From assembly GCF_029542785.1 (NCBI RefSeq), contig NC_083374.1:248001-312000 (forward strand): a stretch of DNA of 64,000 nt. The letters run 5' to 3'. Below the pieces are notes generated by a model that saw only the letters and a list, made by a program, of their open reading frames with translations, was not told where the DNA came from and ran no database searches. This document shows, in pieces, positions 1-64,000 of this stretch; position 1 is the first letter of the stretch, and each line of letters starts with the position of its first letter. The DNA is from Malassezia japonica. Taxonomy: Eukaryota; Basidiomycota; Malasseziomycetes; Malasseziales; Malasseziaceae. Made by a program: the position numbers and the translations under genes.

Positions 1-3000
1 ACACCGAGGACGACTACACGCAGTCGGGAATTGCTGACGATGACGAGTACGATGACGAATACGACGACGAGTCGACGCGCCCGTCGGGCGACTATACCGA
101 CTCGGCCCGCCCGTCGGGTGACTATACCGACTCGGCCCGTCCTTCGGACGACTACGACGACATGAGCGAGTACTCGCGTGAAGACGACGCTCCTCTTGAC
201 GACGAGGACGACGAGGAATACGCAAGCACCGCCGAGGGCGATGAGCTTGACGACGAGTACCTCGACGACGAGAGCGTCGCGTCCGATCACACGATCCCGG
301 CCGCCGGCGAGGATGAGCCGTCGCCGGCGCTCCTCGGCGCAGGCGCCGCGGGTGCGGGCGCCGCGGGCGCCGCCGCGCTCGCGCAGCAGCAGTCGGGCGG
401 CAAGTTCCTGCGCAGCTTCCGCCGCAAGCCGAACCCGCCTGCGGACGCGCCGACGACGCGCAATGCGCTCGGCGCGCAGCGCCGTGGCTTCCTCACGCGC
501 CTGCAAAAGATCGGGCAGCGCCAGCAGCCGGAGCGCTCGACGAACAAGGAGCCGGACGCGTTCCGCTCGAACTCGATCGTCGGCCGCTCGCGCGGCGCGG
601 TCGCCGACCTCGAAAAGCGCAACTCGGTCACGCGCTCGGGCACGCCGCGCCGCAACGCGTCGGTGCAGCGCAAGGATAACGCGATGGGCTTGCGCGACCG
701 TGCCGAGCTCGCCGTGATGGGCGGCTCGGAGGACGAGGACGCGGCGTACGTCAACTATAGCAGCCGGAACAAGGAGGCGGCCGCCGGCGCGCCTGGCGCG
801 GTGCCTTCTGCGGTGCCTGCCGCTGCGGTGCCTGCCGCTGCTGCGCCTGCCGCTGCTGCGCCTGCTGCTGCTGCGCCTGTTGCTGCTGCACCTGCTGCTG
901 CTGCACCTGCGCCGCGCACGCTGCCTGTGCCGCCCGCCGCCGCCGCTGTGCCTGCTGCTGTGCCTGCCGGCGGTGCGGTGCCTGCCGGTGCAGTGCCCGC
1001 CCGTGCGGTGCCCACCGGTGCGGCGCCTGCCGCCGCGGCCCCGTCGATCCAGAGCCGCGTGCAGGGCTCCGAGTACACGAGCACGTCGATGACGCCCTCG
1101 CGCCACCAGACAATGACGGTATCGACCGATGGCGAGTCTGATCTGAGCGACTCGGAGTACGTCCCGACGATTCCCGACAGCAACCGTGCGACCGAGGCGT
1201 TTGAGCGCTCGCCGGTCGACGCCCCCCCCTATCCCGGTGCGTCGCCGGTGGTGCCCACAACGCGCACCGCGCCGAGCGAAGAGGTGCTACTGCGCGACGA
1301 GACGCGCGGCCGCGTACCGCAGCTTGTCGATCCCTTTTCCAAAGGCATGTCGCTCGGCCGCTTTTCCAAGGACATTGGCCGTCCGGAGAGCATCGAGCCG
1401 AGCCTCTTTGAGGCGGACCGCGACTCGGGCCAGCCCTCGAGCCCGCTGCTGCCTGCGAGCGGCCCGCTGAGCGGCCAGCGCTCGTCGATGGACGCGTCGT
1501 CCGCGTCGCGTGGCGTCGTTGGCCAGGCGCCGTACCTGCTGACCGCCTCGACGAGCTCGCGCGACGCGCCGCCGGCCGCCCCCCCGATCACCCCCTCGGC
1601 GCTGCACAGGATGGAGGACGAGGACACGGGCCTCGTTGCCGAGTACACGCCGGTGTCGCGCCGCGGCCACGCGACGAATCCGTCGGTGGGCACCAGCACC
1701 GAGTTCCAGTCGGTCGGTGCGCCGTCCGAGTACAGCGCGGCGCTGCAGTCGCCTGCGCGCATCAGCAGCCGCCCCAAGAAGGTCGCGTCCGACCTGAGCC
1801 AGGCGGAGCGCGAACGCCTGCCCCGCACGCGTGCGCGCGCCGGCAGCTCGCCCCGCGCGCCGGCCGTCCCCCCCGTGCCGCCGGTGCCTGCGGTGATCCC
1901 CGCCAAGCCCAAAAAGACCGCGCCGCCAAACTTCAAGGGTCTCGAGCACAAGACCGCCCACCGCGCGCGCCGCAACTCGTCGCGTGCGTCGCGCCGCCTG
2001 CCGCTGCCCAAGGAGCCGCAAAACTTTTTGCTCACGCCGTCCGTCGCGCCGACCGAGACGGACCCCGAGGAGGACGCCGAGGCGCCGGTGCCGGTGACCA
2101 AGGCCGACCGCTCGTGGCTCCTGCGTGACCTCAGCGCGGAGGAGGTGCACTACTTCCTGCGCTCGATTGTCGGCCAGGAGCTCGACTGGGAGCTCGACCG
2201 GGCGTTCCTGCTGACGTCCTTTGATAAGCCTGTCGGCCGCTCGCGCTCGCGCGGTGCGCTGCTCAACGACGGCGACTCGCGCAAGGACGACTTTTCCGAC
2301 GAGGGCCGCTCGAGCGGCATCGACCTGGACGAGGACGAAGAGGCGGTCTTCCGCCGCGACGTGTACGAGCCGGTGGCCTCGTCCGAGACGGTCGACCTGC
2401 CGCTGCTGCGCTTCCTACTGAAGAACGCCTTCTGCACGTTCCCCTTGTTTGTCGCGCCGGAGCGCAAGGGCCGCAACCCCAACCGCCCCCCGCCGAACAA
2501 GGCCGCGATCGCGCGCTCCTACTTCTTTGCGGCGATCCTCCCGATCCTGCGCGAGATGCAGGCGCGCTCGCTCAGCGCGCCGGTTGACCGCCACGGCGAG
2601 AGCGACGGCACGCCGTTCTGCGTGATGAGCACGACGCGTGCCATCACGCTGACGCTGCGCAAGTGGGCCATTCGCTACATCACCACTGTGCTTCGTGTGG
2701 GCGCGGGCAACCCCTTCTACGGCATGGAGCAGGTGCACAACCGCCCGTGGCCGTGGCCGCCCGCGCAGCTCCTGCCGCCGGAGGCGTACGTGTCGTACCG
2801 CAAGCCGACCGACCGCCTGCGCCTCGGTGGCTTCGAGGTGGACATTGTCGCGGTGCGCATCCACTCGGCGGTCGACCGCGACTTTTTGCTGCGTATCCGC
2901 CGCCCGAATCGCCTGGACGAGTTTGTCGTGCGCAACGACACGGACTGGGAAGAGTTCCGCACCAAGCTTGCCCAGGAGCTCGGTCCGTTTGTGCATGTGC

Positions 3001-4994
3001 GCCCCCTGCCCCGCCTGCCGGGCCGTGCGGCGCCGGTGCGCCGCGCGCCGTCAACGCACTCGTCGGCCACGCCCTCGACAGAGACTTCGCTGGAGGACTC
3101 GGTGGAGACGTACGACGACGAGACGGAGAGCACGGGCGACTACACGTACGACGAAGAGACCAGCTCGTACCTCACTGACGAGTACGACGAGTCGATCGAC
3201 GATGCGAGCACGATCGACGGCCCGCCCGCCGGCACGTCGGCCGCCGACATCCTGCGCCCCTTGTACGGCCAGCGTGCGCGCCCGCCGCCCAAGTACGAGG
3301 TCGACCGCCGCCTGCTGCGCTCGTGGCTGCGCGACACGCTGGCGATCCGCAGCGTATCGGAAAGCCAAGAGGTGCGTGCGTTCCTGAGCATCGGCTCCTT
3401 CAACGACCGCGAGCTCGACACGAACGAGCTGCTGAACATTGCCGAGCGCCGCCGTGTCGACTGCCGCCGCATCGAGGAGCGCGAAAAGGACGCCGAGCTT
3501 GCAGGCGATAATGTGCTCGGCATCCGCCGCGTGATGCACCGCATCTGGCTGGATTGCGTCGACGGCGACGGCTTCCTCAAGGCGTTTGACGCGCTGAAGG
3601 AGACGCCCGATTTTTGGGAGCTGCCCACGTCCTACCAGACGGTCGTCTCGTGGGGCAACTTGCAGATGGCGCGCTTCCTCTTTGGCGTGTTTGTGCAGGG
3701 CGACGAGTCGCGTGCAAACCTCGCGCGCGTCCGCGACATGGTGGACGCGGTGCCGTGGAAGCGCCTCGCGAACGCGATGCGCCTCCCCGCCCTCCAGGCG
3801 GTGGCCGAGTGGCAGAAGCAGTTCCTGCGCAACCGCTTTATGCAGACCATGTTCCAGATCGCGTTCGAGGACAACCCCGTGGCGATGGACGAGGACCTGC
3901 GCATCCTGCAGCAGGCGATCGGCTCGGACACCATGATCCGCAAGCTGCGCGCGTACGTCGAGTCGCCCGAGGACCTCAAGCGCCTCGTGCGCCAGCACGC
4001 CGAGCGTGCCGACATCCCGCTCGTCGCGGCGATCGTGCGTGGCTCGGATGCGCCCAAGCTGAGCAAGACCGAGGTCCAGCGCGTGATCCTCGCGACGCGC
4101 GCCTACTCCGACTTTTTGAAGACGCACCCCACGTCGGCCAAGAAGAAGGCGCATACGGACCCTGGCTACCTGCTGATTGTCAACCTGCAGCGCGTGCTGC
4201 GCCTCTACTCGCTGCACCGCGACGTGACGCAGATCCGCGGCATGCTCCAGGACCCGACGATCCTCGACGCGCTCACCATCTTCTTCGAGCCGCTGAACGA
4301 CGCGCTGGCGCGTATGCACAAGATCAAGGGGATCCGCCAGGATATTCTCGATCTGCACGGCTACCTCGTGCGCCTCCTCGACCTGCTCGAGAGCCTGCGT
4401 GCGCGCATCCAGGACCCTGCGCGCTCGATCAACATGCTCGCCTCCTTCCTCGACCGCGGCACGCCCGGCTGGTACAACTTTTTGCACCGCTGGTCGGAGA
4501 TCGACCCGATGGTGTTCAGCTCCTTTGCCTGGCTGCGCCACCTCGCGATGACGATTGGCGCGGGCAGCGAGGACCTGGCCGAGATCTGGGAGCCGCCGCT
4601 GGACGCGCTCCAAGAGCCGATGCCGCGTCCTGGCGACGAGGACGTCGAAGGCCTCTCGACTGCGCTGCGTGCCGCGAGCCTCGCCAAGCTCGTCGCGCAA
4701 GGCGGCGTCGGAAAGGGCGAGCAGGCGCAGCTCGACGAGACGATGGTCGCCGAGATCCGCGAGCTGGCCGAGGCCGCGCGCCGCAAGCGTGCGCGCCAGA
4801 TGGAGATTGCCTGCCGCTGGTCTGCTGGCGACACCGAGGGCGACTTTTCTATCCAAGTCTTTGGCGACGGTGCGGGCAAGATGCGCACCGAGCCCTTTTT
4901 GCCGAAAGAGCCGCGCCCCGCGCCCAAGCTCACTGCGATTGAGCGCCTGCGCCGCAGCTTCCGCGAAGCGGTGTCGAGTGCCCTGGCCCGCTAA
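1..4994 (+). CDS. PX-domain protein, YPR097W-like (5' end missing)
   Basis: The frame is open from base 3, so the true start lies left of the window; more than 1660 residues are visible. The N-terminal third is disordered: an acidic stretch with a repeated RPSGDYTDSA unit (about 79-150), then an Ala/Pro-rich tract (about 820-1050). A helical PXB-like region follows (nt 2120-2700, HYFLRSIVGQELDWELDRAF), then a PX-like phosphoinositide-binding domain (nt 2810-3010), a second acidic linker and a long helical C-terminal region (nt 3290-4500) of the DUF3818 type. This order matches the fungal YPR097W/Lec1 family, peripheral membrane proteins linked to lipid distribution. Role is inferred from architecture only. 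It is convergent with the SAM synthetase gene. The first ATG in the window (162) is internal and should not be taken as the start. Confidence 0.8.
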   Translation, partial: TEDDYTQSGIADDDEYDDEYDDESTRPSGDYTDSARPSGDYTDSARPSDDYDDMSEYSREDDAPLDDEDDEEYASTAEGDELDDEYLDDESVASDHTIPAAGEDEPSPALLGAGAAGAGAAGAAALAQQQSGGKFLRSFRRKPNPPADAPTTRNALGAQRRGFLTRLQKIGQRQQPERSTNKEPDAFRSNSIVGRSRGAVADLEKRNSVTRSGTPRRNASVQRKDNAMGLRDRAELAVMGGSEDEDAAYVNYSSRNKEAAAGAPGAVPSAVPAAAVPAAAAPAAAAPAAAAPVAAAPAAAAPAPRTLPVPPAAAAVPAAVPAGGAVPAGAVPARAVPTGAAPAAAAPSIQSRVQGSEYTSTSMTPSRHQTMTVSTDGESDLSDSEYVPTIPDSNRATEAFERSPVDAPPYPGASPVVPTTRTAPSEEVLLRDETRGRVPQLVDPFSKGMSLGRFSKDIGRPESIEPSLFEADRDSGQPSSPLLPASGPLSGQRSSMDASSASRGVVGQAPYLLTASTSSRDAPPAAPPITPSALHRMEDEDTGLVAEYTPVSRRGHATNPSVGTSTEFQSVGAPSEYSAALQSPARISSRPKKVASDLSQAERERLPRTRARAGSSPRAPAVPPVPPVPAVIPAKPKKTAPPNFKGLEHKTAHRARRNSSRASRRLPLPKEPQNFLLTPSVAPTETDPEEDAEAPVPVTKADRSWLLRDLSAEEVHYFLRSIVGQELDWELDRAFLLTSFDKPVGRSRSRGALLNDGDSRKDDFSDEGRSSGIDLDEDEEAVFRRDVYEPVASSETVDLPLLRFLLKNAFCTFPLFVAPERKGRNPNRPPPNKAAIARSYFFAAILPILREMQARSLSAPVDRHGESDGTPFCVMSTTRAITLTLRKWAIRYITTVLRVGAGNPFYGMEQVHNRPWPWPPAQLLPPEAYVSYRKPTDRLRLGGFEVDIVAVRIHSAVDRDFLLRIRRPNRLDEFVVRNDTDWEEFRTKLAQELGPFVHVRPLPRLPGRAAPVRRAPSTHSSATPSTETSLEDSVETYDDETESTGDYTYDEETSSYLTDEYDESIDDASTIDGPPAGTSAADILRPLYGQRARPPPKYEVDRRLLRSWLRDTLAIRSVSESQEVRAFLSIGSFNDRELDTNELLNIAERRRVDCRRIEEREKDAELAGDNVLGIRRVMHRIWLDCVDGDGFLKAFDALKETPDFWELPTSYQTVVSWGNLQMARFLFGVFVQGDESRANLARVRDMVDAVPWKRLANAMRLPALQAVAEWQKQFLRNRFMQTMFQIAFEDNPVAMDEDLRILQQAIGSDTMIRKLRAYVESPEDLKRLVRQHAERADIPLVAAIVRGSDAPKLSKTEVQRVILATRAYSDFLKTHPTSAKKKAHTDPGYLLIVNLQRVLRLYSLHRDVTQIRGMLQDPTILDALTIFFEPLNDALARMHKIKGIRQDILDLHGYLVRLLDLLESLRARIQDPARSINMLASFLDRGTPGWYNFLHRWSEIDPMVFSSFAWLRHLAMTIGAGSEDLAEIWEPPLDALQEPMPRPGDEDVEGLSTALRAASLAKLVAQGGVGKGEQAQLDETMVAEIRELAEAARRKRARQMEIACRWSAGDTEGDFSIQVFGDGAGKMRTEPFLPKEPRPAPKLTAIERLRRSFREAVSSALAR

Positions 4995-5228
4995 TGCCTC
5001 TCGTTTTCTTTTGTATCCGTTCCTTAGCACGAATTGAATCTGACACGCACTGTGCACGGTTGACGTGATGTACAAGCTATGGCCCGAGTGGGTGTGTGAC
5101 GTTTTACATAAAACACTGAGACAGTGGGTTGCGCAATGCGCTTCATGACAATCTGTAAACAGAGAATTTTGTCAAGTTCGATTCGAGTGACGATGTTGAA
5201 TCATCTGGTGGGTATGGCGCCGACCCGT

Positions 5229-6423
5229 TTAGAACTTGAGCTCCTTGGGCTGCTCCCAGGTAAACTCGGAGCGGCCAAAGTGACCGCCAAACGCAGTCTG
5301 GCGGTAGATGGGGCGCTGGAGCTGCAGGTCGCGCACGATAATACCCGGCTTCAGGTTAAAGTTTTCGCGGATGACCTGGACGAGCTCAGCGTCGCTCTTC
5401 TTGCCAGTGCCGTAAGTGTCGACAAAGACCGAGAGGGGCTCCGCAACACCGATGGCGTACGACAGCTGGACCAGCGCACGGCGGGCAAGGCCGGCGTTGA
5501 CGAGCGACTTGGCGACCCAGCGGGCGGTGTACGCAGCAGAGCGGTCGACCTTGGAGAAGTCCTTGCCCGAGAAGGCACCACCACCGTGCGCACCCCAGCC
5601 ACCGTAGGTGTCGACAATGATCTTGCGGCCGGTGAGACCAGCGTCACCCTGGGGACCACCGATCACGAAACGGCCCGAGGGCTGGATGTGGTAGACGGTG
5701 CGGTCGTCGAGCATGTTGGCGGGGATGACCTTTTGGATGATCTCCGACTTGATCTTCGAGCGGAGCTCCTCGGTCGAGATGTCGTCGGTGTGCTGCGAGG
5801 AGATGACGACCGTGTCGACACGGAGGGGAACCACCGCACCGCCGTCCTTCTTGTACTCGATCGTCACCTGGGTCTTGGTGTCGGGCAGGAGCCAGGGGAG
5901 CGAGCCGTCGCGGCGGGCAGCCGACATGGCGTGGTTCAGCTTGTGAGCCAGGGTAATGGTGAGGGGCATCAGCTCGGGCGACTCGTCCGAGGCGTAGCCA
6001 AACATGATACCCTGGTCACCGGCACCGTGCGACTCGAGGTTGCCGTGGTCGAGACCCTGGGCAATGTCGGGCGACTGCTGCTCAATGGCAACCATCACGT
6101 TGCAGGTCTTGTAGTCGAAGCCCTTCTCGGAGCTGTCGTAGCCAATCTCCTTGATGGTGTTACGGATAACCTTCTGGTAGTCGAGGTTGGCCTTGGTGGT
6201 GATCTCACCAAAGACGAGGATCAGACCGGTCTTGGAAGCGGTCTCGCAAGCCACCTTCGAGAAGGGGTCCTGCTCAAGGCACGCGTCCAGGATCGCATCA
6301 GAGACCTGGTCACAGATCTTGTCGGGGTGGCCCTCGCCGACCGACTCGCTGGGGTTAGAAGTGCGCGGAGACGTACGAGGTGAAAAGGAAGTGGCCCTCA
6401 GGCAGCTCGAACTTCTGCGACAT
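5229..6423 (-). CDS. SAM1: S-adenosylmethionine synthetase
   Basis: Makes S-adenosylmethionine from methionine and ATP in the cytosol, the methyl donor for reactions such as that of the RRP8 product further along. Two exons on the minus strand: 6423-6377 and 6348-5229, giving 388 residues, the usual eukaryotic length. The 28-nt intron (6349-6376, GTACGT...TCTAAC-CCCAG) was placed because splicing restores the invariant N-terminal block [19 protein letters not shown]. Unspliced, the ATG frame meets TAA within the intron. Further family motifs seen: [16 protein letters not shown] context, and the C-terminal FGRSEFTWE. The ATG at 6423 is the only one that reads into exon 2. Divergent from NAM9, with 280 bp between start codons. 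Confidence 0.96.
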
Positions 6424-6703
6424 GGTGTAGTGATGGGGAGAGTTGGGAAGTTCCGTGCACACACGTTGCCTCCTCCCCAAACCGGCCCCGCCAGCGCGTA
6501 GCCAATCTCACTCGCCACGAGCGCGCCGCACACGCTGAGCACGCCATTCCTGCAGGCCGGATCCGCACGTGGGCGTCGTCCAGCTGGCAGGAGTAGCTGA
6601 GTCATGCTTACGTCGTTTTCTTCCAGCTCTGCGATCGCCGCCGACCATTGCAGAGGCGATGAGGAAGGCCAACGTGTTTCGCCATGAATCGGCGATTCCG
6701 CGC

Positions 6704-7909
6704 ATGGTACGCTAACGAGACTCATGACAGTCGTGGTCGCCACGCAACTTGTACAATTTGATCGCGCGGTCCTCGACACCGTACCTCGCGGGCCAGACGA
6801 CGTTCACCAAGACCAGCCTGACGATGTACCAGCAGCGCTGGCGCTCCAAGCGCCTCTTGCGCGGATACCACGGCGACTGGATCCCGGAACGCCGCTTCCG
6901 TCGCTGGTTCCTGCCGACGCACCTGCCGAGCTTTGCCTCGCTCCCGGCCGCTAAGCGGGGGAAGAAGGAGTCGGGCAGTGCCCTCGACACGCCCGTGCCC
7001 CCGGTGCTGAACCTGTTCCTGCGCGATGTCGAGCGCAGGCTGGACGTCGTCGTGTTCCGCTGCTGCTTTGCACACAGCGCATACCACTCCCGCTCGCTCG
7101 TCCTCCACGGAAAGGTGTCGGTCAACGGCCAGCCAATCACCGACCCGGGCAAGCTGCTCGAAGAGGGCGACTTGATCTCGGTCGAGCCGGAATCGATTCC
7201 CATGCTCAACAAGCAGATCGCCAAGCGCGTCCAGCAGGACCGCGAGCGCCTCGCGCCCAAGGCGCCCGAGGCCGAGGCAAAGGCCGCGCCCGAGGCCGCT
7301 CCAGAGGCCGAGACCGCTCCTGCCGAGAGTGAGGCCGCTCCTGCCGAGGGCGAGGCCGCTCCTGCCGAGGGCGAGGCCGCTCCTGCCGAGGGCGAGGCCG
7401 CAGAGACTGCCCCCGCCGAGGCCGCACCGGCCGCGAAAAAGGCCCAAGACACCCTGCCGCCGGGCGTGCTGCCTTTCCACCTGCCGCCGTTTGCGGCGCC
7501 CTTCCTTTTCATCCCGCCGTACCTGGACGTGAGCTTCCGTACGTGCTCGGCAATCTACATGCGCCACCCGACCCTCACGTCGCACCTCGCCCGCTCGCGC
7601 GACCAGTCGGACAACAGCCAACCGCGTGCGCAGCGCGTCTTCCAGTCCGATATCCCGACGCCCTACCCTGCTGGCGGTGAGATGTTTGGTCTCGCGTGGG
7701 AGTTCTATGTGCGCAATGCGCCGCGCGTGCGTGGCGACGAGCGCCGCACCAAGGTCGAGGGCCGCTACGGCCGCTCGGGCTTTGAGTCTGCCCGTGCGTG
7801 GGAGAGTGACCGCCGCCGCGTCGCGATCCGCCGCGGATGGGGCCGCAAGCGCCGCATCTCCCTGCCTACCTCGCCGCTCTCGCGCGGCCCGTCCAAAAGA
7901 GCCCCATAG
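6704..7909 (+). CDS. NAM9: mitochondrial small ribosomal subunit protein uS4m (Nam9)
   Basis: Structural protein of the mitochondrial small ribosomal subunit. The predicted protein has 393 residues. The N-terminus (YNL..., MYQQRW, RGYHGDW) and the S4 RNA-binding domain (about residues 102-165, [14 protein letters not shown] ... [19 protein letters not shown]) match Nam9. The frame has no usable ATG upstream of the conserved start. I propose that the first coding exon is only the ATG at 6704-6706, followed by a 24-nt intron (6707-6730) that contains an in-frame stop, then exon 2 from 6731. That gives [16 protein letters not shown]. Residues about 185-230 hold near-perfect tandem copies of APAEGEA, an Ala/Glu/Pro-rich insert not expected in this family. 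The start is less certain than the gene. Confidence 0.9.
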
Positions 7910-7957
7910 GCCATAGCAATACCCCTGGGCGTGCGCCCGATCTCCCGATCTCTTGCC

Positions 7958-9375
7958 ATGACCGCCTGCGTGCAGCGCGCTGCGTGTCCGGGCGAGCGCG
8001 ACTTTTGGCGCTGTGCGCTATGGTAAGTCCTTGGGCTTACGCAGGTCACCGGACGGGAGTCTGTTTCTGGCGCGCGCCGAGTCGCACGTCTTGCATATCT
8101 TCGATGCAAGCGATTTTCGGTGCATACAGACCTACCGTGCACCGACGCCCGTGCTGGACGTGAGCTGGTACCTGTATCCGGCGACGGCAGACGACGAGCA
8201 TGTGCACTGGTGCTTTGCAGTGAGTGGTCGGGATATGCCGGTGCGCCTCGTCGACGCGCGCATAGGCGAGGTACGTCGCGCGGCTCACGCAGTTGAAAGC
8301 GACCTATGCCATGGTCAACCATATCGAGGAGTACGTCGCGCCGAATGCACTTGCGTTTGGGCACGACTGTGCACGGTACGTTGAGTTTCTTACTCAGGCT
8401 GTACGGCGGCGTAGCCGAGGCCGTGGCCGTGTTTCAGCTCGCTGCGCCGGGCGCCAACCAGCACATGGCGCTCGACCTATCGGCGGCGAGTGCATCGGAC
8501 GCTCAGGGCGGCCAGCGCGGGCTTGTCTCGGCCTTGGCACCGGGGTGGGCACCGCGCGCATTTGACGAGGAGAACGGCGGCCAGCCGCTCGAGATTCTGG
8601 CCGTCGGTACGTTTTCAGGCACCATTGGCCTCTATGTGACCGACGCGCACTGGCTCGCGAATGCGGCCGTGCGCCGGCAGGCGCAGTGGGTCGCTCCGCC
8701 GCGCCATGGCGCCGAAGAGAGTGTCGCGGGTGAACACGTATGCCTGTGTGGATGGCGCGTCGCCGAGGGCGCTGGCATTACCCAGCTAGCCTGGCACCCA
8801 ATGCACCGCAACATTTTGGTGGTCGCCATGCGCCGCTCGTCGCACTTGTTTGTGTACGACACAAGTTATTTGTATGGCATGGCCGATCCTTTCCACTTTC
8901 GGCGACTGCCCCTAACCGATCCTTCGCTGATCGCGCGCTTGGATCGGCGTGCCAAGCACACACATCAACGCCTATGGTTCGATATCGACGCACAAGGCGA
9001 GTACCTCGTCACTGGCGACGACCAGGGCGACGTGTCGATTTGGGCGTGGGACACAATTCTCCAGGGCACGGCCCCCGGCGCGAGCGTTCCCCCTACGGTG
9101 CAGTTTCACGCCCATGCAGGTGCGTCTGTGCGACTGACGCAGACACGATCGGAAGTGCGCAATTTCAGCCTGGCCATCTTCAGTACGTATTGACCACGGC
9201 AGGCGCACGGCACTGGTCGGCGGTGCACAGCAGCAGCGAGTCAAGCGATGCGTCGTCCTCGGACGAGGAGCACGGGCCAGTTCCGAATGAGGCTGTGACA
9301 GCACTTTGGGCGTGGTCTAGGGCTCCACCACCTGATACCCACAAAACGCAGCAAACTACACTAGATTTCCCATAA
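7958..9375 (+). CDS. WD-repeat protein, WRAP53/TCAB1-like
   Basis: Five exons: 7958-8022, 8045-8270, 8293-8375, 8398-9119, 9143-9375, coding 442 residues. Introns are 22, 22, 22 and 23 nt and all are needed to keep one frame. The N-terminus FWRCALWSPDGSLFLARAE followed by HVLHIFDASD and VLDVSWY is the pattern of the WRAP53/TCAB1 WD family, whose animal member carries telomerase and small Cajal-body RNAs; yeast Swt21 is a distant relative. Later blades show ILAVGTFSGTIGLY, ITQLAWHPMHRNILVVAMR and YLVTGDDQGDVSIWAWD. The tail is acidic and Ser-rich (SSSESSDASSSDEE). A role in snRNP or telomerase RNA handling is inference. Convergent with the CYSTM gene, 73 bp apart. Confidence 0.85.
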
Positions 9376-9448
9376 CGGAGTACGAATTGGGTGTGATTAG
9401 GCTAGTAAATGCAGCGGAATTATTCGATTCAAGCGCGACTCGCTTCGA

Positions 9449-9921
9449 TTAGAAGACGGCGTCGAGGCAGCCAGCGCAGACGATGTCTTCAAGACAGCTG
9501 ATGTGTTAGTTTATCTCAGGACGCAATACGTACCAGCAGGCAAGGATACCAACGCAGAAGGCGCAGCTGAGGGTTAGTACCGTGCGTGGGAATGCGATGC
9601 GTACCAAGGACCGCACATACCGTCTGAGGGTTAGTATTGCTTACACGCGGCAAAAATACGTACGCTTCTCCTGAACACGAGCGCGCCTCTGGTCGAGGTT
9701 CTGCATAGGTTAGCACGCGAGCCCAATTGAACAAAAACATACCGAGCCGCCCATGGGGACCTGCTGCTGGTATCCACCGGGGCCGCCGTAGCCGCCGGGA
9801 CCACCGTAGCCGCCGCCGGGACCACCGTAGCCGCCCTGCTGGGGAGGGTACTACAAGGTTAGCAAAAATAAAAAACATCAGTAGGGATACATACATAACC
9901 ACCTTGTTGACCGTAAGACAT
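9449..9921 (-). CDS. small cysteine-rich tail-anchor (CYSTM-like) protein, six exons
   Basis: Exons on the minus strand: 9921-9895, 9850-9743, 9700-9664, 9623-9605, 9566-9534 and 9497-9449, only 273 coding nt for 90 residues. The N-terminal half is a Gly/Pro/Tyr/Gln-rich run of GGYGGPG repeats after MSYGQQGGY. The C-terminus is cysteine-rich (HGMCGPCCAFCVGILACCC, then LEDIVCAGCLDAVF), the pattern of CYSTM proteins, small membrane-associated stress proteins. The five introns are 44, 42, 40, 38 and 36 nt with textbook CTAAC branch sites, larger than those of neighbouring genes. Exon 4 is 19 nt. I chose its donor at 9604 because only that choice keeps the cysteine frame. The fold is clear; function is not known. 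Confidence 0.8.
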
Positions 9922-10211
9922 CTTGATCGAAGTTGTTGAAGAAAGGCAAAACCCACACGATTCGGGAGCCCACCGTATTTATCAAAGTCTGCGGCGTCCA
10001 TCACATGCACACCCATGCAGCCACTATGCAACACAGCCGCGCGTCCGTGGCTCCACTGCTCAATGTCATTACGTAACCGGCGAAATTGGCCTCATGCCAG
10101 CCTGCGGATTGTGCCTGGACCTCCACTTCACTATGTGGGGGCGGCGCATCGCCGGGGAAATTCCTCGGACGCGCGTGGTAAGCTATTTTTGGGAGATACA
10201 GAAAGTCAGCA

Positions 10212-12210
10212 CTAGGGGGGGGGGGATGCATGATCATCAGTGGTGCGTGTTTGAGCTTTTTCGTCGGGTGGGGTGGGGTGAGACTCGAGGCCTTGGTTAG
10301 GATTAGTTCCAGTTTCTTGCATATAGCCTTCCTGGCCGATCAAGTTCATGTCTTCTTGCTCCTTGTCCAGGTTGTGGAACACAATCCAGAAAATGATGGC
10401 ACCCACAAAGGCAAGACCGGCAAAGACACCGTAGTTGATCACGAACCGAGGGTTGGTCGAGAGCGCAGTAAAGGCCTCGCCAATCGCAGCGGCAATGGCC
10501 GTCGTGAACAAGCTAATGGCCATCACGATCGAACGCATGTTCTTTGGCGCCATGAGCATCGCAATCTCCATAGATGTGACAGACGCAAAGAGCTCACTGA
10601 TAGCCATCAGAATATACGAGCCAGACTGGATCCACACCGTCAAGGGCGAGTATACCGCCTCGCAGTGAAGATCGCCGACCATGACATCGTCGCGCACGTG
10701 TTCGCCGCAAGGGTTCTTTTTGTAGATATAGGCTTGCAGCACGGCGGCCCACACCATGGCGCCCGACGCAAAGAGAAATCCAATGGTAATGCGTTTGATG
10801 GGGGTCAAGGGAATTCGGAGGTAGTCCAAGAAGGGGTACAGACCCAGGTTGAAGACGAATACAAATACAATGACAAAGATGGGGTCGAGAAGCGCCACAA
10901 TCTCTGTGGGGGCAGATCCCGTGTCCATTTGACCAGCCTGGATAATCAGGTTGTTGATGATCTGGTTATAACACAGCCAGTAAAGGGGGAAGAGGACCAA
11001 TACCGCACAAGCCTTGATACCACGGCTCAGCTCGTCGATCCACAGATCGCTGTAGGTCATCCACGGCTTGCGCTCCGATTCGGGTATGTTGGAGGGCTTC
11101 GCACTGTCCCAGAAGGTGTCCGACTTGCACCGCTTGATCAGCGTGCGCAAGTTCCAACTCCAGTTGCTGCGCAGTGCCATGCCCCATGCCTTCAAAGCGC
11201 GGCTAAGGACGGACCCGTCCGGAGGGACCTTGACATAGTAGTTGCGGCCGAACCAGAGCACAGGGATCGGCAGGATGAATACAATAGTGGGTAGCATATA
11301 CGCAAGCCAGAAGCCCACAAACTTTTCGCAGTATACCATCCCCAGCTGGCCACAGAACGAGCCGATGTTGATCATCAAGTAGAACCACAGGTAGAGACGC
11401 GCCGTGGTGAGTGCGGGATCAATGATCACCTTTTCGCCCGACTTGAGCTTGACAACCGTCTGCTCTTTAATTTTGGTCTGCTCTGCAATGAGAATAGAAC
11501 AGTTGCTCTTGAAAAAGCCGGTACCAATGCCCATAATGATGATCGCAATGACGAAACAGGCCATAGCGCCACTTGTGTCGTCACCTTTGCTCGAAGGGAG
11601 GATGCCTGGGATAGCCGAGATGGTCAAGAGGATGTGGCCGACCATGGCAATCGCAACACCCACACAGAGGGTGTTGAAGCGGCCCAAATACGTGTCCGCG
11701 ATCCAGGCACCCAAAAGTGGAGTGACGTAGCACCAAAACTGGTTGAAGGTCACTAGACCGTTGGCGACTTGGCTGCCCTGTCCAAGCGCGCCGGACGGCC
11801 TACTCTCTCCATGCGCAGCGCCCGTGGGAGAAGGCCGGCCATCGACCGTGGGAATAGGATGGGCAATGAAATTGGTAAAAACCTGAGTAGCGCCGTAAAA
11901 GCTAAAGCGCTCGGCCAGCTCACAGATGCCAATGGCAAATACGGCAAGAGCCATTTTCTCGGGAACGCGTCGCAATGTCGCACGTTCTTCCGCACTGGGG
12001 AAATAGTTATCCTCCGCTGGCCTCGCATCTACCGCGTCGCCCAGGTGCGTGAGCGCCGGTGGAAGCCGCTCAGGCTCCTTCCCTGCTTCCCGGAGGTGTT
12101 CATTATACACCTCTTGCCCCACAAGTGCCTCGGCGGCATTCGAGTCGCCGTTCAAGTCCTCCTCTACATGTGTTAGCGTGTGGTTCAAATCATTCCAACG
12201 TACGAGGCAT
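10212..12210 (-). CDS. PTR2: proton-coupled di/tripeptide transporter (POT family)
   Basis: Plasma-membrane peptide importer driven by the proton gradient. Exons 12210-12204 (7 nt) and 12163-10212 give 652 residues; the 40-nt intron (12164-12203) ends CTAACACATGTAG. The start was chosen because the ATG at 12210 plus this intron gives an open frame (MPQEDLNGD...); the longer open frame upstream lacks an ATG at its head. Both PTR2 signatures are present: GAWIADTYLGRFNTL and FYLMINIGSFCG. Many hydrophobic segments fit 12 membrane helices with a central cytosolic loop. The stop sits next to an 11-base G run (10215-10225 on the plus strand), so the final PPP is worth rechecking. Confidence 0.95.
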
Positions 12211-12622
12211 GATTGGGCTGCCCGTGGAAGTAGGTTATGGAGAGGACTGAATGGGAAAGCCAAATGCATAAAACGCGCAAATGACTCGCGGTGCTTCTGT
12301 AACAAAACCCGTTAGACCCGGTGGGTCCCATGCATTTTGGAAGCACCTGACTGCGTCTAATTCGTGTTGGATGCAGGTTGGACAATTGAGAAAATTATCC
12401 CTAGCTTGGCGGCGACGATGGCCATCTCGCTCGTTGTGCACGATTTGATTGGCTGACCTTGGGAAGTGGTCCGGTCTAGATCCGAAAGCCCGATGGATGC
12501 AAATCGGCTTGCTGGCGCTACCCCAGTTTCGGACGGACAAGGAGATAGAAAGGCGTGTGTATGAAAACGTGCTAGTGGCTATCGCTTTGTAGAAAATATT
12601 CACAAGGAGGGAAATAAACCAA
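12211..12622. other. intergenic, 412 bp
   Basis: Lies between the PTR2 start and the stop of the next minus-strand gene, so it should hold the PTR2 promoter. An inverted CCAAT (ATTGG) is at 12448-12452, about 240 bp from the PTR2 start. No open frame with coding character and no tRNA-like fold was seen. Confidence 0.5.
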
Positions 12623-14077
12623 TTATGCCTGGCGAGCCAAGGGCGACGAAACCGCCTGGGGACTGGTAGATTTCGGCCCACTGAAACTCGCAGCCCTGGG
12701 ACTGGAACACAGTTTAGACATGGCCTCGCGGCGCGTACGGAGCGAGCGGCGGGCAAGGAAATTGTTTGCAAAGAATGATTCCATAGGCGGACCACGCGGC
12801 TGGCGCCGCGGCTGAATGAGCGCCGCGTGCGGCGGCTGGGGCGAACCTCCCGGGCGCGGCCCACCGTCGCTTGGACGGCTCGAGGGCTTGCCCGCGCCGA
12901 GGTCATTGTAGGACTGGCGCTTGTCCTGGCGGTTGTTGGGCGTGCTCGGCAGATTTTCGCCCCCGTGGTGGGTATCCGGTTGGCGTGAATGAGCGTTGCC
13001 TCCCGGCGAGTCCACGACGGGCATCGTACGCTGTCCGATGCGCATGCCCACCGCATTTACATCTGCAGGAAGGGGGGGGTGGGGCAGGGAAGGAATTTGA
13101 GAAGCTGATTCGATCACAATGGAGGGCGTAACAGCGCGATGGCGCTCGGGGGTATCCATGCCATACTGCTTTTCGTTCCGCTGTACAGTCGAGGTGCGTC
13201 GGGATTCGCTGCGCATGCCTCCCTGGGCCATGTTTCCACTCTCACGGTTCCTGTCGCGACCGCCGTACGAGTTGGGCCGCGGGCTACGCGAGAAGGAGCT
13301 GTCACTTCCATCGTACGACTGGTCGCCCGCATGCTGCTGCCGCAGCGCGTTCATGGCAGACATCGCCTTGGACACGTCGGGCGGCAGCTGCTTGGAACGG
13401 CGTTGGTCCGAGTCATGCGCGGAGCCCAAAGAGACGCCGAGCGACGAGCCACTGTAACGGTTGCTGGGCGAGCTGTTCGCGAGATGGGAAAAGTCCATCC
13501 CCTGGCGCTTGTTCATTCCATGCCGAGGGTTCGACGGCAACTCGTTGTGGGAAGAGAGCTGCTGTTGCTGGAGGAGTGCAGCAGACGCCTCCAGCTCAGC
13601 CTTTGCACGCATTTCCTGAGCCGCTTGGAGCTGGGCAAGGAGTTTGTTTTGCTGCATGACAATTTGCTCATTTTGTTGGTTTTGGAGGTGCAAAGCATTG
13701 AGCTGCTGTGTGAGCTGGGCCGTGGTGTTGGTTTGGAAGTTGTTGGAAACGCCAAACGGCCCATTCATGGGGTCAGACATCATGGCAGCATTTGCACCGT
13801 TGAACCAGTCAAGGCCCGCCATGCCCGACTGGGGTTGACCATGAGATGCGCCGTAAGCATCGGCAAGGACAGAGGGATTGCCCGGCTGGCCCACCATAGG
13901 CCATGCCATCACATCAGGAACACCGCCTGCCCACATGGCATCTTGGGGCATGGACTGGAAATTTTGGTGGGGCATAGGCATCGATCCCGACGGAGGGCGG
14001 CCACTGCGGGATGAGCGGGCCGAGTCCTGGTGAGCGGAGCCTCGCTTTGGGTTGTATTTCGCATCCTGGCGCTGCAT
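12623..14077 (-). CDS. Q/N- and Ser-rich protein of unknown function
   Basis: Single exon, 484 residues. I do not recognise the family. The start is the ATG at 14077 (MQRQDAKYNPKRGS); the frame runs on a few codons upstream without another ATG. Visible parts: a basic, Ser-rich N-terminus, a Met/Pro/Gln-rich stretch, a Gln-rich probable coiled coil around residues 120-175 (AQLTQQLNALHLQNQQNEQI), long Ser/Arg/Gly-rich disordered sequence with SP/TP sites, and a basic C-terminal block FFANNFLARRSLRTRREAMS that looks the most constrained. Low-complexity Q/N content fits a regulatory, RNA-granule or signalling adaptor protein, but nothing decides it. A TATATA at 14111-14116 lies 34 bp upstream of the start. 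Divergent from the peptide-precursor gene. Confidence 0.8.
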   Translation of the reverse strand: MQRQDAKYNPKRGSAHQDSARSSRSGRPPSGSMPMPHQNFQSMPQDAMWAGGVPDVMAWPMVGQPGNPSVLADAYGASHGQPQSGMAGLDWFNGANAAMMSDPMNGPFGVSNNFQTNTTAQLTQQLNALHLQNQQNEQIVMQQNKLLAQLQAAQEMRAKAELEASAALLQQQQLSSHNELPSNPRHGMNKRQGMDFSHLANSSPSNRYSGSSLGVSLGSAHDSDQRRSKQLPPDVSKAMSAMNALRQQHAGDQSYDGSDSSFSRSPRPNSYGGRDRNRESGNMAQGGMRSESRRTSTVQRNEKQYGMDTPERHRAVTPSIVIESASQIPSLPHPPLPADVNAVGMRIGQRTMPVVDSPGGNAHSRQPDTHHGGENLPSTPNNRQDKRQSYNDLGAGKPSSRPSDGGPRPGGSPQPPHAALIQPRRQPRGPPMESFFANNFLARRSLRTRREAMSKLCSSPRAASFSGPKSTSPQAVSSPLARQA

Positions 14078-14597
14078 TCTTCGTGCGGACAAGAACCAAA
14101 GACAGCAGCGTATATAGACAATACCAGGGAGAGACCGGTAGAAAGTTGATCAAGGCGTAGATTTCATATACCGAGCGGAGTGTCTGTCAACACGAGCAGC
14201 CCACGCCAAGGAAAATCACGCGCCTAGACCGAACACCCCTCCTAAGACTAAGCGCAGCTGTCAGCAAGTGTTGGGCAGAGCCAAGCTAGGGCCGCGCTAT
14301 GCCATGTAATCACGTGCCATATATGAATGGGCGGCCAATGACGTCGTTTTATGCAAAGTCTGTGAAAGTTTGAACACGAGGCACCCTGTAAGCAAGCGCA
14401 GTTTGTGGGCGCATGCAAAGGCGCAGATTGGGCCAGTGTTTGGCCACCAAAGTGCAGCTTTAGTTTTAGGCGAGGCTCGGCGCGTTAAGGGCATCATCGC
14501 TCGCCATCTTTTGTACTCCTGGGTTTATAGATTTGCCGCGGGTACTACTTTTGCAACTGTCTTTGGCAGCTTCACCTCCCACCATTCTTTTCCCAGG
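14078..14597. promoter_or_regulatory. divergent promoter region of the peptide precursor
   Basis: A 520-bp gap between divergent genes, one of the longest in the window. It holds a palindromic CACGTG (14311-14316), a CRE/ATF-like TGACGTC (14339-14345) about 255 bp before the precursor start, and TATATA at 14111-14116 facing the other gene. These are sequence matches only; no factor is shown to bind. A large upstream region is in keeping with a regulated secreted product. Confidence 0.45.
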
Positions 14598-15239
14598 ATG
14601 CAGTTCAAGCTTTCTGTTTTGTTTGTTGTCCTTGCCGTGAGCATTACGCAGGCCAGCGCCGCTCCGGCCGCCCCCCTCGTCAAGCGTGATCAGCCCGAGG
14701 GCAAGTGGATCCCCCCCTACATCGGCCAGGTCGAGAAGCGCGACCAGCCCGAGGGCAAGTGGATCCCCCACTACATCGGCCAGGTCGAGAAGCGCGACCA
14801 GCCCGAGGGCAAGTGGATCCCCCCCTACATCGGCCAGGTCGAGAAGCGTGACCAGCCCGAGGGCAAGTGGATCCCCCCCTACATCGGCCAGGTCGAGAAG
14901 CGCGACCAGCCCGAGGGCAAGTGGATCCCCCCCTACATCGGCCAGGTCGAGAAGCGTGACCAGCCCGAGGGCAAGTGGATCCCCCCCTACATCGGCCAGG
15001 TCGAGAAGCGTGACCAGCCCGAGGGCAAGTGGATTCCCCCCTACATCGGCCAGGTCGAGAAGCGTCGCAAGCCCGAGGGCAAGTGGATTCCCCCTTACAT
15101 TGGCCAGGTCGAGAAGCGCCAGGAGGAGGGCGGTGAGGGTATTCCCCCTAACATCGGCCAGGTCCTCGATGAGGAGAAGCGCGAGGAGCAGAAGGTCAAC
15201 GGCAAGTGGATTCCTGCCTACATCGGCCAGGTCCTCTAA
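14598..15239 (+). CDS. secreted precursor of tandem Kex2-type peptides
   Basis: 213 residues, single exon. Residues 1-21 are a typical signal peptide (MQFKLSVLFVVLAVSITQASA), then APAAPLVKR, then ten repeats separated by KR. Seven are DQPEGKWIPPYIGQVEKR or a one-residue variant (copy 2 has PHY), the eighth begins RK, the ninth is degenerate (QEEGGEGIPPNIGQV) and the tenth ends the protein as GKWIPAYIGQVL. The KR sites are the signature of Kex2 processing in the late Golgi, so secretion of several short W/Y-containing peptides is predicted. The plan resembles ascomycete alpha-factor precursors and other fungal Kex2-processed repeat proteins, but the peptide is not one I recognise. It has no C-terminal CaaX box, so it is not a lipopeptide pheromone. 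Receptor and role are unknown. Confidence 0.88.
   Translation: MQFKLSVLFVVLAVSITQASAAPAAPLVKRDQPEGKWIPPYIGQVEKRDQPEGKWIPHYIGQVEKRDQPEGKWIPPYIGQVEKRDQPEGKWIPPYIGQVEKRDQPEGKWIPPYIGQVEKRDQPEGKWIPPYIGQVEKRDQPEGKWIPPYIGQVEKRRKPEGKWIPPYIGQVEKRQEEGGEGIPPNIGQVLDEEKREEQKVNGKWIPAYIGQVL
14688..15236 (+). repeat. 54-bp coding tandem repeat
   Basis: Eight consecutive 54-bp units (14688-15119) coding the 18-residue peptide, followed by a 63-bp degenerate unit and a final 54-bp unit. Units 3-6 differ from each other mainly by cgc/cgt in the Arg codon, so they are nearly identical at DNA level. This suggests recent unequal exchange or gene conversion, and copy number is likely to vary between strains. Confidence 0.93.
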
Positions 15240-15617
15240 ATCAACAAAGAATCTACGGGATATTGGTTCTGCACGGGACTCGAACATACGCGGACTTGAT
15301 TCGCTATCGTTGAGGGCTATTTGTGATACGAAAGCTCTTGATGGTATAACTGCACCGCAGGAACGGTCATATATCTCGGTGACCGTGCAACCACTCACTT
15401 GATACTCGGAATTGTATGTCTATGCAGTATTATCCCTGCGATATGGCTGGATGGCTCATGGATGGCTGGCCACGGTTTCGAATGAATGAGCATGCATATT
15501 AGTGCAACGCTTCTTGGGAATTTGGAATACTTTTTGAAAATCAGATAGGGATGACGGTATTTTAGGTAGACGGGTTATAGGAAAATGCCAGCAGATTACG
15601 CAAAGCACCGGCTATAG
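15240..15617. other. convergent intergenic, 378 bp
   Basis: Lies between the 3' ends of the peptide precursor and BEM1. It is more AT-rich than the flanking genes and should hold both 3' UTRs and polyadenylation sites. No supported gene. Confidence 0.5.
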
Positions 15618-17504
15618 TTATGTACTAGCGAAGAGCAACAACTTCTTTCCGAGCGAGAGAGAAGCTTGCATCCATCCATCGAGATCGTCGTCATTCGTGA
15701 GCGTAGGTGCATCCGGCTGTTCGCTGAATTGAAGTACACGAATGTCTGAGCCAAGTCGTTCTTGGACCTTGGTCAAGAGAGATAGGTAGGTGAAGTTGGG
15801 AGGCATGCGCACTGCCAGGATTTGTTCCGCATCGCCCACGCGCGTCACCTTAATACGGTAATACGGGGGTGCATCCGAACCCAGCGGCACAATGGAGCTC
15901 CGACGTGTAGACACAGAAGTAGTGGGCGAGCTGGAGCCGGTAGGGGAGTGACGTTTTGGACTTTGTGCCATACGCAACCCTTGCAATTGGGAAGCGAGGT
16001 CAAAGTCGAGTGGATTCAGCGGATCCGAAGCGCGCACTTTGGAAGGGTAAATCTGCTTGGACGGCGAGACGGATGTTTTGCACCGATCGCCAGGCCGCAG
16101 CTCCAAAAAGGCGCGCAGAGGGGCAGAGCGCAGGACGTGCTCAGGGCATGCACAGAGACTGCGCATGTACAGATCGAGGTCCGCGCGGCGCTGCGAGGCA
16201 GCCTGCTCGTCAACATGGGCCAGAGACACTGGAAGGGTCGGGAGGATTCCTGGGTGCATAGAAGGGTCATTACTGGTATTGCTGCCGGTGAATTCTTGAG
16301 CAAGTGACATGTGAAACTCGATGAAATCTTCATACAGTCGGTATAAAATCAAGTCGCGCACTTCGTGCCCTTGGGGTTTGTCCGGCGCATCGGTAGAGGA
16401 GAGTGTAGAAACATAGGAAACGCGGATTCTGTACCAGTAGTCATTCGGTTCGTAATGAAAAGAGTCCACAAAAGCCGACGACATCGTGCCAGAAGGGAGG
16501 AAATACATCGACATCGTAAGCGAGTGATCATAAGATCCCGAGCTCGGCGATTTGGCTTCAGGAGTGGGAGAGAACGAGTCGAGCGGCGACCCTATTGTGC
16601 CGCCAGTCCGCACCGCAGTGAAGTGGTCGTCCACTTGTGGCGACTGCATTAGCCCAGGCGCTTTTACGGCAGCCTCGCCGGTGGATTGAGCGTCAGGAGG
16701 GAGGGGTGGTAGGGGACTGTCCCTTGTCTTGGTCAGTTGTGTCTGCTCGGTATGAGAGAGCTCAAATTTGCCCAAGGGTATAGCATTTTGACGGAAGCGC
16801 TGATTCTTCTCTTCCCACTCCTGCACCGACGGAATCTGTCTCAGGATCTCTTGTACGTTGGGGCTTGCCACTGGCTCGCCGGATGCCGTATCGCGGAACA
16901 TGACAAAGGCGATAGGGATGAGACCGGGGATACCCAGCCGCCCCAGAGGTTTAGCCACAAGCCATTCCTTGTCGGACCGAGCCACGATCAAGAGGCTGTC
17001 GCCCTCCTTTGCATCCAGCTCCTGTGACCGTTCGGCGAAGAAATCGTACTTGACTGTTGCAAACCAGGTACCGTTGGGCCGCCCTGGCGCAGAGTTACGC
17101 TTGGCAGACGACTTCATCACGCCAAGCTGGTCAGGACGCGGCATACCGTTGGGGTTGAGCTCGCTTCGACTGGTCAAGTTGAAGGCAGCAGTAGGCGAGC
17201 TACGCTGTAGAACTTCAAAGTGAGACTCGGGCACCAAGCCTCGCGCGTTTGTCACAGGATTACAGGCTTCGATCCAGCCTGCGCGCGGCCCGCTTTTGTA
17301 TGCCACAACGTGGAAAAAATCGCCTCGGTGAAAGCTCAGCTCGCAGGGGCTCTGCGACTCGTAATTCATCGCAGCGCGGATGACCTGCTTAGGCGGGCGC
17401 AGTGAAGCCGCATGCTTTATGCCAACCACAGGTGTGGAAGCAGAGCGCGAGCTTCCCGACGGCCGATCCCTTAGGGTCATACGTAAATCTTTGAGCGACT
17501 TCAT
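15618..17504 (-). CDS. BEM1: polarity scaffold Bem1/Scd2
   Basis: Scaffold that joins Cdc42, its exchange factor and PAK kinase at sites of polarised growth. Single exon, 628 residues. Domain order is diagnostic: SH3-1 (about 41-100), SH3-2 (about 147-203), a PX domain (about 345-470, YWYRIRVSYVST ... LYEDFIEFHMSLAQEF) and a C-terminal PB1 domain (about 547-628, YYRIKVTRVGDAEQ ... FSEQPDAPTLTNDDDLDGW). A Ser/Pro-rich linker (PLPPLPPDAQS) sits between SH3-2 and PX. The start is the ATG at 17504; the codon before it is GTG in the same frame. Confidence 0.96.
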   Translation of the reverse strand: MKSLKDLRMTLRDRPSGSSRSASTPVVGIKHAASLRPPKQVIRAAMNYESQSPCELSFHRGDFFHVVAYKSGPRAGWIEACNPVTNARGLVPESHFEVLQRSSPTAAFNLTSRSELNPNGMPRPDQLGVMKSSAKRNSAPGRPNGTWFATVKYDFFAERSQELDAKEGDSLLIVARSDKEWLVAKPLGRLGIPGLIPIAFVMFRDTASGEPVASPNVQEILRQIPSVQEWEEKNQRFRQNAIPLGKFELSHTEQTQLTKTRDSPLPPLPPDAQSTGEAAVKAPGLMQSPQVDDHFTAVRTGGTIGSPLDSFSPTPEAKSPSSGSYDHSLTMSMYFLPSGTMSSAFVDSFHYEPNDYWYRIRVSYVSTLSSTDAPDKPQGHEVRDLILYRLYEDFIEFHMSLAQEFTGSNTSNDPSMHPGILPTLPVSLAHVDEQAASQRRADLDLYMRSLCACPEHVLRSAPLRAFLELRPGDRCKTSVSPSKQIYPSKVRASDPLNPLDFDLASQLQGLRMAQSPKRHSPTGSSSPTTSVSTRRSSIVPLGSDAPPYYRIKVTRVGDAEQILAVRMPPNFTYLSLLTKVQERLGSDIRVLQFSEQPDAPTLTNDDDLDGWMQASLSLGKKLLLFAST

Positions 17505-18044
17505 CACAGATGCTGCTTACTCTGGCCTGCTCCCACACTCACAAGAAATAGACGAGAGCAGGGGCAGAAGGGCGTAGCAAAACAAAAAAGCAACAAACCA
17601 AACAACGATCAAAAGAAGGTTTGTATCCAACTGTGATCCATTTGCACAGCTCGAAGGCAGGGTAGCGAATAGGATTCGCAACCACCCCAGAACACAATGC
17701 TAGCGAGCGCGAATACTGCTTACGAATGTTTTGTCATAATGCAATGCTGCGGATTCTTTTATGCAGGGCAGTGCCCCGGTAATTCGCGCAACCTGGGTGT
17801 CTTCTGGGGACATTCCCAAAATAGGACATGGAGACGCGCACGGGACGAAGTGGAAAGTGCATTACCAAACTAGCACTATGTAATAGGAGTTGCGGGGTAG
17901 GGATACAAAAGAGGGAATGCAGTGAGATAGGGAAGGGGGAGAAGAAGGGGGTCCACGTCGTCGAAACACTCCTAGCCAGGCAGCCCAAAAAAACCCAAGC
18001 ACCGTCCAAACCAGCTGGACAAGCACGTTCTTACCAGAGATACT
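17505..18044. other. intergenic, 540 bp
   Basis: Between the BEM1 start and the GH128 stop, both on the minus strand. It should hold the BEM1 promoter and 5' UTR and the GH128 3' UTR. An A-rich stretch (about 17578-17605) is the only notable composition. A 91-codon minus-strand frame at 17734-18009 has no coding character and is not annotated. Confidence 0.5.
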
Positions 18045-19163
18045 TTACTGAGTGATCGCGTTGAACAGCGGGCTGGGGGTCTGGCCATTGGCGAGCTGGT
18101 TCGTAGAGGAGACGCCCTGCATGTTCTGCATGACGCCGAACGGAGCGTACGCCTCGACAAAGTCCTGCTCGTTGAACCAGTTGGCCATTTCGGTGTGGAA
18201 GTTGTATGCCTGACCAGTGGAGCACTGCGCACCACCGTTGAAGTTCTGGCAAGCGTACTCGGTAACCCAGATAGGCTTCTCGTACTTGTTGTGCCAGTGG
18301 TTCACGTACTTCTTGAACTTGTTCGTGGAGGTGTCGTAGTAGTGCAGCGCCACCGCGTCGATCGCGCTCCACACATCGGGGCACGTCGAGCGGAAGTTGT
18401 CCATCCAGGTCTCACCGCTCGGGGCGTTGGTGGTGACAGGGGAGACCACGTACCAGCCGAGGCCCTTGAGAGGGAGGATGTTGGCACGCATAAGACCACA
18501 CGCAGTGTTAACCGACATGTCCGACTGGCCCTTCTGGTTCGGCTCGTTCATACCAAGAACACACTTGCCTTGGTTGTGCTTGCCATTGAGGTTCTGGAGG
18601 ACGTGCTGACGGAAGTCATCCTCGTTCCGCTCACCCCAGAGCATGGGGCAGAACGTGATGTTCGTCGGCGCGTTCCTCCAGCCCGGCGTGGCGTCCCACG
18701 AGTAGTACCAGGAGACCTTGTCGTTAATCCAGCGGTTAATGTTCATGCTTCCCTTGTTCGCCCACGCCAGACCAAGCTTGCCGCTGTTGGACAGCGGCGC
18801 GTTGCCCGAGTTGGACGAGGACGAGGACGAGGACGACGAAGGAGAAGCCGACGACGACGACGAGCCCGTGGACGAGCCAGTGGACGAGCCCGAACCCGAC
18901 GAGTTCGAGCCCGACTGCGTCGAGGCAGTCGAGTTCGACACCGCCGCGTTGCGGGTGTGCGACGAGCCACTCGAGCTAGACTGATGCTGGTTCCACGAAC
19001 CGACCACAGAGTGCAGACCAGCTGCAAAGCCCTGCAGAAGAGAATCAGCATTGCCGTTGTTCCTGCGGTCCACCATGTGCCTGTCGGCGGGTGGGAGCAC
19101 CGCAGCCTGTGTCGCAGACACAAGCGCAAGCGCAGTAAGGACAGTAGAGACAGTGAGCTTCAT
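18045..19163 (-). CDS. secreted GH128-type glycoside hydrolase (Asl1-like)
   Basis: 372 residues, single exon. Signal peptide MKLTVSTVLTALALVSATQA, a short region, then a long Ser/Gly/Thr tract (about residues 60-118) likely to be O-mannosylated, then a catalytic domain (about 125-372) beginning GKLGLAWANKG. The GH128 family (glycosyl hydrolase catalytic core) cleaves beta-1,3-glucan. The two expected catalytic glutamates are visible in GMNEPNQ (about residue 207, acid/base) and WVTEYACQ (about residue 302, nucleophile). Probably acts on the cell wall or outside the cell; no GPI signal is seen at the C-terminus. Divergent from the WLM gene across 488 bp. Confidence 0.92.
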   Translation of the reverse strand: MKLTVSTVLTALALVSATQAAVLPPADRHMVDRRNNGNADSLLQGFAAGLHSVVGSWNQHQSSSSGSSHTRNAAVSNSTASTQSGSNSSGSGSSTGSSTGSSSSSASPSSSSSSSSSNSGNAPLSNSGKLGLAWANKGSMNINRWINDKVSWYYSWDATPGWRNAPTNITFCPMLWGERNEDDFRQHVLQNLNGKHNQGKCVLGMNEPNQKGQSDMSVNTACGLMRANILPLKGLGWYVVSPVTTNAPSGETWMDNFRSTCPDVWSAIDAVALHYYDTSTNKFKKYVNHWHNKYEKPIWVTEYACQNFNGGAQCSTGQAYNFHTEMANWFNEQDFVEAYAPFGVMQNMQGVSSTNQLANGQTPSPLFNAITQ

Positions 19164-19651
19164 CGCACGCTGCGTTAGAAAGAATGTAAGGAAGGGTGAT
19201 AAAAGACGTGCGAGCTAGCGCACAAGGGAGGGGGAAGCGGTAGAATGGGGTTAGAGAAGAAGATCCATGTGGCCAACGCGCCTTGTTATACATTTCTGCG
19301 CGGCGTTGCATGTACAGCCCCGTCTTGGCACGAGGCGCGAGAGAAGGTCGTCGTAGAGTTTAATGGCTTCTTCGCAACGATTCACCGGTGTCTGCACCAC
19401 TCATAATCGCCGTCTGGCATATCGGGAGCCCATAGAGGGATAGAGCCGTGCATAGAATTTGCCCTTCTCCCCACTTGCGTCGCGCTCGGACCCTGTGCGG
19501 CGAAGCTTGATTTTGGACAGGCGTCATAGGCCGCCGCGCCGCAACACTGCAGGTGGAGTTTAAACGTGCAGGTCGATCGGGGCTGACGTAATACGACGCG
19601 TCAGTGCGTGGAGAACGCGCGGAGCACGGCGTGGCGAGCGTGGCGAGGAGC
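19164..19651. promoter_or_regulatory. divergent promoter region, 488 bp
   Basis: Between the GH128 start and the WLM-protein start. I see no clear TATA box or known operator. A minus-strand open frame at 19360-20016 extends across it but only mirrors the WLM gene. The size fits a regulated promoter for the secreted enzyme. Confidence 0.4.
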
Positions 19652-20705
19652 ATGCACGAGGTGTGGACGGTGCGGATGCGCCACCGGGGCGTGGAATACG
19701 GGCTGGAGGTGTATTCAGATGACCTCGTTTCCAGATTCCAAGAGCGGGTGTACGAAGCGACGTCGGTGCGGCCCGAGCACCAGAAGCTCATGGCGCAGCG
19801 CGTTCCTGGCGGCCCCATGCCGACGCTTACGCGCACGGTACAGCGCCAGGAGGCGGGCGCGACACCGCTCGAGGCATGCGGTCTACGAGATGGCGCGCTG
19901 GTGACCGTCGTCGGTGCCAAGGACGACGAAATTAACGCGATCCACGAGCAAGAGTCGGCGTGGGCGAGGCGCAATGCGCCTCGCCAGCTGCACCCGAGCC
20001 TCTTGCGCGGAGCCAAGCCGCGGTCGACTGCGACGCCCGCACCCCGCCGCGTCTTTGGACAGTGCGTGGTGCACCCGAATACCCCCTCGCACGACAGATT
20101 TAACGGGCTGGTTCTGCGCTACTTGGAACGGCTCGCAAGCGACCCTGCTGTGCTGCATGTGTGTCGTACGCACGGCTACGAGGTCGGGACGCTGACAGAG
20201 CTGCTGCCGCACGAGCACCCCAACCTCTTGGGCCTGAACGAGAACAAAGGTCAGCGCATTCTCTTGCGCATCCGTACCGACGCTGCCGATGGTACGCGCG
20301 ACTACAAAACGACACGGCGCGTGCTCATGCACGAGCTGGCGCACAACGAGGTACGTACGACCGACTCACCAGATTTCCGAGCATCCCCCTGAATTCAAGA
20401 TCCTCAACAGCAAGCTGAATGCCGAGGTCGACGCTTACGAGCGCGCCGAGCTCCACGGCACGCACCGGCTGCACGATGGCCCGGCGTACGAGCGGGTGGA
20501 GCAAGTCCAGCAAGGCGGATCGTATACCCTGTCTGGCGGCACGTCGCGTGCCCCTCCCCCCTCGGAGCAGCTCGAAGAGCGGCGAGCGCGCATTCTCCGT
20601 GCCACCGAGACGCGCCTCGCGCTGCTCGACCAGGAAATCAATGCCAAGTGCGGCGACGCTGCCGACGCCCCGCCGTCTGTGCACGAGGCGCAAAACCAAA
20701 AATAG
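19652..20705 (+). CDS. ubiquitin-like plus WLM-domain putative metalloprotease
   Basis: Exons 19652-20350 and 20373-20705, 343 residues; the intron (20351-20372) is 22 nt. Residues about 1-85 look like a ubiquitin-like domain (LEVYSDDLVSRFQERVYEATSV ... LVTVVG). The WLM (Wss1-like metalloprotease) domain follows: RFNGLVLRYLERLASDPAV, LLGLNENKGQRILLRIR and the zinc-binding HELAHNE (about residue 227), joined by splicing to ISEHPPEFKILNSKLNAEV. Wss1 proteins cut DNA-protein crosslinks and act with ubiquitin/SUMO and Cdc48. The UBL-WLM arrangement is that of the fission-yeast ubiquitin/metalloprotease fusions rather than of budding-yeast Wss1. The start is the first ATG in frame. Convergent with APM3, 21 bp apart. 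Confidence 0.9.
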
Positions 20706-20726
20706 GCCCATTTTTACATGTGGAGG

Positions 20727-22338
20727 CTATGTCCGGCGCCACTCCAAAGCGCCGCTGAGGACGTTGCGAACGCCTTTGGTCGGCGCGTAGTTGACGTGAT
20801 CCATCTGGATCTCTTTTGCCCGTAGTCCCGAGAGCGAGTGGCCCAGTACAGTGAATTTGACCTGGAGTGCGTACAGCGGCCGGGTGGGTGCGCCATGCGC
20901 GAGGATCGTCCCCTGGAGTTTTGTGCACGCGCCCGCGGCCAGCGTCGGCGTCGTCCAGCGTAGCAGGTGACGGCGGCGGTCAAACACGACCGACCCGGAC
21001 TGTGTGGCACTGAGCTCGGACGCGCTGCTTGTATGGCTCACGCTGTGCGCCGTCGACGGCATGCCGTAGTCACGCACCGCGGCGTCGAGGCCTTGTGCGC
21101 GCTCGCCGAGCTGCCACTCGACGACGAGGTCGGTGAGCGCACGCGGCGCGCCGAGCTTGGACTCGATCGTGATGCTGAATGCGTGCGTACCGAGTGCCGC
21201 GTCCCAGTCGTCGAGCTGGACGTCGAGCGCGAGCGGCAGGGTGGTATCTGCGCTGGACAGGGCCGAGTGCCCCAGCGCCGGCGCCGCGTCGCCGGTGAGC
21301 TTGGTCGCGATGCGGTACGTCCCCAGCTCGAACGGGCCGTCCGGGGGCAGGAAGTTGAGCACCGACGCGGACGACCACTTTTTCTGGCGCACGCACGCGT
21401 GCCACGCCGCGTCCTGGACGAGCTCCGGCTTGGTGAGCGGCACGGTGAGCTCCGGCACGCCGCTGAGCCAGGCCGTGCCGTCGATGCGTCCTGCGAGCTC
21501 GAGCGCGACAGGCTTGCCCGCGGCGTTCACGATGCCCTCGAGGCACTCTACAAAGTCGAGGTAGAACTCGTTCTTGGCGTACTTGCTGTTGGGCCTGCGC
21601 CACGGGACCTGCGAAGTGAGCGCCGAGCGCGACTGCTCCGACGCGCTGCCCAGGCCGACCGTGCTCACGAGGCGGTCGAGCCAGCTGGGGGGCAGCACGA
21701 TATCCTTCAGCGCGTTCGTCTCGGTGATGAGCACGTTTCCGTCGCCGTCGAGCATCTCCTCCAGCAGCTCGTACACTGTGTCAAAGTGGTCGCAAATCAG
21801 CTCCTCGGTCATCAGCGCAGGGTCCGACGATGCCGCCAGGTACGACTGCAGGACGTCGACGACCCTGTGCAGGAACTCGAGCGGGACAAGCGGGTCGACT
21901 GCGTCAGCACATACACGTACCCTCACGCGACACAGGGCATAGGAAACGCAGCTCGCCGACCTTGATATGGCACAGCACCGCGCCGCCTTCGTGGGTATCG
22001 TCGGCCGGGGCCGGGGGTGCGTCGGCCGGCGCGTCGGCCGTCCATACGTTGGGCATATCTTTGCTGCTCTCGCTCGCTGCGCTCTCCTCCCCACTCTCCT
22101 CTTCGCTCTCCTCCTCGCTCTCCTCGCTCTCCTCGCTCTCCTCGGCCCGCAGCACGTCTTCCGCGACCGGCACGACGAGCACCGGCGGCACGTCGCGCTC
22201 GCTCCCAGACGCGCGCGCCTTGCGCAGCACACTATTCAGATAGTCGACATGCAGCAAGGGGTACACTGCATGCCGATTCCGGAAGCGCGACAGGACGATC
22301 GGCCGCCCGCTCGCGCCGAGAACGATCAGTCCGTCCAT
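20727..22338 (-). CDS. APM3: AP-3 adaptor complex subunit mu
   Basis: Medium chain of the AP-3 coat that carries cargo from Golgi or endosome to the vacuole. Exons 22338-21921 and 21898-20727, 529 residues; the 22-nt intron (21899-21920) joins FLCPVSRE to VDPLVPLEFLHRVVDVLQSYL. The N-terminal longin part begins MDGLIVLGASGRPIVLSRF and is split by a long acidic insert (about residues 48-105, runs of EES). The C-terminal mu-homology domain (from about residue 210) shows NEFYLDFVECLEG, LPPDGPFELGTYR and LSGLRAKEIQMDHVNY. Divergent from RPB12, with only 43 bp between the two start codons. Confidence 0.93.
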
Positions 22339-22381
22339 GCAGTGATGGAGGTGTGTCCCTCCCCTTTTTTTCGTCTCCACC

Positions 22382-22620
22382 ATGAGCTACGCCGCGCGCC
22401 CGGCCGGCGCGAGCACGACGATCGGCGCCCGCCAGCCTGCTGTCGAGTACATCTGTGCGGGTACGTTGCCCCACTGACACAGATTGCTCGGCGACCAACG
22501 AAATCCGTGCGCGCGAGCCGATCCGCTGCCGCGAGTGCGGCCACCGTATCATGTACAAAAAGCGCACCAAGCGCATGGTACGTCGCCCTTCTTACCCAGC
22601 TCCATTTCGAAGCGCGGTAG
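22382..22620 (+). CDS. RPB12: RNA polymerase I/II/III shared subunit RPABC4
   Basis: Small zinc-binding subunit shared by all three nuclear RNA polymerases. Three exons: 22382-22460, 22483-22577 and 22600-22620, coding 64 residues; both introns are exactly 22 nt. Zinc ligands are CADC and CREC. The block [20 protein letters not shown] is near-invariant in the family, and the last exon supplies the expected short end (MLHFEAR, compare VVFDAR or VQFEAR). Without splicing neither the first zinc motif nor the C-terminus is in frame, so this gene is strong evidence for the 22-nt introns. Its stop lies 11 bp from the predicted end of THO2 on the other strand. Confidence 0.96.
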
Positions 22621-22630
22621 TATGTAATCA

Positions 22631-25600
22631 CTACGAATCATTACCTGCACGACGCCGGCGACGGTCACGCTCACGGTCGCCACGCCGCTGGTCGCGCGGC
22701 GACTCCCTGCCCCAGCTGCGGGCCTCGGGCTCGGTCTTTTTGCGCTTGTTGTCGGGCGTGTCGTGCGCAGGAGGCTCGGGCGCTGCGCCGCCTTCCGCGC
22801 CGACAAGGCGGTCCGCTAGCGAACGCTTGCGCGAACTGCGCTCGTCGTCGTCACGACGGTCGTCGGTGCGCCACGCGTCGTCACGACGGCGATTCCACAC
22901 CGCATTCGACTCGGGGCGGTCCCGCGTAGCACGGTCAGGGTACATAGGTCGGTCGTCGCGACTGCGGGGGCCCCACGCACGCTCACGCTCGCCCCACACC
23001 CGCTCACGAGGGCGGGGGTCGGGGCGCGCCTCGCGGTCGCTCCCGCGGATACGCAGGCTCACTGGCTCACGCTCGGGGGTATCGCGACGAGGCGTCTTGT
23101 GCTCATCTCGCGTAGGCGTGGGCGGCGCGGCGCGGCAGGGGGTCGCGCGCGTCGCGCGCATTGCGGGGAGGGTCGCGGGCATCGCGCGCGTTGCGAGGAG
23201 CGTCGCGGGCGCTGCGGGGGCCGTTGCGTGTGTCGCGGTCGTTGCGAGGGCCGTTGCGGTCGTCGCGCACGTCACGGTCGTCGCGTGCGTCGCGGTCACG
23301 AGCATCGCGCATGTCGCGATCGCGCGCATTGCGGTTCGGAGGGTCCCTCGCGTTGCGGTTCCGAGCGCCCCGGGGCTCGTTGGACGTGTCGCGAGTGTCG
23401 CGAGTGTCGCGGGTGTCGCGAGTGTCGCGGGCGTCGCGCGTAGCACGAGCGTCGCGAATGTCGCGAGTATCCCTTGCGTCCCTCGCGTCTCTTGCGTCCC
23501 TCGCGTCTCTTGCGTCCCTCGCGTCTCTTGCGTCTCTCGCGTCTCTCGCGTCCCTCGCGTCTCTTGCGTCCCTCGCGTCCCTCTCACGTCCCGTATCCTT
23601 CGCCTTGGCCTCGCGTGGCTCTTTCGACGGCGTCGCCTTGGCCTCGGCCGCGTCCGCCTTGGCCTTGGCCGCCCTGCGGCGCGGCGTCTCGCGCTCTTTT
23701 GCGCTCGGCGTCTCCTTCTCCTTGCGCTCGCTTGCGCTCGGCGTAGACAGCACCGGCTTCGGCTTCGGCTTCTCCGGCACGACATATGTAAAGTGCCCGA
23801 GGCCGACCCACTGGCTCGCGCGCTTGCGCAGCGTCGCCGCCAGGCCTTGCGCAAGGACCTTGAGGTCGCCGCGCGACTCGTTCTGCACCATAGCCTCAAC
23901 CGTCTTTTGCAGCTCTTTGCCGTGGACGTCGTACAGCGGAAAGTGTGCCGAGACGCGGTTCAGCACGACGATTGCATTGCGGATGCGCATGTACTCGTCT
24001 GACGCGAGGCACGTCGTAAACGCGTCGTACAGCGCCTCGTGCCATTCGAGCACCAGGCCGCGGTAGGCATAGTGCGTGAGCGGCGCGTCGCTCGGCCGCT
24101 GCCGCGCGCCACGCAGGCCGTCAAAGGCCATTGCAAAGCCGGGTAGCTGTTCGCCGACAGCCTCGCGTGCGTACACGTCCGGCTCGAGCCACGCCTGCGT
24201 GTCCCCGAGGATCCCGGCGAGGAACCTCGCATAGTTCCGCGCCTCGTTCTCCGTCGCAAGGAACAGCGTCTGCGCGACATGCTGGCGGAAGAGCGAGTCG
24301 TACACGGCAAGCGTCGGGAGGTTGCGTGTGCCGTTCGTGTGCAGTGTCTTGAGGAAGCGCGCGGCAAACATCGCATCGATCGGCGACAGGAGCGCGCGGG
24401 GATGCAAGCACTGCGCCACGAGCTGCTGCACACGCAGGCTCGGTGAGACGCCGTCCGCAAAGTAGTGCTGCTTTTCGTGCGCGAGGCGCCGGCGCGTCGC
24501 TTGGTGCGCGAGCGTCTGCTCTTTCAGCTCGGACGTGAGCTGCGTAATGTTGTCTTGCAGCCGCACGCGCGCGGACTTCTTCAGGCTCTCGCTCAGCTCC
24601 GTCGACGCATCCACGTCGCGGATCCACTGGCGCAGGCGGCTGATCTCTTGCTGGTAGCGGTCCATCGGCACGACAATATCAGAGAGGGACAGCTGCCAGA
24701 ACGTGACAAAGAACGGCGCGCCAAGGGCCGAGAGAGCCTCCGAGGGGAGCTGCGTCGCCATCGCATCAATGATGGGCTGCAGCGCAGGCTGCCAGACTTG
24801 CTGGGGCTCGTCCGCAAGGGGTGTATCGGCGGCCGCGGCGGACGCGACGGCGGACGCGACGGCGGCAGACGCTTCAGTCGCGGAGCTGGCTTCTTGCATC
24901 GGCTCGTCGGCAGGCTGTGCAACGTCCATCGGCTCGGAAGCGTCGGCAGGCTTGGTAGGCTCCGCGGGCTCGGCGTCCATCGGCTCGTCGGCGGACTCGG
25001 CCTTGGGCTCGGCCGCGTCCGCTTCCATCGGCTCAGTCTTGGGCGCAGTGTCGGCCTCCGCCTCGTCCTCCGTCTTGGGCTCAGCTTGGGCCTTTTCGTC
25101 CGAATCGCCTTCCTTGGCCTCTTCTCCTTTAGCCACGCCATCCTTGGCCTCGCTCTTGCCGTCGCCCTTGGCCTCCTTGGCCTCTTCGCGCTTCTTTGCG
25201 CCGGGATCGAACCGCGCCATTTTGACTTCGAAGGCGAGTTTCGGGCGCGTAATGTGAAACGCGACCGGCGCATCGAGCCCAAAGCGGCGGAACAGGTCCT
25301 GCGGCGGAGGCACCAGCTCTGCAAACTCCTCCGCCTTGAGCATCGACGACAAAAAGTGGCAGTACTGGAACAGCGTTTCCTGCACATGATCAAACGTGCT
25401 GCCGAGCGACTTGATGTGCGCCTCGGCGTCCGACACGAGGAAGACACACGCCTGGCGCTGCTGCGCAACGAGGATCAGCAGCGGCAGCACAAGGTGGCTC
25501 GTGGTGAGCGTGCCGAGCAAGCGCATGCCCCCCTTTTTGTACGTGTTGCGCGCGACGAGCACGGTCGTCGGCACGGAGCCCGAGCCCGGCGGAATAAAGG

Positions 25601-27945
25601 TGAGCGCCGCCTCGCTCTGCAGCAGCGGCCCGCCGGTGAGCGCCGCGATCTGCGGCTCGGACAGCTCGCCGATCGGCTCGATGCCGGCCATCTTTTGCAC
25701 CAGCTCCGAAAGCACGACGAGGTCCTTGACGTGGTTGCGCTTGAGCTGGTTCGTGAGGTACTGCAGCAGCATCGTGCAGTCCATCGACGCGTATTTCTTG
25801 TAGAAAGCGCCCGCAAACGACGCAAGACTCTTGAGCCAGAGACTGGTGTTGGTGCCGTCCGACTTGGTCCGGTCTTTTTCGGGGTTGCTCAGCGCCTCGA
25901 GCAGGCTGAACGAAAAGACATCGTACTCGAGCGGCGTCAAGTACTTGGCCGCATCCACGACGTGGTCGATCAGGTTATCGTACGACTGGATCTGGTTGAG
26001 CACCACCGCGAAAAACACGGTGGGGTTCGGATGCGAGGCCTTGGCGAGGCTCCGGCCGCTCGTCCGCACATTGTCCGCACTCACGCGGCGCAAAATACTG
26101 CGCGCCTCGCGCTCCGTCTCCGACTGGCGGAACTTGAGCTCGGGGCGCTTGTAGGTGCGGTGCTTCCACTCGCCATAGATGCGGAAGCGCTCGGGGTACG
26201 AGAGCTGCGAGAGGAGCGCCCACAACTCGTACAGCAGCGCCGCGTCCGACTCGGCAAGCGAAATCGACGGGAGAAGCTGCGTACGGACGAGCGCAAGCCA
26301 CGCCTCCTTGTTCTCTTGCCAGTGCGCGGCGCCGAGGCGGCACAGCATCTGCAAGAGCGGCAGGTCGTGGTACAGATGCGGCCCAGCCAGCGCAAGGAAC
26401 GGCAGCGCAAGCACGACGACCGACTCGGCATTTTCGCACTCGAGCAGCTCACTCGCCCAGTCGCCCACAAAGAAGACGTAGCGCTCCGACGCACTCGCCC
26501 GCGGCTCGGGCGCATAGGCCGTCAGTGCGAGTGCCGGCGCACTGCGGCCCGGCAGCAGCCGTCCGAGCGCCGTGCCGGGCGCCTTGTGCCCAAGCGACAC
26601 GGCGGCGTATGCGGGCCGCAGCATGTACTTGGTGAGGCGCAGGTAGGCCGATGCGAGCGGCGGAAATGCGCCAAACAGCCAACCGTGCTCCTGCAGAATC
26701 GGGCGCACGATCGACACGGCGCCGCACGCGAGCAGTGCACGCACGACATGCGCAATCTGTGCCGGCGCATCGCGCTGCTTGGCTTTCATGTCCGGCGTCT
26801 CGTCCTGCGAGGTCTGCGGCGCGTCGTCGTCGACGAGCGGCGCGGCCATCGTCAGGGCGTTGGCACCGACCGACGCGCTCTTTTCCGCAAGCGCGTCTTG
26901 GTAGCGTTTCTTGAGGTCCGCCCAGCCGCCGAGCGGCGCGAGGTGCGGCATCAGGCGCTCGAACGAAAACACCTTGGCACGGATGAGGAGCGCCGCGACG
27001 AGGTACATTTCCTCTGGCGTGTCGTCGCGTGTCTCGGGGTGGGCATAATGCGCAAACTGGAAGCCAAGCACATCGGCAATGCGCTCGCCACTCCACGACG
27101 ACTGCCGCAGCAGTGACAGGAAAAGCGGCGCATAATGCACGACGCTCGTCGCAAACACGGCCAGGACCAGGTCGAGGGCGCGCGCCGCGTCCAGGTGAAA
27201 GTAGCCGACCAGTGCGGAAATGCTCTCGAGGACCGAGCGTGCGCGTGCCTCGCGCTCGTCCGCCGACTCTTGCTCGTGGACGTCGACGCTGCCGTCCCAC
27301 GGCGCGTCGTCCAAGCGCTTCGCCACGAGCGGCGGCCCGCGGCGCGCGACGAGCTCGGTGAGCAGCGCCGAGTACCCCTCGTTTTCCTCGCGCAAGAGAT
27401 TGTATTTCTGCTGCTTGAAAAAGCTCGCGGTGCGGATCTGGATGCCGCGGCGCTGGAACGGCGTTGCCTGCACGACATTCGCCGCAGCGAGCAACGGAAT
27501 ATCCTCGCGGACACACACTGCCTCGCGCGACACGATGCCGAGCGCCGCCGTGGCGCTCAGCACCTCGGCGAGGCGCGCACGCGCGGCGGCGACCGGCAGC
27601 GCTTGGTCTTCGCCGCGGACGTCGTCGGTGCCATCCATCTTGTTGCGCACGTCGCGGCGCGCATCGAGCTCCCAGTCCACCGCCCAAAAGAGGTCCAGTA
27701 GCGTATCCTCCCACTGCGCGTCGCGGCGCAGCACGTACGCGACGTTCTTCGGAGCAAGGCCGTCGAGCGCCGCGCTTCGGAGGAGTGCGGCGCAGTTTGC
27801 GGCCGCGTCGCGGTGCGCGTCTGCAAACTGCGACTCGAGCTGCGTGCGCCTACGTCAGTCAGAATACGTACACCCCCTCGAGCGCCGCCTCGTCCGCCGC
27901 GGCCGCGACCGCGGCCGGCAGCCAGAGCTCGGACGCGTTGGTCAT
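22631..27945 (-). CDS. THO2: THO complex subunit 2, C-terminus with frame break
   Basis: Scaffold of THO/TREX, which couples transcription to mRNA export. Exon 1 is 27945-27872; a 22-nt intron (27850-27871) leads to a second exon starting at 27849, giving [20 protein letters not shown] joined to [14 protein letters not shown]. Core features include [44 protein letters not shown] and SVLNFLPPDG-free helical repeats typical of Tho2. An acidic, repeat-rich insert (nt 24830-25210) and a very long RDA/RDT repeat tail (nt 23400-23590) are present. This frame stops at 23103. A different frame continues as a basic tail ([15 protein letters not shown] ... DNKRKK) to a stop at 22631, and this tail looks like the true C-terminus. 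A one-base excess in the C run at 23138-23142 would join them. Without that the protein has 1606 residues. Confidence 0.88.
23400..23595 (-). repeat. 9-bp coding repeat (RDA/RDT) in THO2
   Basis: About twenty near-tandem 9-bp units coding Arg-Asp-Ala or Arg-Asp-Thr on the minus strand, with mostly synonymous variation between units (for example gcgtccctc and gcgtctctt as read on the plus strand). Slippage or unequal exchange is likely here. The same reading frame continues into non-identical RD-rich sequence on both sides. Confidence 0.9.
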
Positions 27946-27983
27946 GCTGGCGGAGAGAAAGCACGTGGGGCCACGTGGCCGAG

Positions 27984-28280
27984 CTATGGGACGAAGCAGA
28001 GGTATAGACCGAGGCCGGTGAGCGCGGCGACGACCGCGACCGACGCGAGCATCCAGCCGTGCTCGCGCGGCGTCAGTGGGTCGAATCCCGCGTGGATCAG
28101 GTAGGACGGGGGGTTTTCTTGTGGGGCGGCAGGCTCGTCGTCGTGCGTGAGCTCGTACGCCTCTTCTTCTGGCGCATCCGAAGCGAGGCCCAGCGCCGCG
28201 GCGCCATGCGCACGCGCACGCCGGGGCGTTGTGTTGGGCCCGCGTGCAAGGAACGCATCGCGCTCGGCTTGCGCCGACAT
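27984..28280 (-). CDS. small tail-anchored membrane protein, unknown
   Basis: 98 residues, single exon, starting MSAQAERDAFLARGP. The first 70 residues are polar and acidic (EEEAYELTHDDEP). A single hydrophobic segment ends the protein (GWMLASVAVVAALTGLGLYLCFVP), so a tail-anchored or single-pass membrane topology is predicted. I do not recognise the family. It lies 38 bp upstream of THO2 on the same strand and 99 bp from the divergent choline-transporter-like gene. The clear anchor and codon use support a real gene, but the size leaves some doubt. Confidence 0.65.
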   Translation of the reverse strand: MSAQAERDAFLARGPNTTPRRARAHGAAALGLASDAPEEEAYELTHDDEPAAPQENPPSYLIHAGFDPLTPREHGWMLASVAVVAALTGLGLYLCFVP

Positions 28281-28379
28281 GGTGTGGGAAAGAAATATGG
28301 CGCGATGCGGCGCGGTGCGGCGCGTGTGGAGGTGGGGCGTGCTATCGGTGGGTGGCAACTTGTGCACGGACTGCATGCC

Positions 28380-30348
28380 ATGCCGCCCTTTTCGACGTAT
28401 GCGGCGCAGTTCCTTGCGCAACGCGCGCAAGCGCCCGAGATAGAGAAAGAGGTGTTGAGTAGGTAGTGCGGCTGACCTAGGCGGGGTGCCTTCGGACTCG
28501 GACGACGAGCCAGGAAGCGACCTGACGCGCTGGCACCAGACGCAGACGATGGCGGCGCTCGGGCCGTCGGACGTCCTTGCATCGTACGCGGATCCCCATG
28601 ATCCGTTCCTGGCGGAGCCAGAATCGCTCGCGTCGAGCATGCACGAGCCGCCGAAACGCGTATCGCTCGAAGAGAGCGACGCGGACTCGGAGTCGTCGCT
28701 TGCGGGGCGCAACGGCGTGCGCGCGCGGCGTGCGCGCCACCAGCTCTCGTCGCTGCTCATGTCGTACACGGGCGTACGGAGCACACGCAGCGAGTGGACG
28801 CCCCCGGCGGACCTGTACGCACCACTCATGCACGATACCCACGCGCCGCTCGCGTCGCAGGAGCTCGAGGAGCTCGATCTGAACTCGACGCGCGCTTCGC
28901 TCGCGTACCCGGTGCGCGCGCTCCCGGTGAGCGACGAAGGGCGCACTGTGCCGATACACAAGTGGCACGATCTTCCGAGCCTCGTGCTCTTTCTCGCGAC
29001 ACTCGCCGCGGCGCTCCTCCTGGACACGCTGGCGATCGTGTACGCGCCGCCGCTCGGTGTCGAGCCGGCACTACGGCCATCACCGTACTATGTGCTCTCG
29101 CGCTCCGTGCCGATGCTCGTGCTGGTCATCCTCGGCTCGCTGGCGGCTGCGGCGCTCTTTGTACATACCTTGCAGCGCGCGCTCGCATGGGGCGCCGCGC
29201 GCCTCGTGCATGCCGGCATGCTCCTCACGCCGGGCCTCCTTGGCCTCGCGTGGGCCTGGGCATTTGCAGGGAGCTTTTTGTACGACGAAGAGGGGCGGTA
29301 CGGAGGAGGTTGGAGCACGACAGGCCTGCGCCTCCTTTCTTTACTGCCGTTGGTCTGTGCGCTGCGCCTCGGCGTGCACGTCTATCGCAACGAGATCGAC
29401 GCACACGCCGCGCGGCTCGAACGGGGCCTGCAGTTTGTGCTCGACACGCAGCGTGCGCTCCTTCTTCCGCTGGCGGGGGCGATGCTCTCGACGCTGTGCA
29501 TCGCTGCCCTCTTTCTTACGCTCCTCGCGCAGCTCTTCCTGGTCGGCCAGCTGCACACGCGGCCGGCGGGCCTCGTATGGTCGACCAGCACCGAGGCATG
29601 CATTCTCCTGGGCCTCACCGTAGGGACATGGCTCTGGGCCACGTCCATCGTCCAGGGCGTCCTCACGGTGACCGTCGCGGGGGCCGTGCGCGACTGGCAC
29701 CAGGCAACGCTCGATATCGACGCGCCGGTGCCCGCCGCCTTGCCGACACTCGACGAGCCGGCACACCGCGCAGCGGTCCGTGCATCGCTGCCGCTCCTCG
29801 GCAGCGTATGCGCCGTGACGCTCTGGACGAGCGCCGCGCGGTTTTTCGCGGCGGTCCTTGCCGCGGTACGAGCGGTGTGTGGCGCGTACCGCTGGGCGCT
29901 CGGCGTGCGCGACGCGCCGCTCCCGGCGCCACTGGCACGCCTTGCAACGCTCGGCGCAGACTCGCTCCTCGCGCGCGCCGATGCGTGGGGCGCCCAGGTC
30001 CTGGTCCTGGTCGGCGTCACGGAATCGGACGCGTGGAGCGCGGCACGGACCTCGTGCCTGCGGCAGCCGACAGCCAGAGGTACGTTTAGCTCCTGACACA
30101 AGGTCTCCGCACGCTGCTCACGCACCTGAGCTATGCGCTTGCGATGCTCGCCGGCACGGGCGGCTTTCTTTTTTGCACGCACCAGATGCATGTCCCGAGC
30201 GACGCGCTGCTGGTAGCGCTGCTCTTTGCAACGGTCGCGCTGCAGACGCAGCGGATAACGCAGGATGTGCTATGTGACGCGTACGTCTACAAACTGATCC
30301 AGGATCGATGCGCTCGCAGTATGTGATGATGTAGATGACCAAGTGTAA
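28380..30348 (+). CDS. choline-transporter-like (CTL/PNS1 family) membrane protein
   Basis: Four exons: 28380-28458, 28481-30079, 30103-30280 and 30303-30348, coding 633 residues; introns are 22, 23 and 22 nt. The start was set by splicing: the main frame opens without an ATG, and the 22-nt intron at 28459-28480 attaches MPPFSTYAAQFLAQRAQAPE. A disordered N-terminus of about 190 residues precedes roughly ten to twelve membrane segments. The region around SAARTSCLRQPTARGLRTLLTHL and the ending QDVLCDAIDALAVCDD follow the CTL pattern (conserved Asn/Ser-rich loop, then a final AID...CxxD block). Family members are linked to choline or lipid precursor transport, but the substrate in fungi is not settled. 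The last intron can be read through to an earlier stop at 30326. Confidence 0.85.
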
Positions 30349-30385
30349 TGTAGTGTAGGAGCTCCACAGGTTGGTAATGGACTCG

Positions 30386-31164
30386 ATGGCAATTCGGTGC
30401 ACGTTTGACGGGTCGAACGAGGTCGGGGTGTATGCGTGCCTGACGGACACGTACTGCCTCGTCGCGGCCGATCCACCGAGCGACTTTCTCGAGGGGCTGC
30501 GTACGGGCCTCGGTGCTGCGTTTCCGATCGTACCATGCACGATTGCGGGCTCGCGCCACATCGGCGAGATGGCCGTTGGGAATGAACATGGCTTGCTAGT
30601 GCCTGAGAATGCGAGCAACGAAGAGGTCAAGCACTTGCAAACGTGCTTGCCAAGCCTATCTATAGCCAAAGTTGCTCTAGCCACACCTGGCCGTCATTAT
30701 GCATGCAATAGTACGTTTCTATTCTTACTCAGACTATGGCATGGCGGTGCGCCGAAATTCACCTGAATGGTTCTTTAGCGTCGCAGAAGCGGTACTACGA
30801 GTCGATAGGTACTCCTGCGCTCACTTCGGAAGAGAGTACGTCGTGGTTCTGACACAGTGACCCTTCCGACGTTGGCCGGTGTACGACATTCTCTGACTAC
30901 GGTGCACTGGTCTCTCCAGCGACATCGTTAGACACACAAGAAAAATTACGAGAACTCGCCGTCCGCCATGTCACGCCGGGCACGGCGAACAATGGCTCGC
31001 ATGAAGTCGGCGCGGCCGTGTTGGTGAACAAAGACGTGCTGTTCGTCGGTGCATGCACGACGGACGGCGAGATCGAGGTAATGTCTTCGGCATTTTGGTT
31101 CCAAGGCAATACCCCCCCACCTGACTTCACGCCCCCTCCCATTATAATTCACTGTGATGCATAG
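30386..31164 (+). CDS. diverged eIF6 paralogue
   Basis: Three exons: 30386-30710, 30733-30835 and 30858-31164, coding 244 residues; both introns are 22 nt. The protein aligns along its whole length with the TIF6 product 0.4 kb downstream: [70 protein letters not shown] and [23 protein letters not shown] each have a clear counterpart. Intron 1 is at the same position and phase as the TIF6 intron (after ACN), so the copy arose by duplication of an intron-bearing gene. It is much diverged, and the middle part (about residues 110-150) and last 20 residues are poorly conserved. An ATG at 30377 would add three residues. Its start is only 37 bp past the upstream stop. Intact, so either functional with a changed role or a young pseudogene. 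Confidence 0.75.
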
Positions 31165-31174
31165 CGGTATCCAT

Positions 31175-31489
31175 CTACGGCTGTTGCTGCTGCATGAGCC
31201 GAGCGCTGTGTGAGGCCTCTCCACGTACTTCTCCTCGCCGAAGCGGGCACCGACGCGCTCCGAGTGCTTGAGGAACTTCTGCGTGCAGTTGGCAATGCAC
31301 GCCTGCTCCTTGCTGGTCGGAGCCTTGCTCGTAAAGTCGTTCACGCAGTCGTCAAAGCAGCGCTCGACCAGGCCCGTGTACAGGCGCATAAAGTCCTTCA
31401 TCTGCTTCTGCTCGATGACGCGCTGCATCGCGAGCTGCTCGCTCGAAGAGAGTTGCGACACTGCGTCAGCTTCGCCACCTACAGTCCAT
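31175..31489 (-). CDS. TIM9: mitochondrial intermembrane-space chaperone Tim9
   Basis: Small Tim chaperone that, with Tim10, guides hydrophobic precursors across the intermembrane space to the TIM22 inner-membrane translocase. Exons 31489-31483 (7 nt), 31460-31229 and 31205-31175 give 89 residues; introns are 22 and 23 nt. Splicing yields [20 protein letters not shown], then [20 protein letters not shown] and [19 protein letters not shown]. Twin CX3C motifs are present (CFDDC and CIANC), as needed for the disulphide-stapled hairpin. Divergent from TIF6, 106 bp between start codons, and 10 bp from the end of the eIF6 paralogue. Confidence 0.95.
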
Positions 31490-31595
31490 CGTGGGTCGTT
31501 GCGACGATCTTCGCGCCCGGTGCTGACCTCAGCAGCTCGGCCGCAGTAAATTTCTTCTGGTGGCGCAACGCCACTTGCATCCAACCTCACTTTTA

Positions 31596-32357
31596 ATGGC
31601 GGTCCGCTGCCAGTTTGAGAACTCGTCCGAGGTGGGCGTCTTTGCCCGCCTCACCAACTCTTACTGCTTGGTCACGATCGGTGGCTCGACCAACTTTTAT
31701 TCTTCCTTTGAGACGGAGCTCGGTGACCTGATCCCCGTCGTGCACTGCTCGATTGCCGGCACGCGCCTTGTCGGCCGCCTGACGGTCGGCAACCGCCACG
31801 GCCTGCTCGTGCCGATGACGACTACAGACCAGGAGCTCCAGCACCTGCGGAATAGTCTGCCCGACTCGGTCGCGATCCAGCGTGTGGAAGAGCGGCTAAG
31901 CGCGCTCGGCAATGTGATTGCGTGTAATGGTACGTACATTCTTCCTAACCCAGATTATGTTGCGATTGTGCACCCCGACCTCGACCGCGAGACGGAGGAG
32001 ATTATTGCCGATGTGCTCAAGGTCGAAGTCTTCCGGCAAACGGTCGGCGACAATGTGCTCGTCGGCTCCTACGCGACGCTCTCTAACCAGGGCGCGCTCG
32101 TGCACCCCAAAACTTCGCTGCAGGACCAGGACGAACTTTCGTCGCTGCTCCAGGTCCCGCTGGTCGCCGGAACCGTGAACCGCGGTTCGGACCTGATCGG
32201 GGCGGGGCTGCTCGTCAACGACTGGGCCGCTTTTGTCGGGATGGATACCACGGCTACCGAGATCTCTGTGATCGAGTCCACCTTCCGGTTGCAAGGCCAG
32301 GAGGCGGGCGCGGTGGTCAACGAGCTGCGTGATGCTTTGGTCGATTCGTACGCGTAA
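31596..32357 (+). CDS. TIF6: eukaryotic initiation factor 6
   Basis: Binds the 60S subunit, needed for its maturation, and blocks early joining to 40S until removed in the cytosol. Exons 31596-31929 and 31954-32357 give 245 residues, the length found from yeast to human. The 24-nt intron (31930-31953, GTACGT...CCTAACCCAG) has no stop and keeps frame, so it is easy to miss; removing it restores the invariant [20 protein letters not shown]. Other family blocks: [36 protein letters not shown] and [10 protein letters not shown]. Ends 5 bp before the SEC7 stop on the other strand. Confidence 0.97.
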
Positions 32358-32362
32358 ATAGA

Positions 32363-35300
32363 CTATGGCAAGCGCGCCGCGGGCGATCCCGTCTCTTCCA
32401 CCTCGCTGCGCAGCGCACGAGGCAGAATATCCACCGAGGCGTTGCCCGCCTCTTGGTACAGCTCGCCTTTGAGGCTCGCCGTAGAGGGCGTCGCGCGCAG
32501 CAGCTGCGCATGCGCCTCGTCGCGCTTGCGCTGCCGCTCGGTCGCCGCCGAGAGGTCCACAAGGCGATGGGCCAGGCCGACGGCCGTCAGGTAGCGCCGC
32601 AGCGGCACGGCCAGCGCAGGCGCGAGGCCGACCTTGTCGAGGAGCTCGACGGCAAGCAGGTAAAAGGTGCGCGTGCATTGCTCCTGCGTCGCCTCGGCGT
32701 TTGGCATGTCGTACAGTGCCGCGAGACCGTCCACGACCTGGGCCACGACCGGCGTCCAGGCGGCAATGTTGCGCGCCTGCGTCTCGTTGTCCAGGGGGAG
32801 ATAGACACTGATGATCTCCTCGGCCAGCGGCAGGAAACGCTCGCTGACTTGCTGGTGCGCGTCGTGGCGGCCGGCATCGCTCTGCATCTGCAGATAGACG
32901 TGCACAAGGGTCGAGGCAGACGTGCTCTCCTGCTTGAGCAGATTCGGCAACTGCTTCATAAAGCCGACCTTCCACAGGGCGGTGCGCAGCGCGCGGTCCG
33001 CATTGAAGCGGCGCGAGAAGCGGTACGAGTCCTCGAGCGCCTGCGTCAGGCGCAGGAGCTGCTCGGCGGGAATCGCGGCGTAGACCGTCGTCTCTTGCAG
33101 CAGCGCATTCGTCGTCTCGATCAGCAGCAGCTGCAAGACACACTTGACGATGATCTGCTTAAAGGCGTGCCGCCGCTCCGTGCCGCCCATCGCGGGGTCC
33201 GGTGAGGAGAGCATCGGGTCAAAGACTTGCGCGGCGGTCGTCGCACGGAACAGACGCAGGAACGCGTCCGTCACGAGCTGCCAGAGCCCGTCGTCGAGGC
33301 GGTCGACGTTCTGCACGATGAGCTCGCGCAGGCACGTCGTGCCGATCCGCGCCAGCGTGTCGTTCTCCTGGCAGATGCACGCACAGAGCAGCTCGAGCAG
33401 GCCGGCGAGGCGGCGCTGCAGCGTGTCAAAGTAGTACGTCCACAGCTCGACGAGGTGCCGCAGCGCCTGGATCATGGTCGTCGAGAGCCACACGCTCATA
33501 TCCTCCTGCGACGAGAAACGCGTCACGTCCGAGCGGTTGCGCAGCACGTTGAATATGGGGAAGAGCACGTCCTGGCACACCGTGTCCCAGAACGTGGGCG
33601 TAAACTCTGCACCGTGCTCCTTGAGCAGGCCAAAGAGCGCATCGAGCGCGACACGGCGCACCTCGAGGTCGTCGCCGGTCATTAGGATGTCGTACAGCGC
33701 AAAGAGCACAGGGAGCCACAGATCCGACGGGGGAACGGCGGCGGCAGAGGCCGTCGACGCGTCCGCGTCTTGCACCGACGCACTGCGCTCGAGCATCGCA
33801 GGGACCATCGTGCGGAGCAGGTCGGTGGCCGGCAGCGAGATCTTTTGGCTGCCGACCTTGCCAAAGTGCGCCATGCACACACACACGTCGCCGAACGAGC
33901 TGTTCGCGAGGATGGCTTCGAAGCGCTCGCTGTGTACGCGCTTCACGAGCTCGAAGGCGTACACCGCGACGCGCTCCGGCGCGCCGGCCGCAACGCCAAA
34001 CACGCCAAACATCGTCGCCCAACCCGAGCGGATGTGGTCTGAGCGGCTCTGGATCATCTGCTCAAGGCACTGCAGCACCATCTCCTTCGCCCCGAGGTCG
34101 GGGTTGCGGCGCATGGCGTACTCAAACGGCTTCAAAAAGTCTTTTTGGAACTTGAAGTGGTGCAGCTCGTCTTTCTCGAGGAACTTCATCGCGAGTTGGC
34201 GCAACGAGTCCAGGCCAAACGCGCTCACCGCGGGGTTGGGGTGGCAGCACACCTGGTTAAAGTGCTCGCCGAGGATCTGCCACAGGCGCGACCACTCCAT
34301 ACGGATACGCGACATGTTATAGTAGCTGATCTCGACCAGCTTCTGCAGCGAAAAGAGGCGGGGGTTGTCCGACATGCCCGACGACTGGATCTCTTCCCAG
34401 CTCAGGTCGCACAGCGACTGCACAAAGTCGACAATCGCCTCACCGCTCAGATTCGGCGTCGAGGAGAACACGCGGTCCGCCGCGACGGTGATCTCGGACG
34501 AGGCGCCCGCCTGCACCACCTCGTTGGTCGGCAGGTGGACGCTGCCCCGCGGCGCGTTGCCGGCCCCACTGTGGCGCCGTCCGAGCTCGGGGAGCATGCG
34601 CTGGTCGACGCCGCCGCTGATCAACTGGAAGCGCTCGAGCTGGCTCACACAGGTAAGCACCTCGCGCCAGGAGCCACGCAGGTAGTTGCCCTCGGTGTGC
34701 GCAATGCCGAGCAGGGCCTTGATCGTCTCGACATTCTTGCCGCGCATCTCGCCAAAGTTGTTCAGGAAGGTGAATTTGGCGAGCGTCGTCACAAACGCGT
34801 TCCGCTCGAGTTCCAGGCCAAAGAAGCACACGATCTTGATCGCGTCGCGGAATCCGCCGAGCACCTGGCGGATCGTGTCGGGATCCGTGCTGTCCTGGAG
34901 CGGCGTGCTGATGCCGGCAAGGAAGGACATCCACGCCACCTCAAACATCGGCTTGACGTGCTCCATGTGCGACGCCGAGAAGAACTGGTCGGCCATCGCG
35001 CGCTGCTGCGAGCCTGCACGACGCTGGGCCGTAAGCATCGTGCGGAAGAGCACCTCGGTGCGGTTCGCCATGCCCTCGGACTGCAGCACGTACTGCTCGT
35101 GCTGCAAGTCGCGGCCGACGGTCGCGATCGCCGTCGCAAAGCCGGTGCCTTGGGGCACATTCGGCGCAGGCGGCGCCTCGTCCTTCATCTTGATCTCGTG
35201 CTTCTGGATCTCTTCATAGATCGAGCGCAAAAAGTCTTCCGGCAGGTTCGCGCCGTCGTCAATCCCCGCATTGTTCTTGATAAAGTCGGCTAGCGTCATG

Positions 35301-38300
35301 CGGTGCTTCACCTGGGGGTTGTGTGCGTCGGTGTTGAGCATGATGACCGAGTACGCGAGGATGTACGCGGTGTCGGCATTCGCAAACGCGCCCTTGTTGC
35401 CCGCAATGTACCGCTCCGCAAACTTGAGCATGTAGCGATCGATCTTTTGCGCCTCGCCTGGCAGACGGAAGGCCTGCAGGAAGCGACGCAGTGCCGTGGT
35501 AAACGGCAGCTGGTCAAAGTTCATCAGGTCGACAAACGCGTGCATGATTGCAATGTTCTCCGGCTCGCCCTCGCCGAGGTACTCGCCGATGTTCGCCTTG
35601 CTCAGCCCGTCGGCGTAAAAGAGGAAGCGCGCAATCGCCTGGGGGTCGCGGCTGCGGATGAAGCCGTGCTCGATCAAACGGTCGATGCCGCGCTTCGGCT
35701 TGTAGTTAAACGTGCGGATCGCCTCGAGGAGCGTCGTCTTGCGCTGCTTGGCATTCTCAAAGCGGCCGGGATCGTCGTCCTGCGCGGCAAGCGCCTCGAC
35801 CTCTTCGTCGTGCTCGACCTTGATGTCGTCGCTCTGCGTGCCCTCTTCTTCAAAGCTGCGGCCGGACCACTCGACAAGCGAGTGCAGCACGCTGCACAGG
35901 CACTCGAGGCTCTGGCGCTTGAGGCGCAGCTCGAGCGGTATGCCACTCGTTTCCGCGTCGATCGCCTCGTCCTTCGGCACCGCACCCGTGGACGGCATGC
36001 GGTGGAGCGGCGTGGCGCTGCGCGCCTCTGCAACAGGGTCCGCGGTGTTCCCCGAGACGGCCGTCGACGGGGTCTGTGCGAGGCGCGAGATGACATTCAT
36101 CAGGCGCTCGTACACGTTTTCCAGCGCGCTGCGGTCGCAGTCGTAGTTGAGATAGATCTCGACCAGCGCCTGGGGATCGCGGCACAGCCGGTTCACCACG
36201 CCGAGCAGCACCGACTTTTGCGCGGCGGTGCTGCTGCGCATCTCGAGGATCGGCAAAAAGATCTCGTTAAAGAGCACCTCGATCTCCTTCTTGACCTTGG
36301 TGCGCATTCCGTGGAGCAGGAGCCAAAAGATCTCGCACGAGATCTCAAACACCTGGATGACGCTGCTGACCGCGTTCCGGCTCAGGCTCAGGCACAGGTA
36401 CTGCTTGGCGGCCTGCACAAACGACGACTGCTCGCCGCTGCTCGACGAGAGGATCTGCACGCTGGCGTCGGTGAAGACGTCCATGTGCATCTGCAGGATA
36501 TTGTGGATCATGTGCAGCGACAGGAGCTTTGACCGCATCGACTGCGAGCGCATGTCGCGCTCGCTTTCGGTGCCGAGCGTTTTCATGCTCAACTTGCACA
36601 GCGCACGCAGCACGAGGAAGGCATCCTTGACGAGCAGGTCCGGCGCATCCATCGCGGCAGGCGCGATAACCACGTCGTCGCGCTCCGTGCCTTCGAACGA
36701 GTTGCGGCTCTCCATCTCTTGCAGCGTGACGCGCTCGCCGCTCTCCTTCTCCTCTTCCGGTGCAGCCGCCTTGCCTTTGCGGGGCACGCGGCTAAAGACA
36801 TACGAGATCATCTGGGACAGACTGCCTTGGGCGATCGCCTGCGTCGCGGGCGTGCGCGAGACCAAAAAGACATTGTACACGGTGCGCACGGCACGCAGCA
36901 GGCTCGACTGGTGCACGCGGATGCTCGTCGACAGGACACAGGCAAGCAGGGCCTTGACAATCTGCACAGACACACGCTCGTCGAGCTGGTCTTCGAAGCA
37001 GTCGCACACGGTGTCCACGACGAGGTCCGCCAGCGGCGGCTCCTCGGTCGTCGAGCCTTCGTCCTCGGCAAAGAACGCATAGCTGACGAGCTTCGCGATG
37101 CAGTCGAGACTCGTCGTCTGCAGCGCAATGGTGTGCGTCTTGCACGCAAGCCGCAGCGGCTCAAACACGACACGGGGATCGAGGATCGACGGCTCACTGG
37201 CCTCGGGCGCCGCCGCACGGCGCACCATGTCGAGCGCGGTCGTGGCGCTCTCTTTGAGGTCCTTGGATCGCTTTGCCTCTTTGGAGTTGGCGATCGTCTC
37301 TAGCGCCGAGACGACAAAGACGGCACTGCCACGCGAAAGGCTGCTCGCACTCGACGCGCTGTGGATCGGCGAGCGTGCGGGAGAGGGATCGCTGTCTGGC
37401 ACGGGGAGGACCGACGCGGTGTGCACGCTCGGGCGCATGCGGTTGCCCGAAACGGGCTCGGCGCCGTTGGGGACGTCGACAGGCGCCGTGCTCTGCTCGT
37501 GCAGAGGTGCGTCGGCACGCTCGGCAGGCGCATCGGTAGGCTCGGCAGGCGCGTCGGTGCGCTCGGCAGGCTCATCGGTCGGCTCGGTAGGTGCGTCGGC
37601 ACGCTCGGTAGGCGCATCGGTCGGCTCGGTAGGCGCGTCGGAGCGCTCGGCAGGCTCATCGGTCGGCGCAGCAGGCTCGGCAGGGTCGTTGCTGTCGACC
37701 GGCGCATCCGCAGGCTCGGTCGCGGACGGCTCGACAGTCTTGCTGTCCTCCGCCGGCGCATCTTGGTGCACAGCCGCGGGGTATTCAGACGTGGGCGCAT
37801 CGTCGCCCTCGGGCACATCCTTTGCGGTGTCGTGCTCCTCGTTTGCGAGCTTCTCTGCATCCTCCTCTTCCTGCTCTGGCGTCACGGACGGGTAAAGCGA
37901 CGACGGCGCAGGATGCTCCGTCGCCTCCGGGTGCACGTCCAGCATAGGCGTGTGCGATTCGTGCACCGGCAGCGTCCCGCCGAGTTCCTGTGCAGGCTGC
38001 GCTTCGAGCTCGCGCACGTCCCTGGCCTGCTCCTGGCGGCTGGCGTCCGGCTCTGCCGTGAGGCCGAGCTCGGTGGCCTGGGCGACCGATGTCGCTTCCG
38101 CCTCGACCTGTGCCTCGGCGGCGGCGGCGGTCGGCGCGTCGCCCGGCGCGGCCGCTTTGGGTGTTTGTTGGGCCGCGTCGTGCTCGTGCGGCGCGCCTTG
38201 CTCCTCGGGCGCGCTCGGTTCGGACTTGGGCGCAGCATCGCTCTGCAGAGGCGCCTCTTTCGCGGTGTCCGCATGTGCGTGTGTGTCGTCCGCCGACGCG

Positions 38301-38608
38301 TGCGCCATTTCTGCCGCGAGCTTCTCGGCGTCCCTTTCCTCCTCGTCGGCAGATACCATCGGGTACGGCGCTTCTTTGGGCGCCTCAGTCGGCTCGGTCA
38401 GCTCCTGAAGCAACGAATGGCTCGGCTCGCCGTGTGCGGCAGGCGCGGCGCTCTGGTCGCCAAAATCAATCAGCTCAGCGCCGGGAAGCGCCTCGCGACG
38501 CGTGTTGTTTTCCGTGGATGCGCCGCGGTCGCTGCTAGCCGCATGCGCATCCACAGGCTCAGACCCTGGATGCGCGTTCGACGCGTGCTGCTCGTCTTCT
38601 GCAGCCAT
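32363..38608 (-). CDS. SEC7: Arf guanine nucleotide exchange factor Sec7 (large GEF)
   Basis: Activates Arf at the trans-Golgi for vesicle formation. Single exon, 2081 residues, start MAAEDEQHASNAHPG. The first 470 residues are disordered and rich in Glu/Pro/Ala, with a tandem run of PTDAPTERADAP-type units (nt 37510-37690). DCB and HUS helical regions follow (about 480-950, including KRSKDLKESATTALDMVRR and the HUS-type LNYDCDRSALENVYERLMN). The catalytic Sec7 domain spans about residues 965-1150 (RGIDRLIEHGF ... LRRFLQAFRLPGEAQKIDRY), with the catalytic glutamate in FRLPGEAQ (about residue 1050). HDS repeats make up the rest (YNMSRIRMEWSRLWQILGEH). Divergent from RRP8, 108 bp apart. The open frame upstream of this ATG overlaps RRP8 and is not coding. 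Confidence 0.96.
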   Translation of the reverse strand: MAAEDEQHASNAHPGSEPVDAHAASSDRGASTENNTRREALPGAELIDFGDQSAAPAAHGEPSHSLLQELTEPTEAPKEAPYPMVSADEEERDAEKLAAEMAHASADDTHAHADTAKEAPLQSDAAPKSEPSAPEEQGAPHEHDAAQQTPKAAAPGDAPTAAAAEAQVEAEATSVAQATELGLTAEPDASRQEQARDVRELEAQPAQELGGTLPVHESHTPMLDVHPEATEHPAPSSLYPSVTPEQEEEDAEKLANEEHDTAKDVPEGDDAPTSEYPAAVHQDAPAEDSKTVEPSATEPADAPVDSNDPAEPAAPTDEPAERSDAPTEPTDAPTERADAPTEPTDEPAERTDAPAEPTDAPAERADAPLHEQSTAPVDVPNGAEPVSGNRMRPSVHTASVLPVPDSDPSPARSPIHSASSASSLSRGSAVFVVSALETIANSKEAKRSKDLKESATTALDMVRRAAAPEASEPSILDPRVVFEPLRLACKTHTIALQTTSLDCIAKLVSYAFFAEDEGSTTEEPPLADLVVDTVCDCFEDQLDERVSVQIVKALLACVLSTSIRVHQSSLLRAVRTVYNVFLVSRTPATQAIAQGSLSQMISYVFSRVPRKGKAAAPEEEKESGERVTLQEMESRNSFEGTERDDVVIAPAAMDAPDLLVKDAFLVLRALCKLSMKTLGTESERDMRSQSMRSKLLSLHMIHNILQMHMDVFTDASVQILSSSSGEQSSFVQAAKQYLCLSLSRNAVSSVIQVFEISCEIFWLLLHGMRTKVKKEIEVLFNEIFLPILEMRSSTAAQKSVLLGVVNRLCRDPQALVEIYLNYDCDRSALENVYERLMNVISRLAQTPSTAVSGNTADPVAEARSATPLHRMPSTGAVPKDEAIDAETSGIPLELRLKRQSLECLCSVLHSLVEWSGRSFEEEGTQSDDIKVEHDEEVEALAAQDDDPGRFENAKQRKTTLLEAIRTFNYKPKRGIDRLIEHGFIRSRDPQAIARFLFYADGLSKANIGEYLGEGEPENIAIMHAFVDLMNFDQLPFTTALRRFLQAFRLPGEAQKIDRYMLKFAERYIAGNKGAFANADTAYILAYSVIMLNTDAHNPQVKHRMTLADFIKNNAGIDDGANLPEDFLRSIYEEIQKHEIKMKDEAPPAPNVPQGTGFATAIATVGRDLQHEQYVLQSEGMANRTEVLFRTMLTAQRRAGSQQRAMADQFFSASHMEHVKPMFEVAWMSFLAGISTPLQDSTDPDTIRQVLGGFRDAIKIVCFFGLELERNAFVTTLAKFTFLNNFGEMRGKNVETIKALLGIAHTEGNYLRGSWREVLTCVSQLERFQLISGGVDQRMLPELGRRHSGAGNAPRGSVHLPTNEVVQAGASSEITVAADRVFSSTPNLSGEAIVDFVQSLCDLSWEEIQSSGMSDNPRLFSLQKLVEISYYNMSRIRMEWSRLWQILGEHFNQVCCHPNPAVSAFGLDSLRQLAMKFLEKDELHHFKFQKDFLKPFEYAMRRNPDLGAKEMVLQCLEQMIQSRSDHIRSGWATMFGVFGVAAGAPERVAVYAFELVKRVHSERFEAILANSSFGDVCVCMAHFGKVGSQKISLPATDLLRTMVPAMLERSASVQDADASTASAAAVPPSDLWLPVLFALYDILMTGDDLEVRRVALDALFGLLKEHGAEFTPTFWDTVCQDVLFPIFNVLRNRSDVTRFSSQEDMSVWLSTTMIQALRHLVELWTYYFDTLQRRLAGLLELLCACICQENDTLARIGTTCLRELIVQNVDRLDDGLWQLVTDAFLRLFRATTAAQVFDPMLSSPDPAMGGTERRHAFKQIIVKCVLQLLLIETTNALLQETTVYAAIPAEQLLRLTQALEDSYRFSRRFNADRALRTALWKVGFMKQLPNLLKQESTSASTLVHVYLQMQSDAGRHDAHQQVSERFLPLAEEIISVYLPLDNETQARNIAAWTPVVAQVVDGLAALYDMPNAEATQEQCTRTFYLLAVELLDKVGLAPALAVPLRRYLTAVGLAHRLVDLSAATERQRKRDEAHAQLLRATPSTASLKGELYQEAGNASVDILPRALRSEVEETGSPAARLP

Positions 38609-38716
38609 CGTACGCACTCTCGCGCGGAGATCCACACAAGGTCGCAGATGGAGACTTCGCCAGCGCGGCGACCGACACCCGAGTTTGCTTACTAAACCAC
38701 CGCCACTTTTTTTGGG

Positions 38717-40282
38717 ATGGGCGACGTGGACTTGGGCGCGCTGCAGCAGCAGCTGCAGCAGCAGCGCTCGACGCTGGCGGACGACATTATGGCGCGTCTG
38801 CCGCAACAAAAGATGTCTACGAATACCACGCGCGCCGAGCCCGCACGCCGCTCGGCGACGCTCGGCGTAGGTGCCAAGTCGGAGAAGACGTCGTACTCGG
38901 CTGCTGACCAGAAGCTGCGTGCGCAGCTCGGCGGCAAAGGCAAGAAGCGCGCGCACGAGGCGGTGCGCGAAGAGGCGGGTGACGAGGAGGACGATGCCGG
39001 CAAGGCGGCGGCGGTGAGCAAGGCCGCGCCGCGCCGGCGTGCGGATCCGTTTGCGGCTGCCGAGGCGAAGCACAAGGCGGCGAAGGCGACGCTACCTCCC
39101 GAAGTCGAGGGGATGAGCAAGAACCAGCGGAAGAAGTGGAATAAGAAACAGCGTCTCGAGGCGGAGAAGAGCGAAGGGGATGAAGGGAGTAATGGAAAGG
39201 CAGAAGCGAGCAAGGAAGTGAGCAAAGAGGTGACCAAGGAGGCGAGCAAAGGGGCGAGCAAAGAGACACCTGTGCCAGCCAAGGCTCCGACGCCGTCCAA
39301 GGTGTCTGCGACATCTGCACCGGCTCCTGCTGCCCCTGCTGCCCCTTCTATCCCTGCTGCCCCTTCTACCCCTTCTACTCCATCCGACGCATCCGCCCCC
39401 TTGACGGCCCTCCAATCGTCGATGCTCACGAGCCTCAAAGGCGCTCGCTTCCGCTCGATCAACGAGCGCCTCTATACCAATGAATCGCGCGAGGCTCGCT
39501 CCTTTATGCTTGCCGAGCCGCACCTCTTTGACGAGTACCACGACGGATTCCGGCAACAAGTACGCAAGTGGCCGACGAACCCCGTCGACCGCCTCGCCGA
39601 CCTGCTCCTCGGCGAGATGAAGAAAAAAGGGCCGGCGCACACGATGCGTGCCGCGCAGCTGCCCGGCGCGCTGATCGTCGACTGCGGTGCCGGCGAGGCG
39701 GGTCTTGCGCAGAAGCTTGCGCCATCCGGCAAGCACATTCTCTCGTACGACCTCCTGGATACGCCGGACGGCTGGGTGCGCGGAGTGGACGCTGCGCAGA
39801 TCGGCGCGCTCCCCCTCCCCGGTGTCGCCGCGCCGCTTGGCCTGCTCTGGGCGCCGCCCCCCGCGGTGCAGCCTGCGATGGCCGACGTGTGTGTCTTTTG
39901 CCTGAGTCTTATGGGCACCAACTGGGTCGAGATGATCGCCGAGGCGTGGCGCATCCTGCGTGTCGATGGCGAGCTGCTTGTTGCCGAAGTCGCGAGCCGT
40001 CTTGGATCTACCGGATCTACCGATGCGTTTGTCGCGCTGATTAGTGCGCTCGGATTCCGCCTGGACTGGGCCGACACGAGCAACACGCACTTTGTCCTGG
40101 TCAAGTTTACGAAAGAGGCGACGCAGCGCACGCCCGCCCCCCCCGGCGCGCTCGACGCGTCCGCATCCCCCGCCGCCATCCGGTCAGCGGTCGGAACTAG
40201 CGCGCAGGCCGCCGAGGCGCAGCAGATGCTGATTGCCCAAGGCGCGTCTGTGCTCAAGCCTTGTTTGTACAAGCGCCGATAG
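38717..40282 (+). CDS. RRP8: 25S rRNA (adenine-N1) methyltransferase Rrp8
   Basis: Nucleolar enzyme that methylates an adenine of 25S rRNA with S-adenosylmethionine. Single exon, 521 residues. The N-terminal 240 residues are a basic/acidic disordered extension with KNQRKKWNKKQRLE and repeated KEVSKEVTKEASK. The methyltransferase domain starts near LKGARFRSINERLYT and contains motif I VDCGAGEAG (about residue 321), MADVCVFCLSLMGTNW and EAWRILRVDGELLVAEV, all typical of Rrp8. The last 45 residues (after FVLVKF) are a low-complexity tail with a basic end KPCLYKRR. The ATG at 38717 is the first in the frame after the divergent SEC7 promoter. Confidence 0.94.
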   Translation: MGDVDLGALQQQLQQQRSTLADDIMARLPQQKMSTNTTRAEPARRSATLGVGAKSEKTSYSAADQKLRAQLGGKGKKRAHEAVREEAGDEEDDAGKAAAVSKAAPRRRADPFAAAEAKHKAAKATLPPEVEGMSKNQRKKWNKKQRLEAEKSEGDEGSNGKAEASKEVSKEVTKEASKGASKETPVPAKAPTPSKVSATSAPAPAAPAAPSIPAAPSTPSTPSDASAPLTALQSSMLTSLKGARFRSINERLYTNESREARSFMLAEPHLFDEYHDGFRQQVRKWPTNPVDRLADLLLGEMKKKGPAHTMRAAQLPGALIVDCGAGEAGLAQKLAPSGKHILSYDLLDTPDGWVRGVDAAQIGALPLPGVAAPLGLLWAPPPAVQPAMADVCVFCLSLMGTNWVEMIAEAWRILRVDGELLVAEVASRLGSTGSTDAFVALISALGFRLDWADTSNTHFVLVKFTKEATQRTPAPPGALDASASPAAIRSAVGTSAQAAEAQQMLIAQGASVLKPCLYKRR

Positions 40283-40439
40283 TCTGTGCGCGCCAGCGAT
40301 GTAGCCCAACCGACGTGACCTGACTAATTTCACGTGACCACCCCGGAATCCCGGCGCGCGGCCGGCGTCGCGCGGAAAATGGGCGCGAGGGGCTGTTGCT
40401 GCTTGCAGAGTCGTTCCACGAGCGAGAGTGGAACGGTTG

Positions 40440-42940
40440 ATGGGTAGGTCCCTTTGTCTGACGATTAGACTCGGACACGACCCGGTCTTCTGAACGCCAA
40501 TCATCATCTAGCAGCACTGCCAGCTCCAGTACTTCGGAGTCTACTCGCAGTTCTACGCGCTCCTCTTCCGAGTCGACCCGCAGCTCGTCGCAGACGCGCT
40601 CTTCTCCCAGTTCGGAGTCCCGCTCCGAACGCAGCACCACGTCCGACTCCGTTCGGCCCACCCGGTCGCCGGTAACGAACCGCACGCCCGTGTCCTCGTC
40701 GGATCGTTCCAGCGAATCGGATTCTTCTTCCTCGACTCAGAGCTCGCGCTCCACTCGCAGCAGCCACTCTTCTTCGTCTACCATGGACTCATCCTCCTCG
40801 GACAGCTCTTCCAGGTACGTATGAGCGCATCCGCGTAGGACCCCGCTTACACGGGAGCCGTACGCGGTCTATCAGTTCGACGCGCTCCTCATCGTCCCCT
40901 TCGAGCACATACTCATCCAGCAGCCCTTCTAGTTCACCCGAATCGTCGTCCTCGTCGCGTACCCGCACGACCACGGGCGGCGGCGGAAACGGCGGCCAGT
41001 CGCCGACAAGCGACGACAACTCGCCCTCCAGCTCGCCGACTAGGGGCAACGGCGGTGGCGGTAGCACCTCGCCGAGCTCGAGCCCCACGGACTCGCCGAC
41101 CTCGAACGGAAACGGCGGCGGCGAAAGCACCTCGCCGAGCTCAAGCCCTACGGACTCTCCGACCTCGAACGGAAACGGCGGCGGCGGAAGCACTTCGCCG
41201 AGCTCGAGCCCCACGGACTCTCCGACCTCGAACGGAAACGGCGGCGGTGGAAGCACCTCGCCGAGCTCGAGCCCGACCAGCAGCAGCGACACTAGCAGCA
41301 GCGACAATAACAACAACAGCAGCAGCAGCGGCGGCGACAACAGCAGCAGCAGCAGCAGCAGCGGCGGCGCCGGTGCTGGCGGTGCGAGCAGCTCGTCGAA
41401 CTCGGGCCCCACGAGCAGCGAAAACAGCAGCAGCAGCCGCAACAGCGACAGCAGCAGCAGTGGCGGCGCCGGTGGCGACAGCGACTCGTCGGGCGCCCGC
41501 TACTCGACGTCGACGAGCCTGTACGTCTTCACGACGAACGGCACGCCCACGACCTCGTTCTCGTACCACACGACGACGCTGCACCCCCAGGGTCAGCTGA
41601 ACAGTGACCAGAACGACAACAACAGCTACTGGCACGACCACGGCGCTGTCGGTGGTACGTTTGCTGCTGTCGGTATTGTGGCGGTCGGTCTGCTTGCCGC
41701 CCTCGCCTGGTTCCTCTACCGCCGCCAGAAGGCGAAGAAGATGGACGCGGACGTTGTCGCTGCCGCGTCGGCCGCTGCGGCGACGACGCGTACGCCGTTT
41801 GACGACGACGACGAGGACATGGCCGAGGCGGAGCACTACCCCCAGTCGCACAGCGAGGCCGCGCCGTACCACTACTCGCCCGAGGCCGCTGCCTCGCAGC
41901 AGTACTACGAGTCGCCCGGCTACCACGCGCCGAACCACTATGCAAGCACCGAGCTGCCGCGTGCGTTCCCTGCGATGGCCGACGACCCCTACGCGAGCGA
42001 CATTGGCTCGCGCCAGAACGCGATGGAGTACTACTCGAACACGAGCGTCGGCAACGGTGCCTCGGAGCGCGGCGCGTACTCCAACGTTCCCAGCGACTCG
42101 CAGTTCTCGTACAACCAGCCGCTGTACGAGTCTGTGCCCGGCGCGCCGCCTGCGGTCGCCGGCGCGGCTGCTGCGTACCAGAACCCCTTCCAGGCGCCGA
42201 GCGAGGCGTACTCGGAGCATTCGAGTGTTCCCCAGCGCGTGCCGACGATGCAGTCGGCGCACGCCTCCGAGCGCACCTCGACCTCGAATGACTACGACAT
42301 TGCGCCAAGCCAAGTGAGCCATGCGTCGCAGTACACCGCTGCACCCGAGTTCCACGACTCGGCGCTGGCGTACGCGGCGCCGGCTGCGGCTGCCCCGGCT
42401 GCGGCGGCTGCCCCGATGGCCATCACGACGGCCGACCAGTCGGCCGACATTACGCGTGCTGCTGCGCCGATCTCGCCGACGGGCGGTGCGGCGTACCTCG
42501 GTGCGCCGATCGACAGCGCCGGGCCTCCGTCGTACGTGGCCGGCCCCTCTGCACCGGTCGTCTCGGACGAAAAGACGGCGAGCGGTGTGGGCCGCGCCTC
42601 TGAAAAGTCTGGTGCGGGCTTTGTTCCGGAGCCCGCGCAGCTGGTGCAGTTTGGCCACCCCTCGCCCGACGCGCAGGCCGGCCCGAAGCAGCCCTTTAGC
42701 GACCACGAGGGCCAGAGCCAGGCGGACCACGGCGACTGGGACCCTCCTGCGCTGTCTAGCGCGTGGTTCCCGAGCGGAACGCACACCCAGCCCTCGGCGC
42801 TGTCCGAGGCGCCAGTGGCGCAGTACCCCACGCACGCCGTGCACCGCATGAGCGATGTCCCCGAGGCAGAGACCGCTTCGGTGGAGCACGCGCCTGCGCG
42901 GCTCACGGTACGCAACCCGTCCCCCGAAGACAATGAGTAA
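40440..42940 (+). CDS. Ser-rich single-pass membrane protein (sensor/mucin-like)
   Basis: Proposed exons 40440-40443, 40469-40814 and 40858-42940, 810 residues. Nearly all of the first 380 residues are Ser/Thr/Gly/Asn-rich, including 63-bp repeats. One membrane helix follows (about 383-405, FAAVGIVAVGLLAALAWFLY) with a basic stop-transfer RRQKAKK, then a cytosolic tail of about 400 residues rich in Tyr, Ser, Pro and Ala. This is the layout of fungal wall-stress sensors (Mid2/Wsc type) and surface mucins. There is no obvious N-terminal signal peptide, so either the single helix serves as anchor or an upstream exon was missed. The 4-nt first exon with a 25-nt intron, and the second acceptor (40857 or 40875, both in frame), are uncertain. 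The region from 41400 to the stop is secure. Confidence 0.68.
41041..41280 (+). repeat. 63-bp coding tandem repeat
   Basis: Three full copies and one partial copy of a 63-bp unit coding GNGGGGSTSPSSSP plus TDSPTSN, inside the Ser-rich extracellular part of the membrane protein. Copy 2 has Glu in place of one Gly. Followed by agc-rich trinucleotide runs. Copy number is likely to differ between strains. Confidence 0.9.
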
Positions 42941-43004
42941 GATAACCCCGGCTGTGTTGTGCATAGGCACCTGTGTAATGAATTGTATGCCAGGCTACAG
43001 TACA

Positions 43005-43547
43005 CTAAAAGAGCGTCTCCTCGTCGCGGAGATACTCGCCGACGTCGGCCTGGTGGAAGACGATGATGTTGGTCGGGTCCATGTTACGCGTGTCGGTCGT
43101 GGAGCGCGCGGTGACGCCAAAGCCGAGGCCGACGCCGCTCATGCTCAGCACGACGACACCGGCATGCTCGGGGGTATCATCGGTGATGCGCCCAACGTGC
43201 GCCTTCACCACATGGTTGCCGTACAGGAACGGCATCTCGCCGTTCGGCTTGATCCACACCTTGTACCGCGCGTACTGCACGAGATAGTCGAGCGCAGTGA
43301 TATGCAGACGGAACTTGCCCGTCTTGGAGAATTTGCCAAAGCACGTCCCCAGCGACATGAGGTTCGGGCGGGCGATCGACACGGCGAGGCGCATGTTGGC
43401 CTCTGACACATAGTATACACGGTCGCGGTGCAGACGGAAGACGTGCGGATCATCCGGGCGGTCGATCAGATGCACCAGGTTCTTTCCGATATAGTGCGCG
43501 AGCTTCTCAAAAAGCGTCGTCGACTCGGCATCCGTCAGCGGCCGCAT
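43005..43547 (-). CDS. NIP7: 60S ribosome biogenesis factor Nip7
   Basis: Acts in pre-27S rRNA processing and 60S assembly in the nucleolus. Single exon, 180 residues, the standard length. Start [16 protein letters not shown], then [20 protein letters not shown] and [14 protein letters not shown], all near-invariant; the C-terminal half is a PUA RNA-binding domain ([28 protein letters not shown]). The longer open frame upstream of this ATG overlaps UTP14 and was rejected. Shares a 55-bp promoter with UTP14, another ribosome-assembly gene. Confidence 0.97.
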
Positions 43548-43602
43548 CGTAGGAGTCGGTAAGCAAATTTTCTGCCACGTGGCCACTTTTTCGACTAGTG
43601 CC

Positions 43603-46092
43603 ATGGTGCGCCGTGGCAAGCCTGCAGCGCGCGGCCGCGCGCCGCAAAGGCCGCAGTACGAGGAGGAAAGCGAGGAGGAGCAGCAGGTGCGCATGCCCAA
43701 GTTCCTCGACGACTCGGACGAGGACCAGGGGTTCGACGGCGAGGACGAGGAAATCGACTCGGACGAGGCGTTTGGCGAGGACGAGGAGGACCTCGCGATC
43801 GAAAAGGACACGGCGCGGGGGGACACGCCGGACGACTTTGAGGAAGATGAGGGCGACGACCTCGTCGCACTCAGTAACCTCTTGGACGGCGGCGAGGACG
43901 TGCACTACCCGTCGGACAGCGACGAGGACGAGGAGTACGACGACGAGGACCTCGACGAGGACCTCGCGGAACTCGTCGCACAGCGCACCAAGCGCGCCGC
44001 CGACGACGCAGAAGCACTCCCTCAGAAGCGCTCGCGCAAGGCGGAACGCAACGAAGTCCTCCCAGAGGGCTCGGACGCGGCCGGCGGACCGGCCAAGCTC
44101 CGCCTCGAGGACCTCGTGTCGAACCTCGGCCAGGACGCGCGTGTCTCGTCGGAAGTGCGCGCACTCCAACAGGCCAATGCGCGGGGGCAGCCCGTCGCGT
44201 CCAAGCGGGGCGGCGGCGCGCTGCATGCGCCGCTGCCAGGCATCCAGCAGGACCGTCTCGACCGCCAGGCGGCCTATGCGCTCTCGCGCGAGGAAGCCCA
44301 GGGCTGGGCACCGACCATCAAGCGCCTGCGCGAGGCAGAGCACCTCTCGTTTCCGCTGCAAAAGCCGGCGCAGCCCGCCGCGCCGAGCAACGCGGGGCTC
44401 ACTGCCTCCTTCACGCCGTCGACTGACATGGAAAAGGACGTGGCGGCGCTCCTCGAGTCGGGCGGCCTCACAGAGAAGCAGATCGCCGAGCAGGAGGGCC
44501 TCGCTATGAAGAACATGGACCCTGCCGAGGTCCAGGCCCGCCAGGCGGAGCTCCGCCGGATGCGCGAGCTCATGTTCCGCATGGAGCAAAAAGCACGCCG
44601 CGCCAACAAGATCAAGAGCAAGACATACCGCCGCGTGCACCGCCGCGAGCGTGAGCGCCTCGCGCAACAGATGGCCGCCGCCCAGGACCTCGAAGACGAC
44701 GACGAGGGCGAGGACGAGGCGTCGCTCAAGGCCGCTCAGGAGCGCGCCAAGGAACGCGCGACGCTCCGCCACAAGAACACGGGCAAGTGGGCCAAGTCGC
44801 ACCTCGGCCGCAACGACGACGCGTCGCAGGAAGCGCGCCTTGCTATTGAAGAGCAGCTGCAGCGTGGCGACGCGCTGCGCCGCCGCATCCACGTCGACGA
44901 CTCGGACGAGGACGAGGACGACTTTGAGGATACCAACGCGTCGCGCGACGCTGCGTTCGACGAGCTCGAGGAGTACGCACAACGCGAGCGCGCACGCGAT
45001 GCACAGACTGAGGCCGAGATGGAAAGGGCAGGCAAGCCCGGCAAGAACGTCTTTCAGATGAAGTTTATGAAGGACGCACGCGACCGGCAGCGGCGCGAGG
45101 CCGACGACTCGATCAATGAGCTGCGCTCTGCGATCGTCGAGGAGGACGACGAGGAGGACGACGAGACGATCCAGCGCGTCGGCCGCACGGGGCGCGCCGT
45201 GTACGGCTCCGGCGCGATTTCCTCGGACGCGGTGCCGACCCGCCCGGCGGCGAGCCACAACGCGCCGAAGCGCACCGCAAGCCAGCCAGCCGAGCGCCCG
45301 GCTGGCGACGCTCCCGAGCGCGCTGCGCATCCCTCTTCTTCGGAAGCCAACCCGTGGCTGACGGGCGAGGCGTCGTCCGCCCTCTCCAAGAAGCAGAATA
45401 GCGTGCTGGTCGGCAAGGACAGCGGCGCGGCGACGCGCGCGGCCCACCGCCAGTCCCGCCACGCCGCACGCGGCGCCGAGGCACGCGACGCCGCGGCCGA
45501 CGATGCCACGCTCGATATCGACCCCTCGACGCACATGGAGCGCGCCGAGGACTCGGACGAGAGCGCGAGCGAGATGGTCGAAGTGACCAAGCACAGCCGC
45601 GGCAAGCGTGGACGCGGCAAGCGGGCTTCGACGCTGATGCCGATGCAGCAGCGCGACCTCGTCGCCGAGGCGTTTGCGGGCGACGACGTGACACTTGACT
45701 TTGCGCGTGAGAAGCAGCGTGCGGTTCGCCAGGACGCGCCGCGCGAAGAGTCCACCGAGCTCCCGGGCTGGGGCGCATGGGGCGGCAAAGGCGCGCGCCG
45801 CAAACCCAAGAAGCACGAGCACGTTCGCAAGCTGCCTGGCCTGGATCCCACGCAGCGCAAGGACCGCGCTATGGACAATGTGATTATCAACGAGCGCCTC
45901 GACAAGAAGGCGGCCAAGTACAAGGCCAAGGACCTGCCTTTCCCTTACACGAGCGCGAGCCAGTACGAGGCAGCGATGCGCCAGCCGATTGGCTCGGAGT
46001 GGAACACACGGACGCAGCACCAGCGCCTGACGCTGCCGCGCGTCACGACCAAGATGGGCCAGCGCATCGACCCGATTCAGCGCAAATTCTAA
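43603..46092 (+). CDS. UTP14: U3 snoRNP / SSU processome component Utp14
   Basis: Needed for 18S rRNA processing, where it activates the helicase Dhr1. Single exon, 829 residues. Very acidic N-terminus ([20 protein letters not shown]), then the Utp14 core: [50 protein letters not shown] [33 protein letters not shown], and the C-terminal [12 protein letters not shown] and [20 protein letters not shown] with [15 protein letters not shown]. The start is the ATG at 43603 ([15 protein letters not shown]). Divergent from NIP7 and convergent with HSP70. Confidence 0.97.
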
Positions 46093-46480
46093 TGACATAG
46101 TGCACATACAACAAGAGGGGTGTGGCTACTGAATGGACTTATCGAGCGCAGCGTACTCCCTGTCCACATATGAGCTGATTTCCGTTTGATTTTATTTCCA
46201 CAGCGGGATCCTGCCTTCTATGTAGGGCCAGTTTGGGAGCTTGGGCCACCTCGTGCACATGTGGAGGTAAGTCGGACGTGCCAAGGCGTGGCGGGCGTGG
46301 CGCCCCCGGCCCGGCCATAGTTCCCCCGTTCTGGTTCCGGGTGGCGTCGCGCAAATTTCTGACAAGGCTCGCTGTCCTAGTGCTTAGAGGCAAACAGTTT
46401 TTCAATTCGTCACAAGTCCACTGAATTACAGTATGGGGATATCTCTCGTGCTATAGAATGCGCGCGATTCATCGACGCAA
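46093..46480. other. convergent intergenic, 388 bp
   Basis: Between the 3' ends of UTP14 and the HSP70 gene. It should contain both 3' UTRs. I looked for a tRNA (A and B boxes) and for a small gene and found neither. Confidence 0.5.
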
Positions 46481-48385
46481 TTAGTCGATCTCCTCGACCT
46501 GAGGGCCGTCCTCAGCAGGGGGAGCCTCGCCGCCGGGCGGGGGAGCACCGCCAGCACCGTAGGCCTTCTGCATGATGGGGTTGGCAATCTCCTCAAGCTC
46601 CTTCTGCTTGTCGGTGTACTCGTCAATCGAGCCCTCCTGGGTGTTGTCGAGCCACTCGATGGTCTCGTCAATCGACTTCTTGAGCTTCTCCTTGTCAGCA
46701 GCGTCGAGCTTGCTGGCAAAGGCCTCCTCGTTGAGCGAGTTGCGGAGGTTGTAAGTGTACGACTCGAGGCCGTTCTTGGCCTTGATGCGCTCAGCAGCGG
46801 CCTCGTCCTCAGCCTTGTACTTCTCGGCGTCGGCGACCATGCGCTCAATGTCCTCCTTCGACAGGCGACCCTTGTCGTTGGTGATCGTGATCTTCTCCGA
46901 GCGGCCAGTCGTCTTGTCGGCGGCCGACACGTTCAGGATCGCGTTGGCGTCAACGTCAAAGGTGACCTCAATCTGGGGAACACCGCGGGGCGCCGGGGGA
47001 ATGCCCGAGAGCTCAAACTTGCCGAGGAGGTTGTTGTCCTTGGTGCGGGCACGCTCACCCTCAAACACCTGGATCAACACACCGGGCTGGTTGTCGGCGT
47101 AGGTCGAGAAGACCTCCGACTTCTTGGTGGGCACAGTGGTGTTGCGCTTGATGAGGGGCGTGAAGACACCGCCGGCAGTCTCGATACCCATCGAGAGCGG
47201 GGCAACATCGAGCAGGAGAAGGTCCTGGGTCTTCTCCGAGGTGTCACCGGTAAGGATGGCGGCCTGGACGGCGGCACCGTAGGCAACGGCCTCGTCGGGG
47301 TTGATCGACTTGTTCAGCTCGCGGCCGTTGAAGAAGTCACGGAGGAGCTTCTGGACACGGGGAATACGGGTCGAACCACCGACCAGGACAATCTCGTTGA
47401 CTTGCGCCTTGTCGATCTTGGCGTCGCGGAGCACCTTCTCGACGGGCTCAAGCGTGTGCTGGAAGAGGTCACCACAGAGCTCCTCGAAGCGAGCACGGGT
47501 GATCGAGGTGTAGAAGTCGATACCCTCAAAGAGCGAGTCAATCTCGATCGAGGTCTGGGCGGCGGACGAGAGGGTGCGCTTGGCACGCTCAGCGGCAGTG
47601 CGCAGACGACGGAGCGAACGCGCGTTGGTGGTCAGGTCCTTCTTGTTCTTGCGCTTGAACTCCTGGACAAAGAAGTTGACAAGGCGGTTGTCAAAGTCCT
47701 CACCACCAAGGTGGGTGTCACCGGCAGTCGACTTGACCTCAAAGATGCCCTCCTCAATGGTCAGGAGCGACACATCGAAAGTACCACCACCCAGGTCAAA
47801 GATGAGGACGTTCTTCTCAGCCTCGTTCTTCTTGTCGAGACCGTAGGCAATGGCGGCCGCGGTGGGCTCGTTAATGATACGGAGGACGTTGAGGCCAGCA
47901 ATCACACCGGCGTCCTTGGTAGCCTGACGCTGCGAGTCGTTGAAGTAGGCAGGGACAGTGACGACGGCATCCTTGACGTCGCCACCGAGGTAGGCCTCGG
48001 CGATCTCGCGCATCTTGAGGAGGACCATGGACGAGATCTCCTCGGGAGTGAAGAGCTTCTCCTCACCCTTGTACTCGACCTGGATGACGGGCTTGCCATC
48101 GCGGTCGATGACCTTGAAAGGCCAGTGCTTCATGTCCGACTGGACGTCCGAGTCGGAGAACTTGCGGCCAATGAGACGCTTGGCGTCAAAGACCGTGTTG
48201 TGGGGGTTCATCGCCACCTGGTTCTTGGCGGCGTCACCAATCAGGCGCTCCGTGTCGGTGAAGGCGACGTACGACGGGGTCGTACGGTTGCCCTGGTCAT
48301 TCGCAATGACCTCGACACGGTCGTTCTGCCAGACGGCGACACACGAATAGGTAGTACCCAGATCAATACCAACAGCCTTGGTCAT
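46481..48385 (-). CDS. SSA1: cytosolic Hsp70 (Ssa type)
   Basis: ATP-driven chaperone for folding and import of proteins. Single exon, 634 residues. All Hsp70 signatures are present: [54 protein letters not shown] and [20 protein letters not shown]. The substrate domain starts near [20 protein letters not shown]. The C-terminus is Gly/Pro-rich and ends VEEID in place of the usual EEVD that docks TPR co-chaperones. Codon choice is strongly restricted, as expected for a highly expressed gene. The upstream region has a TATA box and a candidate heat-shock element. No ER signal or KDEL, so it is the cytosolic form. Confidence 0.98.
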
Positions 48386-48429
48386 GATTTCAGATCTTAT
48401 GAAGAGAGGAGGTGGGCCGTCCCCCCCTT

Positions 48430-48512
48430 ATTTTATATCTGCAGCTGTGGTCGGACCCAGCCACGGGGCCGCCTCCACGCATCCGCCAGCACCCAGTAGA
48501 ATGCTCAGGAAA
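48430..48512 (-). promoter_or_regulatory. HSP70 core promoter: TATA box and possible heat-shock element
   Basis: On the minus strand a TATAAAA lies at 48436-48430, 45 bp before the HSP70 start. About 115-125 bp before the start, two GAA units in the same direction on the plus strand (48498-48502 and 48508-48512) have 10-bp spacing, the arrangement of a gap-type heat-shock element. The TATA box is convincing; the HSE is a weak match with only two units. Confidence 0.5.
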
Positions 48513-48670
48513 GATTCGTCGCGTTTCCTTGCCCTTCTTCGACCTCCACTTTTTTAGCCATGTGGCTCGAATTATTCGCCCATCTACACGACAATCCTGC
48601 GGAACACGACCGATTACGTGAGCTGCCCGATTCCATTCGGTTCCAGCGATTTCGGTATGACCTCATCCGA

Positions 48671-50470
48671 TCACGGCAGCGGCAGGGGCTTGCGCTGCGT
48701 GGCGAGCAACACATTGTTCATCCGACTCGCGTTGCGCACGAACCAGTCGCCGTACCGGCGGCCAATGCGCGCCTCGGCGATGTGCACCATATCCGTGTCA
48801 ATAGCAAATTGAAGATCGCTCGTGTTGATCACCTCGCCCTCGAGCAGACCGCCCTCGGTCCACTTGAAGTTGCGCGTGCTGTTCTTGAGCACCATCATCA
48901 TCTCGACCACCTCCTCGTCGTCGACGTCGAGGAAGCCCGCAAGCTTGTCCGTGCCAAGCGACGTGTACAGGCGGAGGAACGAGCGGATGTGCACATTCGA
49001 CAGCTGCGCCTTGACGTCCGACAGGAAGATCTTCAGCTGGTGTTGCACCGGATCCAGGGGCGGGTTCTGCATGTAGGCTTTGAGCGCCTCCGCATCGTGG
49101 TAGGGGGGCGGGTTGCAGCTGATAAACTTGGGGCACGCGTAGAGGAACAGCTCCTGGTAGGCATTCAGCGCGTCGGCGTCGCCCTTGGTCATCTTGGAGT
49201 ACTGCTCGCCGTACTTTTCGCGCATGGCCGTCTGCACGTTCTCGTCGAGACGCGTCGGGCACAGCGAACAGCAGATCGCCAGGAGCGCGTACATCCGGTC
49301 GGCCATCTTGTTAATCAGGTCGTACTGGTAGCTGCGCGTGTGGTACTGGCGCAGGCGCATCACAAACACGAGAATGTGCGAGTAGGCGCGGATGGCATCC
49401 GGGTAGCGGCGCATCATCATGTACGCAAAGCCGACGTAGTAGTAGGCGGTGACATGGCACGCCGTCACACGGTTCAAGAAGCCGCTCTTCTTGTTCAGGT
49501 TAATGTGGTCGAGCATCTTGAGCGCGAGCGTGTAGTCACCCAGGAGCACGTGGACGCGCAGCAGGCCGATGATGCTAAAGTAGCCGAGCGTCTTGTACAG
49601 CGCGCGCGAGCCAAACTCGCCCGCGACCTCCTCCGGTTCCTTGCCCTCGTCGCTCGCGATGAGCTGCTCGGTGATCTTGGACTTTTGGATGAGCGAGTAG
49701 AGCACGTTGAGCACGCTGTATGCGCTCCACACGCCGCTGTCCTGGAGGAGCTGCAGCTCAGATTCGGACTTGTTCGAGACCTTGGAACGCCACTGCGAGT
49801 AGGACTGGAACTGGTAGATGAACTCGTCCGTAATATCCCAGAGCCACTGCACGGGAAGCTCGAGCGAGACCGGGCCCTCGGAGTTCAGGACGTAGTTGAA
49901 AAAGTCGCAGTAGTTATCGTACGACTGGAAGCGGTCCTCGCCGTCGGGCGTCAGGCGCGAGTAGACGTGGCGGTACCACAGCTCACGGTACAGCAGTAAG
50001 AACTTTTGGTCGTCGCCGACAAGCGGCGAGATGATCTCCGCGTCGGGCCACTCGCTGCGTTGGTAGAACTTTTCGGTAAGGCGGTTCCAGTGCGACTCGT
50101 ACGCGTTGCTGATGTCAATCACCGAGTTGTTCGCAATGGCCTGCTGAAACAGGGTCAGGTACTTGCGGACCTGCTCGGGAATCGCGGCCTGCGCGGCGGC
50201 GACCTGCTGAGCGTCCAAAGGCTGCGATGCGTCTGCCGTTAGCCATAATCACGTACTCTGCTGGAGCGTCTCAGAAATCGTGTACTCGTCGCCGTTGGCG
50301 TTGCTAAACTGGGAGCCGTACTGGCCGACCCCGAGGTCGACGTCGTCCCCGAGCTCCTCATCGCCAAACTCTTCTTCCTCACCGGCAAAGAGGGGGCGTT
50401 GGTGCTGCAACGAGGTACTCTGGGCCTCGTGCTGGCCTTCAGGCACCGGCTGCGACGCGGCTGCCGACAT
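48671..50470 (-). CDS. translation initiation factor eIF3 subunit l
   Basis: Subunit of the eIF3 complex that loads mRNA on the 40S ribosome; present in many fungi but absent from budding yeast. Exons 50470-50257 and 50232-48671 give 591 residues; the intron is 24 nt (50233-50256, GTACGT...GGCTAACGGCAG). Exon 1 codes an acidic N-terminus (EEEEFGDEELGDDVDLG); exon 2 carries the family core: SHWNRLTEKFYQRSEWPDAE, LLYRELWYRHVYSRL, YDNYCDFFNYVLN, FSIIGLLRVHVLLGDYTLAL and a PCI-type end. The two parts also look like separate open frames, but the exon 2 frame has no ATG at its head and splicing joins them cleanly. Confidence 0.95.
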
Positions 50471-50572
50471 GATAATGGGGAAAAGCGCGAGGATCGCCGG
50501 GGCGTGCGTGCGTTGGGTTTTCTTCCGGTGTCACGTGTTTAGGCGGTCAGTGCACAGTGGGCTATGGTACAG

Positions 50573-51178
50573 CTAGAGATAGACAATGAGAAGGGTGATC
50601 GCGATCTCGACCAAGAGGATAAAGAGGGTACTAAACGCAACGACGTTGCCGGCCGTGTGGAAGCGCGGGAGGAGCAGGTAGTCGTGGTCGTCGGCCGTAG
50701 TGTCGTCCGGCGGCGGCGCCCCTTGCTGTGCGTCGTGCGGCGCGCCGCGGGCCACCGCCGCGGCCTCGCGCGCCTCTTCGACGCGCATATTGTGCGCCTT
50801 GCGCAGGTCGACCATCTCGTTCACCTTCTCCTCGTACTGCATCGTCATGCGGTACCGCAGCGCGGCGGTAATAAATAGCCCGACGGCCAGCACGCAGTTC
50901 GCGAGACCAATCCAGAAGAACTCTTTCTGGAAAAGGCGCATCACGGTCAGCGCAAAAGTGAGCTGGCCGAGCGCGGTGCGCACATAGGCGCCATCAAAGG
51001 TGCGCTGCGACGCGCTGCGTCAACGAAGCGCGACGTACCGTAGATCAAGTCGCTCTGTCTGGTTCAGCAGCTTGTGTGGGTGCCGCACCGGCTCCCTACG
51101 CTTCCTGAACGGAAGCAGGATCCGCGCAAACCCCTGGCTGATCTGGTACACACGGCCTTCCCCGCCGGCGGCCGCCAT
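50573..51178 (-). CDS. DUF202-domain membrane protein
   Basis: Exons 51178-51039 and 51014-50573, 193 residues; the 24-nt intron (51015-51038) contains a stop. The spliced block ASQRTFDGAYVRTALGQLTF is the start of the DUF202 domain, followed by LFQKEFFWIGLANCVLAVGLF and, after an insert of roughly 60 polar residues, VVAFSTLFILLVEIAITLLIVY. Three membrane segments are predicted. Related domains occur in the Vtc1-type vacuolar transporter chaperone and in uncharacterised fungal proteins. Location and function are not known. Divergent from the p24 gene, 76 bp apart. Confidence 0.82.
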
Positions 51179-51254
51179 GGTGGAGGTAGTCACGTGAATC
51201 ACACCCCGGCGGCGGTGCGCCGCTCCTGCCTTGCTGTTTGCACGGGGCACGCGA

Positions 51255-51911
51255 ATGAGTCCTTTGTGGCTGGTCCTGTTTGTGCTCGCGCTCGCGCGCA
51301 GCGTGTGCTCTCTCTACTTCTACTTTGAGGCGGGGCAGAGCAAATGCTTCTACGAACAGCTGCCGCTCGACACGATCGTCGTGGCGCACTACTACACGGA
51401 AGAATGGGACGACGTGCAGTCCCACTATGATATACCCACCGACCTCGACATTGGTGTTGTGGTGAAGCACATCGAATCGGAGCATGTGCTGGTTTCTGCG
51501 CGTGGCAAGCCGGAAGGCAAGTTCGCCTTCACCTCCCACGAGGCCGGCAACCACGAGATCTGCGTCCAGACCGAGTACCACGGCTCGCGCATGAAGAACG
51601 GCAGCCTGCCCGAGGTGCGCATGCACCTCGAGGTGGTGCTTGGCGACTCGCACCGGCCAAATACCGAGGCGGACCGCGAGCACTCGAGCGACCTCTTGTC
51701 GCGCGCCCGTGGCCTGAATGCCAAGATGCGCGACCTGCGCAAGGAGCAGCAGTACCAGCGCGAGCGCGAGATGAAGTTCCGCGACCTGAGCGAGGCCACC
51801 AACGCGCGCGCCTTTTGGTGCATCCTCGTGCAGATCTGTACGCTGATCGCAGCGTGCATCTGGCAGCTGAGCAACCTGCGGACGTTCTTTGAGGACAAAA
51901 AGCTGAGGTAG
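51255..51911 (+). CDS. p24 (emp24/gp25L) family cargo receptor
   Basis: Type I membrane protein of COPII/COPI vesicles that sorts cargo, notably GPI proteins, between ER and Golgi. Single exon, 218 residues: signal peptide SPLWLVLFVLALARSVCSLY, a luminal GOLD domain with the paired cysteines (GQSKCFYEQL and HEICVQT), a coiled-coil region (LLSRARGLNAKMRDLRKEQQYQ), one membrane helix (AFWCILVQICTLIAACIWQL) and a short tail ending FFEDKKLR. The FF and KK signals in the tail bind COPII and COPI coats. Tail and length fit the Erp1/Erp5 (alpha) branch best. Confidence 0.94.
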   Translation: MSPLWLVLFVLALARSVCSLYFYFEAGQSKCFYEQLPLDTIVVAHYYTEEWDDVQSHYDIPTDLDIGVVVKHIESEHVLVSARGKPEGKFAFTSHEAGNHEICVQTEYHGSRMKNGSLPEVRMHLEVVLGDSHRPNTEADREHSSDLLSRARGLNAKMRDLRKEQQYQREREMKFRDLSEATNARAFWCILVQICTLIAACIWQLSNLRTFFEDKKLR

Positions 51912-51949
51912 TTGCGCCGGGGCACAATATACATGATGCTACTGTACAA

Positions 51950-54668
51950 TTAGAGATGCGCCCCCTCCTGCTCGTAGAGGGTCGTGAGGGGGACATGGTC
52001 GCTGGCCCGGGGCCCACGCAGGAACGCGGGCCACGGCACACGCGCCGCCTGCCCCACGCACCATCCATAGACCGCGTCGAGGGTCCGCTCGAGCTCGCCG
52101 GTGCCGATGCCAAACTCGGCGCCGGTATCGTCGATCGTCGGCAGTGCCGCGGCCTCGCGCGTGAGCTCGTCGTGCTCTTCTTTCGCGACGTGCTTGAGCA
52201 GGTCCTTGATCGTGACCATGCCGACGAGCAAGCCGCGCTGCGCCACGAGGATCACGCGGGGACCCATGCGCTTGAACAGGTCCGCGACCACCTCCAGGTC
52301 CAGGTCGGGCTGCACGACCAGCGGCGTGGGGTCGACCCACGCCCCGAGCTCGATGCTTGGCAGCTCGGCGTGCTCCTCCTCGGGTGCAGGCACGTCCATC
52401 TCTTCTTCCGCAAAACTGTCGTCGTACGGCTGCGGCGCCGGGCGAAAGAAGCGCCAAAAGTCGTCCGCACCCACCTCGGGCTCGCTGCGCTGCGTCGTCG
52501 CGAGCGCAAACGCCTCTGAGCTCGCGGGGTGGAAGAGGCAGCGCGCGGTGCGCGGCAAGGCACGCTCGTACTTGGCCTTGCGCACCGCGTAGCGCAGCTC
52601 GCTGCGCGACGCGTAGCCCAGCAGCGTCGCGTCGCTCTCGCTCTGGACGACCGGGAAGCCCTTGTACGCGCCGTGTGCGAGCTTTGTCTCGACCTCGGCG
52701 AGCGTCTGTCCGTCGGCGTAGAGGACGGTGGGGCGGCGGGACAGGAGCGCGCCGACGTTTGTCCCGAATACGTGGTCTTCCTGCTCGAGGAACGGAAAAC
52801 CATTAAACTTGATCACGCGGTCGGACACGCCGCCCTTGCCGTGCAGGTCTGCGACGAGCTTCGCCGTGCCGACGACGAGCATGATCGGCAGAATGTACGT
52901 CAGCGCGCCGGTCAGCTCGAACATGATGACGACGACCGCGACGGTGATGCGTGTGACGCCCGCAAGCGCGCCGGCCGCGCCCATCACCGCGTACGTTCCC
53001 GGGGTGATGCACGGCTCGCCGGCCGTGCACGCCGAAAAGAGGCGCCACGCCGGGTAGGCCGTCTGGAGCGCCTTGACCAGCACGCCGACCATGCGCCCAA
53101 ACGTGGCGCCGACGGCCATCGACGGGATAAAGATGCCCGCCGGGACCTTGCACCCGTACGAGAGAATCACCAAGACAAAGCGCAGGACCGTGGCGACCAG
53201 GAGCGAAAACGCCATCGACCACTGGACGCGCGACTGGCACAGCAAGTCGTTCTCGCTCGCGCCTTCGCACTGGCGAAAGAGCACCTCGAGCGACTCGGTC
53301 ATGTCGAGGCGCAGGAAGCGGTTAAAGTAGGTGACGAGCGCCGTGATCCCCGCGAGGAACACGGCCTCCTCGACGCCGCGCTGTGCGAGCCGCTTGCGGC
53401 GGAAGCGCTGCACCTGCAGGTTGTAGCGCACGACATACTCGCCATAGAGGCCGCCCATAATGCCGATCAGCACGTAAAAGACCAGCTCAAAGTAGTGCCA
53501 GTCGCGCGAGTACTCGACCTGGAACAAGACGAGCTTGCCGGTGCGGAACGGGTTCATGAACGAGAGCGCGACGGTGCTCGCGAGCGCACACAAAAAAGTG
53601 CGCCACATGGTCGACGCCGGGAAGTGGCTCGTCATCTCCTCCAGCGCAAAGAGCACGCCGCCGATCGGCGAGCCGAACGCGACGGCGACGCCGGCCGCGC
53701 TCGCGGCGGTGAGCAGCTCACGCAGCTTCGCCTGGCTCGGCACGAGCCTGCGCAGGAACTGCGCGACGACGTTGCCCATGCAGCACGCGACGTGCACCGC
53801 CGGCCCCTCTTTCCCGACGCTTAGCCCCGAGGCGATCGCGAGCGGCAGACCGATGCTCTTGATGACCAGCGTCCAGAACGACAGGAAGCCGTCGATGATA
53901 AAGCCTGAGAGGACGCACTTGATCTCGGAGATGCCGCTCCCGGCCGCGTACGGCGCATAGTGCTTGACGAGAAACGCACACACAAACGCAAAGAGCACCG
54001 ACATGACAATGTAGACGAGGTACGCCGGCAGCGTCCACTCTGCCCACTCGATCCACTCGGCACACGTCTCGACCGGCCCAATGGGCGCCGGCTCGGACAC
54101 GTTGGCACGCAGCGCGAGCTTGGTCGCCTGGACCAGTGCGCTGCTCACGGTCGTCGTCGCGGTCGCCTGCGCGGCGGCCGCAATCCCGGGGGGCACCGAC
54201 GCGGCGCCGGGGCCGGCGGGGTCCATCTGCTCCCAGCAGCAGAACTTTTTGCTGAGCCACCAGCCCGTGGAGCAGTAGCCCATCTTTAGGTCGGACACCC
54301 ACTCGGTCACGACGCTGATCATTGCCATATTAAGGCCAATGAGGATCCCTGCGTGAGTCGCGCGACGTACCGACCAACACCACAACACCATTCTCGGCCG
54401 CGGAGAGGAGCGCGGTGTGCAGCTTGTACAGCAGCGGCCCTGCCAGCGCACCGATCGACTGCAGCGCCCCACGCACGTACGCGCCAAACGGCAGGCGCGC
54501 GGCCAGCAGGTCGAGGCCGCGCCATGCGAGCGAGCCTTGCTCGTGCACCTGCTCGGCGATGCGCTGTACCTCGGCCTCTTGGTGCATCATTTTCACGCGC
54601 TCACGGCGCCCATCGACGACCCAGTCCACGGTCGAAAACTGCATTAGTCGCAGGACGTACACGCTCAT
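51950..54668 (-). CDS. GEF1: CLC-family chloride channel/transporter (Gef1-like)
   Basis: Chloride channel or Cl-/H+ exchanger of endosome, Golgi or vacuole. Exons 54668-54371 and 54348-51950 give 898 residues; the 22-nt intron joins AENGVVVLVG to GILIGLNMAM. Filter motifs are intact: GSGISEIK (about residue 233), GKEGPAVH with the gating glutamate (about 278), GVLFALEE with the proton glutamate (about 332), and PAGIFIPSMAVGA. Two CBS domains fill the C-terminal third (FLEQEDHVFGTNVGALL; VADLFKRMGPRVILVAQRGLLVGMVTIKDLL). Both glutamates support exchange activity rather than a plain channel. Starts 81 bp from the SAC3 stop on the same strand. Confidence 0.96.
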
Positions 54669-54749
54669 AGTGCTTCGTCTCTTCCAGCACGTCTTCGCGC
54701 AGGTCCGGCGTCGGCGGAGCCGCCCGTGCGCTTTCCATCGAAGTGGAGG

Positions 54750-57700
54750 CTAGGGAGGGCTACGGAGGAGCGTCGCGGTGGACGCCATGAGCTTGCGCAG
54801 GCGGTCGAGGCTCTCGGTGCGCACCGCCGCTTTGGGCTTTGGCGTGGACGGGAGGGCGACGCGCTTTACTGGCGTCACTGGCACGTCGGACGCGGGGCGC
54901 TTGCGCGTCGGGCGCGTGTGGGCGAGCTCGGCCAGGGCCTGCTGGCCGAGCGCCTCGAGCTGCGCCATGTCGCGTGCTTCGATCACGCACGGCGTGTCGC
55001 CGAGGCGTGCGAGTACTTCCGCGACGACCTGCTCGAGGTACCAGGCCACGGAAAAGAGCGGCGCCTCGATCAGCTGCGCGCGCAGCAGCCGCGTCGCGCT
55101 GTTTTCGCTCCACGGCAGCGCGTCGAGCTGGTGCAGCGCGGCGGCGAGGGGGGTATAGGGCGAGGCGTCCGGCAGCGCGAGCTGCACCTCGTCCGTGCCG
55201 CTGCCTGCAGCGACCTGCCGCAGAAAGAGGTTCGTCAGGGCGGTCGCCATGGCAAACGCCGGCGCGCCGTCGAGCTTTGCGATCGCCTCGACCGTCGCGC
55301 GCCACACGTCGTAGAGCGGCGCGATCGCGGGGCGCAGCGCGGGCGTGCTTTCCTCGTGCCATGCAATCGCAGGCACGAGGCCGTGGATCGCGTAGGCAAA
55401 CGCCTCGTCGGCATCGCACGCGGCATCGTCCAGGAGCATCACGTTCACCTGCGCCCACGCACGGCGGTCGAGCACGCGGCACACGACGTGCACCTGCATC
55501 CGCGTCCACGCAATGAGCAAAAGGCGGGGGCGCTCGCGCACGCGCCCTTGCACCTGCCGCATCCGCGCGGCATCCGCGAGCTGCGCCTCGCTGCATGCAA
55601 AGAGCAAGAGGCCGGTATCCGGCCGGACGCTCGCGGCGAGCGCGACGCTCGCATCGTGCACGTCGTACAGACACTCGTCGTCGTCGAGATCGAGCTTATT
55701 CCGCAGCCACAGTGTCGCGGCGCTCGGCGCAGGGAGGCACAGCGACACGGTGTACGTTGCGCCGGGCGGCGGCGGGGCGTCCTCGGACAGCACCACAAAG
55801 TGCTGCAGGAGCAGGTCGGCAAACGTGCCGCGCTGCCACAGGCGCTCGCGCTGGCGCGCGGCCGCCGAGTAGACCGTCTGCAGCGCGCGGTCCGACAGAT
55901 GGCTGCGCGGCTCGGGCGTGTCGAGCGGCGACAGAGGGCGGCGGGGCGTCTCGAATGCGCGGGGCAGCTCGGGCGTCTCGAATGCGCGGGGCAGCTTGGG
56001 CGTGTCAAATGCGCGCCGCTTAGGCGTCTCAAAGAGCCGCCGGGGCTGGATCACGGGCTGCTCCGAGGCGTGCAGCGTCTGCAGCCGCTCGCGGATATCG
56101 CGGAGGCGCGCGGCTTGCACCGCGCGGTCCTGCGCGGCAGCCAGCGCGGTGCGCCACCGCGCGCAGGCGCGGCGCAGCACGGCGCGGCGGTGAAACGTGC
56201 GTGCCGCAGCATCATGCGCCGCGGCGCGCACCGCATCGTCGACCGGCTCCTGCTCGAGGCGCTGCTCGAGGGCATGCGCAAGGCGGTCAACCAGAGATGC
56301 ACGCTGCGCATGGCGGCGGCGGCGGTGCTCGGCGGCAAGTGCATCGTGCGCAATGTCGTGCGTGGCCTGCGTGGCCGCGTCGGTGCACAGGTGCGATGCA
56401 AGGCCCTGCGCGAGTTGGGCGCGCGGCACCTTGGGGCGCGGCGGTGCGGGCGCGGGGTGCGTCGCTCGAGGAGCAGGAGCAGACGCAGACGCAGACGCAG
56501 ACGCAGGCGCAGGGGCCGGGGGTGGTGCCTTGTCGAGCGGCGGCGCAGGTGCGCGAATAGGCGCCGCGGGGGGCACAGTTGGAGCCGGAGCCGGAGCCCG
56601 GGCAGGAGCCGGGGCTTTGGCAGGCGCTCGAGCCGGAGCGGGCGGCGCCGGGGCGAACGAAAACGCGGGCGTCGGCGCTGTCGTCGGCGCCGGAGCGCGC
56701 GCGGCCGGCGGGGCAAACGCCGACGAAACGGCGAAAGGAGGAGGCGCCGCCTTGTCTGGCATGCTACGCTGCGGCAGCGCCAGCTTGGGCATCGGCACAA
56801 CCGGCCGTTCTGACGCCGCAGCCCCCCCGCCATGCGCACCTTTTCTCGCCTCTCCTCCGTCGATAATCGCCTGGCACGGCACCCCCCCCCTCTTTTCCTC
56901 GACCCACTCGCTGAAAGGCGCGACAAACGACTTGTCCTCGTCGAGCACTGTCGCCTTGTTGATTTTCGCGACGTCCGTGCCCTGCACATGCTCGACCTCT
57001 ACGCCGAGGCTCTCGAGGAATGCGCGGCACTGCTCGTGCGTGTCCATTCCCAGCACGCTAGCCACGAATGCGATCGGGAGTCCCATGTGCTGCGGCATGT
57101 ACGCGCGCATCATGGCCTTGACAGCGCCGATGCGCACGCTCGGAAAGAGGTTCTCGGCGAGGCATGCGACGAGGTACGGCACGCGGTCCGTCCTGAGCAG
57201 TGCAAAAAACTTGGTATAAAAATTGAGTGTCGCCTCCGTGTTGCGCGGGTTCCCCCGCTTTTCGAGCAGGTTCGAGCGCTGGATGAGGCCGCGCAGCTCG
57301 ACCGCGAGCTGGATCGGCCCGGCGCGAAAGACGGGCGTAGGCAGCAGCTCGACTTCGCGCAGTGTTTCCGGGTCGCGCGCGTGCATCATGAGGTTGTACG
57401 CGCGGAACTCGGGCTCGTTTGGGCACGTGTGCCCCGCCATGCGCTGGTCGTCGTAGTACTCAATCAGGCTGCGGAGTGTCTTGCGCAGCTGCTCGAGCTC
57501 CTGCTGCTCGCTCCACGACTCGGCGCCGCGCCCGCCCTTCCAGTGCAGGCACAGGATGTGGTAGCGTGCGATGCGCTCGTGGCACTCGATCGAGACGCGC
57601 CCCGTGTCGCTCTGGACGATAAAGTCTTGGCGCACTGCGCGCGTCCTATTCCACAGAAACGGCTGGACGTGCGCAAACTGCGCGTCCCCCGGATCCGCGG

Positions 57701-58112
57701 GCAGCAGCTCGTGGAACAGGTAGTCGAGCGTCTTTCGCAACACGTCTGCTGGCCGCACCTCTTCCGGCAGCGGCAGCTCGCGCCCCGCGGCCGGGCGGCG
57801 GTAGATTTTGACGGCCGCGGCGGGATTCGCTTTCAGCGTGCCGGGGTATACCTCGAGCCGATCGAGTTCTTTTTGGATCTCGCGCTCGAGGCGCTCGTAC
57901 TCGGGGCACATCTCTGCACACGTCCCGACGAGCTTGCTGGCGTCCTCGAGCGACCCCGGGCGCGCGGGGTCGGGAAGCACGCCGCTGGCAATGTACGCTT
58001 TGCGCTTCTGCGCAAACACCTCCTTGAGCTCGGCGAGACGTGCAGTGCTCGCATCAGAGCGCTGCCGGAAGCGCTCCAGGCGCTCCTCCTCCCCGCCCAG
58101 CTCGGCGTGCAT
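54750..58112 (-). CDS. SAC3: TREX-2 mRNA export scaffold Sac3
   Basis: Scaffold of the TREX-2 complex at the nuclear pore, coupling transcription and mRNA export. Single exon, 1120 residues, start MHAELGGEEERLERF. The SAC3/GANP domain covers about residues 60-400: LVGTCAEMCPEYERLEREIQ, VLRKTLDYLFHELLP, RAVRQDFIVQ, RYHILCLHWKG and NFYTKFFALL. A low-complexity Ala/Pro linker follows (nt 56460-56720), then a helical Sus1/Cdc31-binding-type region (ERLRTLHASEQ-like RERLQTLHASEQPV with PRAFETPELPRAFETP repeats). The C-terminal 380 residues contain a less conserved globular region. Divergent from the dynein gene with 50 bp between start codons. Confidence 0.94.
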   Translation of the reverse strand: MHAELGGEEERLERFRQRSDASTARLAELKEVFAQKRKAYIASGVLPDPARPGSLEDASKLVGTCAEMCPEYERLEREIQKELDRLEVYPGTLKANPAAAVKIYRRPAAGRELPLPEEVRPADVLRKTLDYLFHELLPADPGDAQFAHVQPFLWNRTRAVRQDFIVQSDTGRVSIECHERIARYHILCLHWKGGRGAESWSEQQELEQLRKTLRSLIEYYDDQRMAGHTCPNEPEFRAYNLMMHARDPETLREVELLPTPVFRAGPIQLAVELRGLIQRSNLLEKRGNPRNTEATLNFYTKFFALLRTDRVPYLVACLAENLFPSVRIGAVKAMMRAYMPQHMGLPIAFVASVLGMDTHEQCRAFLESLGVEVEHVQGTDVAKINKATVLDEDKSFVAPFSEWVEEKRGGVPCQAIIDGGEARKGAHGGGAAASERPVVPMPKLALPQRSMPDKAAPPPFAVSSAFAPPAARAPAPTTAPTPAFSFAPAPPAPARAPAKAPAPARAPAPAPTVPPAAPIRAPAPPLDKAPPPAPAPASASASASAPAPRATHPAPAPPRPKVPRAQLAQGLASHLCTDAATQATHDIAHDALAAEHRRRRHAQRASLVDRLAHALEQRLEQEPVDDAVRAAAHDAAARTFHRRAVLRRACARWRTALAAAQDRAVQAARLRDIRERLQTLHASEQPVIQPRRLFETPKRRAFDTPKLPRAFETPELPRAFETPRRPLSPLDTPEPRSHLSDRALQTVYSAAARQRERLWQRGTFADLLLQHFVVLSEDAPPPPGATYTVSLCLPAPSAATLWLRNKLDLDDDECLYDVHDASVALAASVRPDTGLLLFACSEAQLADAARMRQVQGRVRERPRLLLIAWTRMQVHVVCRVLDRRAWAQVNVMLLDDAACDADEAFAYAIHGLVPAIAWHEESTPALRPAIAPLYDVWRATVEAIAKLDGAPAFAMATALTNLFLRQVAAGSGTDEVQLALPDASPYTPLAAALHQLDALPWSENSATRLLRAQLIEAPLFSVAWYLEQVVAEVLARLGDTPCVIEARDMAQLEALGQQALAELAHTRPTRKRPASDVPVTPVKRVALPSTPKPKAAVRTESLDRLRKLMASTATLLRSPP

Positions 58113-58162
58113 GGCGCACAGACGAGGGAAGAAACGAAGTACACACCTCCACAACCTCCACC

Positions 58163-59483
58163 ATGGCCGCCGCGGGCGAACGCGTGTGGAGCGCCTTGCT
58201 CGCCGGCGCGCGGCGCGAGGCCGGCGCGACGACGGTCGTGCTCGGCGATCCGGGGTCGGGCAAGTCGACGCTTGTTGCGAGTATCTGTGCGAAAGCGCCA
58301 AAGAAGGAGGCGGCCGGCGCGCTCGACTATACCTACACACACGACGAGCACGGGCTCGTGCATGTCTATACGCTGCACTCGGCGGACGCGAGCGTCGCGG
58401 CGACGCTCCCGTACGCGTTCCCGCCGGTGAGCGAGGGGCGAGCGTCGCTGCATGCGGTGCGTGGCGCGCGCTTTGTGCTTGTGCTCGACTGGCACGCACC
58501 GTGGCGGTTTGTCGAGCAGCTCGAGGCGTGGCTCGCGCTCGTGCGCCACGTCGTGGGGTCTGCCTACGCGCCCGACGAGGACGCGGTGCGTGCTGCGATG
58601 CAGCACGAGCGCGTGCATGCGCTGGGCGGGGGCCGCGCGCTCCCCCCCGGCCTCCTCGCCGAAAACCTCGGCGTGGAGATCACGATTGTGCTCGCCAAGA
58701 GCGACGCGGTGCCGCACCTCCTCAGCGAGCGGCACATTACCGAGGCGCAGCTCGACTATGTGCAGCAGGTCGTGCGTACGATTGCCATGCGGTACGGCGC
58801 GGGGATCGTCGCGACGTCGCGGCAGCGCCCCGGCTCGTTCGAGGCCGCGCGCGCGTTCCTCGCCACGGGCGCCGGCACGGCCTCTACCAACGACGCGGCG
58901 CTCCTGTGCGTCCCGCGGAGCTGGGACTCGTGGAGCAAAATTGCGGTGCTCGACGAGTCGTTTTCGTCGCAGGACACGGCCGCGGCGTGGGAGGCGGACC
59001 TCGGCGGGGCCGACGTCCTGCGCACGCAGTACGCGCAGCGCGTCCCCCCCGCGCGGCGCGAGCGAGGCGCAGGCCGCGGTGCCGATGCCCGACTCTGCCG
59101 CGTTCCTCGCGCAGCTCTACGCGCAGCAGCAGGCGTCCGGCGAGGCGTCCGCGGACGACGTCCCGGGCGCCGCACGCAACGTCCTGGGCCCCCCGTCGCC
59201 GCGTCGACGCTCGACATGCCCGCGGTCGAGGCGGCGCTCGCCGAGCAGCAGGCGCGCCCCGACGAGACGCCGCGGCGCACGCGCCTGACGATGGCCGCCG
59301 CAGACCTCGAGCCGCAGGCCAACTCGCCGGGCGTCACGACGCCGAAGCAGACCGAGGTGCTACACAGCTTCTTCCAGAGCCGTACGTCGTGCTACTTACA
59401 CAGTCCTCAAAAAGCCGGGCAGCCCGGGCTCGGCGCCCGGCACGCCGAGCGCCCGGCGGCCACGCGCGAGGGACGAGTCATAG
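58163..59483 (+). CDS. cytoplasmic dynein light intermediate chain
   Basis: Cargo-adaptor-binding subunit of the dynein motor. Exons 58163-59381 and 59404-59483, 432 residues; the 22-nt intron (59382-59403) restores the conserved FFQSLLKKPGSPGSAPGTP. The N-terminal GTPase-like fold has a P-loop GDPGSGKST, VLDWHAPWRF, ITIVLAKSDAV and PRSWDSWSKIAVLDESF. Between two C runs (59044-59050 and 59189-59194) the reading frame looks shifted by one base: another frame there gives VPMPDSAAFLAQLYAQQQ while the annotated frame gives Arg-rich sequence. Both frames lack stops, so the gene reads through either way. Its stop overlaps the end of the next minus-strand gene by six bases. Confidence 0.9.
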
Positions 59484-59912
59484 GGTATCTTTCCATTCAT
59501 TCTCCTTGTCGTTTGCATCGTGCGCCGCGCGCATCGCGCGGGTCAGCACGTGCGTCGGCGGCGGATGGTCCGTCGCGCGGGGGTCTTGGTACACTGCAAA
59601 ACTGGGGCACCGCGGGCCGAGCGACATGTCGTCGAGGCCGCTGATCAGCGCCGCGACGGACGGCGCACGCGGCGAGCGCACGCGCCGCCGCGGCATCGGC
59701 GGCGTGAGGTGCGCACGCACCGCGTGCTGCCGGGTGTGGTGGGTGCGTGTCGCGAGCGGCGACGCTTGTGCGAGCGCCGCCGCATCGCGCCGTGTATCCG
59801 GCGGGGGCGGCGTGCCCCCGCCCGTTCCTTTGCCGGCCTCGGCGGCAGACCGCCGCTGGACCTCGGCCGCGTCCAGCTCCGCGAGGGGCGTGCGCCGCAT
59901 CGAACGAGGCAT
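59478..59912 (-). CDS. small protein with KEN box, ABBA-like and D-box-like motifs
   Basis: 144 residues, single exon, start MPRSMRRTPLAELDAAEV. No homologous family is recognised. Most of it is predicted to be disordered, with several SP/TP sites (QASPLATR, HLTPP, VRSPRAPS). Three degron-like motifs are visible: RTPL (7-10) or RAHL (66-69) as RxxL D-box candidates, FAVYQD (105-110), which fits the ABBA consensus, and KEN at 136-138. Such a set is found in inhibitors or substrates of the anaphase-promoting complex (Acm1, Mes1, securin). Codon third positions are strongly GC, as in neighbouring genes, which supports real coding. Function is inference from motifs only. Confidence 0.6.
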   Translation of the reverse strand: MPRSMRRTPLAELDAAEVQRRSAAEAGKGTGGGTPPPPDTRRDAAALAQASPLATRTHHTRQHAVRAHLTPPMPRRRVRSPRAPSVAALISGLDDMSLGPRCPSFAVYQDPRATDHPPPTHVLTRAMRAAHDANDKENEWKDTL

Positions 59913-59948
59913 AAGCAACACCGACGCGTTGCATCACGTGAGGGTATA

Positions 59949-62900
59949 CTATGGCGCGTCCCAGCGCGCGGCGCGCTGCTCGTACTCGGCGAGGCGCGCG
60001 GCGGCGATCGGGAACGCGTGCAGCGCCTCGGCCGCGGGCACCAGCTCGGGCGGCGCGGCGAGGGCGTCTGCGCCGGCGACGCCGGTGCGCACGCGCTTGC
60101 GTGCGCGTGTCTTTTTCGGCATGCGGTCCATGGCCGCACACACCTCCCGTAGCGTGTCGTAGGTGGCGAACCACGCGTGCGACGGCGCGAGGAGCGCGGG
60201 GTCGAGCCACGCGGAATCCGGCGCGTCGCCGTCGAGCGTGGCGGCCGCGGGATCGACGTCGGCGACGGCCGCGCGGCGGTTCGGCGGGCGCGCGACGCTC
60301 GCAACCTGCGGCGCCCACGGCCCCTCGGCGCTGGGCGCGGGCGGCTGGTACAGGGGATCGCGTGCGTACGCCTCTTCGTCGCGCAGCGCGTCCGATGCGA
60401 GCATGCGCGGGGCAAGCGCGCTCTCCAGCGCCGGCGGGCGCTCGGGCAGCACCTGCTCAATGACCTGCAGCGCCTCCCACACACGCCCCGAGCACGCGAG
60501 CGCCACGGCGAGCTGGTTAAAGTTGTGTGCGTCAAATGCGAATCCGTCACGCTTGACGCGCTGCCAGATCTGTGCGATGCGCTTAAACTGCCCGTCGTGC
60601 GTGAGGGTGGCCATAATGATCGACAATGGGAAGCACAGCATGCTCCGCTGGTCAGCGCCGACCGACGGCACCCGCTCGATCGTGTGCAGGTACAGCTCGT
60701 CCCACACACGCAGCGCGCCCTCGACGTCGCCCGCGTACCGGTACGCATTCAGCAGCGACGTCCACGCCCGCAGCGACGGCGACGCAGGCGCACACGCGGC
60801 GCGCAGCTGCGCAAAGAGCGCGTCCGCCGCCTCGAGCTCGCCGCGCCGGCTGTGCACGTGGATCAGGGGGAGCAGCATGTTTTCGTACGCGACGCCTTCG
60901 CCGAGCGTCGTGCGGCGCTCGGCGGCGGCGCTCTTGGTGAGCTGCATCGCAAGCTCGCCGGCGACGTGCGACGTCGGATCGCTCTCGGCGTACGAGCGGA
61001 TCAGCACGCCGTACGTCACCGGGCTCGGCTCCATGCCCCGCGCACGCATCGCGTCGAGGTAGTGCCGCGCACGCCGCGACTTGCCGGCACGCAGCAGGGC
61101 GTGCAGGAGGATCGTATAGTGGTGGAGTGTCGCGCCGCCGTGCGACGGCACGAGCGCCTCGTCCATCAGCTCAAAGAGCGACTCGGCGAGGCGCAGGTCG
61201 CGCGCGTCGCACGCGCTCTGCAGCACCAACGCGTAGGTGCGCTCGTCCGGCACCAGGCCGTGGCGCCGCATGGACCAGAGCAGACGCAGCACGCGCGAGA
61301 CGGGCGCGCCGCGCAGCACATGCGCTTTGAGCATCGTCGTGTACACCGCTGCATCGGGGCGCATCGCGGGACGGGGGTGCTGCTGCAGGTACCGGAACGT
61401 GCCAAATGCCGCGCTCCAGTGCCCGGCCTCGACATAGGCGTTGAGCAGCGCATTGTACACGCGGCGCCCAAGCACGACGCCTTGTGCACGGTAGTACGCC
61501 ATGACGCTCGCGGCGCGGTCGGCAAGCCGCGCAGCGCCGAGCGCACGCACAAGGTGCAGGATCGTGGTCGAGGTGACCAACGACGCCTCCATCTCAAGCA
61601 CGAGGTGCAGCGCGGCGTCGGCGTCGGCGTGCCGCGCGGCAATGCGCAGCAGCACGAGGAACATGCGCTCGGGCACCGCGCGGTGCATTTTGTACGCGTC
61701 CAGCACGCCGCGCGCGCCGAGGTAGTCGTCGCGCGCGGCGTACGCAAGCAAGAGGTGGTATACATAGGGCTCCGCGTCGGGACGCTCGTACGCGTCGCGA
61801 AGCGCACGGCCAAAGCTCGTCTCGTACAGGGCCTCGACGCCCTCGACGTCGCCCGCGTGCGCGGCGAGGAGCAGGCTCGTGTGCACACGCATCGGCGCGG
61901 CCATCGCCTCGGGCAGGCGCGCGAGGCGGCGTGCGACACCGTCCGCGTCGCCGTGCGTCGCGTCGTACGTCGCCAAGAGCCGGAGCGTCGCGTGCTGCGC
62001 CTCGTCCGTGTCGACGAGCTGCACGAGCGGTGCAATGACGACTCGGCGGCCGCCGCCCTCGATCAGCACACGCAGCACACGCCGCACGAGCGGCTCGGGA
62101 GGCATGCCGTGCACCCGGCTGCACTCGAGCACGACCTGCGCGGCGGTCTCGGGCGCATGGCGGTTCGCGAGCGCGGCCGCGACGAGGCCCGCGCGGTGCG
62201 CATCGAGCGCACGCACCGCGCCGACCGGATTGGGGAGCGCGGCAAGTATGGTATAGATCGCCTGGCACACCTTGGGAAAGACGGGCTGGACGAGCGCGAG
62301 GGCCAGCGGATTCGCCCACAGCCACGCGGCGAGCGCCGGCGCCGAGGCGGACGGGCCGGTGCGCAGCTCGGCCTGCACGCGCCGGCGCCCCTCGCCGAGC
62401 ACCGCCTTGGCGGCATGGTACAGCACGGCGAGGCCGGGCTTGTGCCGCAGGCGCTGCATCGCGCCCGCGTCGCCCAGTGCACGCACTTCCTTGAGCAGCT
62501 CGGCGTGCGCGTCCAAAAGTGCCGAGAGCTGCGCAAGTGCGTCGTGGTGTGCGCCCCGCGCAACGGACGTCTCGATCTGCAGCGCAGCGAGCCATGCGTG
62601 CTCGTGAAACGGGCGCTCCTGTGCGAGCGCAGCGCACAGGAGGGTATCCAGGCGCTCTGCCGCGTCGCCCGTCTTTTCGAGGCGCAGCACGCGCCGTGCG
62701 CCGCGCCGCACGCTCGCCACGTCGCTTGCATCAATTCCTTCGAGGGCTTCGGCGGCCCTCGCGCGCCGCGCGGGCGCGTCGATCGGCGCGATCGTCGGTG
62801 TCGCGACGCCTGTACGCGCCGCGCTCTGCCGCATGCGCCGCTGCGCCGGCACCGCGACGCCCGGCTCGAGCCTGCGCACGCCGAGCGAGCGCGGCGCGGC

Positions 62901-63044
62901 GCGGAGCGGCGTGCGCGCCGGCTTTTTGAAGAGGTGCGGCGGGAGCTCCACCGTGTACGCCCAGAGCCACTGGAGCGCATCCTGCGTAAAGAGCGACGAT
63001 GTAAAGCTAAAGCCGCGCCCCAGCGCGGCCGTCGCTGTGCCCAT
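59949..63044 (-). CDS. pentatricopeptide-repeat (PPR) protein, probably mitochondrial
   Basis: Single exon, 1031 residues. The start MGTATAALGRGFSFTSSLF was chosen as the last ATG before the divergent YAF9 gene; the longer open frame overlaps that gene. Helical PPR units are seen from about residue 470 onward: YNALLNAYVEAGHWSAAFGTF, YTTMLKAHVLRGAPVSRVL, YALVLQSACDARDLRLAESL, HYTILLHALLRAGKSRRARH, YGVLIRSYAESDPTSHVA and AWTSLLNAYRYAGDVEGALR. PPR proteins bind organelle RNA; in fungi they act in mitochondrial mRNA stability or translation. The basic, Arg-rich N-terminus is compatible with mitochondrial import. Target RNA unknown. Confidence 0.88.
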   Translation of the reverse strand: MGTATAALGRGFSFTSSLFTQDALQWLWAYTVELPPHLFKKPARTPLRAAPRSLGVRRLEPGVAVPAQRRMRQSAARTGVATPTIAPIDAPARRARAAEALEGIDASDVASVRRGARRVLRLEKTGDAAERLDTLLCAALAQERPFHEHAWLAALQIETSVARGAHHDALAQLSALLDAHAELLKEVRALGDAGAMQRLRHKPGLAVLYHAAKAVLGEGRRRVQAELRTGPSASAPALAAWLWANPLALALVQPVFPKVCQAIYTILAALPNPVGAVRALDAHRAGLVAAALANRHAPETAAQVVLECSRVHGMPPEPLVRRVLRVLIEGGGRRVVIAPLVQLVDTDEAQHATLRLLATYDATHGDADGVARRLARLPEAMAAPMRVHTSLLLAAHAGDVEGVEALYETSFGRALRDAYERPDAEPYVYHLLLAYAARDDYLGARGVLDAYKMHRAVPERMFLVLLRIAARHADADAALHLVLEMEASLVTSTTILHLVRALGAARLADRAASVMAYYRAQGVVLGRRVYNALLNAYVEAGHWSAAFGTFRYLQQHPRPAMRPDAAVYTTMLKAHVLRGAPVSRVLRLLWSMRRHGLVPDERTYALVLQSACDARDLRLAESLFELMDEALVPSHGGATLHHYTILLHALLRAGKSRRARHYLDAMRARGMEPSPVTYGVLIRSYAESDPTSHVAGELAMQLTKSAAAERRTTLGEGVAYENMLLPLIHVHSRRGELEAADALFAQLRAACAPASPSLRAWTSLLNAYRYAGDVEGALRVWDELYLHTIERVPSVGADQRSMLCFPLSIIMATLTHDGQFKRIAQIWQRVKRDGFAFDAHNFNQLAVALACSGRVWEALQVIEQVLPERPPALESALAPRMLASDALRDEEAYARDPLYQPPAPSAEGPWAPQVASVARPPNRRAAVADVDPAAATLDGDAPDSAWLDPALLAPSHAWFATYDTLREVCAAMDRMPKKTRARKRVRTGVAGADALAAPPELVPAAEALHAFPIAAARLAEYEQRAARWDAP

Positions 63045-63103
63045 CGCCACCGGTGGGGACGCCGAGTCGTGGCAGAAGACACAAAACGGCTGACTAAACC
63101 ACC

Positions 63104-64000
63104 ATGGCCTCGAAGCGGATGCGGGTGCGTAGCGCGACTGACGCAGGGCCTTGCCATCTCGCGCCCGATCCTCATTGGGTCGACCGCGACGCCGCTCACT
63201 CCCGAGGAGCGCCTCAGTGCGCCGCCCGACCACACGCACCGCTGGACGGTCGCGGTGCGCAGCGCGGCCTCGGCGCCGCTTGCGACGTGGTCTGCCGACA
63301 AGAACGACGCGCAGCCGAATGCCACGATCGGGACACGCTTGCGGGACAGCGAGGTGGACCTGCACAAGGCGGTCGGCAACAAGGACGACCTGTCCTACTT
63401 TATCAAGCGCGTCCAGTTCCGCTTGCACGAGACCTACGCACAGCCTACACGAAGTACGTCACGACGCTCACCAGACATCGACCGCTCGCCGTTTAGCGTG
63501 ACCGAGACAGGATGGGGCGAGTTTGAGATCCAGATCAAGATCTTCTTTGTGCCAGAGGCGGGGGAGAAGCCGCTGACGATCCTCCACCACCTCAAGCTGC
63601 ACCCTTGGCCGAGCGGGCCGGTGGGCACGACGGTGCCGCCGCCCGAGGCGCCGGCCGACGGCACGGCGCCGCCGCCGCCGCCGCCGCTTCCGCCGGCGGT
63701 GCACTCGTGGCAGTACGAAGAGATCGTGTTTCCGGAACCGCTCGAGGCGTTCTACGAGATCCTCGTGGCGAATCCCCCGACGCCGTGGCCCGCAACGTCG
63801 GCGCAGGCATTTGCCGACGCGGCAGACTACGAGGCATACTGCAAGGCCCGCGACGCGGGCGAGGACGCCAAGGCGCCGCACCCCGTGCACACGCCGAGCG
63901 GCCACCTCTTTGAGGCGCTCTCGCTCGAGGCGCAGCGTGCCGAGGCCGATCGCATCGACCTGGCGCGCGCCAACGCCGTGCACCAGCTCGACGCGGACCG
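63104..64000 (+). CDS. YAF9: YEATS-domain protein Yaf9 (3' end beyond window)
   Basis: Histone acyl-lysine reader of the NuA4 and SWR1 complexes. Three exons seen: 63104-63124, 63147-63453 and 63475 to the window edge; introns are 22 and 21 nt, the second being the shortest in the window. Splicing gives MASKRMRGLAISRPILIGST, then HTHRWTVAVRSAAS, KRVQFRLHETYAQPTRNIDR and VTETGWGEFEIQIKIFF, the YEATS core. LTILHHLKLHPWP and YEEIVFPEPLEAFYEIL follow, and a helical C-terminus (LSLEAQRAEADRIDLARANA) is cut off by the edge. Two inserts lengthen the domain: about 25 residues after the HTHRW block (SADKNDAQPNATIGTRL) and a Pro-rich one (nt 63630-63700). Confidence 0.93.

Follow-up and report, generated by a model that had tools for sequence, protein, structure and literature searches.

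Short introns in the window

The window, a 64-kb stretch of the Malassezia japonica genome, contains 25 predicted introns of 21 to 28 nt across 15 genes after curation by hand. They are listed here with strand, host gene and basis of placement ("motif and frame" denotes splice motifs plus an open spliced frame).

6349..6376, minus: 28-nt intron, S-adenosylmethionine synthetase gene; junction at residue 16, within Pfam PF00438 match 12-109
8023..8044, plus: 22-nt intron, WD40 protein (WRAP53-like in the sequence-only reading); motif and frame
8271..8292, plus: 22-nt intron, WD40 protein; motif and frame
8376..8397, plus: 22-nt intron, WD40 protein; motif and frame
9120..9142, plus: 23-nt intron, WD40 protein; motif, removal lengthens the frame to 441 residues, unused by the automatic model
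20351..20372, plus: 22-nt intron, WLM-domain protein; junction at residue 234, within WLM match 155-274
21899..21920, minus: 22-nt intron, AP-3 mu subunit (APM3), Pfam PF00928; junction at residue 140, within alignment to five named Malassezia proteins
22461..22482, plus: 22-nt intron 1, RPB12; junction at residue 27, within RPB12 alignment 12-64
22578..22599, plus: 22-nt intron 2, RPB12; junction at residue 59, within the same alignment
27850..27871, minus: 22-nt intron, THO2 (N-terminal); motif and frame, the naming THOC2_N match 130-349 stops short of the junction
28459..28480, plus: 22-nt intron 1, choline-transporter-like protein; motif and frame, Pfam PF04515 at 325-488 stops short of the junction
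30080..30102, plus: 23-nt intron 2, choline-transporter-like protein; motif and frame
30281..30302, plus: 22-nt intron 3, choline-transporter-like protein, branch CTGAT; motif and frame
30711..30732, plus: 22-nt intron 1, divergent eIF6 paralog; junction within BLASTP alignment to eIF6
30836..30857, plus: 22-nt intron 2, divergent eIF6 paralog; junction within BLASTP alignment to eIF6
31206..31228, minus: 23-nt intron, TIM9; junction at residue 104 of the queried model, within TIM9 alignment 33-109
31461..31482, minus: 22-nt intron, TIM9, after ATG GAC T; yields an 89-residue TIM9 beginning MDLSQLSSSEQ (automatic model, 41 nt)
31930..31953, plus: 24-nt intron, eIF6; junction at codon 112, within end-to-end eIF6 alignment
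50233..50256, minus: 24-nt intron, eIF3 subunit L; motif and frame, Pfam PF10255 at 171-575 stops short of the junction
51015..51038, minus: 24-nt intron, DUF202 protein, branch GTTGAC; junction at codon 47, edge of DUF202 match 48-105
54349..54370, minus: 22-nt intron, CLC chloride channel (GEF1-like); motif and frame, Pfam PF00654 at 234-614 stops short of the junction
54639..54660, minus: 22-nt intron, CLC chloride channel (GEF1-like), branch CTAAT; motif and frame
59382..59403, plus: 22-nt intron, dynein light intermediate chain; junction at codon 407, within DLIC match 160-420
63125..63146, plus: 22-nt intron 1, YAF9; junction at residues 7-8, within first YAF9 alignment stretch 4-46
63454..63474, plus: 21-nt intron 2, YAF9; junction at codon 110, within second YAF9 alignment stretch 86-210

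Seventeen of the 25 introns are exactly 22 nt long, the others being of 21 nt (one), 23 nt (three), 24 nt (three) and 28 nt (one), and all 25 show, on the sense strand of their gene, a GT donor, a branch motif with its A and an AG acceptor. The branch A precedes the last G by 5 nt in 20 introns, 4 nt in two and 6 nt in three, and lies 16 nt from the donor G in 18, 17 nt in four, 18 nt in two and 21 nt in one. The junction falls within a conserved-protein alignment or domain match in 12 cases; the remaining 13 were placed by motif and open spliced frame, with no alignment spanning the junction. Among named proteins, the best match comes from Malassezia. WD40 domain matches of the gene that holds the introns at 8023 to 9142 are weak and under the cut-off. 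Matches to the 22-nt motif number 16 in the window, corresponding to 15 distinct introns, whereas over 100 dinucleotide shuffles the count averaged 0.19 and never exceeded 2. A sequence-only reading of the window had reported 33 introns in 18 genes, 16 of them of 22 nt and 26 of 28 nt or less, without a coordinate list; our set covers 21-28 nt only, and the 22-nt peak among short introns is real. The branch spacings given in that reading (5-7 and 15-16 nt) also hold, and sharpen to essentially 5 and 16 nt.

Two weaker short candidates were excluded, at 6707-6730 and at 40444-40468, the latter of which yields no sensible protein. Longer introns were left out of the curation (likely ones lie at 9624-9663, 9701-9742 and 12164-12203); longer introns with the same donor type are also present in the genome. 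A first gene finder using codon scores and bare GT-AG ends produced long spurious introns and was discarded, and a second combined a flat length prior with site weights trained on a 200-kb sample drawn from this genome. Wrong choices of the second in the window, namely a 41-nt TIM9 intron where 22 nt is correct, a pair of 14-nt introns and two merged gene pairs, were fixed by hand for the curated set. Annotation software that reads through introns of 22 nt or passes over them will truncate genes or mis-start them, and two unnamed database proteins look like short-intron mispredictions: P0005 is without the first exon of APM3, and P0001 stops at intron 2 of the eIF6 paralog.

The 22-nt class and the splicing machinery genome-wide

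The peak extends beyond the window, the pattern GTRNGT-CTNAC-AG having 62 matches at 22 nt, one at 21 nt and 10 at 23 nt in the 200-kb sample. Among sample 22-mers with clearly coding flanks, 33 of 35 need splicing to keep frame and none fits read-through; the corresponding 23-mers are splice-consistent in five of five, again with no read-through. Together with the donor, CTNAC branch and AG of the window introns, this restoration of frame supports the spliceosomal nature claimed for the class from sequence alone. Gene models built under a flat length prior, with site weights trained on the sample itself, contain 148 introns there, of which 65 are of 22 nt and 99 do not exceed 28 nt. The motif scan, whose design gives no preference to a donor-branch distance of 16, returned that distance in 83 matches and 15 nt in one. 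Ten matches have a gap below 16, five of these being second readings that share their acceptor with a 16-19 match already counted. A donor-branch distance of 16 is combined with a branch-AG distance of 5 in 75 matches, giving one dominant length and branch position. At donor position +4, C is found in 58 of 79 22-mers and A in one.

Controls on the branch motif gave mixed results. GTACGT with altered branch motifs at 22 nt yielded 0, 1, 5 and 5 matches in the sample versus 42 for CTNAC, and the five matches given by each of the last two may represent genuine introns that use different branch sites. The exact 24-nt pattern has 27 matches genome-wide and its reversed form one. An intended negative control failed, in that five of six 22-mers remained splice-consistent when another base stood in place of the branch A (CTNBC), suggesting either that donor and length alone mark introns or that some branch sites are not CTNAC.

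The genome encodes single full-length U2 and U6 snRNA genes, both above gathering score (123.1 and 80.8 bits, respectively). The U2 gene is conventional, which does not bear out the changes in U2 suggested by the sequence-only reading; its further suggestion to inspect U2AF led to a large-subunit match only, the best scoring 224 bits, under the curated cut-off of 310. The U1 model RF00003 had no match in the genome and was silent in every control genome too. Slu7, Prp18 and Yju2 genes are present, the last with a conventional-looking N-terminus, as is SNRNP27. Yeast needs Slu7 and Prp18 little when the branch lies near the AG, and loss of both might be expected from the short branch-AG gap; this idea was rejected since both genes were found. 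In the Saccharomycotina, U at donor +4 accompanies METTL16 loss (PMC10581693), and METTL16 loss was expected here too from the +4 bases; this explanation was rejected on a match to PF05971, although that family also includes bacterial enzymes. Human short introns depend on RED and Smu1 (PMC6692369); RED_N and LisH_TPL had no match in this genome and were both silent in every control genome as well.

A probable length floor and its alternatives

Judged from sequence features, these are very probably ordinary U2-type spliceosomal introns eroded to a length floor. Donor (mostly GTACGT) and branch motif (CTNAC) are both strong across the class, which ends in AG, and its two gaps are fixed, at 16 nt between first G and branch A and a further 5 nt to the last G, which together make up the 22-nt length. 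Deletions would have shortened introns until the branch-site and donor helices could get no closer, 16 nt being the smallest spacing that this spliceosome would tolerate and at which introns would accumulate. As only one to three bases separate branch motif and AG, a pyrimidine tract cannot fit, and the first AG beyond the branch probably serves as 3' splice site. More weakly, we infer selection against lengths divisible by three, since retaining such an intron would not necessarily expose the unspliced message to decay, and the floor could partly reflect avoidance of 21 nt rather than geometry. Paramecium introns avoid lengths divisible by three.

Among the alternatives, translation surveillance might be the main determinant of length, with 22 nt favoured as short and of the form 3n+1 and the geometric limit lying lower. 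Between 23 and 40 nt, multiples of three are indeed depleted (12 of 62 distinct pairs, the two remaining classes having 25 each; one-sided p 0.011), but 19 and 20 nt, which are also not multiples of three, are nearly absent from 264 kb (one and two matches), so that a floor is required besides surveillance, and we consider this account unlikely. Still less probable is a 22-nt mobile, introner-like element that was recently copied, its length inherited rather than selected. The 22-mers do show mild preferences at their free positions (of 79, 51 carry G at position 8 and 44 carry C at position 9), and pairs equal at seven or more of nine free positions are somewhat in excess (34 versus 20.4 expected from column shuffles), yet a comparison for near-copies found no pair identical at all nine. 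In addition, introns of 23-28 nt have the same ends as those of 22 nt, and those at the common position in eIF6 and its paralog, 334 nt from the ATG, differ in length (24 and 22 nt) and sequence.

Two further explanations dispense with introns, and each has a negligible probability. Assembly or sequencing errors would account for lengths mostly not divisible by three, by which each break resembles a frameshift, but errors would neither carry GTACGT...CTNAC..AG in the sense strand nor pile up at one length, and the motif and phase results already refute them. Translational bypassing or programmed frameshifting over a fixed short stretch would equally restore frame, but the stretch skipped bears splicing motifs at donor, branch and acceptor, in a genome with U2, U6, Slu7, Prp18 and Yju2 genes.

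A stronger form of the erosion model, in which the 16-nt gap marks a hard physical limit for a fungal spliceosome that is conventional in other respects, and the intron population rests on that limit, has in our estimate slightly less than an even chance of being correct. For the human B complex, the donor-branch distance required is put at about 52 nt (PMC6692369), so under a hard floor this spliceosome must activate with U2 and tri-snRNP differently arranged. In that case no fungal intron shorter than 22 nt would work, the lack of lengths divisible by three would demonstrate that intron length is policed through the decay of unspliced messages, and the class would offer a clean measure of the minimum donor-branch distance usable by a conventional spliceosome. 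Gene-transfer tools are available for the genus (PMC5654937).

Comparison with known systems

Malassezia genes are described in a review as carrying "very short introns" (PMC7426719), and RNA-seq-aided prediction with a minimum of 15-20 nt gave M. restricta KCTC 27527 2,150 introns of mean 37.2 and median 30 nt (PMC9241646, PMC6473144). Within the portions of the literature consulted, we found the exact 22-nt mode, branch spacing and floor described for no other Malassezia, and a description for M. sympodialis is possible (Zhu et al. 2017). Relative to the literature found, the new elements are the exact 22-nt mode and the fixing of both spacings beside conventional U2, U6, Slu7, Prp18 and Yju2 genes. 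The class is not a size record, and the proposal that such introns approach the lower limit for any spliceosome is not supported, given reports of 15-16 nt introns in Stentor (PMC9505925) and 18 nt in Bigelowiella (PMC12316389); 22 nt may be the lower limit for this fungus.

Stentor coeruleus, with branch A at position 10 or 11, resembles M. japonica in its single dominant length, fixed branch position, 5-nt tail after the branch, presence of snRNAs and conventional Yju2 N-terminus, and its branching factors Cwc25 and Isy1 have altered N-termini (PMC9505925). It differs in being a ciliate with introns that are 7 nt shorter, AU-rich and without a strong branch consensus, whereas M. japonica has a strong branch motif and a GC content of 63%. 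Trichomonas type B introns (around 25 nt, with a minimum of 23; PMC12316389) and those of Yarrowia likewise have the branch at a fixed distance from the AG without a pyrimidine tract (PMC2483917), although Yarrowia introns are long and Trichomonas introns few. The reported ultra-short introns (~25 nt) of Paramecium and Nyctotherus form, as here, a whole-genome class (PMC5014332, PMC2633312), in ciliates rather than in a GC-rich basidiomycete.

Length and anatomy of the candidate introns

The motif scan (GTRNGT followed by CTNAC and the nearest AG no more than 12 nt further on) was applied to the window (C5:248001-312000 of a genome of 8,433,779 bases in 9 contigs) and to a sample of 20 stretches of 10 kb spaced evenly over the genome outside it. 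The two together have a GC content of 63%. Positions 8001-20000 have a GC content of only 57-58%, versus 60-71% elsewhere in the window. The 22-nt peak noticed in the sequence-only reading recurred beyond the window, with 16 matches at 22 nt (15 distinct introns) in the window, as compared to a mean of 0.19 in the shuffled window, and 62 distinct ones in the sample. Neighbouring lengths were scarcer, both in the window (21 nt, 1; 23 nt, 3; 24 nt, 2) and among distinct sample matches (21 nt, 1; 23 nt, 10; 24 nt, 3; 25 nt, 8; 26 nt, 2; 27 nt, 0; 28 nt, 6). Changed-donor controls gave no 22-nt match in either set, and controls in which the branch motif was altered matched at most once each in the window, and 0, 1, 5 and 5 times in the sample. 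Scaling from 62 per 200 kb extrapolates to approximately 2,600 such introns genome-wide.

A tabulation of length and branch distance, proposed genome-wide and run here on the window plus sample (264 kb), has its length mode at 22 nt; for the donor G to branch A gap, the commonest value over all lengths is 16 nt (n=83), followed by 17 (n=11), 18 (n=6) and 15 nt (n=1). Ten matches have gaps below 16 nt, five of which share an acceptor with a match at 16-19 nt and are second readings. The branch A had been placed about 15-16 nt from the donor and 5-7 nt from the 3' splice site; these ranges were near, the commonest exact pair being 16 + 5 (75 matches), then 17 + 5 (n=6). Only three bases (positions 18-20) separate the branch A from the AG in these 22-nt matches (22-mers), leaving no space for a pyrimidine tract; position 20 is C in 70/79 and position 19 is C or G in 68/79. 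Donor position +4 is C in 58/79 and A in 1/79, and is A in 2/99 model-based introns of 28 nt or less and 0/49 longer ones, although METTL16-like and SNRNP27 genes both exist in the genome. Of 62 distinct candidates of 23-40 nt (sample and window), 12 have a length that is a multiple of three, versus 25 in each of the other two classes (one-sided p 0.011). This set contains chance matches, so the apparent avoidance is no more than suggestive.

Reading frames and conserved proteins across the junctions

Codon usage was scored over 120 nt on each side of 76 22-mers, those near sequence ends being left out, and the frames that fit were compared. Coding flanks were clear on both sides in 35, of which 33 keep frame only by removal, none by read-through and two by neither. 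Together with the 23-mers (5/5 splice-consistent), this supports reading the matches as introns. All eight candidates of 24-28 nt were splice-consistent, three of them also fitting read-through on account of a length that is a multiple of three. Proportions of 5/8 at 29-40 nt and 3/11 at 41-60 nt indicate that the motif scan alone is unreliable at 29-60 nt. Controls scored 1/7 (wrong donor TGRNTG), 9/35 (GTY donors) and 20/38 (purine branch motif); one intended negative control, 22-mers with the branch A swapped for another base, failed (5/6 splice-consistent).

Placement of the introns had been said to rest on restored conserved protein, which holds for 12 of 25 hand-curated junctions in the window. 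RPB12 is restored on removing two 22-nt introns, both junctions lying within its conserved core. Alignments to solved proteins contain the junctions of the 24-nt intron of eIF6, the 22-nt and 21-nt introns of YAF9 and a 23-nt intron of TIM9, and those in SAM synthetase, a WLM protein, APM3, dynein light intermediate chain and an eIF6 paralog are covered by Pfam or alignment. The other 13 rest on motif and open spliced frame only (WD40 protein, 4; choline-transporter-like, 3; CLC channel, 2; TIM9, THO2, eIF3L and DUF202 protein, 1 each). Intron retention splits genes, as seen model by model. The spliced AP-3 mu protein best matches a 395-residue database protein (97% over 74%), followed by those of Malassezia furfur (60%), Malassezia sp. 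CBS 17886 (53%) and M. yamatoensis (47%), which places the organism in Malassezia or close beside it.

Two neighbouring genes encode eIF6-family proteins:

30377-31120, + strand, divergent eIF6 paralog (247 residues, Pfam eIF-6, two 22-nt introns)
31596-32357, eIF6, a close neighbour of the paralog

The two proteins share 41% identity over 230 aligned positions, and the closest database protein to the paralog is a 155-residue fragment (80%). Each gene has an intron 334 nt from its ATG, of 24 nt in eIF6 and 22 nt in the paralog, and the two differ in sequence: the intron is older than the duplication, or was at least copied along with it, its lengths having diverged afterwards. In P0001, a relative's database protein that ends at the paralog's second intron, the first intron seems, judging from the protein, to be 21 nt and translated as coding; this would fit a donor-branch gap of 16 with a 4-nt tail.

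One further product was noted in the window:

14598-15239, + strand, protein of 213 residues that has a probable signal peptide and contains DQPEGKWIPPYIGQVE repeats with KR between them

This arrangement resembles that of known precursors cleaved by a Kex2-type protease.

Spliceosome components and a proposed donor-branch floor

The few spliceosome parts tested give no sign of reduction. In line with a suggested inspection of U2 and U2AF, the U2 gene proved full length with GUAGUA, and the U2AF-like gene gave a match under the cut-off. The ACAGAG of the U6 gene is read on the complement of the printed strand, and Slu7, Prp18 and Yju2 are above cut-offs in the genome, the Prp18 stretch itself containing candidate introns of 22 and 23 nt. 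A U1 search returned no matches in the genome and likewise none in control genomes.

Short introns in Malassezia have already been published (PMC7426719, PMC9241646, PMC6473144). The open literature, as far as its accessible text extends and with the M. sympodialis genome papers (2013, 2017) outside its scope, yielded no statement of the 22-nt mode or branch spacing. Deletion probably shortens introns until a floor of 16 nt from donor to branch A is reached, with a second limit of about 5 nt from branch A to intron end; the 16-nt floor would then be a property of this particular spliceosome. In human, one study puts the comfortable minimum donor-branch gap near 50 nt and attributes it to the B complex (PMC6692369). 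The spacing had been read as near the lower limit for a spliceosome, which is not supported: according to a report on Stentor, a different lineage, gaps of 9-10 nt are possible there versus 16 nt here, and the 16-nt floor is therefore not universal (PMC9505925).
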